Part shown: piece by piece, positions 1 through 64,000 of the stretch
Numbering within the stretch: the first letter of the stretch is position 1
How the letters are laid out: each line of letters begins with the position of its first letter
Assembly: GCF_963675165.1 (NCBI RefSeq)
Contig: NC_087377.1
Location: 9,565,122 to 9,629,121, forward strand
From: Halichondria panicea
Lineage: Eukaryota; Porifera; Demospongiae; Suberitida; Halichondriidae
Direction: 5' to 3'
DNA length: 64,000 nucleotides
The notes under the pieces: generated by a model
What the model saw: only the letters and a program-made list of their open reading frames with translations
What the model was told of the DNA's origin: nothing
Database searches by the model: none
Program-made: the position numbers and the translations under genes

Positions 1-35
1 CGGTCGTCTGGGGGCATGCCCCCCAGGAAATTTTG
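1..35. repeat. Dispersed GC-rich repeat fragment, copy 1
   Basis: The window opens with a GC-rich block, GTCGTCTGGGGGCATGCCCC, followed by AGGAAATTTT. Nearly the same block recurs in the same orientation at 2498-2533. A similar GGGGCTTGCCCC/GGAAAATTTT pattern sits near the right end of the hAT-like element at 62008-62631, so both may be internal fragments of that family. This is inference from short similarity. Confidence 0.5.
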
Positions 36-349
36 GTTTTTAGACTGTTTGATATATCGCATCTGATGCATTTTCTTAGGGTTTTTATGAAGTACAAATT
101 GTATTGTGAAACAAAAGTTTTGCAGTGATAACACAGTTTGCATTAAAATGCAGCGGCAACAATTTCAAGCCCGGTGCTAACGGTACTATGAGTCAGCTTA
201 GATATTTAAATAGCTGTGTTCTAATAATTCCTGTGGCTACTGCATCGGTAGAGCAAAGTGTTTCCCAGACGAAGCTCATCAAAACACGGCAGCCTGAGCG
301 ACATTCTGCCGATAACCTGAACATTTTGTGAGCATTTATATTTGAATCG

Positions 350-475
350 AATTGGCATTTTTTAATTTGGTGTCTCAGGCGTGTGGCTATACTATGTCAA
401 TGAATTGCCTTCATTGCTAATTTATCGATCTTCGGTCAAAATTTTAATCGCCAAATTTTCCCGTTATACGGTGTT
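350..475. repeat. Relic of TTTAATTTGGCG repeat family
   Basis: The left part reads TTTTTTAATTTGGTGTCTCAGG and the right part GCCAAATTTTCCCGTTATACGG. The same words occur around 10558-10620 and in a longer block at 46685-47060. The outer end (ACGGGAAAATTTGGCG when inverted) resembles that of the TACCGTATAGCGGG family, so it is probably a related non-autonomous DNA element. No coding potential is seen. Confidence 0.5.
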
Positions 476-1002
476 GTAATGTATAGCCACAGATATTTCA
501 TGTGGCCAGTATATACACTGCAAAAAATAGTTCATTGCATGAGCACATGCGCAGGCAGCGCATGCAGTATAGCTCCAAAATGACATGGCAGTAAATCTGA
601 TCATTATAATTATAATCCAATATTTGAATGTTAAAAATTATGGCTTTTGGTGCTATAGGTATGTTAATTCGCTATAGGTGTCAGTAATAATTTTTTGAAT
701 CAGAGACTGATGAAGTTGAATAATAATAGGCTGAGAATAAATAATTGTGTGAATATTTGGCACAGGCCTAAATTTCTACATCAATCCGTCATATGCAGCG
801 TCACAGCTATAATTATTATGAATCTTTCTACAAACACATTAATACATTGGGTGATAGGATTGGCTGGGGGGAAACAAGAGAGTAAGGGAGAAAGCCGTTT
901 GTCTTTAGAAGAATAAACATGGTTTGCGGTTGTGAGCAAACAGAGGATATAATAATAAGAACCATATACTTATACTAACTAAGAAGGGGTTGGTAGATTA
1001 TG

Positions 1003-1337
1003 TACCGTATAGCGGGTATATTTCGAGGGTATAAATTTTCGCGGATGGACCATTACAAAGGATTTCGCGGATTTTATTTTCGTGGTCTGAGTTCCCAGCC
1101 TTTTGGCGCATGCGCACATCAACATGCAGCTGTACCACCACACCGTTAGCCTCGAATCCAGGCCTAGCCTATAACGGTGAGGTACCTCTTATTGTTGATA
1201 GGTGTGGTCAATAATACTGAACACGCCTACTATTCAATAAAGATATAAATTTTCGTGGGTATAAATTTTCGCGGTTTAGGCTCAATCCGCGAAAACCGCG
1301 AACATTTATACCCTCAAAATATACCCGCTATACGGTA
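1003..1337. mobile_element. MITE, TACCGTATAGCGGG family (copy 1)
   Basis: Terminal inverted repeats TACCGTATAGCGGGTATATT at the left and their complement at the right enclose 335 bp without an ORF. Inside the ends, GGGTATAAATTTTCGCGG is repeated in both orientations. It has landed inside a fragment reading GGGGTTGGTAGATTATG (about 983-1002), the start of the repeat found complete at 3275 and 36795, so the MITE is the younger insertion. Copies of the family lie throughout the window. Confidence 0.85.
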
Positions 1338-1377
1338 TTTACTGTTGGCGCGTGGGTGGACAATTAATTTATTATTT

Positions 1378-1470
1378 ACCGTATTTTATCTCATTGAACG
1401 TTAAAACAGTATTTTATCTTATTGTGATAAAGAACAGAAAAAAGAAAAAGGAGAGGCTACCTCTCTGTAT
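1378..1470. repeat. Dispersed repeat shared with 28632-28690
   Basis: ACCGTATTTTATCT...AAAGAACAGAAAAA...GGAGAGGCT occurs here and again near 28632-28690. No ORF is present. It appears to be a fragment of an unclassified dispersed element. Confidence 0.45.
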
Positions 1471-1799
1471 ATACTGTAGACAGAGACAGCTAAGTAAAAC
1501 ATCAGCTCTGTAGATTTATTCATTAACTTGAGGCTCGGATCGGATACACACTCAGGCGACAAGTTAATCTTAGTTAAACCTGTGGGTAAAAAATAAATGT
1601 GGATAAGTACAGTGGCTGTGACGTAACATAATGTGAGGACTACTTATTGATTTACACAATAGATTTACCATTGAAAGCACTATCCATTAATACACACTCA
1701 AGCAACAAGTCCCTCGGATCGGATTCACACAAGTCCCTCGGATTGTAAACACATTCAGGCCACACAGTTCTCGGACCAGATACCACGTACTTACTCTGT

Positions 1800-2167
1800 G
1801 ACCAATTTTCGGCAAATGTCACAACAATACTTCCTTCCAGAGAGAATGGCACTGAACGTCGAACAGACACACCAACACTTTGAAGATGGCTTCACTCAGA
1901 GAAACAAGAGGAGAAATCACCATCACAACACTTCTTTCAGAGAGAGGTGCACTGGTCCTGTCAAGCTTCACATCAATCAAGAAAGGGAGTGTCTGGAAAG
2001 CAGATGGACTTGCTCTGGGACTTGCCATAGCCGGTCGGTACGGTACCCACATAAACACCAGCGTACAGACACTTCAACGCCTCCAGCTGCTTGTCTTTCA
2101 AGACTAGACCTGGTTTTCCAACACAGGATAACACGTACGCGAGAGCAGAAGAGAAGGTAGCAGCCAT
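1800..2167 (-). pseudogene. RecQ-like DNA helicase fragment, broken
   Basis: On the minus strand from 2167 one frame reads LVLKDKQLEALKCLYAG and then VPTGYGKS, a Walker A (motif I) typical of RecQ-like superfamily 2 helicases. A second frame (2058-1819) continues with LPFLIDVKLDRTS and VVMVISPLVSL, the motif Ia region that normally follows. A third frame (1870-1652) carries further possible coding sequence. The switches between frames over about 350 bp show frameshifts. The later helicase motifs (DEAH box, motifs III-VI) are not seen nearby, so this is a truncated, decayed fragment. Family assignment rests on motif I and Ia and their spacing. RecQ-like copies are often amplified in invertebrate genomes; whether this one belongs to such a set is unknown. 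Confidence 0.7.
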
Positions 2168-2497
2168 TACACAACTTGGACTAGATTTCTTTTTTTCAAT
2201 GACATCATTATAAATGAAACGGATATCAATGTTTTACAAACTAATGCGGAATAAGAATACTGATAAATATACTGCAATTTACGATTACCCAGATTCTGGG
2301 TAATTCTGGCGCATGCGTAAACAGTGTATACCAGGCCGTCTTTCTCAGCGGCTTGGAATCGAGGCTAGCACTCAAGTAACATCAAACTATTTTTCCTTTT
2401 CTAGTTACATGTATTCACTAATTTTTCTATTCACCTATTTATGCTATTATTGATTTTAAAATACAAAATTAAAATGCCATAATTATGCGCAGGTACA

Positions 2498-2533
2498 CGG
2501 TCGTCTGGGGGCATGCCCCCAAGGAAATTTATA
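2498..2533. repeat. Dispersed GC-rich repeat fragment, copy 2
   Basis: Near-exact direct repeat of the block at 1-35. The two copies bracket about 2.5 kb that includes the helicase fragment, but no target duplication or open element was recognised between them. Confidence 0.5.
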
Positions 2534-2539
2534 AACTGA

Positions 2540-3270
2540 TTTATAAACTGATTTATGTGAGTGAGTGACTCGGGGTGTCAGTCAAGCCTGGTAGAACCAA
2601 GTTTAACAATATTAAGTTATATACAACATGTCATGACATAGAAATTATAATAATTGGACTGTATAATTGTATTACATAACAGCCAGTTAGTAGTCTTTTC
2701 TATGAAAAAAAGATTCTTCCTGACGAGAAACAACAAATTATAGCCGTGTTTTTTGTTTTCCATGCAGACAAATCGTCTCGTTTATATACCTATTTGCTCC
2801 TCCAAGTCAGAAAATTTACCCATTTTCCCCAGCAAAATCTATGCACTAATATCATGAACCTTGCAAGTTTAACACGAGTCTGGAAAATTAAGTATCTTTT
2901 TTGATCAGCCTTAGTTTGTACTTGATATACGAAACTTTCTTTCCCTAAGTTTAATGTTTTATTGTTGACGATGATGATAGAAATTAAATAAATGTTATAA
3001 GTTATCATGTAGTCTGAGACGGTGTGCATGCATGGCATCTGTATTGTGAACTCTGACCTGCTTCAAAAGTTCGCTTTAAAAGTTCACTTTGATATACATC
3101 ATGCTCTACCTATGTTTATTGGTATAAGCAAAAAGCTATAGATCTAGATGTTTTCACATGATGTAAACAACTTTGTATTCAGTGTATATAGTATTAGTGC
3201 TGTGACATAATACTTTCAATGTGCACTGTGTTTACACTCTTACTGTGCATGTAGTGCATGTGGCGTGTTA
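2540..3270. other. Non-coding AT-rich stretch
   Basis: No convincing gene, hairpin or tandem array was seen. Short ORFs lack recognisable motifs and splice context. Confidence 0.4.
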
Positions 3271-3274
3271 TGAT

Positions 3275-3575
3275 TAGGGGTTGGTAGATTATGCTCGAGA
3301 TAATTATTATTGTATTCTTTTCAAGTTTTAACAGCCTATTATTCTTTTCAAATTTCCTAATATTCCCACATTATTCCTCCAAAGCACAACATAGACCCCA
3401 TGTCGTCGCATAAGTAACATCTAATGGCCACATGACTCAAGGAGATAATTAACCACCAGTACTTCCATCAGGCCTACAAATGTTTAAAATTATTATGACC
3501 TGCATTTCCAAAATCTGCCTATTCTCATATAATTGTTAATCCATTATGCCAGCATAAGTCTCACCAAAAAAGGTA
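3275..3575. mobile_element. Dispersed element, GGTAGATTATGCTCGAGA family (copy 1)
   Basis: This segment aligns along its length with 36795-37120: GGTAGATTATGCTCGAGA, then ACAGCCTATTATTCTTTTCA, ATTCCCACATTATTCCTCC, GGCCACATGACTC, and a right end whose complement again contains GTAGATTATGCTGG in the second copy. It is non-coding and probably a MITE. A truncated start of the same family is at about 983-1002. Confidence 0.65.
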
Positions 3576-3579
3576 CCTG

Positions 3580-4550
3580 CACATTATCAGACGCATGATG
3601 TGTTGGCAGGGGATCTAATGCCTCAGTTAGCTTAGCTAGGTCAGACTCATAGAGGTTCAGGGTACAACAATCGAATCAGTTCATAAAGAGACACACATGC
3701 ATGCTACAAAACAGAAACACAGAAAAGTTTCTAGAAAACTAATACAGAACTCATGATACACGTCACTGGAGTAAGGAAGAGATCCTTCAGCTGCAGAGAC
3801 TGCACCTGTAGGCTGTTATTCGCTGCAATACACTCAGTTGCCTGTCCAGAATTCGGTCCCTTCCAATAGAATTCGAGTGTGACCTATAGCTAAGCATTAA
3901 TTTTGCATGGGCTCAATTATAACATACAACTTTAGCATTCATATCACACAACTATTGACTTAGCTTGCTATACCTAGAATTTAGATTTTTGAGATTCGAT
4001 CAATGTACGAAAAAGCGACTGAATTTGCTTTGCTGCAGTAATAGCAAAAATGTGTCTTTACATTATAATTATTGGCAACAATAAATATTCTGTTAATACA
4101 AACACGTATTCAGTATTCTATTGTAGACTTTGAGTCTTACCTAGGAGGTGATGTTAGCTACCTACTGAATAGCTCAGTCAGAGCCTCTCTGAGTTGTAAA
4201 TTATTGAGTTTGCCATATTCAAAGACTCGCACGCATGTTTGGTTTGTGTTTTAAGACAGTAGGATACAGCCATTTGATCACCAACAACATACAGCAATTA
4301 ATAGCAAAATTTATTGGAAGCTCAACATTAATTGACAAGACATTTACCACTTGACCTCTCCTTTCAAGCTGCATGTGCTGGAAGTGTTGATAGTTTTGTG
4401 CTAATATTACAATCTCTTGCTCAGATATATGGATTTTCTATAGACATTTAGTTTTGTACTTTGTGTGCATCAGATAACCTACTTTCCACAACTAAATAAG
4501 AGGGTATATACTTGTATAGAAGCTATAGAACAGTGTCCATAATAGTCGGC
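3580..4550. other. Non-coding stretch, nothing recognised
   Basis: AT-rich DNA with no coding, RNA or repeat feature that could be supported from the sequence alone. Confidence 0.35.
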
Positions 4551-4553
4551 TGG

Positions 4554-4668
4554 TTTGGTCCTTTAGTCAACACTCAATTCCGTTTCCAATATTATAGACT
4601 ATAGTATAGTCTAATATTGGAAGTAGTCTAATATTGGAAATGGAATTGAGTGTTGACTAAAGGACCAG
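4554..4668. repeat. Foldback hairpin element
   Basis: TGGTCCTTTAGTCAACACTC at the left is matched by its complement at the right end, with arms of about 45 bp running through TTCC...TTTCCAATATTA. The centre repeats GTCTAATATTGGAA twice. This is a small MITE-like foldback with no ORF. Confidence 0.75.
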
Positions 4669-4669
4669 T

Positions 4670-5685
4670 CTAGCGGAACTAGATATAATTATAATTATGG
4701 TTGAAGTATTGTATCATAGCCATTACTCGAGAAAGAATTTTGTAAATCTACAAATCAAAATCCCCCAAAATGTGGCTAGAAGAGCCTATCACAAAGGCAT
4801 GCCATACTGTCATGTTGCCAAACATCTGAAAAGCAAGTACTCTGAAAAGCAAGTGTACTTAATTGACGAAGGTGTCCCTGTACCTATATATAGAAGTACA
4901 TGTTGAACCTGACAATCCTGTGACTCCAAATATACAATTGCGTTGTAGACAGTTCCTTTGGATACTTAGTGAAGTAAGCACGGGATGCTGTGTACGATGC
5001 CCTCATAAGGAATGACATTACTGTTGTAACATTCAAGTGGGTCAAATATGTCAGTGACTGGTATATACCGTATGGGCCCAGGGTTTTTTTGCTAACATAA
5101 TGACGAAAGATGTATGGCCATCAAATGAATGTTGAAGTATACATTAAGTACTGTTGTCGCCTAACCTAATTTTGCGTTGATCGATTTCCAATGACTGCAT
5201 TAATTTAATTGTATAACACTCGCACGACTATAAACAATCATATTCTAATAGCATTGTTCACCACTCATGTCATTTTTTGTTGTACATTTCTATTGAACTT
5301 CGACTAAGTGCAGCAATAACATGCATCATATAATTATACACGTATTAATAGCTGTTAGCCATGAATATAATGCTCAATGTCCAATTTATAAATAGTTGTG
5401 GTCAGATATATTGCAGTAACTTGTGAGGGAGGAGGAGGATGATCAACTGGCACATTGTAGTATGTACATCAAATGAAGGCATTTGATAAAACGATGGCAA
5501 CGAGGGATCCATTCGTTTGGGAGAACTTTCCTCCAATTTTACTTGACGGTGTGAAGTGTAAAATGTGCCCACCATATCGCTGAAGAAGCATTCCACATTT
5601 TACATCTTCAACTTAGTGGAAGCTCTTGAATGCTTGATATCTCCTCAGTGCAAGTGAGAGAGATGTGTACCCACGGTTAAGCTCT
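4670..5685. other. Mostly empty stretch with one unassigned small ORF
   Basis: An ATG-initiated frame of 69 codons at 4697-4906 (beginning MVEVLYHSHYSRKNF) has no recognised motif and no clear splice partners; it may be chance or a remnant. No other feature is supported. Confidence 0.3.
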
Positions 5686-5744
5686 TGAATCAGCCGCCCT
5701 TCTCAAGGTCTCTCCCCCCTCAGGTAGGAAGGGCGGCTAATTCA
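5686..5744. repeat. GC-rich hairpin
   Basis: AGCCGCCCTTC at the left pairs with GAAGGGCGGCT at the right around a C-rich loop. It stands out in AT-rich surroundings. It may be a small foldback or part of the inverted-repeat element that follows at 6041. Confidence 0.5.
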
Positions 5745-6040
5745 TGAGACTGGCATGCAATTAACAATTAACACAACGGCAATTAGAGACCTGATTAGCA
5801 AAGGTTAAGTGCTTCGCGCCTCCTCTGCATAGAACGAGTGCTACATTAGAACTTGACCAGGCGTTCTTTCAGATAACGAACGGCTGGTCTCGAGGCTATC
5901 CTGATGTCACCGGGAGTAGAGATGATTGCGGTTTGCCTTTGCCTTTGACACTGCTAGTACGACTGCTGCATGCTGCTGAGAACTCTGCTGCAATCGAGCT
6001 AGCTAGCTAGCTACGTACGTATCTCTGCAGATATAAAAAT

Positions 6041-6798
6041 AGTCTCGCACCAGCCCCGATTAAAAATAGGGTCTGGAGAACTTCCTATCAACGAGTTGTG
6101 CAAGGCCTTAAGTGAGTGATAGTAAAATAGTGGTCACAAATAATATTATTCATGGTTGATAACCACATTGTGGTTACAATAATGTGAAAACCACAGTTCT
6201 GCAAATAAATTTATATGTTGAGAGTCCTCTGTGCTCAGTACTCAAATCAGGATGGATCTACACATGCAAGAAGGAGAGAAGCTTAGCAACTACTCAGAGT
6301 CACTAGAAAGATCTAGACTGAGCTTATACAAACCAGGCATGTTATGTTTCAAGGTTCTCAACAATGGCATGGATTCAGTTCTCAGAGAAAAAGATGCAAA
6401 TCAAATTTTATTTGCAGTACTGCCACTTGAATATGGAATGCTGGTTTCAGGTGTACTAGTAGGAGACATCCTTGAAGCTAATTATCTACAACTCAGCTCT
6501 TGCTTCTGTACAACTACCCATGGAACTTCTCTCTCTTTGTGATCTTCTGGGATAGTCTTAGGGCATAAATAAGCCATTATTGTCAGTTGCATTTAGCTAG
6601 AAACTGTAGCAAGTTGGGCAACAAGAGGCTGCTTTGCATAACTATCTTTCCTTCTTTTTGCCTCCAGTTGACCGCAGCGGTTAACACGCCGAGAAATCTT
6701 CGGCGTGTCGACACAACTTGTACATAGGAAGTTCACCAGACCCATGTTATCGACCTAGCGTTCAAATAGAAAACATCCGGGGCTGGCTGTGCGAGACT
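6041..6798. mobile_element. Inverted-repeat element of about 760 bp
   Basis: AGTCTCGCACCAGCCCCG near 6041, then GGGTCTGG and GAACTTCCTAT, is mirrored at 6720-6798. The ends are imperfect inverted repeats of about 70 bp. The interior contains an ATG frame (6252-6542, about 96 codons, no recognised motif) and a short hairpin CACGCCGA...TCGGCGTG near 6686. It is probably a non-autonomous DNA transposon of unknown superfamily. Confidence 0.6.
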
Positions 6799-6954
6799 AG
6801 AAGACCTTGATTTACCTTAGCTGTCAAAGGTTACGCGTGGGCGTTTTTGTGAGCAGTTCTAAAAATAGCTCAATAGGAAGTCAGAATGATGATTCTGAAG
6901 TTGCATACATGCCGTCCTGTTTTTTTCTGTTGTGTATTTAAGTCAGTGTTTGTG

Positions 6955-7405
6955 TATGGCGCTCCATTTGTTTCATATTCAATAGTGAAAAATATTGTCA
7001 ATGGCGAAATATGTTGACAATGATGTAATGTGATTGTCAATACTTGGGTTACCTATTGTCAATGATTATCCGATTCATTGTCAATAACTATCGTCATGTT
7101 TGTCAATAATTGGGGGTGCCTATTGACAATAATTCCAACAATTATTGACAAACATGACGATATTATTGACAATGAATCAGATAATCATTGACAACAGGCA
7201 ACCCAATTATTGACAACATCACGATAGTTTATTGACAATAGGCACCCAATTATTGACAAACATGACGATAGTTATTGACAATGAATCGGATAATCATTGA
7301 CAATAGGTAACCCAAGTATTGACAATCACATTACATCATTGTCAACATATTTCGCCATTGACAATATTTTTCACTATTGAATAATGAAACAAATGGAGCG
7401 CCATA
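6955..7405. repeat. Long palindromic element built from ATTGACAAT motifs
   Basis: The element begins TATGGCGCTCCATTTGTTTC and ends with the near-exact complement, so 450 bp form one imperfect palindrome. The interior carries about 18 occurrences of TTGACAA or TTGTCAA at roughly 15-25 bp spacing, mostly as ATTGACAAT. Spacer words (CATGACGATA, GAATCGGATAATC, AGGTAACCCAAGTA) recur in both arms. It has no ORF. The ends resemble those of elements at 8551, 29957 and 55012, whose internal arrays are different. Confidence 0.85.
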
Positions 7406-7575
7406 TTTGTGCCTTATTGTTCAGTTGTCATTATCATATTCAGATGCTAAGTGAACCCCTGTCCCTATAGGCATAGTGCAGAGTATACTCAGTATCTAGC
7501 AGTGATCTAGAGTCTTAGTCTCGATCTAGGCTATCAAAGATATATTAAACAAGTACGCTAGCTAAGTCTTTCAGA

Positions 7576-8100
7576 ATGGCCACCAGTCAGCAAAGTAGCT
7601 CGGCAACTACAAGAACGAAATTTAGCTTTGATGATGCCCCTGCACCTCCAACGATTACACTAACCCTTGGTCAACTGAAGGACAAGAGTCTTTGGGACCG
7701 TGTAAAAGAAGCAGCCAAGTCACTGTCACCAGAATCTTTCATGGCAAAGATTCAGGATGAGCGACAGAAGATTGAGGCTAAATTAGATGAGGGTACAGAA
7801 CTCACTGATGAAGACATTGAGTTTCTTAACCAGTCTGCCGAAGAACAAGTAAATGAGGCTTTCAATACTTTCAAGAAGCAGTATTTGGAGCATGTTAAGA
7901 TACAGAAGACCGATTCTCCAGAGGAGATAAAGTTGAAGATTGAAGTTCAACGAGGTTTGACAGCTTGGCTGAAAGATCTCTTTGCCTGGGTTATTAAAAA
8001 GCTTAAAGAGATATTTGCAATGATAAAGAAAGCAGTAAAGTGGTGTTTTGAGCAAGTGAAGGAGCTCTTCAAGAAACTGTTTTCTTTTATCACTTCATAG
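7576..8100 (+). CDS. Unrecognised 174-residue protein with amphipathic C-terminus
   Basis: This is a single-exon frame of 174 codons. Its ATG has a strong context (A at -3, G at +4), and CTTTCAG just upstream could also be a splice acceptor to a 5' leader exon. Residues 1-25 are rich in Ser and Thr. Residues 30-110 are acidic and predicted helical by eye (for example SPEEIKLKIEVQRG near 115-128). Residues 130-174 are strongly amphipathic, with Lys, Trp, Phe and Ile in repeating pattern (WVIKKLKEIF, AVKWCF, LFKKLFSF). There is no signal peptide and no cysteine framework. The tail could bind membranes or form a coiled bundle; both are guesses. It starts 170 bp after the long palindrome. No family is recognised. 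Codon pattern and length make it likely real. Confidence 0.7.
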   Translation: MATSQQSSSATTRTKFSFDDAPAPPTITLTLGQLKDKSLWDRVKEAAKSLSPESFMAKIQDERQKIEAKLDEGTELTDEDIEFLNQSAEEQVNEAFNTFKKQYLEHVKIQKTDSPEEIKLKIEVQRGLTAWLKDLFAWVIKKLKEIFAMIKKAVKWCFEQVKELFKKLFSFITS

Positions 8101-8255
8101 GGTTGTTATACTCTGTATTATACTGCAGTTGACTTTTAATTATGTGACTGAGAGCTATAGCAAACAGAAGTGATTGTGTTATTAGATCTATAGAGGTGAT
8201 GTATGTATATAGTGTTTTGCCATTTTAAAATTAATGTCCTATAACCCTTTCCCAT

Positions 8256-8389
8256 CACTGTAAAAAATGATGTGTGGTTTTCACGCAAGTGCGTGACTAT
8301 TGTGGCAACTATCAGGAAAAAACGCACATTTGCCACAATATAGCCATGCATGCACTCTGCGTGAAAACCACACATCATTTTTTACAGTG
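8256..8389. mobile_element. MITE, CACTGTAAAAAATGATGTGT family (copy 1)
   Basis: A 134-bp near-perfect foldback. CACTGTAAAAAATGATGTGT at the left is mirrored at the right, with inner arms TGGTTTTCACGCA and ATTGTGGCAA. A second copy is at 12850-12992. It is non-coding; the arms could form a long hairpin RNA if transcribed. Confidence 0.85.
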
Positions 8390-8550
8390 TGCAGGCTATC
8401 GCAAGGAACCTGGAAAAGTTCCATCACTTTAGTAGTTCAAAAGGTCAGCCCAACCCACGCTGCCCCCAATGAAGTGGTCATGCATGGCCTAGACTGGCTA
8501 GAGATGGGCATGGGTGTCAATGGTTGTGCACACTAACCCAGTCGATTTTA

Positions 8551-8785
8551 TATGGAGTGGCATTTGTGTCAAAAATAAAAATTGATCTGCTTGGCAAAAT
8601 TGATCAGCAAAATGCAAATCAAAACTGCAGTGTCAGCAAATCGATGCAAAAATGCAAATCAAAACTGCAAAATCAGCAAATCGATCTGCAAAAGCTGAAT
8701 CGATGTGCAAAATGCAAATTAAAACTGCAGAGTCAGAAAAATCGATCTGCCGGCGAAATGAATCGATCTGCAAAAATTCCATTTG
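8551..8785. repeat. TATGGAGTGGCATTTGTG element with ATCGATCTGCAAAA array
   Basis: The left end TATGGAGTGGCATTTGTGTC is followed by about three tandem units of 40-60 bp containing AAAATGCAAATCAAAACTGC and CAAATCGATCTGC. The 150 bp upstream (from about 8411) also match 29830-29950 (TTCCATCACTTTAG, GCCCAACCCA, CCCCAATGAAGTG, TGTGCACA), so the shared unit is larger than the array. The right end is not clear. Confidence 0.65.
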
Positions 8786-9126
8786 TGACCTGACTTTTGA
8801 ATCCAAGCGCAATGGCAGCGTGCAATAACGCAAAGTAAAAGAGAGTGAACTGTGAAGGAGAATTACCTCCTTGATATACGTTGAAGGATGGTTCTGGTAG
8901 GACATTAAGGGGGGAATAAAGCCAAAAATTATCATCTCAAAAAACTTTTTGGCTCTAAAATATAAAACACAGTAGGACAACTCAGATTTCAAGTTTCAGT
9001 TGAAGTGAAGGCTCCATTATGAAACTACAGCCAATTCTTAAACCCATCTAAGCCAGCAAATTGAGAAAAAAGAAAAGAAGCTACATATTCCCATAAGGCA
9101 TGTACAGTAGTTTTCCATACAGATCG

Positions 9127-9180
9127 AGGTTTTCAGGTAGGTTGAGGGAATGCTTCAGAGTGTAAAGTTACTCATTGGGC
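9127..9180. repeat. Half copy of the 29069-29226 palindrome
   Basis: GAGGTTTTCAGGTAGGTTGA and GGAATGCTTCAGAGTGTAAA match the left arm of the complete foldback at 29069-29226. Only one arm is present here. Confidence 0.7.
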
Positions 9181-9339
9181 TTGTTTGCTGCAAAACTGGG
9201 GGAGGAGCTGGATGTTTAAGTTTTGTGGGTGGAGCTAGGACTATAATTTTGTCCATCCGGCAAACTGAGGTGAAGGAACAGGGTTGACTTGAATAGAGAC
9301 CACAGATTTAGTAGAGACACAGAGATGCCAACTTCAGAT

Positions 9340-9553
9340 ATTAGTTTTCAAAAGAATAATGATGCAGTTGACGTTGCTAGGTTGGCTGTTTATATAGGTT
9401 GACTGTTGCTAAGCTAGTGCATTTCTAGTAGCCAATAGGTTTTGGGATCTAAATCAGTTAGAACATGTGCATTCGGTATCTATGGTTATAGTGTCCCTCA
9501 TCCCTCGGGCTAAAGCCCTCGAGCTTTGGGACACTATAACATATAGATACCTC
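9340..9553. repeat. Dispersed repeat with hairpin, shared with 28497-28640
   Basis: AATGATGCAGTTGACGTTGC, CTAGTGCATTTCTAGTAGCC and AATAGGTTTTGGGATCTA occur here and, inverted, at 28540-28640. The right part (9477-9553) is a hairpin with arms GGTATCTATGGTTATAGTGT and its complement around CCTCGGGCTAAAGCCCTCG. Confidence 0.65.
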
Positions 9554-9708
9554 ATGCCCATGTTCTAACCATAACTTATTACATGTGTATCTTCTTGTAA
9601 ATCAATACAATGTACAATGTTGTAGTTTGTAGCCCAGAGCAATCTATAGTACCGGTACTATAGCTCATAGTTCCCTGCTAAATACACTCAAATGGGATCT
9701 AAATGTAG

Positions 9709-10394
9709 TACAGTGGTTTGCAGAACAGTTGTCATACTCAGATAGGCAGTAGGCGGTGGCTCTTAAGTGTGTTGTGGTTTTGTGGTCTTTTCACACTATA
9801 GACCTTTTACTCATGATCAATCATGACAGCAACTTTAAAAGAGTTTTTTCCCATGAACTGTATGTTGAGCTGTACAACCTTTAATGAATATGGTGTATAC
9901 CTTCCCACAAGAAAAGTACTGAAAAGTAGTTTCCCATGATGATTCATGAGTCTAGTACATGTACAAGTAAACAGATGTACCAGACCTTTTTACTCATGAA
10001 TCATCATGAGAATGACCTTTTTTAAAGTTGCTGTCAAGAGCTAAACTGCCCATCACTTTTAATGAATATGGTGCAGCAGGAGCAGCACTGAAGAGAATAT
10101 AGAACAAATTCAAATTTACCAAACACGCAGCATTGATTAAATTTTAAACTAATTTTCAGTACTTTTCTTGTGGGAAGATATACAACATAAATATTCATGC
10201 AGAAGATTAATTAAAGGTTGTACAGCTTAACATATATACATGTAGTTCATGGGAAACAACTCTTTTAAAGTTGCTGTCATGATTGATCATGAGTAAAAGG
10301 TCTATAGTGTGAAAAGACCACAAAACCACAACACACTTAAGAGCCACCGCCTACTGCCTATCTGAGTATGACAACTGTTCTGCAAACCACTGTA
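9709..10394. mobile_element. Large foldback element (arms about 220 bp)
   Basis: TACAGTGGTTTGCAGAACAG at the left and its complement at the right begin inverted arms that continue through AGGCAGTAGGCGGTGGCTCT, GTGGTCTTTTCACACTATAG and TCATGATCAATCATGACAGC. The centre holds additional partial inverted segments (CTTTTAAAGTTGCTGTCA again). There is no ORF. The outermost TACAGTGGTTT is shared with the elements at 10395 and 25526, and it sits at the left edge of the former. Confidence 0.85.
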
Positions 10395-11040
10395 CCATGT
10401 ACAGGAAAACATCTGTACCTCTGCAACCACAATGTAGTAAATATATAGGCAGTATTTCTAGTTGGCTTCTGCATGTTATGATTGTCTCAGTAATTAACAA
10501 GCCAACAAATAATCATAAATTGAAATTGTCATAGCCTGCAAAACACTGTAACTGTAATGGAAAATTTGACGGATGTTTTTAGGTGATTTGGCACCAAATT
10601 TAAAACCGCCAAAATAAATTAAGTTTTCTGGTGCATGGTCGCATTTTGTCTGACTGAAGTGATTGCGATTAGTAGCTCAGCTAACTTGTTGCTTGCTTCA
10701 TTTTGACAAAGCTAAAACTTGTGAGCTGAGGGCCTGTTACTATATTATCTGGGTCTTGTATGTTATAGTGAATCAAGGAATTAGAAGTTGCTCAAAATTG
10801 GATTTTTCTGGAAGCAGCTTGTTGACCTCAAGCATCAAGCATTGATAAATGCTGTGCAAGTAGAGTAGTAAATGTACATACCCTTTGAGTTGTGTGAAAG
10901 TCTGCAGTATCCCAGATAGTGGATGCATCAGTATTTTACTTAATAATGATTTTGTGGTGTGTGGGTGGACAAAACAGGTACAATTGTGGTTGCAGTGCTC
11001 TTGGAGTGTAACCTGCAAAGGTATGGAAAACCACTGTAAT
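10395..11040. mobile_element. Element with GCAACCACAATGTAG ends (copy 1)
   Basis: This aligns with 25526-26489: CTGCAACCACAATGTAGTAA, then GTGATTGCGAT, AACTTGTTGCTTGCTTCA, GAGCTGAGGGCCTGT, and a right end containing GGTTGCAGTGCTC and GGAAAACCACTGTA. Inverted ends with CAGTGGTTTTCC define it. The left end is disturbed by the foldback at 9709-10394. Short internal frames lack recognisable motifs. Confidence 0.65.
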
Positions 11041-11044
11041 ACGG

Positions 11045-11460
11045 TATATAGCTCATGGATGAAACTTACTACTTATAGTGCACTAGCTGTACATGTTCAT
11101 GACGTTGTTAACGAACTGGAGTTATGCTCTCGTCATTTAGTGAGGATGGCTATAATTAGGTCCCTAACCAAATTTTTGCTCAAATAGTTAGGCTTTAGCT
11201 ATTAAGCAACTTGGTTAGGAAATTTAGTGCTTGTGAGTAATTTCACCACAATTTTAATGTATGCAGGTGTCTTTCTCATAAAAACTATTCACTCAACTTT
11301 CGGTCAGCGATAGGAATTTAGGGACTACGAATTGTATACAAGTTTGCTTGAACTTTGGAAGGAATTTGGGCCCAACGAAGAGAAATTAAATTTAGAGCCT
11401 AAAGATAATTATTGTACCTGCATGCTGTCATTAAGTATTTTCTTAACTTACCTTATAACA
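11045..11460. other. Stretch without recognised feature
   Basis: AT-rich, with only short frames and no supported gene, repeat or RNA. Confidence 0.3.
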
Positions 11461-11465
11461 ATAAT

Positions 11466-11675
11466 TACCGTATAGCTGGTAATTTTCGTGGGGCAAAATA
11501 TTCGTGGTTTTCGTGGTTGGAGGTCTGACCACGAATATTTTACCCACGAATGAAGCGACCTTGCCTACCTTTACCTACAATCCAAGCAGCAACCACGAAA
11601 ATATTATCCACGAAATGTCTCAATATTGCTAAACCACGAATATTTTGTCCCCCGAAAATTACCCGCTATACGGTA
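11466..11675. mobile_element. MITE, TACCGTATAGCGGG family (copy 2)
   Basis: Left end TACCGTATAGCTGGTAATTT and right end AATTACCCGCTATACGGTA. The inner part has CGTGGTTTTCGTGG against ACCACGAATATTTT. 210 bp, non-coding. Confidence 0.85.
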
Positions 11676-11687
11676 TATGTTATAGTT

Positions 11688-11792
11688 AAACAATGGCCTC
11701 GAGTGTCTGATAAACCACGAGGTGCAGCCGAGTTGGTTTATCTGATTACTCGAGCGTGTAAAGCAAATATACCACGAGAGGCCATAGTTTAA
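11688..11792. repeat. Imperfect palindrome
   Basis: AAACAATGGCCTCGAG at the left and CGAG...GAGGCCATAGTTT at the right are inverted, with inner GATAAACCACGAGG against GGTTTATCTGATTA. It directly follows the MITE and may be another small foldback. Confidence 0.5.
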
Positions 11793-12051
11793 CTGGCTTG
11801 TACTATGTTTAGAACTGTACTACTATGTTTAGCTACTTCCTGTCATGCTTCTTCAATGAATATGTTTATAACTACTGTTTGACGTCACTGTTGCTATAGC
11901 TATGCAATGAATTTGCTATTTTTTTAAAAAGCGATGGCTGATTCAAGCATAAGTGTGCAGGATTGGTTATTTATGCATGTTATACTGACATTAGCATGAC
12001 ATTATATGTATAATTGCATAACATCCCCACATTATACATGTCAGGGGCGTA

Positions 12052-12438
12052 GGCAGGAATTTGAGGAAGGGGGGGCTGAGCTGTTCGCGCCAGAAACTAC
12101 TTGGCGCGGAGCGCCGAAAATTCCGGTGACCGGAAGCCACACCCCCTAATTAATGACTCATTGCGCATGTGCAAGAAATAGCCACACCTTGCTTCAATTA
12201 ATAATACTGCTAAAGCTAGCTAGCTAGCCATAGCTAGCTAGCTAGCTTAGTTGCGCTAAAGAATCAAAGTTACTAGTATAGTATAGCTAGCTCTTGGACA
12301 TGCTGTTTGTCTGCCACTAATCTATACCAGTAATTCCCAGGCTGAAGACTCATCAGAGAAGGTGGGGCTCTTAGTGTAGTTTTTGCAGAGAAAGGGGGGG
12401 CTCCAGCCCCCAAAGCCCTCCCCCTCCCTACGCCCCTG
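12052..12438. mobile_element. hAT-like MITE with CATGT target duplication
   Basis: CAGGGGCGTAGGCAGGAATT at the left and CCTACGCCCCTG at the right are inverted ends. The 5-bp sequence CATGT lies immediately outside both (12047-12051 and 12439-12443). The interior is G/C-run rich with no long frame. CAGGGGCG-type ends are typical of hAT-related elements, and a 5-bp duplication is the same length seen at 55867 and 62008. Confidence 0.8.
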
Positions 12439-12443
12439 CATGT

Positions 12444-12790
12444 AACATATAATGTTGATATAAAAACGTATAATGTGCATAATGTCACATTCATACAAGT
12501 GATGTAATAATTATGACATTATGCATTTTATACTTGATGTATAATTGTTATGCATATTGTGCATAATGTCACATTTTAGTAAGTGGTGTATATTATGCAT
12601 AATATGCATAACGTCAAATTTATATTTGATGTATAATTGAGCTGCATAATGTGCATAATGTCAAATAATTATTTTAATTGTGTATAATATGCATAATATG
12701 CATAATGTCAAATTTGTGAGATCCAAGTTGGGATGTGTTGGTGTTACGGATAATAGAGTTTGGCTACAGGTACACTTAATTGTGTATGTA
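12444..12790. repeat. ATAATGTGCATAATGTCA-rich degenerate tandem region
   Basis: Variants of GCATAATATGCATAATGTCA recur many times here, and related words (GTGTATAACATGTGTATAAC) continue at 13540-13870 and before 12047. The hAT-like MITE, the CACTGTAAAAAA MITE and the telomere-like array interrupt this AT-rich repeat field. No coding sequence is present. Confidence 0.6.
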
Positions 12791-12849
12791 TATTACGCAT
12801 AATTATAATGTGCATTATAATTTCGGGATTATGGGCGGTTATAAGGGTA

Positions 12850-12992
12850 CACTGCATGTAAAAAATGGTGTGTGGTTTTGACGCAAGTGCATGACTATTG
12901 TGGCAATTATCAGGAAAACCGCAAGAAAAAACGCACGTTTGCCACAATAGCCACGCACTCTGCGTCAAAACCACACATCATTTTTTACAGTG
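12850..12992. mobile_element. MITE, CACTGTAAAAAATGATGTGT family (copy 2)
   Basis: Second copy of the 8256-8389 element with the same arms (GTGTGGTTTT, ACGCAAGTG, ATTGTGGCAA, CGCAC) and CACTG/CAGTG ends. The left end carries a small insertion (CACTGCATGTAAAAAATG). Confidence 0.85.
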
Positions 12993-13014
12993 CGCGCACT
13001 ATAGCTATATATAA

Positions 13015-13498
13015 GAGGTTAGGTAACGGTATGGGTAAGGGTTAGTTAGCATAAGGGGTAAAGGGTTAGGGATATATAGGGTTATATAGGGCGTAAGGTT
13101 AGGGGGTTATAGGGTAACAGGCTAGGGGGTCAGGGTCAGGGTAAAGGGTTAGGGTAAGAGATTAGAGTTAGGGTAAAGGGGTTAGAGTTAGGGTAAAGGG
13201 TTAGAGTTAGGGTCAAGGGTTTGAGTTAGGGTAAAGGGGTTAGAGTTAGGGTATAAAGGGGTTAGGGTAAAGGGTTAGGGTAAAGGGGTTAGAGTTATAG
13301 GGTAAAGGGGTTAGAGTTAGGGTAAAGGGGTTAGGGTTAGGGTAAAGGGTTAGAGTTAGGGTAAAGGGGTTAGTGTTAGGGGTTAGGTGGGTAAGGTTAG
13401 GGTAAAGGGTTAGGGTAAAGGGGTTAGTGTTAGGGGTTAGGTGGGTAAGGTTAGGGTAAAGGGTTAGGGTAAAGGGGTTAGAGTTAGGGTAAGGGATT
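13015..13498. repeat. Telomere-like GGTTAGGGTAAAGG array
   Basis: About 480 bp are built from GGGTTAGGGTAAAGG and GGTTAGAGTTAGGGTAAAGG variants, with higher-order copies of about 55 bp near 13357-13466 (TTAGTGTTAGGGGTTAGG...). TTAGGG is the common animal telomere repeat, so this looks like a diverged internal telomere-like satellite. Shorter complements (CCCTAAC words) occur at 18750-19035 and 19640-19662. Frames through it translate to low-complexity peptides and are not genes. Confidence 0.85.
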
Positions 13499-13869
13499 AA
13501 TATAGGTGTTATGCACATTATGTACACTGGCACAGTTGTGCGTAAGTGTGACATTATACACGTTGACTTTATACTGTATAATGTCTAACATGTGTATAAC
13601 ACTGTGTATAACATGTGTATAACGTGGTATAATTATGCATGTTATGCACATTATACTGGTATTGAAAGAATACTGACTATCAAAACAATGACATCATAAC
13701 TGAAATAGTAAGACAATGCACGAAACTGATTCACATTATACTTATTATACTAGATTATGGTGGTAATTTGTGACTTTATACATCACTCTATGCAATATAA
13801 CATGTGTATAATGTGTATAGAACCATGTAAAACCTCTATGTGTATAACATCCTAAAGTATAAATAGTAT

Positions 13870-14440
13870 AAATAGCCAATCCTGCACTGCTCTCGATTCA
13901 AGCAAGCGTCTATGATTCAAGCAAGCAATTGTGAAGGCTGTGTTTCTGCATCTTTATAGAAGGCACTTCAAGAAAGTACACTGGTGCTACTTGTCTACAA
14001 AGAGTGCAAATGTACCCCAAAATATCATTCCACAAGCCTACTGTACTGGCCCAGTGCAGTGCAGTTTCTTTAGTCTGAGAAACACTTGGCAGTCTGGACC
14101 CTTCTTACTGCTCCTGGTCCCATGCAGCAATGTAATAAGCAGGTTGTGACAACCAATGTTGAAAGTTGAAAAAAAGCAACACAAACAAACCAGTATCGTT
14201 CGATTCACGATCACGGAGTTCTTCGAAATTTGCCTCCTTTTTGGAACTATTCATCGCTCGAACTTGGCTCTTTTTATGTTGACTAAAATCATTAGTAGTC
14301 TGTTTTGTATTGAATTCTCTCTAACTCTAATATTGCTAATATTGATTGAATTGAGTAGTGTGTCATTGTTTTAATTGAAACAGTGTGTCAATTTTGTTGC
14401 AAAGGTGGGATACTGTGTTCAGTTTTAGCTGTACATGTAG
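13870..14440. other. Stretch without recognised gene
   Basis: Two short ATG frames (13931-14149 and 14156-14374) show no motif or splice signature. Nothing else could be supported. Confidence 0.3.
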
Positions 14441-14442
14441 TT

Positions 14443-14510
14443 TGACCACAGCCATGGTATATGGCAGTTATACACTAGGGTATAACTGCCATATACCATG
14501 GCTGTGGTCA
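14443..14510. repeat. Near-perfect 30-bp hairpin
   Basis: TGACCACAGCCATGGTATAT at the left is mirrored at the right, giving arms of about 30 bp around a loop of roughly 8 bases. The length is compatible with a tiny foldback element or an RNA hairpin. No supporting evidence chooses between them. Confidence 0.65.
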
Positions 14511-14514
14511 GACA

Positions 14515-16580
14515 GGTTGTATAAGTAGTATAAACTACAACTGAAGCCTTTGATCTTTGGTGCAACCATAGTACAACACTGTATAACTTGAAAAGCCTAG
14601 CTGTGCAAATAATTTATACTGTATACACTAGGCAGATGGATCAATACTAAAATTGTAAATTGTTTATTTTTCAGTTTTTAGCGTTTTGGAATTTGTGTAA
14701 GCTTTGGATTGACTGTACGTGTTTTGATTACTTTACAATAGGTATGATTATGCACATGGATATACCTGGGAAGTATTGAGATAGTATATAGTATAACAAG
14801 GGGGGAAAATGTTAAACAAATCAAACTGACAGGGAAAAATCTTTCTTACTGAAACGGTATCTCATCACCTCTGAAGTAACAATTTAACAATAAGCATCCA
14901 TAATAATAATCTCACCTCAATCTCCATGGCTCTGCATGTATGGCTCTTTTTTACCATGATCACGACGAGAGCTGGTTAGGTTGTTCTTTTCATCCCATGA
15001 TCGAACAGAGAGAACCTGAGCCAGTATCAGTGTGCATACATGTAAAGTTGCATATAGGTGAAGCTTGTGCAGGAGTGTATAATTACAAAATAAAATTCAC
15101 ACTTAATAGCACTTAACTATACTTACTTCCATATATTTATTTATAATTATGTGTACACTGTGCTATAGTGTATATTAGTACTGAAGTGCATGGTGGTGGT
15201 GCTCAATAGGAGCATCTAGCAATTAATGTGGACTACCAATTATGATACACATGCATACCTCAATACAATAATTTGACTTTTGATTCTGAATGATCTTTAC
15301 CTAATAGTAGAGTCCAATCTAACCCGGTATACAAGATTCACAGAAATTGACACTCGATCAAATTTTAATGTCCCACAGGACAATTATAATCATCTACTCT
15401 GCATGAAGGTACAAAAATACTCATACTAGTGATGAGAGGTTATAAAGGAGGTTGGGGGTGACTGTGCTCACACGTGTTATTAATTATAGTTTCAGGTGTC
15501 AGCATATCGTGCTTATTATAAAATTAATACAAATGTGCTAACTAGCTACACTACAAAACCTAAGTCTAATAATCAGCAATACGGAGTACTTTTTTTGTTT
15601 GTGGACGGTTCTGCTAAGAGGTGCTGCCGTGCTCCACGCTGGAATACTCCACTGGATACTCCCCGGGTTGTTGGGCCGCCTGTTGATCACTCCCTGGCTT
15701 TGGACGTTTGGTGCTGAGATCAATATCGGCATAGGTCAGCTAAAGTGGTGAGTGTGTGTGCATAGGCAATAGTTTACACAATTGCATAAACACATTAGCA
15801 AATCCATTAACAACGATAACTATTGTGAAAGTCCAGAAATTGGATACCCAGCTACATGTATAGCTATAGCTATTTCAAGCGTGGCCATTATAGTATATAG
15901 TATACAGTATACACTAAAGGTTAATGGTAGCTGTATAATGTCAGAATGAATGTTATCATGGTTAGACATAATAACAGAAACCTGTTTAACCACAAGCTAT
16001 TTACACAATGAACATCTGCTAAGCAAACTTGAATGTTAGCTTTCAGTAAAGAAATGCAAACATAAACATAATTATTATATTAATTATTATAAGGCCACAC
16101 AACTAATCACTTGTTTCTCAGGCCCACCCACATCGTTTTTTGCCCCTCATGCTAGCTTTTTGACTCTAGCTACTTTCTATATGGTACACATGACATTCAT
16201 TCTTGTCCACACTCCAGGAATAAAAAAGCATACATCAATATAATTACGTGTAGGGGCTCTAGCAGCAACAGTTTATAGACTGTGGCTATATAACAAAGAT
16301 GTGGCCTGCTAACACAGGCCCAAACACATAATTATGCTATGGAGACTTTGCATGGGGCCCATTAAGCTGGCTGTATTATAGAGAGTGGCCTATATATACT
16401 TAAATATATAGGATGACCACAGTAGACAAGTTTCACTATAGCTATAATACTGCTTTACACATTATCAGTCCAACTACAACTGTAACCGTGCATGTTCACT
16501 TAACTTGAAATGCAAACCTTATCAGAGGTCAAGCACTACCGTAAAAATGGTACAATCTGATTGGTCACTAAGATGTCCAT
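14515..16580. other. Two kilobases without recognised feature
   Basis: AT-rich with short overlapping frames (for example 15496-15717) that lack motifs. A short frame pair near 15600-15720 is GC-richer but not identifiable. Confidence 0.3.
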
Positions 16581-16581
16581 T

Positions 16582-16720
16582 CAGGGGCGTAGCCAGAATT
16601 TATAGTAAGAGGGTGCTCTCAAGGTTGATGGGAGCGTAGTGCACACCGCCAACAAATTTTGGACCGAAAGCTACACCTCCTGGCAAAAAGGGGGTATTAT
16701 GCATGAGACATTTAACCCCC
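16582..16720. mobile_element. Truncated hAT-like fragment
   Basis: CAGGGGCGTAGCCAGAATTT is the characteristic left end of the family seen complete at 12052, 55867 and 62008. No matching right end is visible, so only a fragment remains. Confidence 0.6.
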
Positions 16721-17029
16721 TTTGTCTTGAAGTAGTCTTGAGAGAGCTACATGTAAATAGCCTGTTCACTAATTACTATGGTCAATAGGCTTTGGATGTA
16801 AGCTTTTAGTGTTCAAAAAGTGATTGGGTATTATGTAGCAATTAATATAATTTTAAGGATAATTGGCTACTCTAGCCTATATCTGGCCAATTACTATAAT
16901 TTAATTATGTACTTAAACTAACTTTTGTGGTATCTCTGTCAAAACAAGTGTACAACTCCCAAATTCTTTACAAAATGCTCTGAGCACAGTGCTTGCAGCC
17001 TGGAGAGTAAAATACCACAATAGGTTGAC

Positions 17030-17320
17030 TAGTTGTACTTAAATGTATATCAAGATTGGAACATTTCCAAGAAATTGTGCTGATACCATTGTATAGGTGA
17101 ATGAATAAGACTTCAAAAATATTTCCCCAAAAGTTGTTGTATAGTGGGATATCATTTTAGGTGAAAATGGGGGTGATCGTAAAAAAAGGTGTGTAACATC
17201 AAAATTAATATCTCCGGAAATAAAACAATTTTTTTACGACATAATTATGTACATAAACTGATTACTATTGAGTTTTTTGGGTGCCTTGCCAGACCTTAGC
17301 CGACAACAATTGGTCTCAAA
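17030..17320. repeat. Dispersed repeat, pair with 49955-50420
   Basis: AAGATTGGAACATTTC, AAGAAATTGTGCTGATACCA, TTTCCCCAAAAGTTGTTGTA, AAATGGGGGTGATCGTA and ATATCTCCGGAA appear in order here and at 49955-50160. The tail CCTTAGCCGACAACAATTGG also recurs near 50390. It is non-coding and lies inside intron 9/10 territory of receptor 3 in the second copy. Confidence 0.7.
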
Positions 17321-17784
17321 TAGTGAACTTTGACCCTATCTGAGGCTATCATCTCTGCACCTGGAAGCCATAATTATTGATACTGCAGCTAGTTTATACT
17401 GGGCAGCTTGTTAGTGCTTTTTAAAGACTTTCTTTGAGTTCAAAGAACTTTTGATGCAACCTGAATTCAAACTAAAGATGTTGAATTTGCTGGAGTGTTG
17501 ATAAACGTCTCTCTCAATCAGTGGCCTCTCTCGAATTGTAGCCTCCTTTGCCAGCAGAATGAAACATTTATAGTAGCCGCGACCTTAGATCACGTAAATA
17601 TTGTATGTACGCACCCTCGGAGGAGTGTGTTTAATCGCGATACATCCCAAGTGCACGTGAAATATATAATTTATGTCACTTCCTTATAACTACAACCATT
17701 GACGTCAGATAGCAACTGTGCAGAAGAGAAAAGTTAGCTATAGCTAGTGAGCTAGGATACAAAAGCTAAAAAGAATACCGTAGG

Positions 17785-18025
17785 TGTGTGCTGAAAGGTC
17801 TGCTTCCCCTGGCCCTGCTGTGAAGTGTATATATTATATACAAATCACAGCTCAGCTAGCTAGAGCTAGGATATTAACAAAAAAGACCGTATATATAATT
17901 ATAATTATAGGTTAATTTGTTAGCTGTCATGTTGAAAGGTCTGCTCCCCCTGACCCTATAATACTATAGTGTTACGAAGTGCATATATGCAAATCACAAC
18001 TCATATACTTATAGCTCACCGGCAA
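17785..18025. repeat. Local tandem duplication
   Basis: GCTGAAAGGTCTGCTTCCCC...GAAGTGTATATA...CAAATCACAGCTC is repeated about 145 bp later as GTTGAAAGGTCTGCTCCCCC...GAAGTGCATATA...CAAATCACAACTC. No ORF spans it. Confidence 0.6.
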
Positions 18026-18239
18026 AAGTAACAGCTACAACTGCCTTTCAGGCATCTCCCAATGCAATGTATTGAACAAAGAACAATTATTTTTGATCTC
18101 TATCTATACATGCATGCATGTTGCTGTTGTTATTGTATTTGTGTGTATAAATGAGTTAAAGTTACTGTCTGGAAACTATAGTGACGTACGTGGGCGTATT
18201 GTAGCACGGGAGTGGGTGTATATGAGAGCTGTGCAGTAT

Positions 18240-18598
18240 TAGATCTTTATACCAGTTATACTTTATACATGCAGTTATAATATACCTTGTATGCTATTAT
18301 ATCAGCTATAATTATTAATACTGTATAATAATAATTTTATTATAAATTATGCTGTGTATAAAACAGTATAGTTGTATAATTGCTATACTGTATAACTATA
18401 CATTGTAATTATAATTCAATACATCATACTCAGTATATTCAGTATAATTATATCACTTTATTGCATTGTATAACTATACAGTATAGTTGCGTGTATACTG
18501 TGTAACTATATAATTGTACTCAAATTTCATGGAGGTCAGCTTGCCCACGAAAATAACAAATATTTTACCCCACAAAAATTACACGCTATATACAGTAG
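18240..18598. repeat. TATAACTATA-rich tract ending in a MITE relic
   Basis: 18240-18500 is a run of GTATAATTATA/ACTATACTGTATAAC variants. 18530-18598 carries GCTTGCCCACGAAAATAAC and TTTTACCCCACAAAAATTAC ending at GCTATATACAGTA, the right half of a TACCGTATAGCGGG-family MITE. Confidence 0.55.
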
Positions 18599-18749
18599 GG
18601 TGGTGGGTGGTGCTTTAGTTGCATCCTGGGCATAATATCAATATCATACAGGCATGTACTGTATTTACATCAGTATAGTACTATCCTTTGATGTCTGACC
18701 ACAATGAGCACTGTAACCATAATTAATATCCTCTATAACTATAAGCTAT

Positions 18750-19035
18750 AACTATATAATATCCCCTAACCCTACTAACCCTAACAATATCCTATATATA
18801 CCTCCCTAAACCTAACCCCATGCATCCCCTATATACATGTAAGCTAACCCTGTCCCAAACCTATAACACAGCATGCCCTAACAGCATCCCCTAACACCTA
18901 AACTAACCCTATCCCCTAACCTTAAACCTAACAATATTCTATATAACTCCTCTAAACCGAACCCGTCCCCTAACTCTCCCCCAACTCTCCCCCCACTATA
19001 AACCTAACCCCATCCCCTAACCCCCTATATATTAT
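18750..19035. repeat. Degenerate CCCTAAC-rich tract
   Basis: Repeated ATCCCCTAACCCTA and CTAAACCTAACC words over about 285 bp resemble a decayed complement of the telomere-like array at 13015. Non-coding. Confidence 0.6.
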
Positions 19036-19111
19036 TATACTTTCGTTATAGTTATACCGACAAAATTAACAAGTTATACACACCTCAAAAAGATAATTTT
19101 TATTGTATTAT

Positions 19112-19294
19112 CCCGTATAGCGGGTAATTTTCACGATGCAAAAAATTCATTAACTCAAAATACAGTGATTTTCGTGAGTGAAAATTTCGCTTGGCTTCAT
19201 TGCGTGCATGCATGTATTCCGGCTAAGTTTTCGTGGAGGTCAGCTTGCCCACGAATATTTTGCGCTACGAAAATTACCCGCTATATATACAGTA
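19112..19294. mobile_element. MITE, TACCGTATAGCGGG family (copy 3)
   Basis: CCCGTATAGCGGGTAATTTT at the left and AAATTACCCGCTATATATAC at the right with inner TTTTCGTGG/CCCACGAATATTTTG words. Diverged but recognisable. Confidence 0.75.
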
Positions 19295-19793
19295 TAGCGT
19301 AAATTTATCTAGTGAACATTATAGTTGTGTAATACAGTTATACAAGTAACAAATATACTGTATATAACGTTGTATAACTGTTGTATAATTGATGTATACT
19401 TGCGTATAATTATACAGTTATACACCACATTACGGTAATTTTGATATCCTCAGGCCCTTAGTAGCATTCTCACTATACGCTCTCAAAATATCTTCCATAT
19501 AAGCAATTAAGCGTGCAAGAGATATATAATTTATTAACACAGCTATATATGTACTGACTAACGTGAACTGGGGTTGTACTGTACAATGTACATGTGGATG
19601 GCATGCAGTACACATTGTTTGTGATATACACAAGTGAGTAACTGTTAACCCTAACCCTAACCCATGATAAAAATTGCACAATTCATACATGATCACTACC
19701 ATATTAGGCAATGACTAGGGAAGCTGAACAGCTGAACATTATAACCTGTCCTGCATGTTATTATGTTATTTCAGTCTAATGCCAGAGGGGCGT

Positions 19794-19866
19794 TTTGTGG
19801 TTAGTATTATGACTTTGTGGTTAGTGTTATGACTTTATGGTTAGTGTTATGACTTTGTGATTAATA
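19794..19866. repeat. Short tandem repeat, 22-bp unit
   Basis: About 3.3 copies of TGTGGTTAGTGTTATGACTT. Likely a small minisatellite. Confidence 0.7.
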
Positions 19867-20008
19867 CTGCCTGTTGCACTTGGCAACAACGTAGCAACGG
19901 GATATATCATAAAACGTAGTGTTTTCACTGTACACAGGCTACAACTATGGAAAGCAGTCTAGGGGGGGTAACTCAGGTTAGTTGCTGTCTTGCATAACAT
20001 TTTACAAC

Positions 20009-20230
20009 ACTGTATAGCGGGTAATTTTCGTGGAGTAAAAAATTCATTCAACTCGAACACGGTGATTTTCGTGAGTAACATTTTTGTTTGACTTCATTGC
20101 CTGCACCGTATTGGCTGCACTGCATCGCATGCATTCCGGTAAACCATGCCTACGTTTTTGTGGAGAAATTTTTCGTGGAGGTGAGCTTTCCCACGAAAAT
20201 AACGAATATTTTACTCCACGAGATTACTAG
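20009..20230. mobile_element. MITE, TACCGTATAGCGGG family (copy 4)
   Basis: CTGTATAGCGGGTAATTTTC at the left; TATTTTACTCCACGAGATTA at the right, with inner repeats GTTTTTGTGGAGAAATTTTT and CCCACGAAAATAACG. The right end has decayed (no CGGTA). Confidence 0.65.
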
Positions 20231-20393
20231 AAAGTGATGTGAGTTTGCTAGAGAGCACAACTGTAGATCTACCAAAGGCACCATAGTAATACACTGAATG
20301 ATATATTATAGGTCAAGAGTCTAACGTAAACATTGTATATGCCACACATAATATAACGCATGTCGTCCCGCCTCCTCTGGTAACCACTAATAT

Positions 20394-20625
20394 AGTGTTT
20401 CCCCCAGTGTAAAGTTCAAACAGGGTGGCCAGACTATATGGCTTGGGGGAGGTAGATGTAAAATAATGCTAGTCATTATTTGGCACACAGCTTCTCAATG
20501 TCCTAGCTCTAACACAATATAGAGAGAATCTGTACATGCATCCTGCAGAACCTTCCCCAAATTTAAATAGCTACTCAAACAGGGTGGCGCCATAATATTA
20601 TTCTTTAACGTGTGGGGGAAACACT
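20394..20625. mobile_element. MITE with AGTGTTTCCCCCA ends
   Basis: AGTGTTTCCCCCAGTGTAAA at the left and TGTGGGGGAAACACT at the right are inverted. CAAACAGGGTGGC occurs inside each end. No ORF. Superfamily not determined. Confidence 0.65.
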
Positions 20626-20629
20626 GATA

Positions 20630-22170
20630 GTTACCTTTTAGTAATAAAATGTGTGGAGGTTGGTCACAATTGTTAATTAGTCTTCTAATTTACCACCAAT
20701 TCCTACACTAAATGCTCATAGAAGGAACCCGACCCGACCCAACCTGCTGAGTCAGCACTTTTATCTCATTTTTACATTCCTGAGCGTTTATCTATCTTGT
20801 CTTACGACTCTTGTTAGTAAATATTCCGTAACAACATTTTGATGTGTGACCAACCTCCTCTCATAACATGAGTTGATGATTCAATTTATGGTCTGATATG
20901 CTATCTTTCACTAGTCTATACACAGAAATCACTGTTGTACCAACAATCAGAAAGCGTAATTAAAGATCACTTTCTTCTGAAATGAAGGCCAGAGGCTAGT
21001 TACGACAACTACAATTCCCAATAGTACCACTATCAAGGAGGCAGGCCTTATCATGTTGAACTTCTCTTATCTAGCCCTAAAATCATGTACACACACAAAC
21101 ATTAGGGTGGATCTACATGTTCATCTATACATGTACACATTCCATGACAACCAAACGTTTGGTTTCGGAGAGTCATTGTATAGATACTTTATAACTAAAG
21201 CAACCCAATTAAGAGTGTTATTATAATAGTATATTATATATATAATAAAATACTTACATATTTCACAAACGCTATAACTCCAATTAAGGCAATAGAGCAC
21301 ACGCACACATACATACACTCACACACATACATACATACACTCAGCACACTAGAATGGTTTTTATATAATTGACAGGTGAAAGCACATAACTATAACAATG
21401 GGTATGTAGTAAGGCCACCGTGTATCTCACAGTAATGTTGCTGACAAGAAAACAGCTATTCAACAGCAGTAAAGTGAAACTGACTTCTAGTTGTGCTACT
21501 GAATCCTTTCAAGAAGGTACAAACATTTATCATTAGACAGTGGTCAGGACAAACACATGTCATTACAAATTAATTTTGTGAAAGTAAAAGTGGCAATTAA
21601 GTGACAATGCAATAGGGAGAGTGAAAGAGTTGTACATCAGGGATTACCTATTAGGAGCCAGTTGCTATAATTATACCACACTAGCTGGCTATAAATGGCA
21701 ACTTTGTGCTGGGCATGCCATGTTTTCCTAGCACACAGGCAGTCATATGCATATGCTGGCTATAAGCCCATCAAATAAATTACCAAAATTATACCCAGCG
21801 AAAACTGGTTCTTCCTACAGTGCAAGGTTTCCTTCCTAAACACCAACATGCATGCACACAGAATGTGGGTCACTCATAACATGTGTACAGTATATAAGAA
21901 CTGTATTGTGTTTGCACAATACACAGCAATGTGCTTCTGTTGACCTCTAAGAGAGCGGTTTAATTATTGAGAAACAGTTCATGATGCTGTAGAATGTACA
22001 TGTACACCTTTACCGTAAGTTGCTATAACTACACAATAATACAGGAAGCTACACGTACATGTACATACTTAAAACACACACTTTAATACTTTCTTAGCAG
22101 GCACATACATATTCAAGGTATACACGTATATACATATGCAGTTACTATTTTCTGTGATGTACACTAGACA
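20630..22170. other. Intergenic stretch downstream of receptor 1
   Basis: No gene recognised. A CA/CATA microsatellite lies at about 21290-21345 (ACACATACATACACTC repeats). The region next to 22170 should hold the 3' untranslated region of receptor 1, but no clear polyadenylation signal was identified. Confidence 0.4.
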
Positions 22171-22175
22171 AGTCC

Positions 22176-25100
22176 TCATCCACTCACCCCTTCGCTGGCT
22201 GGAGGAATCACATCCGGACCTCCCTTCTTTTTGGAGGACCTCTTGGGCTTGTCCACCACAGCGTAAGTGTCTCCAGAGACAGCGGTCTCGTGCTCAATCG
22301 TGCTGGGATCCTGGGTAGGAAAGACAAAGCAGTAGTGCATAATAAAAAGCGGTCAGAGTAATACCAAAAGTTCATACACTCTTGGTAATATACACAAAGC
22401 AGTATTCACAAATGGTTCACAAAACAACGCTGTAATTAACTTATACCTGAGGCTTAAACTTGCAGCAAGTGCATGTACTTTACACATACCTGATATAGAG
22501 CTTCTGGTGGAGTTGGCTTTGGTTTTGTGTTTTTCTTGCCCTTTATATCGACCATGGTGTACTGGTCCTCAGTGCCTGGAGCTGCCTGGTGCTCAATGGA
22601 TTTGGGGTCAGCATACAGGGAGTCAGGTGGTGGGGGGGATGAGGTACTTTCACTGTAACGAATAAACACATGGTTAGAATAACTACCAGAGCAGCATAAT
22701 TCCCACAACTCTCAAACAGACATAACATACGTTAGTTTCTCAGAATCTCTTGGTTTTGACTCGCGATCAGAATCTGTGTTCGTCATTGAGATTTCAATAC
22801 AGTTATGTTACATGAAAAAAATTTAACACACGAAAGAAGACAAGAAAGCCAAATTTGTAGAAGCAACTCTTGCTATAATTATGCATAATACGTTTTATTT
22901 ACCTTGTTGGCAGCAACACATGTAGAAGAGCACGCCCACACCAAAACCAAACAGGAACATGAGGAAAATAACGGCCAAAATTGCCCACCATTTTTCTGAA
23001 AGAAATTAAGGACAACACTATATTTTTTTGCATTCATGCAATTCACTTGCTTTCTACAAGTCCGTTGAGGAGAGAGGTCAAGTATCGAGCTGTCAGCACT
23101 CCACAGATAATTCCAATTGCAAAAGCCAGTGCCAGAATAATCACCACAATCAGCCAAACAGCAACTGCAGAAAGCACTTAGCACAATCCTCAACTCATAC
23201 GTAACTTACATGTGCATAAGTTACAATACACACAACTTACACACGCATGATCTCATTCCAGCTGGTTCCCAAGTTCCACCAAGACACGTGATTTGAGGTG
23301 AACCGATCAATTCATAGATAGCCAAGGTACAGCTCAGAGTAGCAGTGGTGATGTGAGACACCGTGCCATTAGTAACCTCCCTGTCCAGCTGCATGGACAC
23401 TCCACTGCCCATGAATGGCGAGAGGGCACTCACAGGGCATGTGTTAAAGTTGAGATTAGTCTGAGTGTCAATTATAATCCCATTATACATCAGAGTTGCA
23501 TGATAACACAGGTTAGTGGATGAAGCCACGGGTGCACAAGCCGAACGAGGCATCAGTTGTATGGTGGATGTGCTGAAATCTGACAAGTTTCGACAAACAC
23601 CATTTCCTTGTTCAAACCGAACAATGAAGTTTCCACTTTGCTCAGAAGCACAGTTTTGACCGAGAGAGAACGTGAGACAATTCATTGTTTCTAGTGTACT
23701 ATTATCAACAACAAAAGGAGTAACTATAGGAGGATAGAATACAGTTACATAACACGAGTCCTCATACTTAAGCTTACCAAAAAATCCTTCAGATACTTCA
23801 CGGCTTGTTCCAGCCACATTAGTCACATTCACAGTGAAAGTGTACACATCATTCTCAACTGTGTCTGTGAGCTGGTAGGATAAATCAGGAACAAATACTG
23901 CACTGCCACTGAGACCCCCAGCTGAAGTGTAGGTTATGGTAGGTTGGGTATTTAGGGGAGGAGTCAACTGAGCAGCCGGGTTACTGCTGCTCTGCACCTG
24001 TGACGTATATAATTTATGAATAATTAGACACCACTACTATTTCATGTAAGTAATCATTCACTTACTCCCTCCATTAAAGTCCATGATCCACTGATTGGCA
24101 ATGACGGATTGGAACAGACAACGGATCCATTGGGTTGAGTTAGTACAGGGGCTGGAAAAATATAAATAAATAAAATGCCAACTGTCTGCATGGTGTTCCA
24201 CTCACATGCTATGTTGAACATCACAGAAACATCGGTGTTGTTCAGCACTCCTGGACACACAGCACTGGTAGCCACAATACTGACAGTGTGAGACCGGGTG
24301 TAGCTCAATCCAATCACAGTGATGCTGTTGTCAGTGACAACCACTGTGCCACTACCTCCAACCACACTGGCAGAAATAGCGACCTCTGTCCCAAGCCTTC
24401 CGCTACTGCTGACCAAGAATCTGAATCGTCCAGTAGTTGAGTCGCCCACCGAATATTCCATACTATCAACAGTTGGAGTGGAAGGAGGACCTGCATGAAG
24501 TGAGAAAAATGACATAAATTGACCATTAAATGTTCACCTGCATAATAGATCATGGTTAAAGATTGCACTAAGGTCATTTCAACTTAATTACATGCGACTC
24601 TCTGGCTCCTACAATTATACCGGCTTTCCTGGTCCATAAAATGAAAGTCCGTAAAGTATCCTTAGGATGGCCTAATAATAATTATACATTATGGTATGAT
24701 AATCTCACCAATAACTTGTATAGTCAAGTTTCCAGCTTGAGGATCAGCTGATAGACTACCAGCATTACAAGTCACCACAGCACCATTCAGTGACTGATCA
24801 ACTGGCAACACAAGAGTAGACGTCCTTGTGGGTTGATTCATAGCACTGACCATATTAATGGTGAATGTTCCACACAGGAGGTCAGCTGGCGTGGTAGTGT
24901 GGGGAGCAATGGCAGTGCACCCTATGGGAGCATCAATTTCCCAACGAGTCACCTCAACACCGTCATGAGAACAGGTTAGGCTGACGGTAGTTCCTGAACA
25001 CACTAGTAGGGACCCATCAGTAACATTGACACCACCGATACTGACTTCTAAACTGCTCACAGCATCTGCATCATAACTGATTTACAATATAATTATACTG

Positions 25101-25237
25101 TTGCATTACCTGCGCCTTTTTGGTGAAGGCCTAACAACACAACGAAGCAAATCTGGGAGAGAACACAACATAACACAGAACAGCTTTGTAAAGTAGGCTA
25201 AATTTACATTACTTACATACACAGGTACATTCTTCAT
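22176..25237 (-). CDS. Receptor 1: Ig/FN3/sushi transmembrane receptor, intact
   Basis: Twelve exons on the minus strand: 25237-25217, 25152-25110, 25065-24709, 24490-24206, 24151-24066, 23997-23778, 23723-23241, 23164-23051, 22995-22903, 22773-22731, 22652-22490, 22310-22176. They total 2043 nt, 680 residues, with no internal stop; every intron is GT-AG except intron 8, which is GC-AG (A|GCAAGT). Residues 1-21 form a signal peptide (MKNVPVY then ICFVVLLGL). 22-140 is Ig-like (VSLTCSHD...TRWEI...VVTCNAG). 141-235 is FN3-like. 338-498 ends in a sushi-like module (ATLSC, SPQITCLGGTWEP, RSC). Two hydrophobic segments follow on separate exons: VAVWLIVVIILALAFAIGII and ILAVIFLMFLFGFGVGVLFY. The tail (568-680) has tyrosines in LYADP, QYTMV, LYQDP and TYAVV. 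A cell-surface recognition receptor signalling through phosphotyrosine is inferred. GTGAGT just before the stop could permit an alternative 3' exon. Confidence 0.9.
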
Positions 25238-25525
25238 TCTTTCAGTATAGATCTACTGAAGAAAGTCTGGATCATGTCTCAAACTAAATTCTAGATTGTA
25301 GATCTATACTGAGACAATTATAACTTAATTATAATCTATAAATATAATTTAGATCTATTATTAATTTTGATTGATGTAATTTCAGTTATAAATTGCTTGG
25401 GGGTTTTTCAGGCTGGGTTTTTCAGGCTGGAGCTAAGCGGTTGTGCATATGCTAAAGATACAGATATACCATGAAAGCAAGCAGTGTATGATACATCTAG
25501 ATAGACCCTGTACAAATCAGTGCTA

Positions 25526-26489
25526 ACAGTGGTTTTTTTCCATACTTATATATGAGCACTGCAACCACAATGTAGTAAATATAGGCAGTATTTTGGTTAG
25601 CTTTTAATTAATTGTCAGTAACAAGCCAACAAAAGCAATCTTACATGGCCGCAATCCCTTCTATACTCGCTAAATTTTTAGTTGAACAGTAATTAACTCC
25701 TCATATTTCGTCTGACTATAGTGATTGCGATGGTACCTCAGTAACTTGTTGCTTGCTTCAATGATATGAGCCGGGCTAAAACAGGGAGCTGAGGGCCTGT
25801 ATTTACATTTTATCCGGGTACAACTATAATTATACCGCTGCATATAAAGAAAGGAGTTGCTCGAGATTGCATTTTTTCAAAAGCATATACAGGGCTGTAT
25901 CCAGGATTTTGGATCAGGGGGGGCAAATTGAGCAAATTAAAAATGTAGGAGGGGCTAAGTCATCAGAATTATAGCAGAATCTGCCAGATCCTAGGGGGGG
26001 GGGGGCGAATTACCCCCCCTCCCCTCCCCCCCTTAATGCAGCCCTGCAATAAATGCTGTGCATGCAGTAGTACATGTAAACATCCCACTGTGAAAGTCTG
26101 CAATCCCAGACACTTATAGTCGTAAGATATCGGTATCTTTGACCTTTTAATTTGTGATGTGTGGGTGGTGTGGGTGGACTAAAATAACAATAATTAAAGT
26201 CTATTTGTGAGTTTGACCTTCATGAAGTTGTCATAGCTTCGTCATACTTTACTGAAATTCAAAGTTTTATATACCATTGGATTCCTTGTTAAAAAGCGCT
26301 TCTATATCCATATGCTGTAGAGCTGGTAAGCTCCAACCAGCTAAAAGTTATGTAGAAGTCCCAGGGAATACTTGCCCATCACATAAAGCATAAACGAAGC
26401 CATGATTGACCACATAACTTCCGGGTCGAACTCAACACAAATAGACTTTACATTGTGGTTGCAGTACAGAGTGTATGGAAACCACTGTA
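25526..26489. mobile_element. Element with ACAGTGGTTTTTCCATAC ends (copy 2)
   Basis: Left end ACAGTGGTTTTTTTCCATAC and right end GTATGGAAACCACTGTAG are inverted, each followed inward by GCAACCACAATGTAG or its complement. It aligns with 10395-11040. A CAGGGCTGTATCCAGG element is nested at 25890-26046. No transposase frame is visible. Confidence 0.75.
25890..26046. mobile_element. Nested small element with poly-G interior
   Basis: CAGGGCTGTATCCAGGATTT at the left and TGCAGCCCTG at the right, with long G and C runs inside. It interrupts the host element between two segments that are contiguous in the 10395 copy, so it inserted later. Related ends (CAGGGTGTCATACAGGATTT) occur at 26981 and 48499. 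Confidence 0.65.
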
Positions 26490-26655
26490 GATTCTGTGGC
26501 TATAGTTACTTGATAATAATTTAATTTCTTCTCTCAATATAATTACAAATGCATAGGTTCTCTGCATGTATTGTCATATTCACGGAAGTCATATTTAACA
26601 CAGCCTCATATAATTATTGTTTACTGAAATAATCTGAGATGATGTGAGCATAGTT

Positions 26656-27295
26656 TACAGGGTTTTGCAGAATTCTTGCAACAGGGCTAAACAGACACAG
26701 CAATGACTTCCATATATGGAAGTCAACTGCTGACTTATAATAATATTATTATGCAATGGTCATCCTGAAATGTTGATGAGACAAGGAGCTGACAAAAGAA
26801 ATTGCCAGAGGAGATTTGGTTAATAATACAATAATTATAAGACCTTCTGTCTTCACGCTTATCAATATCAGCCAATACCACTGTTTGGAGGGTGTTTCGT
26901 TTATCAACCTTATGAATGCTTACAACCTTATGAGCTGATGCTCTCTGGACATCTTTCAATTCAAATAATTATACACATACCAGGGTGTCATACAGGATTT
27001 TGAATTAGAGGGGATTTTGAAAAGTCACCAGAACATTTAAAAAAAGGTCAACAGTTATTTTAATACCCTGCCAGCTATGGACACTCAGTCTTACGACTGA
27101 GTACCTGAATGCAAATTTTAGGGAAGGGGGGGGGGTTGGAGCCAGAGGGGGATAATCATATATCCCTATATGCTGCATATACAATATACATGTATACACA
27201 ACATTTTTTTTATAGTCAGCAGTTGACTTCCATATAATTATATGGAAGTCATTGCAGTGTTTAGCCCTGTTGCAAGAATTCTGCAAAACCCTGTA
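26656..27295. mobile_element. Inverted-repeat element with about 85-bp ends
   Basis: TACAGGGTTTTGCAGAATTC at 26656 continues through TTGCAACAGGGCTAAAC and ATGACTTCCATATA to CAACTGCTGAC, and the complement runs 27215-27295. The interior has no recognised transposase. A CAGGGTGTCATACAGG element is nested from 26981 to about 27170. Confidence 0.8.
26981..27170. mobile_element. CAGGGTGTCATACAGG element (nested copy)
   Basis: Starts CAGGGTGTCATACAGGATTT and carries G-runs plus GGAGCCAGAGGGGG at its right, matching the better preserved copy at 48499-48704. The right end is decayed. Confidence 0.6.
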
Positions 27296-27311
27296 AAAGT
27301 CAGTATAATAG

Positions 27312-27660
27312 TGGTGCATGGTGGTACTGTGACTGATGGGGCCTTACAAGTATGTCTAGACACTACCGTCAGCTAGCCTCACCGGTACTCATGACATCAC
27401 TGGCGATCTGACTCGTTGGGTGATTGGTACTGCCATAGAGTGCTCTATACACTCAGCTACTCACACTACCAACTCTACTCATCCGATGCCCTGCATGTAT
27501 GGAGCATTTATCATTAATATGATCAGTCTCTGAATCAACCCACACTACATGAGGATGTCTATATACTCGTGTGTTGCTAGTTGATCAATCACTGAACTTG
27601 TTATGTTGGTGCACTGACCGATCGATCTGATCCCCAAGCTGGGAACTTCACTATACTGCG
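27312..27660 (+). pseudogene. Relic of a receptor Ig-domain exon
   Basis: GGTGGTACTGTGACTGATGG, GGCGATCTGACTCGTTGGG, CCATAGAGTGCTC, CACACTACCAAC, TCATTAATATGATCAGT, TGAATCAACCCACA and CCCCAAGCTGGGAACTT match, in order, exon 3 of receptor 2 (41472-41832). Insertions and stops destroy the frame (for example GTCAGCTAGCCTC against GTCAGCCTC). No other exon of the family was found next to it. This is a fourth, decayed member of the receptor family lying between receptors 1 and 2 in the plus orientation. Confidence 0.85.
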
Positions 27661-28496
27661 CTGCTACTGCTGCTACCAGCGCTGCCATGCAGTGAAGACA
27701 ATTAATTATCTACAAGGGAAATTTAAGCGATCTGGTGAAAATTGCAATACAAACATGTACAATTAGATACAGTATACAAACTCTTGTAATACAATCATGT
27801 ACTCACTGCATAATGGGACGGTCGATCACTTGGTAATTAAGGTCATGCAGTATAGTGTTTAGTTAAAATATTGCGCTTTACACATCATGGGTCAAGCTTT
27901 CCATAAAATCATAAAATCTCTGATATGGAAAGATGTGTGGCATACTAGAATTGACTTGGTTCATGTAGTTACCTTCTGGGTAAACTGGAGGATTCTTTAG
28001 GTTTGAGTAGGGTCACACATCTATAATAGCACATGTAGTGTTGGTGACGCTCACTGACTGTCTTGGTGATGTTCTTGAAGTTACCTGCGACGTTAGACAA
28101 ATGCTTGAAGGATCGATATGTTTTGCTCTGTACCGCAACCGAGAGAAAGTGAACCACACCTACATAATCGACACTCAGCAATCAAAGTATAATGTACTAA
28201 CAAAAGTAGAGTTACAAACAGACACTATAGTTATATATAGCCTCATAAAATTAAATGTTTTGTTTAACCTACAGGAATAAAATTCCACCTGGCCTATAAT
28301 GATACACTTACGTGTACTAATGATTACACTATAATAGTAAATAGAAATGAAAAAATAATAAAAAACTGCAGGCCACCGACAAGCTTATGAGAAGAACCTC
28401 ACTTTCAGAAGAGCTGATCATGTATCATAGCCGGGTGAGGGCCCCCTAACTCTATACAATCTGTGATAAGCACATGCCCTCCTCTATAAGTACGCC

Positions 28497-28690
28497 CTCG
28501 AGCTTTGGGACACTATAACACATAGATACCTCATGCCCATTATATCTAGATCCCAAAACCTATTGGCTACTAGAAATGCACTAGCTTAGCAACAGTCAAA
28601 ACAGTCAACCTAGCAACTGCATCATTTCTTTTGACCGTATTTTATCTTATTGACCTGTGTGACAAAGAACAGAAAAAGGAGAGGCTGCGA
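28497..28690. repeat. Dispersed repeats shared with 9340-9553 and 1378-1470
   Basis: 28497-28640 is an inverted match to the 9340-9553 segment (CTCGAGCTTTGGGACACTAT, ATAGATACCTCATGCCCAT, ATCCCAAAACCTATTGGCTA). It runs straight into 28632-28690, which matches 1378-1470. Confidence 0.6.
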
Positions 28691-28789
28691 AGGAGCCGGA
28701 GGCTAGCTGCAACCCTTTTGGAGGCGGGCCACGCCCATCTAGCTACTAATTGATGAACATTTGCTGCATGCAGGCAGAATCCAGAACAG

Positions 28790-29000
28790 TTAGTTATCTG
28801 GGCAGAATCCAGAACTCAATAGTGGGTAATGATCGACCATGATTGTTGTTAAAAACGATCTATGCCAAAAAATCAAGCTAAAGATTTATAATGGCTGCTG
28901 CATCAGTAGAGCTTTGCAGCTCTCTTCTCACTGTTGCAGCTACCAATAGCTAGCGTTCTAGTGCAGAACTAACTACTAAGTAGAGTAGCAACACTCTGTG
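28790..29000. repeat. Dispersed repeat shared with 49205-49400
   Basis: AGTGGGTAATGATCGAC, ATGATTG, TTAAAAAC, GCAGCTCTCTTCTCACT, AGCTACCAATAGCTA and AGTAGCAACACTC occur in the same order at 49205-49390, and the tail occurs again at 52575. Non-coding, origin unknown. Confidence 0.65.
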
Positions 29001-29068
29001 GACAAGCTCCTACTACTCTCGAACAAAACCAATCTAGAGCTTCTCTCTTCCATTCTAGTTCTGTTACA

Positions 29069-29226
29069 GAGGTTTTCAGGTAGGTTGAGGGAATGCTTCA
29101 GAGTGTAAAGTTACTCATGCATGAATTACTACATACAGCACAGTACAGCAGTAATTTAATTATAACTTATGCATGAGTAACTTTATGCTCTAAAGCATTC
29201 CCTCAACCTACCTGAAAACCTCTGTA
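29069..29226. mobile_element. Foldback element, GAGGTTTTCAGGTAGG ends
   Basis: GAGGTTTTCAGGTAGGTTGA to GTAACTCATGCATGA is mirrored on the right, with arms of about 65 bp around a short AT-rich loop. A half copy is at 9127. Confidence 0.8.
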
Positions 29227-29956
29227 TTATGTTACTAGACAAAGCATCTAGCTACAATAATTTTTATGTGTATCTTCTTGTAAATGACAATAAGTAAATG
29301 TTGCATGTAGTTTGATAGCCCAGAGCAATCTATAGTACCGGGTACTATCTGCTAAATACACTCAAATGGGATCTAATCATGTTATATTACATGTGCATCT
29401 CCTTGTAAGTGACAATACAATGTACATAGCCTAAAGCATTTAATAGAGCACGTTGCCAAGTGCTCTATTAGAAATAGAGCACATAGCAACAATAAGCAAA
29501 AACACTCAAGTGGGATCTAAACAAAGCAGATGACGCATTCAAACTTTTAGAGCAAATCTTACGGTGTTATATTATTATGTATCGAATAATTACTAGAATG
29601 TTTTGCGAGCATCAAACATAATTATGCGAACTTTGCAAGGGTTGATCACTTCGCAACAATAAAATCACAAAACCTAAATTATAAAATTAGTACTGGTAAA
29701 TACACACCAGAACGCAGTAGTTAGATGACTGGCAATTTGTCGTACCTTGCCAGGTTATTATCGTGATTGGCTTTGTAGCGTACATCACAAAGCATGTAGT
29801 ATCCCTTTCCAGGTCAATCGCACAATCTGGAACAGTTCCATCACTTTAGTTTGCATCTGAGCCCAACCCACCAAATTAGCTTGATGTTATCACCCCCCCC
29901 CCAATGAAGTGTCAATGGCTGTGCACAAACTAATCATCGATTTTATGCCTTGCTGC

Positions 29957-30987
29957 TATGGAGCGCCATTCATGTCAAAAATGCATGACAGAATCATCGA
30001 TCATCAATCAGCAATCATCGATCATTGCCAATCGGTTTGTTGATCACATCAATCGGTTTGTCGATCATTGCCAATCGGTTTGTCGTTCACACCAATTAGT
30101 TTGTCGATAATTTCCAATCGGTTTGTCGATCACCACACCAATCGGTTTGACCTTTCAACTTTACATAGAAACACTTGTATTGTATGTGCACATGTCAATT
30201 GAAGTGAAAGATATAATGCTGGAATACAGCTTCAGAAAACAGTGTGAGACAATACTGGATGAATAAGTGACGCAAATTACATGATAACATGCATGCATGT
30301 TCATGAAAACATGGTCCGAAGAGGTTAAATACAGAAAACATGTTCTGGCATAAATGAGAGTGTGTTTACAGAGTTATGAGTTATGAGCAACACTTAGCGC
30401 TTCCCAAAACCTCCATGGTTCTTGAGGCCATACAGCATTTTTCTTTGAAAAGAGCTGTCTGGTTGTGGTACTGTGTTGGTAGTGTAAGGTGGAGTGCACA
30501 GGTTGATGATGTGGGGAACATTCCTTTTGGGCAGAATGCGAGTACAGGCGACAAGTCTAACCCCAATGGAGGCACTGACTCTGCCCCAGTGAAGAAAGCC
30601 AGCTCAAAGTGACGATATCACTTCCTGCATAGACACAAATACCAAGGGCATAAAAGAAGAGAGGGCATGCAACTTGGGAAACATCAGAATTCATAATACG
30701 ACTGGCCCTCTTGGAGCTTCACTTCTGGCTTGATCTTTAATAGCTAGCTATAGATACGTAATACGTAAGTAGTCGAGTTCCAGTCTAGTCTGTATATAGT
30801 GTCAAGGTGAAGGTTAGGAGCTCAGGTCAAGGGTCAAGCATAGAGGCGCTTAAAGATCGACAAACCGATTGGAAATGATCGATGAACCGATTGGTGTGAT
30901 CGACAAACCGATTGGCAATGATCGATGATTGACCTGCCATCCATCGATGATTCTGTCATGCATTTTTGACCTGAATGGCGCTCCATA
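29957..30987. mobile_element. TATGGAGCGCCATTCATG element with CGATCA/ATCGGTTTGT arrays
   Basis: TATGGAGCGCCATTCATGTC at the left is mirrored at 30950-30987. Just inside both ends are arrays of about 22 bp units (CGATCATTGCCAATCGGTTT), five or six at the left and three inverted at the right. The middle contains a 78-codon frame (30376-30612) whose last part, after a possible acceptor GTGCACAG at about 30502, reads VDDVGNIPFGQNASTGDKSN; no family is recognised. The left flank from about 29830 matches the flank of the 8551 element. Confidence 0.7.
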
Positions 30988-31644
30988 TGCTGCTGCCTCG
31001 ATGGAAGTATGTGTGGCCTTTAAAAGCTGCACTCTGGTCAACTAAGCTGCTTAGCAAGCATGTAGACTATTGTAGAGCTTGTGTCCACTTGTGAAGTGCC
31101 TGTGTACACAAATGGCTTGCTGCTTCCTCTTTGAAAATATTCTATGGCTACCAAGATAGTCCAGAGGGTCTACCAATGGATACTACTCAGTCCTACATGC
31201 TGTATAGCTTGTTTTAAACCTTTTCTTTTTTATTTTCTTTTTTATGTCCTTGCAGCTCAGCAGAACTTCAAAAGATAATCGCATTCATGATACTATCCAA
31301 TCTGCCACAGAATCCAATATCATGCAACATTCACAAGTTGATAGCACGCTCCCTCCCAGATTGTTGTTGTAAAATTTAGGGTATAGGCACCAGATTGCCA
31401 GCATACTGTTGTTCTCAGCTGTATAAGAATAATATATTTAGTACATTCTCACCTGTAGTGTATAGCTTGTATCATAGCTGGGCAACTCAGCTTGCAAGTG
31501 TTCGTTGGAGTCATACTATAGGCCACGTTTTTGAATTTAGGGCATATTCTCTGCCATGTTTTCGTATACTTGTCTTCTAGTAGTGTAAGAGAATTTAGAT
31601 CATGTTTGCCATAAATACTGCAATCTGATTGGCTAAAGGAAGTG

Positions 31645-31893
31645 TTCTATCCCACTTAGAAAATCATGTACTTACTTAGAAAATCATGTACTTCACTTAG
31701 AAAATCATGTAGCAAAGATTAGATAAGAACATTCAAATCTGATTGGCTAGATACTCATGGTTGCTATGATCTAAAATGCTTAGACACTGTTTAGGAAGTT
31801 TCCACATGATTTAGAAGTCCTCACTGCGTTCGGGATACTACAACCAGCCCTTTGGGCTTCTAAATCATGTAGAAACGTCCTAAACAGTGTCTA
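31645..31893. repeat. Short tandem repeat followed by a hairpin
   Basis: ACTTAGAAAATCATGTA occurs three times at about 31656-31712. Then TAGACACTGTTTAGGAAGTT at 31781 is mirrored at 31893, giving arms of about 40 bp with ACATGATTTAGAAG inside. Probably a small foldback element. Confidence 0.65.
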
Positions 31894-32729
31894 ACTATTA
31901 TTTAGAGCTCATTTACTCTTAACAGTCTGCATGAATTTATGCCGTATTACTAAATTTTGCTAGTGAAAAACCTTTGCGAATGAGCCAAAAATTGACCTTT
32001 TGCGATCTAGCTATTGCGTTCTGGCAAGGATCCGGGCCCCACTACAATTATCAATCCAAGTCTTGTAGACTTTGATTTCATGAACTACCATGCAGATACC
32101 GTAATTACAGCTACAGAAAAAATTAATTCCACTTCTAACCACCAGATACCGTTATTACTGTAATTATACAGCGACAAACATTTTTTTCTGAGTAGCGCAT
32201 CTTTTAGAGCACCAAAATTATAAGTGAGTTGATCACAATTGGTCTTGCAAAATTTCAGAGTATATAATTAATTTTATACATATGGAGTATAGAGGGGTGG
32301 CCGTTCCCGAGAGGTTGCTTTACATTGAAATCATTGTAGTTTCAATCCGGACCTGAGCTCTTGGCCGTTATATAGCGTGTGGTTGCTCTTCGAAGGCAGT
32401 CGTTATGGAGGTTCCACTGTATAAGTTAAAGATGCAGGATTGTCTTGATGTCTTTTTATTAAGTGGCAGAAAAAAATTACAGCAACTAGATCTAGGTGCT
32501 TCTTTTAGGGCCTCAACAATTATGCTGATGCTGACGTGGCGCTGTAATTACATTAATTGCGGTAGTTACAATTTATATAATAATTTTTACAAAACTTATG
32601 TCCTTCATTTGCAGGATGGAGACACACTGGAACAAGTTCCAGTTCCATGCACAGCCATGGTCCAGATGACCGGCCACCAGCAATATTCTAGAGAGGATTG
32701 ACGAAGCTACACTTATAATCAAGCAACTG

Positions 32730-32912
32730 TACCTGTAAAGAAAGCTCTGCTGGTGTTCTTGAGCACGTTTTATGCATCATTTAACATGGAATACACTGCA
32801 CTGAAGGGTACTCCAATTTCTACCTGGCAGTGGAAATCATTTCCCTTGGCGCCAATTAAGAGAGACTCCTCAAAGATCAAAGTAAACAGGCTCATGGCAG
32901 CAGCAGGTGTCT
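32730..32912 (+). CDS. Possible orphan exon, unrecognised
   Basis: A frame beginning near VPVKKALLVFLSTFYASF and running through TALKGTPISTWQWKSFPLAP stays open to a possible donor, GCAG|GTGTCT, near 32908. A second candidate (ending 32701) follows the acceptor-like TTTGCAG at about 32615 and reads DGDTLEQVPVPCTAMVQM. Neither is recognised. They lie 400-600 bp upstream of the metalloprotease-like gene on the same strand and could be its 5' exons or an unrelated remnant. Confidence 0.3.
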
Positions 32913-33298
32913 AACTAACTATAAAATAGCTGATGTATAAACTCACACTTGCATGTATAGATAATTATGTACCATGCATGGCTCCTACATGTATCAGAAT
33001 AGCTGTTCCTACAATTATTTTATGATGTCATCAATTCATATATGCATGGCCAGGCCCAGGCAATCAATATTACATTGATTAATGCAATTGTGGTCACTAG
33101 CACTATATACAGCCAGATCAGAATGGTGAGCATGGGACAAGGGTAATTGGTGAACATCACCAGCTTTGTTTTATGTGTCAGGATCATCATCACCAGTGAC
33201 GGTAGATGATTCAGACTTGTGTTGATACAGCTACAGCTTTGTGCGCTATACACTACCTTTCACTGCATTGTGGAGTTAGTTAGTTGAGTTCTCTACAG

Positions 33299-34787
33299 CT
33301 ATCAATTAATGGAATAACTGTCACATGGACCCAATCATATGCTTGTGTATGGACACGAGATCCAACAGAAAGAAATGAAGTTGCTGCTGCTTGTGGTTTA
33401 CAGTATGATTTCCACCTCACTATAGCTGGTCTGATTATCAAAGAGGCTAAACTGGAAACTGTGCTCAAGTGAGATATGTTTATAATAATAAGATTATTAT
33501 ACCTTTTCTTATATTGATCATATCACAAGTATACCATAATTATGCATGAATGCTTTGCTTCATCAGTGAAGTTGAGGAGATGTTGCAAGACCTGAAAGCT
33601 GATCATGATAAGCCTCAGCCTGAACTACTCGGAGACATTCATAAACTTAAGACAATGAATGAAGCAGTGATCGAGGGAGATATTTCACCAAAGCTATCCC
33701 ACAAAGAAGACTCACAAGGGTAAATTGCTGGCCATGCAGATTTCAAAATTGATCGTTCATATTATTTCTCATATTACTCCATGTTATCTGCTTTACAGGA
33801 GTCCTGCCGCCATGGAGGAGATGTTGCTTCATACCGAGAAAATTGACGAGGCAACTGCTAAAGTGGAAGCTGCTGGGGGCCACGTTCTACTCCAACTTGG
33901 TCATAACCTCTTGGTTGCAAAAGTTCCCTCTCATGCAGTCAATCAGAATAGCTTCATTCAAGCTTCAGTCCATATTCAAAGCTCAGCATCAGCGGAAACT
34001 TTGACCCATGTTAATGCCTACCGGAAACCACAACCGACGGCTCAAATGTGGACAGAAAAAACGGCTCCAATGGCCTTTGAACGAGAAGATTCAGACGAAA
34101 ATTTTCATGGAGATTCACCCTACAGCCTAACCATGACTGGAAAGATTGCTGTTGTTATTCTTATTGCTTCTGGTCCTGGTAGCTTAGCAATAAGCGATAA
34201 AGAGAAGAACAAGATTTTAAGTGAATGCCTATAGTAGGGCTTAAATTCTGGTCAAATCAAACTGAAGCTAAAGAGGTTCGTTTATCGTTTGCTATGTATT
34301 ATGGGAAGGCAACAATCAGTGCTCCCAACCCAACCTCTTGCTCTAGCTATGCATCTTGCCACAACGTGTTTGCTGATCCTACACTCTTGTTTTCCCAACT
34401 GGTAAAACTGGAAGGGATAAATTAGCACAATAAAAACTATGCTCGTGCTGATGGTGCTTTCCTTGCTTTTTTTTCTAAGTACAGGCAAAACCATTTTGCG
34501 TATGCCGTAATGGCTATTTTGGTGGCGGACCTACATACATGCAGTACAGCAATGACGGTTGGGGGACCGATCGGATTGACAGTGTTTTCGCTCATGAAAC
34601 TGGACATGTTTTTAATGCTCCTGACGAATACAATTATTGTAGGTGCACCCCACTGTATGGCAGGGGAAGCTGCACTGCTACAAATGTCAACTGCAAGACC
34701 TGCACTTCTTCTCAAGCTAGCTGCATTATGAGAGGCAGTGCTTGGAACCTTTGCGAGAACACCAAGAAGCATGTGGGTTGGTGCTAA
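33299..34787 (+). pseudogene. HExxH metalloprotease-like gene, broken
   Basis: Three exon-like segments join in phase: 33299-33468 (donor CAA|GTGAGA), 33567-33719 (acceptor CATCAG, donor GG|GTAAAT) and 33799 onward (acceptor TTTACAG). The first two encode a helical region (EVEEMLQDLKADHDKPQPE). The third starts SPAAMEEMLLHTEKIDEATA and ends at a stop at 34234. Sequence then continues in other frames: KFWSNQTEAKEVRLSFAMYY (from 34240), and from 34539 a frame with FAHETGHVFNAPDEYNYC. HETGH followed by a nearby Asp-Glu is a zinc-protease signature (HExxH), and the cysteine-rich tail (CRCTPLYGRGSC, CKTC, SCIMRG) follows. At least two frame changes and a stop separate the parts, so the gene looks inactive unless undetected introns remove them. 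Exact peptidase family not determined. Confidence 0.6.
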
Positions 34788-35289
34788 GAGACTTACAAGG
34801 AATACTTTTGGACTGCTTACGGACTTGACCTATAATTATAGATTAGTGTGCTGTGTATAGTTCATCTATAGTTGAGTGTAATTATTTGCAGCTATAAAAC
34901 TCTTGTAGTATTTTATATAGTAGTATTATATAGAGTTGTTATAATGTCAATATCCTTTTAGTTTTGTAGCTATGTCAAAGACGTATAAACATAAACGTGA
35001 AAAATTGCTATACTATTGGCCGGGGAAGCACCATGCAAAAAGCGTGGGGAAAAATGGGAGAGAGGCCTATAATTATAGCCTCAAATCCATACCGTTTATA
35101 AGAAAAGAAGGCCTGAAGCGTTGAAACAAGAAAGTGAGAGAGAGCCTTACTCCAATTCGTTATAATTATAATCTCATTCACATGCATGAATTGTACATTT
35201 TACATTTGAGAGCTAAAGTGTTTAATTGAGCTGTATCTATACCTAACCCTAATCATAATTATCATGGCTGCAAATATACCGTTGGTTTG

Positions 35290-36690
35290 TTACGAATATC
35301 GACCCCATAATACTTAAAAAACACCTGTTGTTCAATATTTGGCATATTTAAGCATATCTTATAACATACCCATATAGTGAAGGAAAGTTGAAAGAGATAA
35401 AAATAAAATAGATTCTGAAATTTGTTATTTACAAGCAGACGATTTTCGTTGTACCTTTTGCATAATAGGTTTGTGAGAAAAATATTTGGTTTATAAACGC
35501 AGGTGTATAGTGAAAATGAGTTTTAATGTTTAGTCAAATAGAGCCCGAAACCTAGTGAGCTAACCATGGGCGGTTTGAAGTGTCCCTAATAGGAAGTGGA
35601 GGAACAAACTGGTGATTGTGGCAAAATCTTAGATGATCTGTGGTTAGGGGTAAAAAGCCAATCGAACTAGGAAATAGCTGGTTTTCTGTGAAAGCTATTT
35701 AAGTAGTGCGTCATCGAACTGTTCTTACATGGTAAAGCACTGAATGGGGAAATCTATATATAGGGTGTATTCAACCAAAAACTATGAAAGTGTAAGAAGA
35801 AAGATCAAAGACAGACAGCGGGCAAGAAGGTCACTTGTCAAAAAGGAAACAACCTAGATCAGAAGTTAAAGTCATAAAAATGAACTAAGTGTAAGGAGCC
35901 AAGAGATTGAGACAACAAGAAAGTGGGCTTGGATCAAGCCAGCCATCTTTGAAAGATTACGTAACAGTTCACTTGATAAATTTATAGGTTTCTAAAATTT
36001 TGGTGACTTAAGTTTATTTTAAGTGACAATCGAAACTCTGGATTAGCAGAATGTTTTGTAATTTATAGATTACGAAAGTTAATCAGAAGTGATAATGCGA
36101 GCATGAGTAAACAACAGTGTGAGAATCATTGTCATAGCCCTAGGGTTCCAATAGAGTTGAGATTATCATGATTAGGTTATACAGCCCCTAAGAGTGAATC
36201 AATGGCAAAAAATTAATAAGTGAAAAGTTTAATTTAATAAGCTGTACTTAAAATTAAACTAACACAAGTGGGCTAAAAGTGATGGTATAATTTATCTTAG
36301 GGAACTCGGCAAAATGACCCTGTAAGATATAGCGAGAAGGGGTGCCTAATCTTAATCTCATACTGATTAAGATTAGGCCTCAGAAAAGAGAGGGTGTCGA
36401 CTGTTTACCAAAAACATAGCTTCCACCAAAGGCCTGTGAGGCTGAAGCATTGTAGATGAGGCCTGCCCAGTGGTTGTATCTCAACCCATGTTATTAACGA
36501 AGTAACATAATTAAATGGCCGCGGTAAATCTGATCGTGATAATGTAGCGCAATCAATAGCCAATTAATTGTTGGCAAGTAACGAATGCCCCACTGTCTCA
36601 AGATAGAAATTGAAATCGTGGTGAAGATGCCACGTAAAAATTGTAAGACAAAAAGACCTTGTTGAGCTTTACTGGAGGCTTATATAATTA
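35290..36690 (+). pseudogene. rnl: Nuclear copy of mitochondrial large-subunit rRNA (NUMT)
   Basis: The sequence follows the conserved core of bacterial/mitochondrial LSU rRNA in order: ATAGTGAAGGAAAGTTGAAA, TTACAAGCAGACG, GTACCTTTTGCATAAT, GAGCTAACCATGGGCGGTTT, AAAGCCAATCGAAC, GAAATAGCTGGTTTTCTGTG, AAAGCTATTTAAGTAG, GAACTCGGCAAAATGACCC, GTTTACCAAAAACATAGC, AATGGCCGCGGTAA and GTAAGACAAAAAGACCTTGT. That spans roughly E. coli 23S positions 450-2070. Helices are still paired, for example GCCTAATCTTAATC with its complement at 36345-36381. The 5' and 3' ends of the rRNA are missing. To the left is receptor-cluster intergenic DNA and to the right a nuclear MITE (36795), so it is an insertion rather than an organelle contig. 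The left boundary is uncertain by about 60 bp. Confidence 0.85.
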
Positions 36691-36794
36691 TTGCAAATTA
36701 TCGATGATCTGGCTTAAGAGTAAACAGACAACAATTTATACGTAGCTGATATAATACTATAAATTATTTTGTGACTGTGTAGCTGGAGTTTTGG

Positions 36795-37120
36795 ATAGGG
36801 ATTGGTGGATTATGCTCGAGATATTGCTATTCTTTTATGCTCAAGTTAACAGCCTATTATTCTTTTCAAATTTCCTATTATTCCCACATTATTCCTCCAG
36901 ACCCTGTGTCGTTGCACAAGTAACATCAAACTATTATAAATAATGCATGGCCACATGACTCTATCTATATAACACTATATAATATAGAATGCCAAGGAGA
37001 TCAGTAGTCTATATAGCCACCAGTATACTTCCGTCAGGCCTATAAACAATTCGTACTGACCTGTATTCAAAACCTGCCTATTATTCTTACCAGCATAATC
37101 TACCGTGGCCAAACCCTAGT
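36795..37120. mobile_element. Dispersed element, GGTAGATTATGCTCGAGA family (copy 2)
   Basis: Aligns with 3275-3575. Here the right end CAGCATAATCTACCGTGGCC is clear and is the approximate complement of the left end GGTGGATTATGCTCGAGA, supporting a terminal-inverted-repeat element. A TA-rich insertion near 36961-37000 is absent from copy 1. Confidence 0.7.
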
Positions 37121-37157
37121 TTTGGAGAATGCAGAACATGGATGTGCAGGCACTACT

Positions 37158-37372
37158 GGTAGTTTAGCAGGTAATTTTCGTGGGGTAAAAAATTCGTTGA
37201 ACTTGGAACAGTGGTGTGAGCACAAATTTTGGTTTGCTTCCTTACATGCACTGTATTGCATGCGTTCAGGATAAACCACACCTATACGTTTTGGTGGGTA
37301 AAATTTCGTTTAGCTTGCTCATGAAGAAAATAATAAATTTTTTACCCCACGAAATTTACCTGTTATACAGTA
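37158..37372. mobile_element. MITE, TACCGTATAGCGGG family (copy 5)
   Basis: TTTAGCAGGTAATTTTCGTG at the left and CACGAAATTTACCTGTTATA at the right, with the family's internal words. Diverged copy. Confidence 0.7.
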
Positions 37373-37379
37373 TAATTAT

Positions 37380-38486
37380 TGTGCATTCGCTCTACTTTGA
37401 TGTAAGTCCTAATATTGAAAGTGAGCCTCACTACTTTCATCCATTGGGCTAAATTGTATTGTGTCCATTGTCTTCACATGCACACTTTATACACCACCAT
37501 CTAGAATTTCTAACTCTTCTGAGCTATCGATTTATCCTTGATATTAATAATTTAACACTATTCCCTTGCACTGTTAAGTTAAAACAGGGGCGTAAACAAT
37601 TCAGGGAGGGTGTAAACAAAATTTAGCTCCCTCAAAATTACTGCAATACAGGGAGGGGGGTAAGAAAAAATTTAGATGTCTCATAATACCCGCTTGTACC
37701 CTAAGTCTTATATTGAAGTGAGCCTCACTATATTTTTATCTATATAGGGCCAAGTCAATCGTTTTCACATGCGCAATTTATATACCATCTATAGAATTTC
37801 TGCCTCTTCTGAGCTATAGAGTTATCCTTAATTGATCTTGCATGCACTGTTAAAACAGGGACGTAAATAATTTCAGAACCCCTTCTATATACTGAGTAAA
37901 TCTGGTGCTGGTGTAATAATAGTGAGCACGGGGTGTAAATAATCTCACGTACTGCACGTGTATATGCTGTTTTCTGACTCGTAAGTTTTCTAGTTCTGCA
38001 TGGTCGGTGTCTTTTTCAGTTTCAGAAACAGACAGAAAGTTTCAACACCAAGTTATTGTATACGCTTTCCCATTAGTTTACTCATGTAAAAGCAGTGCTA
38101 GCTAGCACATTGTCTGCTAGAAGGAAGTAGTTAAATGAGGTTTTCACCTGTTGTACTGAACAGCCATTGAAGAGAGTGCTTCCCTGTAGTCCGGAACATA
38201 ATGAATTAATTTTGCGGTGACATTGATTATAAGCTCTCAGTACAGCTCAGACTAGTATAGCAGCTAGTATATCATACATCATCAGAAAATACGGAGGGGG
38301 CGTATTTTTGGGCAGGTACGGTAATTTTATTGTAGGATACATGAATATACACTGTAAAAATTGATACGTGATTATCCCACAATTTATGAATTAATGGTTA
38401 CTACACTGTAAAACTGGATTTCACACACTACGTATGTACTTATAACAACATAATTACAAGAACCGTACAGGGCAGATCGTTGAATA
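37380..38486. other. Intergenic stretch with a partial hAT-like end
   Basis: At 37585 CAGGGGCGTAAACAATTCAG resembles the hAT-like left end but no right end was found. A partial local duplication (CCTAAT/AGTCTTATATTGAA AGTGAGCCTCACTA, and AGAATTTCTAACTCTTCTGA) links 37410-37540 with 37700-37830. Nothing else is supported. Confidence 0.4.
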
Positions 38487-38860
38487 TACAGAGGACTCTT
38501 GCTAATCCGGTCACCCTTGAGACAGTGCAGTTTGGCTGCAATAGCGAGGTGGCTGCATTTCAGAAAATAGCCACGGCTAAAAAACAGTCCTGCCTTGAAT
38601 AATATGTAGTTCTCTCTCTCTCGATTAATTATTCTCTCTATTTAAGTCTTCCAAACCACACCCAAAACGTCATATCCGGCCATAATAAACGTATAAAATT
38701 AAAAACCTAGTTTGGGGCAGACAGAACTGACCATTACAAAGAATAGCGAGTGGCCGCATTTCAGGGCGAGTTTTGCAGTAATGATCAAACTAGCAAACAA
38801 AACGACCATATATTGAGGTGAACGTACTTCAGAGAGCCAGATTAGCGAAAGTCTACTGTA
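38487..38860. mobile_element. pogo/Tigger-like MITE (copy 1)
   Basis: TACAGAGGACTCTTGCTAAT (then CCGG) at the left and ATTAGCGAAAGTCTACTGTA at the right are inverted ends of the CAGTAGACTCTCGCTAATCC type known from pogo/Tigger elements of the Tc1/mariner group, which insert at TA. Inner words GGCTGCAATAGCGAGGTG and TTTCAGAAAATAGCC are shared with 45722-46074. No transposase frame. Confidence 0.75.
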
Positions 38861-40540
38861 CAACATAACAGTTCTACAATAATTATTATTTATTATACAA
38901 TCTACTATAACTCTTTCCTTGGCAATCTGTTGTAGAAATTACAACAACGGTAACGAATCGTTATGATGAATTAGATGAAGTTGTATGTGAGCTCCTCCCT
39001 GACGAACAAACTGTAGTCTAGGTAATGGCCTTATCAGTCAAGTAGGCTAAAAATCTGTGTCCTTTGATGTAAGCTTTGATGTCTCTTTGTGCATACGTAG
39101 TTATAAAAAAAAAAATAAAAAAAAAAGAAACCTTTGACTAGCTAGGAAGAGTAGCAGCAGTAGTAGTAGGAAGAGTAGCAGTAGTAGTAGCAGTGCAAGC
39201 AGGACTAGACTAGATTAAAAAGTTGGTGGAAAGAATAACTGACCGTTTGGACGTCACCTGGCTGCCAGACTTTCATCTCGACTCTTCCCCCTGAGTAGCT
39301 GGCCTTTCTCTAAGCCACAAAACTGAGCAAGAAGCTGAAGAAGCAGCTAGACAGAGACATGTACCTAGCCTTGAGAATTGGGAGGCGTGGCTCAACTAGT
39401 TAGCCCAGCCCAGAGGAATTGTTACCGTGGGTACTGAACAACCGTAGAAGTAGGGCTACCCCTGGCTTTACTGAATTAACTAGCTGTGTCTGCTGTCTAG
39501 TTGGACCAGATTTAGCTAGATAATGGGGTAGAGAATAGTTGAGCGGTGCTGTGTGTAGCTTGAACTGTACTGGCTGGCAAGAATCTAGTAAGCACCCTAT
39601 GCACTGATAACTCGTCAGAATGGAGGGTATCTTCTATAGGGATCTGGACAGCTGTACATCCAAAGGAGCCAAGGAGTGCCAATCATCTTCTCCCAGTCTC
39701 TGACACGCTAAACAAAACGAGCTAGAACTGGGAGTCCCAGCTAGAATTGCTAGCCGGATCTAGACTAATAGAATGACATGGAGGCGTGGTGAGGCCGGAT
39801 CCACACTAATTGATCGACCTAAAGACGCTCCTGTTCCAGATTTCAGGAATGGCAAGGAAAGGGATAAAAGTTAGATCGACAACAACAAATCCACAAAATT
39901 AAAATTTACACAATTTGATATAACAAGAATATAAGGCAGTTTCAAGTTACTCTTGTGTAAGGCATCCTATAAATCACAGCCAACTGCGCTGCGACTGCAT
40001 TGAGAATTTATAGATGAATTATGTCTGAGCAGTTTAATAGACATGTTTCGATGCTGCTATGGGGATACAACACACAAACAGGGCTGGGGGCATAGATATA
40101 TAAACACACGGCGGGCCTGGGGTGGAGTCCACTAGATCTAGCTTGATAGATCTAGTTCCATAAATTAACAAATGGGGACTTGTGAATTTGGGTGATTGCA
40201 TATTACAGCCTATGCCATGTTCTACTGAATAGATCTAAAAACTGGCTAACCTTTAGCACATGCTGTTGTTTGGGATCAGAACAGTCTACTGGCAGTCTAA
40301 GAGTCGAGTTGCAGAGAAGAAGACTGCATTTGTGTGTGTGCACACACATGGCAAGGGGAGGCTCTGGATCACATGATTAATTTTTCTGCAATGCAGTTGC
40401 AGCTGCTCTTCTATTTCTTTTGAGATGAAGTCCTTAGAAATTTCTTCAGATCGTGCTGTCCTTTGCACTTTGAGCTCCAAAGGAGAGCAGAAGTCTCAAG
40501 TCATCAATACCAAAAGTAAGAGTGAACTACTGTAGACGTC
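38861..40540. other. Intergenic stretch with simple repeats
   Basis: A poly-A tract lies at 39098-39130, followed by AGTAGCAGTAGTAGTAGGAAG trinucleotide-type repeats to about 39200. A short frame at 40192-40380 has no motif. No gene recognised. Confidence 0.4.
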
Positions 40541-40544
40541 TATA

Positions 40545-40815
40545 TAGAGGGAAATTTTGCATCGATTTAAAGCGACCCTCCAATGGCCAAATATGCGACA
40601 CCCTCGATCTTTTCCCATTTTCTGACCTCTAAAAGTAGTGTGCTGCATTGACAATTATTTTTTTATGTCACGTCCTAAATAGAGGTCAAACCATAGCCTT
40701 GATTCCAAGCCGTAAGAAACAATGTAATTTAAGTGGCCAAAAATCAAGGATAGTAGAGTAACCTACCTCCAATTAGATGCGACCCTCTAAATATGCGACA
40801 CCAGGACTTTGGGTG
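40545..40815. mobile_element. MITE, ATTTAAAGCGACCCTCC family (copy 1)
   Basis: ATCGATTTAAAGCGACCCTC, ATATGCGACACCC, TTTTCTGACCTCTAAAAGTA, TGCATTGACAATTATT, CTAAATAGAGGTCAAA and TCCAATTAGATGCGACCCTC match 54177-54536 in order. The outer ends are less complete than in that copy. Confidence 0.7.
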
Positions 40816-41291
40816 GGTGTGGTTTCTTGGCATTGAAATGCAAATACAGTCTTATAATCACAGCGCCACTCTAATAGAAGCGCCAAGTTCACATTTTACT
40901 CCAATTAAACATCAAGTAAATTCTGGAATTATTTTTTGCTGGGGTATGATTTCTGCTCTCACTTTGTAAGAATGTATAGACTGTGGGACGATAGAACAAC
41001 TTGATGTATTTTACATGTACATGCATGTATGCATGCAGCGACTGCTCAATAGTTCTATTCATAGTGATGATCATCTTTGCCATCATTCTGTGCTACTGGG
41101 ACAAAACAAGAAGTAAGTGATTTTTTCTCACTTCTAGGTTGTGTGGAATTACAGAACTGAAAGTATCATCATGAAATTGAATTTGTTTATGCTGACTCAG
41201 AACATTCTTGTGTACCCAATGTTTACATAGCTAAATCTCACATCAATAATCTTCTACAACTGAGACAAGCACCTTGTGATCTACTGGAAGA

Positions 41292-44200
41292 ATGAGGATT
41301 GTACCTTCATATGTAAGAGATGTAACAAAAGCTCTGTGTTAAGTTTTGTTTTCTCCCAGATTTTCTTGGTTGTGTTGAGCCTTCACCAAAAAGGCACAAG
41401 TAAGTTAATTACTAACTGGTAAAAGTCCAGAAGCAAGGTACATATAATAGTTTAAATCAGTTGTGATGCAGATGCTGTGAGCAGTTTAGCAGTCAGTAGC
41501 GGTGGTGGCACTGTGATTGATGGGGGCCTCCAATTGTGTCCAGGCACTACCGTCAGCCTCACCTGTTCTCATGACAGCACTAGCGATCTGACTCGTTGGG
41601 AAATTGGTGCTCCCATAGAGTGTACTGCCATTGCTCCCCACACTACCAACCCAAGCATTGCTCTGTGTGGAAATTCAACCATTAATATGGTCAGTGCTAT
41701 GAATCAACCCACAAGGATGTCTACTCTTATATTGGCAAGTCACTGAGTCACTGAATGGTACTGTGGTGACTTGTTATGCTGGTGGTTCTACATCTGATCC
41801 TCAAGCTGGGAACTTAACTATACAAGTTATTGGTGAGATACTATTCTATCGTATAGCGAGTAATTTTCGTGTACATTATCAGGAGTACATTAAGGATAGT
41901 AAGCAACTACTATATACCGTATAGCGGGTATATTTCGAGGGTATATACCCCGGACAGAGTCAGACAACAATGGGTTTGTATGGGCTGTATAGTAGTTGCT
42001 TACTCTCCTTCATGTGCTGCTGATACCATAATTATAGTGCTCAAGAATCCTCAGAATAAATTTTCACGTTTGTTGTGTGTAATTGTAATTATTATATGCG
42101 TTTTAATGCTACTCACCAACAGCTTTTTGGAGTTTCTCCTAGTTTTAATTTTTTTCGTTAACTGCCCTCGAAAAAATTGTGACATTTTGCACCTCACAAA
42201 CATTTCCTGCTATACTCGTACACGAAATGGTGCATCAAACGGAATCAGTAATACTTCCTTTTGTCACCCAGGTCCTCCTTCCACTCCAACTGTTGACAGT
42301 ATGGAATATTCAGTGGGCGACTCAACTACCGGACGATTCAGATTCTTGGTCAGCAGTAGCGGAAGGTTTAGGACAGAGGTCGCTATTTCTGCCGGTGTGG
42401 TTGGAGGCAGTGGCACAGTGGAAGTGATCGACAACAACATCACTGTGACTGGATTAAGCTACACTGGGTCTCACACTGTCAGTGTAGTGGCTACCAGTGA
42501 TGTGTGTCCAGGAGTGCTGAACAGCATCACTGTCGTTCCTGTGGTGTTCAACATAACATGTGAGTGGAACACCAAAGTTGATATTTTTTATTTATTTTTT
42601 CTCAGCCCTTGTACTGACTCAACCCAATGGATCCATTGTCTGTTCCAATCCGTCATTGCCAATCAGTGGATCATGGAGTGCAATGGAGGGAGTAAGTGAA
42701 GGATTACTTACATGAAATAGTAGAACTGTCTAATTATTCATAAATTATATACGTCACATGCAGGTGCAGACCAGCTTTTACCCAGCAGTTCAGTTGACTC
42801 CTCCCCCAATTGGCACACCGATCGTAACCTACACTTCAGCCGGGCGTAATGACAGTGCAGTGTTTGTTCCTGATTCATCCTACCAGCTCACGGACACAGT
42901 TGAGAATGATGTGTACACTTTCACTGTGACTGTGACTAATGCGGCTGGATCAAGCAGTGAAGTATCTGAAGGATTTTTTGGTAAGCTATTTAAATTTAAG
43001 TATGAGAACTTCTGCTATGTAACTGTATTCTTTCCTAGTTACTCCTTTTGTTGTTGATAATAGTACGCTGGAAACAATGAATTGCCTCACATTCTCTCTC
43101 GGTTAAAACTGTGCTTCTGAGCCAAGTGGAAATTTCATCGTTCGGTTTGAACAAGGAAATGGTGTTTGTCGAGACTTGGTTCCATCAGATTTCAGCACAT
43201 CCACCATACAACTGATGCCGAGGTCGGCTTGTGCACCCGTGGTTTCAACCACTTACCTGTGTTATCGTGCAACTCTGATATATAATGGGATTATAATTGA
43301 CACTCGGACTAATCTCAACTTTAACACATGCCCCGTGACCACTCTCTCATCATTCATGACCAGTGGAGTGTCCATGCAGCTGGACGGGGAGGTTAGTACT
43401 AATGGCAACGTATCTCACATCACCACTGCTACTCTGAGCTGTACCTCGACTATCTATGATTTGATTGGTTCACCTCAAATCACTTGCATTGATGGAAGTT
43501 GGGAACCAGCTGGATTGAGATCATGCATGTGTAAGTTGCGTTTAATCTTAGGAACTGAACGGTCTAATTTTTAGAAGCTCTAATTGCATATGCATGTACC
43601 TCCAAGCAATTGGTTCATTGTTTGAGATTGGCTAGTGATTACTTTTCTGCAGTTGCTGTTTGGCTGATTGTGGTGATCATTCTTGTAATACTAACACTGG
43701 CTTGTGCAATTGGATTTGTCTGTGGATTGCTGACAGCTCGATGCCTGCCCTCTCTTCTCAACGGACTTGCCAAAAGTAAGTGAATTAAAATTTATGGTTC
43801 TGTTACAACAGTGAACAAACTCTCATATTTTATTTCAGAGAAATGTTGGGCAACTTTGGTGATTATTCTTCTTGTCTTCTTGTTCTGTTTCGGTGTTGGG
43901 GTGCTCTTTTACATTTGTTGCCGTAAACGAGGTAAAAAGAACAGTTTTTGCTCCTAGCTAGTAGGAGGTGGATGCTTACAGATTTTACCATAATAATTAT
44001 TGTATCTGATGCATGCTGGCCTGTGCTTATACATGTACTTCCTTATAAACGCACAATCATATCATAGACTCGAAACACAAATCAAAGTTGGACACAGTTC
44101 CCGCTGAAACAGGACTCAGTCTGCCAGTTGCGATATACGAAGAACTAGAAGACATACCAGACCCCCACACTCAGCGCAACCTCGTTTATGGCAGTGTTCA

Positions 44201-44297
44201 ACAGTCAACTGACCCAAGAAAACCAATATACGAGGACATTAAACCAGTCCCCCACACCCAGGGAAACGTTGCTTATGGACATGTGCAATTCAATTAA
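41292..44297 (+). pseudogene. Receptor 2: Ig/FN3/sushi receptor with two lesions
   Basis: Ten exons: 41292-41312, 41360-41399, 41472-41832, 42272-42559, 42606-42691, 42764-42980, 43039-43530, 43653-43775, 43839-43931, 44068-44297. All junctions are GT-AG and keep the phases of receptor 1. The total is 1951 nt, one more than a multiple of three. The extra base lies in the Ig exon near 41735, where GTCACTGA is duplicated and the frame hits a stop. A second lesion is TAA at 43104-43106, where receptor 1 has a Gln codon. Everything else is open: signal peptide (MRIVPSY, IFLVVLSLHQ), Ig, FN3-like, sushi-like, hydrophobic segments WLIVVIILVILTLACAIGF and LVIILLVFLFCFGVGVLFYI, and a tail with IYEELED, LVYGSVQ, IYEDIKP and VAYGHVQ. 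The ectodomain follows receptor 1; the tail follows receptor 3. It could be a recent pseudogene, an allele, or contain assembly errors. Confidence 0.88.
41847..42010. mobile_element. MITE relics and hairpin inside receptor 2 intron 3
   Basis: TATCGTATAGCGAGTAATTT at 41849 and TACCGTATAGCGGGTATATT at 41915 are both left-end sequences of the TACCGTATAGCGGG family without right ends. GATAGTAAGCAACTACTATA (41895) is mirrored at about 41985. The receptor 1 intron at the same place lacks them, so they arrived after the duplication. Confidence 0.6.
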
Positions 44298-44299
44298 TT

Positions 44300-45235
44300 T
44301 TAAACAGTGAGTCCATTGATTACTGTCTATTATTTTCATTACTTTGTATAACTTTAATTTTCTTGTTCACACGTTTTTAGCAGTCTGTACAATTCATGAA
44401 TTCTTACTCAAGTGTTTGAGTGGAGAGCTTGTACCATTTACCTGCCGAATAATTCTCGATTCACGTGCAAATTTCTGCAACAAGCTGTCACCCATGCACT
44501 GACCTCAATTTTGGACCCTTTTTTCCCCATTGGTAATCCAATCTAGCCACACCCAATACCGTTTAGTGAAACCCCTCCCCTTTTCTACATAATGGCCGGA
44601 ATGTGCAGGGATTTATTAATGTTTCGACAGCCTCAAAATATTCTTGAAACTGCAGGACAACGTACACTTGTCAGAATAATATTATGATGGGGTTGGTACC
44701 AAACTGTAACGTATACACCCTTGGCTATACATGCAAATGATGTCTTAAGGGTGCTGAAGTCAGAACCAACCTTTAAGATCCCCCCCATATAAGTTTGGGC
44801 GAGGGGTACGCCAAAACACGAAGGGGAAATTTCGCTTTACTAGTGGGTCGATTTTAGTAACTTCGTGTGCTCTCTGTGACATTTGATGACTCAATATTGA
44901 GTCAATAGCAGATAAAGGAATCACTATTGAAACATATACACAGCGATGTGATTGTTACTATTGAATATACCATCTACTATGCAGTCAAAACTACTGTACG
45001 TTTAGGAATGCAAACATACACACTAAACCAATACTAACATGCAAGTAATCATAAACAAAGTGGCTATCTGTCTGGTAACTGGACTTCACTATAATTATAG
45101 CATTGCATGCTATTTGCTGGGAATCCCATATTGCACATGTGTACGACCTTTAAACTGACCGCAGTTAGCCTTTCCTCACGAGTGGTTCTACTGTAGACAC
45201 AAGATACCTAGACTCTATAGTTAATTATTTGTGTG
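44300..45235. other. Region downstream of receptor 2
   Basis: This should contain the receptor 2 3' untranslated region. No gene, array or clear polyadenylation signal was identified. Confidence 0.3.
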
Positions 45236-45239
45236 ATTA

Positions 45240-45431
45240 CCGTATAGCTGGTTATTTTCGAGGATTGACGAAAATTTAGTGCCTCGAAAATACATCCGGT
45301 ATTGAAACCTCTCTATTGTAGGGGTGTGGTCATTTGAACCTCTATCCTCGAAAATAAAATCCTCGAAATGTTTAAAATTGGACAATCTGCAAAAAATTAG
45401 TGCCTCAAAAATAACCCGATATATACGATAT
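45240..45431. mobile_element. MITE, TACCGTATAGCGGG family (copy 6)
   Basis: TACCGTATAGCTGGTTATTT at the left and AAAATAACCCGATATATACG at the right. The interior repeats TTAGTGCCTCGAAAATA and CCTCGAAA words, a subtype resembling copy 1 rather than copies 2-5. Confidence 0.75.
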
Positions 45432-45721
45432 TTTATTTGGACACATACTCACCAAAATAATTAATTGATAAATCGATGACAGTTAAAATAATTTATAGGC
45501 TTCTTTGCCTTTTTTTTTTTATTTTCAGCTTGTTTGTAGGAGACAGATTCCGTTAACATTATGACTGATTAATGACACCTCAATAACAACTTTTAAACAT
45601 TAAAAATCTTTACCTGGTACAAGGAGAGTGTGATGATAAAATTATTATACTTAAAATAATGATGATCCAGTCATAGTTTATTGGTGTAGTGATGTAAGCT
45701 CCAGGTGTCTTGCAAATTCTT

Positions 45722-46074
45722 ATGTTGTAAATTCTCGTTAATTTGGTCACCCTTGAAGTTTGGCCGCAATATATAGCGAGGTGACTGCATGTATTTCAGA
45801 AAATAGCCGTGGCTAAATATAGCGGTCCCTCAGTGCCTCGAATCTAATGACTGATTTTGCCGCTCTTTCTTAAAATTAATGTTTTGTATTTTACAGCTCA
45901 GTAATGTAGAACGCACTTTTTAAATGATGCTCTATTATAATAAATTAAAACTCTATATAGTTTGGGGCAGCCAGAATAATACAGAATAGCAACTGCCAAT
46001 CTGTGCCAAACGAAACGACTGGTGTATCGAGATGACCGTAATTCAGAGAGCTAGATTATCGAAAGTCTACTGTA
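45722..46074. mobile_element. pogo/Tigger-like MITE (copy 2)
   Basis: TTCTCGTTAATTTGGTCACC at the left and ATTATCGAAAGTCTACTGTA at the right, with GGCCGCAATATATAGCGAGG, TTTCAGAAAATAGCCG and TAGTTTGGGGCAGCCAGA inside. Same family as 38487-38860. Confidence 0.7.
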
Positions 46075-46680
46075 TTACGATGTATATGGATATATAATTA
46101 TGAGATATTTCCTATGTGGCCTGTTATTGACAAGAATTTATGAAAACACATAACTATAAAACCCTTCATGTTTATCATGTTATTCAGACAACAATAATAA
46201 TTATACATTTGCTAAGCAAACTTGAATGTTAGCTTTCAGCAAAATCATAAGAAAATGAATGCAACCATAAACATACGTGCATGCATGCATAACATACGTT
46301 CAATGCATGGCAAATTCCTGATGGAACGAGGAAAGCTATGCAGTATGCACGTTAATTCTTTTCTGCTATTTAAATTCAGAACTTTGAGCCCCAGGTCGTA
46401 AGGAAACCGCTCCTAATATGTAATCATCATCTATATACACTAATTTTTGGGCAGCATGCAGTTATACCTATTACATAATTACACAGTGCATGGCTGCATG
46501 CATGGGTAATTAAATTTTGGTTCAACAACGCTTGAGAATATAGATCGATGTGTATACATTGCAATAGTGGTCTTCAAAAGCTAAATGCTGTAATAATTTA
46601 TTTACAGATGTATATACAAAATGTAGTACGTTAAATGCCTTCCATGCAGACTCTGCTACCACACATAGGGAAAGGGATAC
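46075..46680. other. Stretch without recognised feature
   Basis: A short block (TTGCTAAGCAAACTTGAATG, TTAGCTTTCAG) also occurs at 16015-16045. Nothing else is supported. Confidence 0.35.
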
Positions 46681-46684
46681 TGTA

Positions 46685-47060
46685 TATAACGGGAAAATTT
46701 GACAAATGATTTAATTTGGCGATTTGGCAAATTATACTGAAAATCGCTAAATTTAAAACGACCAAATTAAAGGGAGCAATGATTATGAGTCACGAGTTTA
46801 AAGTTTAAAATTACAATTCTAAGAAAACAGATGAAGGGAAGGTCTTATCATATCCTAAATCTACCACATTATTGTAGAACCGAAAAAATTTGGCGGGTGT
46901 TTTAATTTGGCAAATTTTACTGAAATCGCCAAATTAAAAATTTCCAGTGGACACGTGCGTCATTGCTGTACTATAGCCACGCCTGAGACGCCAAATTAAA
47001 AAGCGCCAAGTTGGTTCAAATGGCTTATTCTCCAAATATAATATACCCCCCAGTTACACG
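46685..47060. repeat. TTTAATTTGGCG repeat, two partial copies
   Basis: AACGGGAAAATTTGACAAAT then TTTAATTTGGCGATTTGGCA at 46698; the pattern recurs at 46890 (AAAATTTGGCGGGTGTTTTA) and closes with CGCCTGAGACGCCAAATTAA near 46980. The CCACGCCTGAGACGCCAAAT part also matches the complement of 360-390. Probably nested or tandem copies of one non-autonomous element. Confidence 0.6.
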
Positions 47061-47367
47061 GTATATGCACACTGCATGGACATTAGGTCGAACACAATAT
47101 TCTAGGTGCTACATTTGTTCATTAAAGCAAAGGCCGTGAAGGTATACACTTTTCCTAATATTGTCCTGTGCAGGTGTTCGAGACCCACAAATGTAACGTT
47201 TATATCTGTGCTCGCAAGTTGTGTACATTTTTAAGACTAGAGTTTTATACCTATGAACTAGCTTGTAGTGATAATAATATATAGTGCATGAATAACAGGG
47301 AGGATAAAAAAACTGACACTAATTTTACGCTAGCTAAATATCATAATTCATTGTATGTCGCTTGGAG

Positions 47368-50300
47368 CTAATGAAACTGCACATGTCCATAAGCGAGGTT
47401 CCCTTGAGTGTGGGGGTCTGGTTTAATGTCCTCGTATACTGGTCCTCTCCGTTCAAGTGGAGCCTGTAATTGTTGAACATGGCTGTACGCAATGTTTTCT
47501 TGAGCCAGGGGGTCTAATATCTCTTCGTATATCACATGTGGCGGTGAACTCATTTCAGTCCCAGTTAATTTCTCAGACCTCCTGCAATTATGCAAAGGCA
47601 ATCCAATCACATGCTAACAAAAAAGTTGTTGAATTACAATGCTTAAACAAGTATATATAGTCAAATGCGTGGGCAGGAATATGGTCTAATCAGTAAGGCT
47701 TCTGTTGACGAACATGGAGATATAATAATAACAGCTGACAATAATTATACATTGAACACCACGCACAGCAGTGAGGACACTCACAAGTACTTAGTTAACC
47801 ATAGATAAAGGAAGAGAGGGATTGGAAACGAAGTGGTGCACGTGATCATTTAACATTAGTTCTACACAGAGGCCTCAAAAACTATCTCAGGACTATTGTT
47901 TGCCGGGTAACTTGCTCGAAATAATTATGTTTCCTCGAGACATCATCTCCTCAGCAATTTATAATACGCCTATTCTGTGAGCCATGTATGGTACTAGCTA
48001 ATGACTGACCACACCCAGTAGAGACGCTTCAAAGTGGGTATTTTATTGCTATAACGTGTAAACTAGAAGTAAGCTGCACAGAATGAGCACATTTGCTAGT
48101 GGTGTGCAGAAATAGACATCAGCTTGGCTACCTTGAAAGCCACGCCCCTTACAGATAAGGCTGCTTAAAACAGCCTCAATTGAACCGCAGGGAAGAGCAG
48201 ATGTTCATTTTTGAGGGTACTTTCATTTCCAATCCCTCTCTTTCCTTTATCTCTGGCTTAACCAACCAATAAAGCTGATAAAATTAAGGCAACTGCAAAT
48301 GAGACAGATCATAGTTTCCCACCGTGGATGTGTTGTGATTGTTATATGAAATTCATTGATGAAATCGAATGTTTATAATGATATTCATGGTATTGAATAA
48401 TGATCCAGCGAACACATAATTCACAGAAGTCTCTGATTAAAGTACACCCTCATTTGGAGTGCATGGCCTAACTATAATGGCCTAACTATATTATATTCCA
48501 GGGTGTCATACAGGATTTTGAAGTGAGGGGGGGGGGGGCCTAAAAGTTACCATCAACTGTATTTTCAATATACCTTGTTAGTATGTTACATATAATAGCT
48601 GGCAATGCTCAGTTATACAACTATATATATAGTACCTGAATGCAAATTGGGGGGGGGGGGAGGTTGAGCCAGAGGATCCCCCTTCTCCCTGTATGACACT
48701 CTGGCTATATATTCAAGAAACTAAGCACAGCACACGCTAGCTGCTATATGCACTATTCCTCCCCAGATAGGAATACAGAGAGTCTGCAGTTCTTACGTAT
48801 TAACCAGAGAAATATGGCTCTAACAATTTGGTTGGTTAGACATGGGGGAAGAGCTAGTCTGGTAAATGTCTTAAGAGTATAAAATCATGCACTGGTCTCA
48901 CGACTTACTCACCCCTTTGGATCTTCATCTTTGACTGATCCTTCATACTTTTTCTTCTGAGTTTCTATACAGTATACAGTGAAGAGGATTATGATAAAAA
49001 CGTAGTATGGCAGCTTACCTATCTGATTATATAGCGTACCACAGGCGTATAAATAAGAATACCTACCCCCACTCCTAAATATAAGTGAAAGCACTGGGGG
49101 CGCTGATGCCTCGGTGTAGGTACCAAAGCTACATAACATAATAGCTAGCTTTTATACACACATTGATTATAATTGTACATGTTATCATGATGATTTTGCT
49201 GCATGTAGAATCCAAAAAATCACAGGGAAACTCAAGAGTGGGTAATGATCGACGATGATTGGTGTTAAAAACAATCGATGCCAAAAGCTAAAATTAATGG
49301 CTGCAAGTCAGCAGAGCCTTGCAGCTCTCTTCTCACTCTTGAAGCTACCAATAGCTAACTACTGAGTAGCAACACTCCGTGAACAAGTTTTGCTACACAC
49401 TCTTCTGAAAAGGCTGCAATGGTAAGCAAAACGAGGCATAACTCGAGAACGAAGCTTTATTTTGAAAATCCACAAATACGAATCCAAGAAAACATGACTA
49501 TAAGCCTATAGAAACTATTACTAGCACTTTATTGATCAGTGAGAAGCTAGAGAGTAATAGCTAGACAGACAAGCAATTGTATGGGTACACAATGTACCTT
49601 TCTTGTTCTTCACACAGCAGTAGCCTACGAGAATACCAATTCCAAGGCCAAACACGATTATAAGAAGAATGACCAACAGTAGAGTGCCACACTTTCCTAC
49701 GTTGAGTATACACGTACATACTTGATCTGTAGCGATATCAATTGACTTACCTTGTTGAATTCCTTTTACGCATATCCTACAAAAACGAGTGAGCAATATT
49801 CCCACAATGATTCCAATAGTAATGGAGAGGAAAACCGCACTTATACTGACAGCTATAACCCAACTTGGAACTATGTGAAAAGAGAGTACAGTTAACAAGT
49901 AATCTATAATACCGTACAGTGCCTTCAGCTTTGAGAGAAAATTTAACCACAGAGTGAGTAGTTGTACTTAATTGTATCTCAAGATTGGAACATTTCTAAG
50001 AAATTGTGCTGATACCATTGTGTAGGTGAATAAATAAGCTACAACCTTATTTGAAAATATTTCCCCAAAAGTTGTTGTAGTGGGAAATCATTTTAGGTAA
50101 AAATGGGGGTGATCGTATAATATATGTGTAACATGAAATATCTCCGGAACTAAAGTATTTCAGGACAACTTTTTTGTATCAAAAGATAGAACATTTATTA
50201 ACAATTAATGTGCAAAAACAATTAGACCTTAGCCGACAAATTTGCTTGAGTTCCATCGCTAAGCGAAAAGGCACCTAAAATATCCCATAAATGAGTATTA

Positions 50301-53300
50301 ATCAGTACGTGTACTTATGTAAGCTATACGTAACCATGCATGCATATGTTAGCTAAACTATTCAGGAATGTTGTGCCAAAGTTCCATACCTTAGCCGAAA
50401 ACAATTGGTCTTTTCCATCGCTAAGCGGTTGTCCACTATAGAAAAATGTTGGTGTTTTATAAACCACCACATACCCACCACCTTTGGTTGCCATGGAAAT
50501 GTTTTTGGATATGTTTTAGATAATTTGTTCACCAATACAATGGTATCATCATATTTTCTTAGAAATGTTCCAATCTCAAAATATTTACATTATGTACTAA
50601 CACGTACCAAATTGCGTTTATTTACTCTATAGACTAAAGGCACTACTGTATAGCGCTTTATTTTTGAGGAACTAAAATTCGCAAGTGCTCAAAATAAATA
50701 AAACTCTGAACATTTAGAGGTTTTTTTCTTGTTTCTCAGATGCCATGTCCAATCAGATTTGCAATAATGCAATCACACGATGTGACGATGACTAAAACTG
50801 GCCAGCTATTATCTTCTACTTTCGTACAGGTTTAGTGAGATTTGAATTGAACTGAAATAATATTTTTATGATGCATAAGTCAGCAGTGGCGGATCTGATT
50901 CTTGAAAGGGGGGTAGGTTCCAATTAGGCTTGTTCACAATATCCTACTCACATAGTATAGTATATATACCCACTCTACACTCACGTGGTATAGCTTCACA
51001 CCGAGCAACAGTTCCACTCCATTCACCATTGCTCAAACACTCTCTGTATGGAGAGGAGTCCATTGAAAGTCGATGACTGCCATCCATACAGAAGGGTATG
51101 GTGAAGTGTTGGGATCCAGGGACTGTCTCATTGTAGCACAAACGTCCATTAGGGATCGTGATACCACCAACAAAACCATCCAATAAACACACCTCTGAGG
51201 ATTGTAACACACTGTGACTTGACAGATCAGCTACATCACATTCTGTATGTGTGTGATATTATAATCAAAATCAACTTTTAGACTCACCTGAGCGTAAGAT
51301 TCCCATCACGTTAAATGATAGTACTCCTTGGTTGAAGTAAACGGAATAACAATAAGTGAAATTAGGTTGTAGAGATGTCAGGACAACATCCAGAGTATCC
51401 CCAGCCATGCCGTTATTAGCTGATATCAGAGTGTTAGCATCACAGTTAGGTGTTATTCCGTAGATCACTGTCAAACCGGTCAAGCCTCGGAAACCACTGG
51501 TCAGACGAGCGGACACAGTGGCACTCGAACCTACTACAAGAACTGTTAGAGTCACAAATGAAGAGATACTGGCTGGCGCTGCAAAAAAATAGTCAATAGT
51601 TAGTTAATGGATGGACAATATCAAGCCACCTTGGAAGGATGTATTCACTGATTGACCACCTCCAATTCCATTGGACACGGTAACAGTCACAGTGAAATCA
51701 TTGCTGGGACGATTATCACTAGTGAACTCCGTCTGGTACTGACACAGGGTAGCATTGCAGTTGCCTGTGAGAACAACTTGTGGATCACCGACGGTTCGTA
51801 CAGAGTAAGTAACTGCAGGAGACAAGCCAGGAGCAACCTCGACAGGACTCTGCATGCATGTGTATGGAAAAGTGTTAGAGCACTGGCTCACAGCCAAGCA
51901 GGTAATGATACGGTATATACATGAACATGGAAAAGCCTAGTGGAAACTACTTAAACTATTTGAAGGCTATGACGAAGCTTTAAAAAGGGCAGTGGTGCAT
52001 AGTCAGACATAGATTTAGGACTATAAGATCACAGCAGTCAGCAAAAAGAAGCCTAAAATGTTATACAAATAAGGCACCTGACTCTGGGAGTCCTGGACCG
52101 TCATTTGGATCACATGCAGCAGACCAGGCCTGGAGTGTTTAAAGTAGGACACTAGGCTGACATGCAGTGGTACCGGAGTAGGCTCATAGTAGCCAGCAAA
52201 GAACCCTGGAGTCTCTTCCCATGAAAATATCCACGTGGCTGTAATAGTGCGTCGAATTAAAGCTATAGCTCTATGGCCAACGTGCAAATTCAAACTTCTT
52301 TGCTTTTGCTCGCTTTTATTCGACAACGAAGCTTTAACACATCAAAATCTAAACTAATAACTTGCTATGTGAAGCCTACTGTAGAAACTGCGCATGCGCT
52401 TATGGAGTCAAAAGCAGACCTCTATACGCTTATATTCGAGAATGCGCCTATAATACAGTAATTTTTGAGCCTCACCCAATAAGCTACCTATAGCTAGAAA
52501 GTGAGTGAGCTAGAACTAGATCTATATCATGCTATTATCATATAATTATATTATGCTACAGTTTATTGTACATTCATAGAGTAGCAACACTCCATGGATA
52601 AGTTTTTCTACACACTCATTTGAAAATTGAAAAGGCTGCAATGAATTCCGAGTAAGCAAAACTAGAGAACCAAGCATTGTTTTGCAAATCCACGAATGAA
52701 AACATGACTAGAAGCCTATAAAAACTCTTAGTTGCACTTCATTGATCCTTGAGCAGCTGTATAGCAGTCTACACACACACACAAACACACTATCGTATAC
52801 CTCGCTTGCGCATGCGCACCGAGGCATAAAAAGGGTAAAGTCCACCTCATCTAAGTCTCCATTTTCTTAGCATGATCAGACAAGGTAACAGCTTGCCCAA
52901 AGAGTCCTTCCAGATTGATATCACCAGCTATATATAGACTGTACAGCTCATAGATAAACGAACTTAGCTGAATCAATTCTGACTAATTGGAAAAGCTTCA
53001 ATTCGAGTACAAAAAACCTGCAGTTGAGCATCCGCTTAAAATAAAGATACGCTTATAATCGAGTAAGCGCTAATAATCTAGTTTCTACGATACCCATGCT
53101 GTAAACGCACCACTACAGCATCCAGGTGCAGGCTCAGAAATCACAAACAGACAGACAGACAAACCACTATACCTGTGTCCGCCCACGCACCTCGGGTAAT
53201 AATTATACTGAAGAATGCTACCAAGTTAGAGAGATACTTACCACTGTTGGGAAGGTGACAGTGATAGAGTCGAGGCGGTCACCAGAATACACTGCCAGCA

Positions 53301-54903
53301 CACTGACATCACCAGCAGCAGGGGGAGATGGTTCTATGGACAAATGTAATGAGTCACAATGTCACACTCACCCTATAGGTAGCTCTCCCTCACCTGTTAA
53401 GTTTAGCATTACAGGAGTGCTGAAGCTTCCAGTCTGACCACCACACAAGTCATAGTTGGCCCTGACCCTAACAGAGCAGTTCTGTGGAACAGTCCAACCA
53501 GAACAAACTCTTGAAGTGCTGGAACTGACTGAACAAGAGCCTCCACAATCTGAGACGACATCATATGAGAAGGAGGTTCCACAGCTGGTTGACTCCACCC
53601 AAGATACGGTGAATGTGAACACACCACCAGCTGTCACCATCACGTTAGTGGGTGGTGGGGGTGGACCTGTGCATGAGGGTTAAAGGTCTAGACTGTTGTC
53701 ACACTGTGATGCTGCTTACCTGCTACTCGCAAGGTATCACTGCCAATCAGAGTAGTATCATCTCTTGAACACATTACAGTTTGTCCATCCATGTTGGCAC
53801 TGATAGTAACTAACAGTTCTGATGTATAGCAAGGTTCTACTCCACTAGTGTCCACTAAAGTACCATTACCGCTAATAGCCCCACTTGTACAAGTTGCAGC
53901 AGCAGTCCCTCCAGAGTACTGACCATGGAGTAATATCACACTGTTGGCTGGAGGACAATCAAAGGCAGTTCCTGACCACACCGTAACAACTCCACCGACC
54001 ACAGTACAAGTGTAGGTCTCCATATCACCAGGGCAGAAACACAGTCTTCCATTGGGAAGAGTGGGGGGGACTAAGATGTCAGTGGCTCCATCACCTAGAT
54101 TTATGACAGTCTATTAATCAGTCTCCACTGCTTTTATCACATTTACACTATCGTACTTCTTTGAAATAAGGTGGCCTACCGTAAGACCTCGATTTAAGGC
54201 GACCCTCCAAATATGCGACACCCAGGAGCTTCAGCAATTTTCTGACCTCTAAAAGTAGCGACAGCTGCATTGACAATTATTATTTTTTAATGTCGCGTTC
54301 TAAATAGAGGTAAATGTAGCCACTCCCTAGCCTTGATTGTAGCCCACTGGAAAATCAGTGTTTTTAAGCGGCCTGAAATCGAGACAAGTAGACTCTGTAA
54401 AGTTACCTCCAATTAGATGCGACCCTCTAAATATGCGACACCAGGACTTCAATATAATTTTTCAACCTCCAAAAGAAGTGACCTCTGGCTTTGTAATTAT
54501 TAAAAAGTGTCGCTTTAAATCGAGATCTTACGGTGTATGTTTTCGAATGCAGTGCACTAAAAGGAGATTTTTTTTTTACATACAATTCATTTTCTATAAG
54601 TAATTGCTATGTAGGAAAAATATATCATAGGTATGACCATGCAGATATAATTATGACGTACAAAACTTGAACACATGTACATGCACAAAACAAATAAACA
54701 TGGAGTCCAAGCTTACTTGACTTAATAAGCAAAGTCCCCAACAGTATTAAGCAGGTAACAACGATCTGTGAATTGACAAGAGTGAGTCAAGTAGATCTAG
54801 CACTGACATTATTATAGCTATAGATAATTATATCGAGAGACAAAACCTATTTCATAGTATTGGCCAGGTAGTAGATCTACAGGGCCTTTACCTTTGCTCT
54901 CAT
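47368..54903 (-). CDS. Receptor 3: Ig/FN3/sushi-type receptor with YEEI tail
   Basis: Exons on the minus strand: 54903-54892, 54765-54717, 54094-53720, 53666-53394, 53333-53242, 52238-52078, 51849-51630, 51578-51288, 51242-50985, 49870-49751, 49696-49598, 48964-48913, 47581-47368. Splice sites are GT-AG and phases agree except between 53242 and 52238, where one phase step is missing: either a small exon was not found or a 1-nt lesion exists. Order: signal peptide (MRAK, IVVTCLILLGTLLI), Ig-like exon (METYTCTVVGG, TVMCSRDD), FN3-like exon (FTFTVSWVES...CSVRVRANYD), two or three further modules (DFTVTVTVSNGIGGG; NFTYCYSVYF), a sushi-like end (YRECLSNGEWSGTVARC), two hydrophobic exons (WVIAVSISAVFLSITIGIIV and LLLVILLIIVFGLGIGILVG), a short basic exon, and a tail with VIYEEIL, IAYSHVQ, VYEDIKP and LAYGHVQ. 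Introns carry several MITEs. Inferred cell-surface receptor with Src-type SH2 docking sites. Confidence 0.83.
47799..48256. mobile_element. CCATAGATAAAGG element in receptor 3 last intron
   Basis: CCATAGATAAAGGAAGAGAG at the left is mirrored by CTCTCTTTCCTTTATCTCTG at the right, both followed inward by GGATTGGAAA. The ends resemble the larger element at 55374-57560. No ORF. Confidence 0.75.
48499..48704. mobile_element. CAGGGTGTCATACAGG element, best-preserved copy
   Basis: CCAGGGTGTCATACAGGATT and CCCTGTATGACACTCTGG are inverted ends; the interior contains long G runs (GGGGGGGGGGGG) and GAGCCAGAGGATC. It lies in the last intron of receptor 3. Superfamily unknown; related to 25890 and 26981. 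Confidence 0.75.
49205..49540. repeat. Dispersed repeat in receptor 3 intron
   Basis: The left part matches 28790-29000. The right part (GAGTAGCAACACTCC, ACACACTCTTCTGAAAAGGC, AAAACATGACTA, AAGCCTATA, CACTTTATTGATC) matches 52575-52755. Both latter copies lie in receptor 3 introns. Confidence 0.6.
49955..50420. repeat. Dispersed repeat, pair with 17030-17320
   Basis: Second copy of the AAGATTGGAACATTTC...CCCCAAAAGTTGTTGTA...ATATCTCCGGAA repeat, inside the intron before the first hydrophobic exon of receptor 3. It is extended by a partial re-copy of CCTTAGCCGAAAACAATTGG near 50390. Confidence 0.7.
52575..52760. repeat. Dispersed repeat copy in receptor 3 intron
   Basis: GAGTAGCAACACTCC...AAAATCCAC-type block matching 49370-49540 in the same orientation. 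It occupies the intron where the receptor 3 reading phase is unresolved. 52760-53230 shows no further recognised feature apart from GCGCATGCGCACC and a short CA run. Confidence 0.6.
54177..54536. mobile_element. MITE, TACCGTAAGACCTCGATTTAA family (copy 2, complete)
   Basis: TACCGTAAGACCTCGATTTA at the left and TTTAAATCGAGATCTTACGG at the right are inverted ends. The body matches 40545-40815. It sits in intron 2 of receptor 3. Confidence 0.8.
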
Positions 54904-55011
54904 TGCAGATCTAACATAGGGCCAGGCAAAGTAGATTCCAAATTCCTTGTTCTCACCAGCCTCCACCTTGTAGCCTCCTTGGGCTAGCTAGTACAGTATA
55001 ATATGGGGTGC

Positions 55012-55165
55012 CGTTTGTGTCAAAATCCAAAAACAGTCCATGTTATGAAATGGAGTCAACGTTATGAAATGAGTCAACGTTATGAAATGGAGTCGACGTC
55101 ATAAAGGTCGACCTTACAACAGACTCGACGTCATAAAGGTCGATGTTTTATAAAGGGTTTGTCTA
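55012..55165. repeat. TATGGGGTGCCGTTTGTG element with GTTATGAAATGGAGTC array
   Basis: TATGGGGTGCCGTTTGTGTC resembles the ends at 6955, 8551 and 29957. It is followed by three or four copies of AACGTTATGAAATGGAGTC and two of GACGTCATAAAGGTCGA. No right end was recognised. It starts about 110 bp upstream of the receptor 3 start codon. Confidence 0.6.
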
Positions 55166-55866
55166 AGTTCACCGTGTTTGATGCACTTCCTTCATGTGTA
55201 TGGAACGCCCATGTGACCCCACCCCTCCATTAGCTAGCTACTCTTAAGGTTAGGGTATTGTGTTTCGCCCCCGCGATATTTATGGAGTATGAATATCATT
55301 ATCTCTATGTTTTCAGTGTAGCATCAGACAAGTTGTACTGGAGTTTCTTGCGTCAATTTTTAGCATGGATAAACCATAGATAGTGTAGTAAGAGGGATTG
55401 GAAACGGACCGCGATTGTCGGCCAGTCCAGGCTGCGCAGGAAGTTAATTCACTGCACCGGAAGCTAATAATAGTTTCTTCACATCACCTTGGGATGGCAG
55501 CACAGATTACAGAGCAGACAGACAGCACATGAGACCTTGATAAGAGCTAGAGCTAAAGAGCAGTGATGAGCATCGAAGGTATAAGTCCAAAATACCAGTC
55601 TACATTTGTATAGCTAGCTTGCTTGTCCATTTTAATATTTGTCCCTTTTAATACAGAGAAACACTCTACTGAGATTGAGAGAAGCCACTAAGCCTCTGTT
55701 TGTGAAGACGAAGGATTCAAGATATTTAGCAGCTAGTGCCAGCATCATGTAACTGCACTGACTTTGAGCAACAAAGTTGTAGCTATGAATGGATGATTTA
55801 CAAGGGAAATACAATTTAATAGCTATCACTTTAGCATATTGTGTACTCACACTCTTATACCCTTAG

Positions 55867-56466
55867 CAGGGGCGTAGCTACCATTGTTTCCTGGTTGCCC
55901 AGAAACCCCCCCAGGAGCTGCTGAGAAAATTGGGCAGGGCTCTCCTATAATTGAAATCAAGCAGCCCTGCCCATCTTTTCATGCACGTGGCTGCAAATCA
56001 ATCATCAGAGCTAGCTAGAGATGGCACCATGAAGCGTTTCACTTTGGCTTTGTCTCAGCTAGTCTCAGCTAGCTAGCTACCTCAAATAAAGAAGACCAAG
56101 ACTTAAGTTCTAGTATCAATCCCAGTATTCTCAGACTCAGCTCTAAGCACAACTTTATTCAGGAAGTATAAGTTTAGAACAATCTCAGCCACATGAAACC
56201 TCTCAGGTAAATAACATTTAATTGTGCTCAGCTAGACTAGCAATACACAATTAATTAACACCTGCCTTTTAGTATGTCTATAGCTAGCTAGCTAGCTTCT
56301 CACAAACATGTAAAAAAGTCAATGAGCAGTAGGTGTTGAGCAGTAGGTGTGCCCCAATCAAGAGGGTGTGGCACCTGAAGTGGGCGTGGTCAAAAATTTC
56401 GCGGCGCTACTGCGCCGCTGATTTTTCTAAGGAAACCCCTGTCTCAAAAGTCTGGCTACGCCCCTG
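55867..56466. mobile_element. hAT-like element with CTTAG target duplication
   Basis: CAGGGGCGTAGCTACCATTG at the left and GGCTACGCCCCTG at the right are inverted. CTTAG occurs immediately outside both (55862-55866 and 56467-56471). The interior lacks a transposase frame. It is nested in the 55374-57560 element, so it is younger. Confidence 0.82.
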
Positions 56467-56582
56467 CTTAGTGTATATAGTTGATTCGATTCATAATTAT
56501 AATTATGGTTGTTTGATCACACGTAAAAAAAATAATTATGTGCATCAAATAGAAATGTAGTTAAACACTTCGAGAGGGTTCT

Positions 56583-56860
56583 AGCCGATTTGCTCACTCA
56601 GAAAGGCACTTGCATCAGGGAGGATGAACAGGTCTCCTACCATGTCAATGAATGATTTGACTGCAAAGGGGCGAGGGGAGTTTTAGGTTTACAATACACA
56701 TTGTATATATACGTACCTGACTGTGAACTTCAGTCCTTGTGGCATCACTACAGCATCTTGTTGCAGCCAGTGCACTTAGCTCCTTACGGCTAGAAACCGA
56801 TTTTTCCCAGTGTCCCAGTCGTCCAGGTATTCATTCTCCAACCCTATAGTATATATCACC
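56583..56860 (-). pseudogene. Exon-like remnants, product unrecognised
   Basis: On the minus strand, CCCCTTTGCAG at about 56661 looks like an acceptor and is followed by a frame reading SFIDMVGDLFILPDASAFLS and then a stop. Upstream, a segment ending CACAGTCAG|GTACGT at 56717 looks like a donor, and codes in one frame for ENEYLDDWDTGKNRF and in another for ELSALAATRCCSDATRTEV. The two segments do not join in an open phase, so this is probably a decayed gene carried by the surrounding 2.2-kb element. Confidence 0.35.
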
Positions 56861-57570
56861 CATGGGCAAGTAAACAAGACGGTAGTAACATAATAACGTA
56901 TGACCAGTATATACATGTACATACGTCAATTTGTAATTATACATGTAGACTAAACATCACAGCTACTGCCAAAATAAGGCTTTGTTCAGTCAAATGAAGG
57001 TGTCTATTGCACAATATACAGCACTCACTATAATATAAAGGCATTTAGAAATACTCACGACAAATTATATGCCGAAGAGAGGTACGGAAAAGTGGACATA
57101 AATTTAGGTCAATTTGTCATTTTATCACCATGTTGTGAACTTTTCTTAGTACTTAGCAGGGCCAACTCAACACCATTTCATTCCTTACCTAATTCTCTAT
57201 CAACAACATCATCAATCTTTAATATTGCTTGTATAACAAAAAAGATATAGGTACAGAAAGTCATTCCAGTTTGAAAATGCTGCCAATTTCTGATATAGGA
57301 CTGGTAAATAAGGTCCCAATAAATAATAAGTATCTACATGGTAAGAGAGGCTCTAATAAATACTGCTACTAGTTTTAGTGCTTTACCTTTGTCCTAGAAC
57401 AGGAGAAAACCTTGTCTTTGTATCTCTGGACGGGCGTGATTTAGCACTTATAGCTGCGTTACGCGCAGCCTGGATTGTCCACAAGGCCCCAAGTTCATTA
57501 CATTGCATTGATAAGCCCACGTGATCCCGTTTCCAATCCCTCTTACTACACTATCTATGGATAAACCCGG

Positions 57571-59764
57571 TGTCATAGGATAGAACCTCCGGGCGACAGT
57601 TTCTCCCCCGGAGCCTGCGGTCTTAGGACAATGCCTCCCCCCCCCCCCCCGGTGGTTTCGTCCTAGGACAGAATCCCCGCCCCCAGGATATATCATCCGG
57701 GTACATGTACCCTGTCAAAACCTGTCAAGGCTTTAGTATAATAAGCGTGCGCGTGCATGTGAAATGTATAGACTGTTAGCAATCAGAATGGCTACTCAAC
57801 AAGAGTATGAGGACATACTGCTGTACAAGACTGCTGCCAGCAATGCTGGCCAGAAGAAATACAGAGACGGGCTTTCCACTAATGACAAGAGAAGTATAAG
57901 AGACAAAGTTCAAAGATATGCTCTGCAGCAACAATGCTTATACCTGCCTGAGAAGGACAGCACTGGCATGCATAGAATGAGAAGAGTTGTGGTGAAGCAA
58001 GAGGAGAAAAGCAGGATACTAAACATGTGCCACGATGGACTGGATGGAATGCATTTTGGGAGAGACAAGACCTATGGAAAGGTATATTTATCATCATATC
58101 TTATAAAGTATAATTATATCTGTTTCATGCATGTAGGTTGCTCAGGATTTCTACTGGAAAGGCCTACATGCTGACGTCATACAGCTCTGCAAGCACTGCG
58201 ACAAATGCCAACGAACGAATCACCAACTGCAGAAGCCCAGAGCAGAACTACACCCCATCCCTGTGACAAAGGTCTGGTACAGAGTTGGTATTGACTTGGT
58301 AGGACCTCTACCTGAAACAAGCTCTGGAAACAAGTACATTATATCACCCTCTCAGACTATTTCTCTAAGTGGCCTGAGGCTGCCCCACTCCCATCAAAAT
58401 CAGCAGAAGGTGTAGCAAAATTTCTGTTTGACACATTTTGCAGGCATGGGTGGCCAAAAGTGATTCAATCAGACCAAGGAAGAGAGTTTATCAACGAAAT
58501 CAACACCCGACTTTTTCAGTTGACTGACATACAGCACTGCATGCGTATCAAGTGCTTACCACCCACAAGCATGTCTATTTTCTTGGTAGAATATTCTGTA
58601 TAAGCTGTGTATATATCTTGTACAATTCTTAGACTTCTGTGTATATGATTATAGGGAACGATGTGGCTGAAGACCCTAGATCTAAACCTCTTTGACAAAC
58701 AAGTGTTGAGTGCAATAGGTGGTATGCTCTCCGACAAGCATATGCGTGTAGCCCACCAGTTATTATCGATGCAATTCCTTAAGTTTGAAGGCTGCTATAA
58801 TACTCTCTTGGCCCAATTAAAGGCATTTCCACCAGTTTCCAATAATCAAGGCCCAGGTAAGACAACGTTTATGTAATTATGATAATTTTACTTGTACACG
58901 TGCAGCTGTGCAAATCTTCTTTGTTGAAGAACGACAGCACTGGATTGCCACTTCTCTGTTTAAGGGTGAACTGTATTTGTACGACAGCTGCTTCAATGGA
59001 ACGCTTTCCCCAAGTACTGAGCTCCAGATAGCACAAGTGTATAGCCCATTAATTCAATGCAATGGGCTGTTGATTTCTGTGGTGGCTCTCCAGCAGCAAG
59101 AGGGTGCTAACAACTGCGGACTATTTAGCATTGCTGCTGCATATCACGCTGCTATGAACGATAATGTGGATTCTCTAGTGTTTGATGAGGCCAAAATGAG
59201 AGCACATCTCATTAAGTGCTTTGAGAAGGGCAAACTCTCACAGTTCCCTCGCACAAAGAAAGCGATGCCCAAAAGACCAACACCACAAACCATTGCCATT
59301 ACAATATACTGCATGTGCAAGAGACTGGACTCTTTTGAGGATATGGTCATGTGTGACAAATGTAGTGAGTGGTATCACTATCGCTGTGCCAAAATTCGCA
59401 AAGAACCAGTAGGTAATTGGTTTTGTTCTGGTTGCATCACTTTATGATTTGTGCACTTTTGGTTATATTTATTGTACTTCTTTCTCTTGCATTGTTGTAT
59501 ATATTGAGTATTGAGATCTATAACATAATAGATACAGCATCTATTGCATCTAGTTAGGCTTTGTCTATGGCTGTTTACTTCGTAGCCTAGACTAGTCCTC
59601 TCAGATTACCTATGGACTGACTTTCACCTGCACCGCAGAATGGGGGAGCTCTGGTCCTGGGGTAGGAGCTTTTGTCCTAGGACAGAAACTCCGGGGGGAG
59701 GATTTATCCTAAGGACGGAACCCCCCCGGAGCTCCTGTCCTGGGGGAGGCCGTGTCCTGTGACA
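57571..59764. mobile_element. Ginger-like DNA transposon with CCGG target duplication
   Basis: The ends read TGTCATAGGATA and, inverted, TGTCACAGGACA. CCGG lies immediately outside both (57567-57570 and 59765-59768), giving TGT...ACA termini with a 4-bp duplication, as described for Ginger elements. GC-rich subterminal zones repeat TCCTAGGACA and CCCCCGGAG. The element is inserted next to the right end of the 55374-57560 element. It carries the integrase/Ulp1/PHD gene described separately. Confidence 0.75.
57788..59447 (+). pseudogene. Integrase + Ulp1-type protease + PHD finger, frameshifted
   Basis: Exons 57788-58081, 58137-58585, 58655-58856 and 58906-59447 join at GT-AG sites. The start at 57788 (MATQQEYEDI) is preferred over 57764 because of its A at -3 and G at +4. 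Exon 2 has an H2C2-type zinc finger (FYWKGLHADVIQLCKHCDKC), then integrase core blocks YRVGIDLVGPLP (first Asp) and IQSDQGREFINE (second Asp). It is one base short of keeping frame, with the break near 58340, and the segment that should bear the catalytic Glu is not recognisable. Exons 3-4 are open and encode a Ulp1/C48-like domain with His (RQHWIATS), Asp (LYLYDSC) and Cys (GANNCGLFSIA), followed by a PHD finger (CMCKRLDSFED, CDKCSEWYHYRC, WFCSGC). Such combinations are reported for Ginger transposases. The element is probably unable to encode an active integrase itself. Confidence 0.78.
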
Positions 59765-59769
59765 CCGGG

Positions 59770-60130
59770 AATCTTCGACTGAGGGCTCTATCCAATTAAA
59801 GAAAGGTAGGGGCAGGGCCAGACAAAGAGAAATTTTGAAAAAAGTCAAATCTGGTTGTAGCCTCCTGTTTATCGAAAATCAAGTGTATTTATAGATACTT
59901 ACCGTCTACTCTTAGCTTTTACTAGCCCGTATGAAATTTTACAACGAATATCTCTTCATCTGGCCCTCTGGAAGGTACTTAGCTACATATAGATACCAAT
60001 AAAGCTTGCTGAAAGTACTTACTGCTCTTATAAATTGACGCAAAAAATAGTCTATGTACTTGCGGTTTTGATGCCCACTTTTCTCATTCATGCATCTTCA
60101 TAATCATGGCATTCTTACACAAAAGAATAA
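59770..60130. other. Spacer between the two DNA transposons
   Basis: No gene recognised. Only AT-rich unique-looking sequence lies between the Ginger-like and Merlin elements. Confidence 0.35.
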
Positions 60131-60132
60131 CA

Positions 60133-61696
60133 GGATCAGGTGTCATATACGGCACCTCGCTAATTAGATTCATAAACGTGTGGGCAAGACACAGGAAGCC
60201 ATGTGCAAGTCCTTAGCAACACAAAATCAATGTACACAGCAAAGAAGATCTGGCTACATAACCAAAAACAGTGACTGAGTGAGTCAGTAAAATAATAATA
60301 CCAATGGTTGACTATATAGTGTTAAATAATACCAATGGCTGACTAAAATCCTGGTTAAATAATGTTGAATAATGGTAGAGATGTAAGAACTGCCATTCTC
60401 ACTCTCACACAGGTTATTGTTGTGCTATTTCCCCAAGAATGGAGTTGAAGGCATCCTTGTGGCTAGTGGTAAATCTTTCCCTCCACATAAATTCATCCAA
60501 ATAGCTTGGAAGTTGATGACCGTCACATCCTTTCATCCTCTTGAATTTTGTTTTGACACGGTTCCAGTAGGATTCCACATTCTGGGTATGTGTTCCAGTT
60601 ACCGGGTCGACAAAATGCAGTGAGTGGTTTACAGCAGAATAACTGCTGAAATTGGGAAGAGAAAGCATGTTGTTGTACGCTGCCCACTGGTCTGAGTGAA
60701 TGGTTGTTCCAGGAGCTACATGAGCCTGGATGATAGGCAATAGAACGACAGCTCTTCGGTCATTCACAATCTCCATGTATCCTAGAGCTGGTGTTACCGA
60801 TGTATCTACCAAACCAAACACCCATATCTCTTGCATTGTAGCTCTTCCTCTGTGATGCTGTTTGTATGTGTACAGCACAAACGTACACTAATGTATAATT
60901 TATATATTAATTCACCTTTGGTTTGTGTCGGAATAGAGATTCATCGATCTGCACTGTTATACCAGGCCCACCCAGAATACACGGTGTGTTGACAAGCTTG
61001 GCGGAACAAACTTCCCTCAACCACTGGTATACATTGATCGCAGTTTTTTTCTCCACTTCTGCCAGCTGGTCTGTACTAGTTACAGGGAACTCCCACGCCC
61101 ATAAGTGAATTATCATCAGCCACTTCTGTAGAGTTAGTTTTGATTTGGAAAAAAAACTTCCGTGTCTTATTGATTTTCTTGTTTTGCATTGCCTGCACCA
61201 CCAACTAACTTGATCAGACACATCACGTCGTGGTTTTTCGGACATTGGGATGTTACACCTATTGTGAATGGTCGTATATAATTTGTTGCTGCTACATTGC
61301 TTATTAATTTTTATTAACAGTTGCTGCTACATTGCTTATTTTATTATTATTTATCAGTTGCTGCTACATTGCTTATTTTATTATTATTTATCAGTTGCTG
61401 CTACATTGCTTATAATTAATAATTGATTTTTATTATTTATAATTATTTATCAGTCAACTCATGGTTGGTTATACCTTGAGCAATCACAGGTAGATGCCAG
61501 CAAGTGTCTCTGTCTTAAATACTGGATGATACCTGCCACTCCACCAAACAACACCGGTCCTATCACCAAAAAAGACATAGTTTGTATTCTACTTCTTCAA
61601 TTTCGCGGTAAACTTGCAGCAAGCACATGGCTTCCTGTGTCCCGCCCACACGTTTATGAATCTAATTAGCGAGGTGCCGTATATGACACCTGATCC
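60133..61696. mobile_element. Merlin DNA transposon, apparently complete
   Basis: Inverted ends of about 80 bp begin GGATCAGGTGTCATATACGG at 60133, with the complement ending at 61696. Within them GCTAATTAGATTCATAAACG and GACACAGGAAGCCATGTGC are almost unchanged between the two ends. The interior encodes an uninterrupted transposase. No 8-9 bp target duplication, usual for Merlin, could be seen outside the ends, so the true terminus may differ by a few bases or the duplication has decayed. Confidence 0.88.
60414..61578 (-). CDS. Merlin (IS1016/ISXO2-like) DDE transposase
   Basis: Three exons on the minus strand: 61578-61475, 61258-60916, 60857-60414. The introns (216 and 58 bp) are GT-AG and the phases join exactly, giving 296 residues with no stop. 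Exon 1 and the start of exon 2 supply paired cysteines (STCDCS, RCNIPM, WWCRQCKTRKS), a zinc-ribbon like that of ISXO2 transposases, followed by IRHGSFFSKSKL. The catalytic Asp, Asp and Glu are in VQIDESLFRHKPK, TIHSDQWAAYNNM and HTQNVESYWNRVK, all intact. WVFGLVD is the usual block after the first Asp. Length matches the family. The first intron contains about four copies of TTGCTGCTACATTGCTTATT. The intact frame and near-identical ends suggest a young, possibly active copy; that is inference. Confidence 0.92.
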
Positions 61697-61793
61697 GACT
61701 TCTTCTTGACACGTGACATCAATTGCAATGAATAACATTAATAATGGTTATGAATCTCATTAACACTACATAATCTACATCATCTACATTAAA

Positions 61794-62650
61794 TGTTGGT
61801 AATGAATAAAATTAATCTTATCAGTGCCTGACCCAGGCCTTAACTACACAGAGCTTTATCTGGTTGTGATCATTATTTTTGTTTGTACGCGCATGTGGAC
61901 AGTTGTACCATGTGCCATGAAGTGAACTTATGATAATCAGTCAAGTTGATAGTTGTTAATCTAACTGAGTAGGATAAGCGAATACGCTGCTTGTGTGTAT
62001 ACTTAAGCAGTGGCGTAGGAAGCACGGGTGCTCAGGGTGCTGGAGCACCCCCTTATCTCAAGCTACCTTACCTACTTGCTCCATGAACTTTCAGAGCAGC
62101 TAGCTAGAAGTCCAGCTAGTAGCTAGCTATTAGTTACTAAGCTAGCTATACTAGCATAGTTATGTACACAGTACAAAGGTCAGCTAGATGAACCACATCG
62201 TAGATATCTCTTATAAAGAGCAAGCACATTGCGAATCTGCAACAAGCAAGTCTCCTCTCATTTTTGACATTAATGGTAGCCATGAACAGCTACTAAAGAG
62301 GGTAGCTAGACTATAGATCAAGTGTAATTGGATCCTAAAATAGACATGCTGTAGTTAAAACGTTCGTTTTCTTCACTGCGAAGATTAAAACGTTCCTCCG
62401 AAGTACAATGACACATGCAATGCAATCTTTTTTATTGTATATTCATACCCACTTAACAGATTCTATAGATTTAAAGTATATAGCATAAAAATTTTGATAC
62501 TGATAATTTTATACCAAATTTGCTCAGAATTAATCTCCGGGAATGTAGAGTGCCAAAATTTTCCTGGGGCAAGCCCCGGACCCCCAGATTTGTAAAGCAC
62601 CCCCTTACAAAAACATCTTCCTACTCCTCTGTTAAGATCGCCTACTAACA
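61794..62650 (+). mobile_element. Probable 5' LTR of BEL/Pao element, interrupted
   Basis: TGTTGGTAATGAATAAAATT at 61794 could open, and CGCCTACTAACA at 62650 closes, a TGTT...AACA LTR. The closing side directly precedes a primer-binding-like sequence. A hAT-like element (62008-62631) sits inside; without it the LTR would be about 230 bp. The matching 3' LTR lies outside the window, so the left boundary is a guess (TGTT at 61954 is an alternative). Confidence 0.45.
62008..62631. mobile_element. hAT-like element with TTAAG target duplication
   Basis: CAGTGGCGTAGGAAGCACGG at the left; the complement of the right end is CAGAGGAGTAGGAAGATG. TTAAG flanks both ends (62003-62007 and 62632-62636). 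Inner GGGTGCT/AGCACCCCC words are inverted. No transposase frame. It interrupts the presumed LTR, so it inserted after the retrotransposon. Confidence 0.75.
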
Positions 62651-62670
62651 TGGTCCTTCGAACCGGATCC
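62651..62670 (+). promoter_or_regulatory. Primer-binding-site-like sequence
   Basis: TGGTCCTTCGAACCGGATCC immediately follows the AACA end. TTCGAACC is complementary to the conserved T-arm of tRNAs, and similar leaders precede gag in BEL/Pao elements. This fixes the LTR/leader border. Confidence 0.55.
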
Positions 62671-62710
62671 TTCTAAAACTTAGGGAGGAAATCGATAGGC
62701 GAAAAGAAAA

Positions 62711-62835
62711 TTACTCAACGGATTAACTCTAATTGTACGAACAGAAGCAAGTTTACTCAACGGATTAACTCTAATTGTACGAATAGAAGCAAGTTTACTC
62801 AATGGATAATCTCTAATAGTGCGGAATTCGCCGGA
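62711..62835 (+). repeat. Three 42-bp tandem repeats in the retroelement leader
   Basis: TTACTCAACGGATTAACTCT begins units at 62711, 62753 and 62795; the third is diverged (AATGGATAATCTC). The array ends 13 bp before the gag ATG and would lie in the 5' untranslated leader. Confidence 0.8.
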
Positions 62836-62847
62836 AGAAAGTACAGC

Positions 62848-64000
62848 ATGACTGATTCAGAAAACTTGGCAAGAAAACGGAGGATAAGAGGAGGTCACAG
62901 AGGCTCTGCTACAAGGTCAATGAACACAGTTGAAGCTCTGCTGGCTGAAGAAGAACCTGACCCAGCCCGATTGGCACAACTCAAGTTGAGCCTTGAGGAA
63001 AAACTCAGCACCCTGACACGATTGGACTCGGAAATATTGGACCTCACTGAAAATGAACACTTAGAAGGCGAGATTCTGGAGTCTGACGAATTCAAGGACG
63101 GAGTGTATAGAGCAATTGTGCAACTTGACCGTGCAGCCACAAGTAGGGCTGCAGCTCCTATTATTGTTCCCACTACTGTTCCTGTTGTTCCCACTACTGT
63201 TCCTGCTGTTCCCACTACTGTTCCCACTACTGTTCCTGCTGTTCCTGCTGTTCCCACTATGGTTCCTGCTGTTTCTGCTGCTCCCACTACTACTGTTACT
63301 ACTGACCCACCAGTCAGTACAGCCCTGGCTACCGGGACATCAACTACCAGGACAGTGACGACAGGGACGACTCCAATCTCCACTCCAGCAGTCATTCCCA
63401 CGCTTGGAGTTCGTCTACCCAAGATCACGATGCAGCCATTCGACGGTGATGTCACGAACTGGACTTCATTTTGGGATTCATTTGACTCAGCAATACACCG
63501 AAATGCAGGTCTAAACGAAATCGACAAGTTTAACTACCTTCGTTCCCTACTGAAGGGGTCTGCACGAGACGCAAATATCTGGTTTGATGCTCACAGAAGC
63601 CAACTACACTGAGGCCATTTCGATTCTGAGACGCCGTTTTGGCAACAAGCAGCAGATTATATCCAAGCACATGGACATCCTCATGGGGACGGATGCTGTA
63701 ACGTCCCCCAATAATGTGAAGGCCCTACGTCACTTCCATGACATTGTTGAATCGAACATTAGAAGTTTGAAGGCATTAGGAGTGGCGGCAGAAACGTATG
63801 GAAGCCTACTTGCGTCTGTCCTGATGAATAAACTTCCTAATGATTTGCGCTTGATCATCGGGCGCAAGATTGGTGAATTAGACTGGCAGCTGGACACCAT
63901 CATGACCGAACTGCTACAAGAAGTTGAAGCCCGTGAACGAGCGAACCCATTGCGATGCCCCAGCCCGAAGAGGGGAAATGGAAAGACACCACCAACAGCT
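62848..64000 (+). pseudogene. gag: BEL/Pao gag, 5' part, with one frameshift; cut by window edge
   Basis: The frame opens with ATG at 62848 (MTDSENLARKRRIRGGHRGS). Residues 25-90 are helical and charged. About 105-190 is a Val-Pro-Thr low-complexity region from repeated CCCACTACTGTTCCTGCTGT units. Then comes the conserved Pao-type capsid block (LPKITMQPFDGDVTNWTSFW, DKFNYLRSLLKGSARDA). The frame stops at 63612, but the neighbouring frame continues the same domain to the edge of the window (NKQQIISKHMD, HFHDIVESNIRSLKALG, VLMNKLPNDLRLIIGRKIGE). The simplest reading is one extra base in the AAA run near 63573-63575. Whether the copy is otherwise functional cannot be told because pol lies outside. 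A large frame on the opposite strand here is a shadow. Confidence 0.85.

Follow-up and report, generated by a model that had tools for sequence, protein, structure and literature searches.

A putative paired-receptor-like gene cluster with recombined ectodomain and tail cassettes in the sponge Halichondria panicea

Paired receptors maintained by gene conversion of their ectodomains are known from vertebrates. In the sialic-acid-binding paired receptors, as the available part of their description has it, head-to-head genes about 9 kb apart have different signalling ends, some 3 kb of ectodomain-coding DNA is homogenised by gene conversion, and one partner is often a nonfunctional allele; the sponge locus presented here is similar in these respects. 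It also resembles mammalian CEACAM1 and CEACAM3, whose ligand-binding parts stay close through conversion and recombination and whose cytoplasmic motifs differ, according to passages of PMC2832619.

The window (the whole stretch of 64,000 nucleotides that was analysed, from the 131 Mb genome of H. panicea) holds three members, R1, R2 and R3, of a large, C1-clustered family of predicted Ig/FN3/sushi-type sponge surface receptors. The original prediction was that paired receptors here join a shared ectodomain to different tyrosine tails. Discordant trees and RefSeq models bear this idea out across the family, but the R1/R2 example itself is weak, because R2 is broken and is not the closest Ig relative of R1. 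We consider it fairly probable that the sponge has here a paired-receptor-like cluster, with putative ligand and signalling, whose pairing is maintained by conversion of Ig exons and by exchange of cassettes.

Three receptor genes in the window

The three paralogues are real and follow the plan first described: signal peptide, Ig-like, FN3-like and further modules, a sushi-like exon, two hydrophobic exons and tyrosine-rich tails. Their proteins match H. panicea RefSeq entries, and RefSeq models independently match R1 (LOC135344285) and R3 (LOC135344313). The features, in window positions, are as follows.

15617..15739, minus strand: R1 fourth tail exon A3, LTYADIDL...VEYSSVEHGSTS, missed originally (RefSeq P0001 placed in the window at 100%)
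22188..22310, minus strand: R1 tail exon A2, with LYQ|DP... and DTYAVVDK (sequence, RefSeq P0001)
22490..22652, minus strand: R1 tail exon A1, with LYADP, YTMVD and ALYQ (sequence, RefSeq P0001)
22731..22773, minus strand: R1 juxtamembrane exon (sequence, RefSeq P0001)
22903..22995, minus strand: R1 hydrophobic exon TM2 (hydropathy; in RefSeq P0001)
23051..23164, minus strand: R1 hydrophobic exon TM1, with a GC donor (hydropathy; in RefSeq P0001)
23241..23723, minus strand: R1 E7, membrane-proximal, sushi-like exon (sushi below cut-off in the relative P0002)
23778..23997, minus strand: R1 E6 (sequence, RefSeq P0001)
24066..24151, minus strand: R1 E5 (sequence, RefSeq P0001)
24206..24490, minus strand: R1 E4, FN3-like exon (sequence, RefSeq P0001)
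24709..25065, minus strand: R1 E3, Ig-like exon (C..W..C pattern)
25110..25237, minus strand: R1 signal-peptide exons E1 (25217-25237) and E2 (25110-25152)
27319..27656, plus strand: relic Ig exon of R1/R2 type between R1 and R2, a decayed copy (blastn 77% over 228 bp)
41292..44297, plus strand: R2 pseudogene, R1-type exons E1-E9 and a B-type tail exon (44068-44297)
41472..41832 and 43039..43530, plus strand: R2 Ig exon, with a length change, and R2 E7, with an in-frame stop
47368..47581, minus strand: R3 B-type tail exon, with VIYEEI, IAYSHV, VYEDIKP and LAYGHV (RefSeq model)
48913..48964, minus strand: R3 juxtamembrane exon (RefSeq model)
49598..49696, minus strand: R3 hydrophobic exon TM2 (exon search of the genome)
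49751..49870, minus strand: R3 hydrophobic exon TM1 (RefSeq model)
50985..51242, minus strand: R3 sushi exon (RefSeq model; Pfam Sushi above cut-off in the relative P0004)
51288..51849, minus strand: R3 E6 (51630-51849) and E7a (51288-51578) (RefSeq model)
53242..53666, minus strand: R3 E4 (FN3-like) and E5, ends extended one base by hand so that GT follows (RefSeq model)
53720..54094, minus strand: R3 Ig-like exon (95% DNA match to the C-tailed H5C)
54717..54903, minus strand: R3 signal-peptide exons E1 (54892-54903) and E2 (54717-54765) (RefSeq model)

The RefSeq isoform X2 of R3 is missing the first 16 residues of the sushi exon.

The R1 tail, first described as three exons, has four, the last lying about 6.4 kb beyond the span then considered. 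The R3 tail has an additional juxtamembrane exon, also present in the RefSeq model. In R1 most introns are of phase 1, as anticipated (7 of 12, counted with the fourth tail exon). Each exon of R2 does have its counterpart in R1, splice phases agree, and DNA identities are 84, 91, 94, 88 and 91% from E3 to E7; at 84-94% per exon their ectodomains are related only, not near-identical as had been claimed. The R2 Ig exon shows 99.7% identity to that of G4, 175 kb away; R1 and R2 are not the closest pair in this exon, where their grouping as sisters is rejected (AU p = 0.0004). The likeness of the R2 tail to that of R3 was confirmed (89% DNA over 66 bp); at the protein level it resembles the tails of G4 and G12 at 88-92% and that of R3 at only about 66%. 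Local inverted conversion of the R2 and R3 tails, which lie 3 kb apart, was considered and is unsupported, the R2 tail being far nearer to those of G4 and G12.

R2 is a pseudogene in the present assembly, because its Ig exon has a one-base length change (absent from G4, R1 and G12) and its E7 an in-frame stop, common to R2 and the copy G12. With these two lesions R2 was rejected as an intact chimera, and G4, an R1-type gene with a B tail and open reading through the exons found, is taken as the example instead.

Recombined cassettes and converted ectodomains

In single-query searches the A1 tail exon was found in 12 copies (E<1e-6) and the B tail in 17 places (E<1e-7), all at 8.6-10.04 Mb of C1; the 24 C tail exons (E<1e-8) are likewise all on C1. 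Two ectodomain classes, R1-type and R3-type, each occur with the three tail types A, B and C, and RefSeq models exist for five of the six combinations:

R1-type ectodomain: with A, R1 and P0001; with B, G4; with C, G7 and P0002
R3-type ectodomain: with A, P0007; with B, R3 and P0003; with C, P0006

The membrane and tail part of P0007 aligns with that of P0001 (56%), their other matches being a tail-internal repeat (E = 0.002) and scraps (E 0.05 or worse), and its ectodomain aligns with that of P0006 (61%), where the second match has an E of 0.02. The predicted RefSeq models attach the tail exons to these ectodomains. Several chimeras are broken (R2, G12, G13, G14 and the G17 tail), and G6 has a late stop.

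Concordance of ectodomain and tail trees, which would have counted against the original prediction, was tested, and the trees are strongly discordant. In the Ig-exon tree G1A joins G2C and G6A joins G7C (both 100/100), and a clade of the tail-C genes is rejected (dlnL 292), whereas the E7 tree unites the tail-C genes (100/100), and there it is the partner groups G1/G2, G6/G7 and G14/G15 that are rejected (dlnL 134-220, AU p 0.001 to <1e-50). For the R3-type genes, H1C+H2A and H3C+H4A are found at 100/100 and a tail-C clade is rejected (dlnL 641). R1-type E7 alone rejects neither an A clade (p = 0.065) nor a B clade (p = 0.11), so that the case for A-B exchange within the class is made by the Ig exon and by cross-class sharing. 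The TM2 exon of R3 matches its counterparts in G3, in G5 and at 9011197 at 91-94%, and those of the A-tailed H2A and H4A at 94-97% where it was scored alone. Taken over the predicted genes, these comparisons show that ectodomain and transmembrane/tail cassettes are recombined within the family.

In five of the 11 head-to-head neighbours examined, the partners have different tails but are alike at 95-98% DNA in the Ig exon or in the greater part of the ectodomain, with a dS of 0.00-0.05 for the shared segment in the four pairs computed. Four of the 11 have no shared ectodomain: G3B/G4B, R3B/G12B and two pairs of a blind test. It had been predicted blind that the ectodomain of an A gene would recur in its divergent neighbour, and this failed in both cases, the one at 9666306 on the assumption that the C tail at 9718720 goes with the ectodomain at 9710595-9712231; the two A genes concerned form a third ectodomain class. 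G14A/G15C are the best pair by identity (89%) and are not sisters in the best tree, with sisterhood unrejected (p 0.07).

Between G1 and G2, dS is 0.041 in the Ig exon versus 0.59 in E7, and between G6 and G7 it is 0.035 versus 0.85. Since dS is low in the Ig exon and high in E7, purifying selection is ruled out as the cause of the Ig likeness in these two pairs. The G6/G7 tract is 617 bp long, ungapped and 98.7% identical, introns and upstream DNA included. Longer tracts join H1C/H2A (97.3% over 1565 bp), H3C/H4A (97.3% over 1889 bp, or 94.2% over 2723 bp when upstream DNA is counted in) and G16A/G17B (97.3% over 1580 bp, stopping inside the first tail exon). The R3 Ig exon is 95% identical in DNA to that of H5C, about 438 kb away, with a dS of 0.034 versus 0.24 elsewhere. 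It thus appears, from the dS contrast and the sharp tracts, that gene conversion keeps the ectodomains similar. In H1/H2, H3/H4 and G16/G17, the whole-ectodomain pairs, recent duplication would look the same as conversion.

On a hand-made list of pairs, A/C combinations make up 7 of 14 divergent neighbours, a modest excess (p = 0.009), with p = 0.15 for same-label pairs; with one further pair 118 kb apart, the two values become 0.011 and 0.11. There are no A/A or C/C neighbours among the 14 (p = 0.022). Mean dN/dS is 0.66 in the Ig exon versus 0.33 in E7.

Folds, membrane exons and tail motifs

The Ig-like, FN3-like and sushi-like fold assignments stand on sequence. In a Pfam scan of six RefSeq proteins (P0005 left out), Sushi exceeds its gathering score in one, P0004 (26.7 versus 20.7 bits); it is below cut-off in P0002, P0006 and the R3 exon and unlisted for P0001, P0003 and P0007. 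The fn3 model is nowhere above cut-off (best P0007, 20.2 bits versus 25), and Ig models give matches far below cut-off only. The R3-type Ig profile matches titin at an E of about 1e-3, and C..W..C spacing is seen in the Ig-like exon of R1. Signal-peptide exons had no confident match in H1C, H2A, H3C, H4A, G2C and G15C.

Both hydrophobic exons are strongly hydrophobic (KD 2.6-3.5), and they occur together in all five A and B RefSeq models examined. Two such exons, as in most A and B genes, would place the tail outside the cell. A single hydrophobic exon is found in the C models P0002 and P0006, in the A-tailed G16 (between E7 and tail) and in the tail reading frame of L038, a gene with a B-like tail that possibly has a further hydrophobic exon upstream. 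This arrangement suggests that the tail, here assumed to be cytoplasmic, is intended for the cell interior. Alternative use of the two phase-1 hydrophobic exons is our guess. Within the membrane segments analysed, the sole charged residue noticed is an Asp in P0004.

B and C tails contain ITIM-like tyrosine motifs and A tails YxxP/YxxV, to which R1 adds two ITIM-like motifs in its last tail exon. A canonical ITAM occurs in none of the six tails tested; a relaxed pattern allowing V matches both B tails. An SHP-like locus, with SH2, SH2 and PTP in that order, lies at C3:8404573-8406287. B and C tails may recruit partners through their ITIM-like motifs, an SHP-like gene being present, and A tails through YxxP/YxxV. 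Gene conversion between inverted neighbours, together with ectopic recombination at the borders of exons and introns, would keep the partners' outer faces alike. Two or more receptors could then see similar ligands and recruit different SH2 proteins, acting as pairs with balanced signals. The ligand is probably a surface molecule of another cell, or a microbe.

Alternative readings and known systems

A role of the cluster in self/non-self or microbial recognition may be envisaged, and two rival explanations develop it. One possibility, which we hold only tentatively, is an allorecognition complex whose receptors mediate sponge fusion or rejection, comparable to Botryllus fuhc and Hydractinia Alr. 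The architecture comes near the Botryllus FcoRs (Ig, sushi, TM, ITIM/hemITAM tails and paired genes, in passages of PMC12065747), the clustered multigene family is nearly all on one chromosome in the searches made, and the outermost Ig exon evolves fastest. However, the sponge candidate named in those passages is the aggregation factor family, and nothing here separates self from microbial ligands. The receptors might equally be pattern-recognition receptors for microbes, a comparably doubtful proposal in which each specificity comes in one form that inhibits and one that does not, by analogy with the decoy logic of CEACAM1/CEACAM3. Vertebrate paired receptors are so explained in parts of PMC2832619 and PMC5112662, and individual-specific receptor expression is reported for H. 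panicea in a passage of PMC8242945, although this family is not recognised in the passages considered.

Ordinary birth-and-death of a tandem family of adhesion or housekeeping receptors, whose copies would trade segments through unequal crossing-over and conversion like those of any cluster, with unselected pairing and shared Ig exons as by-products, seems rather unlikely. Many copies are broken, conversion also links non-neighbours (R2/G4, R3/H5C), four of 11 examined neighbours share no ectodomain, and the mean Ig-exon dN/dS is below 1. Yet tracts reach no further than the Ig exon or end short of the membrane part (in G16/G17, in the first tail exon) and leave the tails different, A/A and C/C neighbours are missing from the 14, and tail cassettes of one type recur on unrelated ectodomains. 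That R2 is just a dead copy and the tail exchange a local pseudogene accident without wider meaning is highly improbable, for R2 is disabled but G4 is open in the exons found, and the cross-class models P0003, P0006 and P0007 also refute it.

The paired-receptor-like reading could be extended, speculatively, to an independently evolved, multi-megabase sponge system of perhaps a hundred membrane-tail exons on one chromosome, in which conversion of the outermost Ig exon and tail exchange continually rewire specificity to signal, maybe as the receptor side of self/non-self recognition. C1:8.6-10.06 Mb would then give Porifera a concrete locus for self/non-self and microbe recognition. We found no earlier report of the locus in literature listings outside subscription journals or in the passages considered of PMC8242945, PMC12065747, PMC11999971, PMC5701461 and PMC2832619, and protein searches with the receptor sequences matched only H. 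panicea proteins and two unnamed ENA ORFs.

The likeness to the sialic-acid-binding pair is one of analogy, not homology. That pair, in its partial description, has V-set/C2-set Ig domains and an inhibitory member with an ITAM-adaptor partner, whereas the sponge has Ig/FN3/sushi ectodomains, several partners, three tail types and no canonical ITAM in six tails. CEACAM1/CEACAM3 belong to another family, with ITIM/ITSM versus ITAM-like motifs (passages of PMC2832619). By description, in the parts of PMC12065747 considered, Botryllus FcoR/fester is likewise a large clustered family with Ig, sushi, TM, ITIM-like or other tyrosine tails and neighbouring pairs, and uncle fester has three TM segments; FcoR pairs, however, combine two different families, whereas sponge partners share one ectodomain, and the FcoRs have two C2 Ig domains, no mention of FN3 in those parts, and a chordate lineage. 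Hydractinia Alr, compared by description from passages of PMC11999971 and PMC12065747, similarly comprises 41 clustered IgSF genes of a non-bilaterian animal and has motifs of ITAM/ITIM type, but its domains are V-set/I-set, sushi is unmentioned in those passages, and an allorecognition role is reported for Alr1/Alr2. The same genomic signature as in vertebrate paired receptors, if upheld in a sponge, would mean that the use of exon cassettes to split recognition from signalling is either very ancient or has a repeated origin.

Receptor genes in the window

RefSeq proteins of Halichondria panicea match R1 and R3, two of the three receptor paralogues in the window. The features read there are (window coordinates):

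25237 down to 15617, minus: R1 gene model
15617-15739, minus: R1 tail exon A3, from RefSeq LOC135344285 isoform X2, located at 100%
27319-27656, plus: decayed Ig exon of R1/R2 type, between R1 and R2
34479-34784, plus: M12-type metallopeptidase-like ORF with HETGH, slightly under the Pfam cut-off
41292-44297, plus: R2 gene, R1 exon plan with a B-type tail exon
54903 down to 47368, minus: R3 gene, in agreement with RefSeq LOC135344313 isoform X2
57737-58412 and 62677-63609, plus: retroelement-like ORFs matching Integrase_H2C2 (above cut-off in one of two) and DUF1759
58821-59444, plus: ORF ending in a PHD finger (36 bits against 24)
60417-60887, minus: DDE_Tnp_IS1595 transposase-like ORF (64.5 bits)

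R1 runs from a signal peptide (two exons) through the Ig-like exon E3, E4-E7, two hydrophobic exons and a juxtamembrane exon to tail exons A1, A2 and A3. LOC135344285 isoform X2 takes an internal Met as start and includes both hydrophobic exons, and LOC135344313 isoform X2 lacks 16 residues at the sushi exon start and differs from the R3 model in one split codon. The R1 tail had been described as three exons with LYADP and LYQDP; the motifs are confirmed, but RefSeq adds A3 to the exon count. R2 was correctly recognized as R1-like exons with another tail: exon plan and splice phases are those of R1, and the tail exon is B-type. The R2 Ig exon differs in length by one base, a change absent from G4, R1 and G12, and the R2 E7 (the membrane-proximal, sushi-like exon) contains an in-frame stop. 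A sequencing error at this stop is unlikely, because copy G12 has the same one.

Combinations of ectodomains and tails

R1-type ectodomains (as in genes G1, G2, G4, G6 and G7) and R3-type ectodomains (as in genes H1 to H5) are each found with tails A, B and C, denoted by the letter after a gene name. The R1-type is joined to tail A in R1 (protein P0001) and G1, whose A3 exon lies beyond the DNA examined, to tail B in G4, which is open in the exons found, including the signal-peptide exon pair, and to tail C in G7 (P0002) and G2. The R3-type carries tail A in the RefSeq protein P0007 (tail letters the same as in H2A), tail B in R3 (P0003), P0004 and P0005, and tail C in P0006, in agreement with the letters of H5C. 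P0007 is 56% identical to P0001 over the membrane and tail part (elsewhere the matches are a repeat within the tail, E = 0.002, and fragments with E of 0.05 or above) and 61% identical to P0006 over the ectodomain (next match E = 0.02). Across two R1-type genes, two R3-type genes and the distant G16, protein from A1+A2 is 85-95% identical, and a third ectodomain class (8953730, 9666306) likewise has tail A.

Tail A contains LYADP, YTMV, LYQDP and YAVV. The last R1 tail exon adds LTYADI and VEYSSV (ITIM-like p = 0.02), and the A tail of P0007, as modelled, has zero ITIM-like motifs. Four YxxI/L/V motifs were present in both B tails tested, and in R3 VIYEEI, IAYSHV and LAYGHV stand in ITIM-like context (p = 0.0006, 5000 shuffles). 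The pattern permitted T at -2, which is used by none of the three R3 motifs and one of the three in G4 (G4 p = 0.002). Tail C has a single ITIM-like LAYGHV (G7 p = 0.19, P0006 p = 0.10). Canonical ITAMs were absent from all six tails tested; a relaxed pattern with V permitted matches both B tails tested. The meaning given here to ITIM-like and ITAM motifs is the one we assume for them.

Trees, shared tracts and head-to-head neighbours

The original prediction named concordance of ectodomain and tail trees as the finding that would speak against it. The trees are discordant, both between Ig exon and E7 and in the R3-type ectodomain. For 11 R1-type genes (distant G16 excluded, as was G17, with no E3 in the DNA examined), the Ig exon tree required 6 tail-label changes against a shuffled mean of 5.6 and joined the head-to-head partners G1A+G2C and G6A+G7C, each at 100/100. 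Clades of tail C (dlnL 292, AU p 3e-63) and tail A (dlnL 297) were rejected; a B clade was not (p 0.12). The E7 tree required 3 changes against a shuffled mean of 5.7, grouped the four C genes (100/100) and rejected the partner pairs G1/G2 (p 0.001), G6/G7 and G14/G15, with A (p 0.065) and B (p 0.11) clades not rejected and R1+R2 borderline (p 0.046). The concatenated R3-type ectodomain tree (8 genes) joined H1C+H2A and H3C+H4A, each at 100/100, and rejected C (dlnL 641) and A (dlnL 604) clades. The central idea of shared ectodomains with exchanged tails therefore survives the tree test, although R2, the example chosen for it, is a pseudogene.

G6 and G7 share an ungapped tract of 617 bp at 98.7%, introns and upstream DNA included (remaining ectodomain 76.8%), and G1 and G2 one of 352 bp at 96.3% (rest 81.8%). 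We read such tracts as probable gene conversion. Synonymous divergence (NG86) was calculated for 8-9 genes per exon, using frame-intact exons, skipping the R2 E7 stop codon and excluding E5 and some broken copies. The G1/G2 values are 0.041 for the Ig exon and 0.212, 0.334 and 0.593 for E4 (FN3-like), E6 and E7; those of G6/G7 are 0.035 against 0.509, 0.439 and 0.846. Over four exons tested, dS is 0.00-0.03 for H1C/H2A and 0.02-0.05 for H3C/H4A. For R3 against H5C, the Ig exon has 0.034 and the remaining three exons 0.24; the R3 Ig exon therefore took part in a recent exchange with a C-tailed gene. Among non-partners, mean dN/dS peaks in the Ig exon at 0.66 (not above 1), against 0.45 (E4), 0.48 (E6) and 0.33 (E7). 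Homology stops about 47 bp beyond the sushi exon in H3C/H4A, ahead of the membrane exons, and about 51 bp beyond E7a in H1C/H2A. G16A and G17B are 97.3% identical over 1580 bp, stopping within the first tail exon, where G17 switches from A-type to B-type with a frame change.

Among 14 divergent neighbour pairs at 8.6-10.06 Mb, hand-compiled from strong tail matches, seven are A/C (p = 0.009), none A/A or C/C (p = 0.022) and two B/B, the only same-label pairs, where 4.33 would be expected (p = 0.15). With a fifteenth pair omitted from the list (8631150 B and 8749542 C, 118 kb apart), these values become 0.011, 0.018 and 0.11. Ectodomains were compared in 11 of the 14. Five pairs (G1/G2, G6/G7, G16/G17, H1/H2, H3/H4) have either the Ig exon or the greater part of the ectodomain in common, and four have differing ectodomains. 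G14/G15 are the best match by identity (89%), yet the best tree does not place them as sisters (p 0.07), and R1/R2 belong to one class but their sister relation is rejected. A prediction of ectodomain sharing with the divergent neighbour failed in both pairs tried, which belong to the four with differing ectodomains.

Family spread, signalling and known systems

The genome (131,455,214 bases, 39 contigs; the window is C1:9565122-9629121, and C1 has 18,138,809 bases) was searched with the R1 and R3 ectodomains, the R1, R2 and R3 tails and the C-type membrane-tail exon. Close relatives all lie on C1, with weaker R3-ectodomain matches also on C8 and C13. As lower bounds, there are at least 12 A1 exons (E<1e-6), 17 B places (E<1e-7) and 24 C exons (E<1e-8). 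The C-type query found 136 places, 135 of them on C1: beside the 24 strong exons, 37 weaker places at 8.6-10.06 Mb, many of them second matches within B tails, and 74, each individually uncertain, at 11.39-13.75 Mb (25-41% identity). A locus at C1:11607001-11612600 encodes repeats resembling sushi, a single membrane segment and a tail with VYEEV...AYGPL and is therefore assigned to a cousin family; judged by the architecture of this one locus, the 11.39-13.75 Mb region is a large cousin family.

Protein searches, with about 8000 best candidates scored in each, matched only H. panicea proteins and two unspliced ENA ORFs; absence from other species is weak evidence, because the search was limited to proteins with common short words. 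Those ORFs (P0008, P0009; 563,052-base contig) are R3-type exons translated through introns. They may come from a further assembly of this sponge or of a near relative and would serve for comparing alleles.

The second hydrophobic exon (TM2) of R3-type genes (e.g. window 49598-49696, minus) is 91-97% identical among R3-type copies when scored alone, with ectodomains differing. It has a glycine-rich GLGIGILIG pattern. Most A and B genes have a pair of strongly hydrophobic exons; together with a signal peptide, two membrane spans would leave the tail outside. One such exon is seen in the C models, in A-tailed G16 and in the tail frame of the B-like-tail gene at 8.631 Mb. Among nine A and B models, eight have 3-6 K/R within the 15 residues that follow TM2, and R1 has 2 (two typed segments had flanks under 15 residues). 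We read the single hydrophobic exons and these residues as a sign of cytoplasmic tails. Alternative use of the two exons, or a membrane hairpin, may account for the pair.

One candidate SHP-type gene has the domain order expected of an ITIM reader:

C3:8404573-8406287, minus: SH2, SH2 and PTP exons in order

At C1:8630901-8637900 (minus), an SH2 exon and, by eye, a PH-like exon directly precede a receptor gene whose B-like tail has four tyrosines; a second SH2 exon is close to a second such tail (8613183). The arrangement resembles a DAPP1-type adaptor duplicated together with the receptor.

The original observation, made from sequence alone, is real, and the functional half of the paired-receptor reading is a prediction. 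We suggest that this locus functions in the manner of paired receptors and do not claim membership of the Siglec, CEACAM, FcoR or Alr families. In the portions of the literature drawn on here, Siglec-11/Siglec-16 offers the closest working parallel: the two genes stand head-to-head about 9 kb apart, with ectodomain exons homogenised by conversion and one partner frequently dead (PMC5701461). CEACAM1/3 follows a similar logic (PMC2832619), and among invertebrates Botryllus FcoR and Hydractinia Alr come closest (PMC12065747, PMC11999971).
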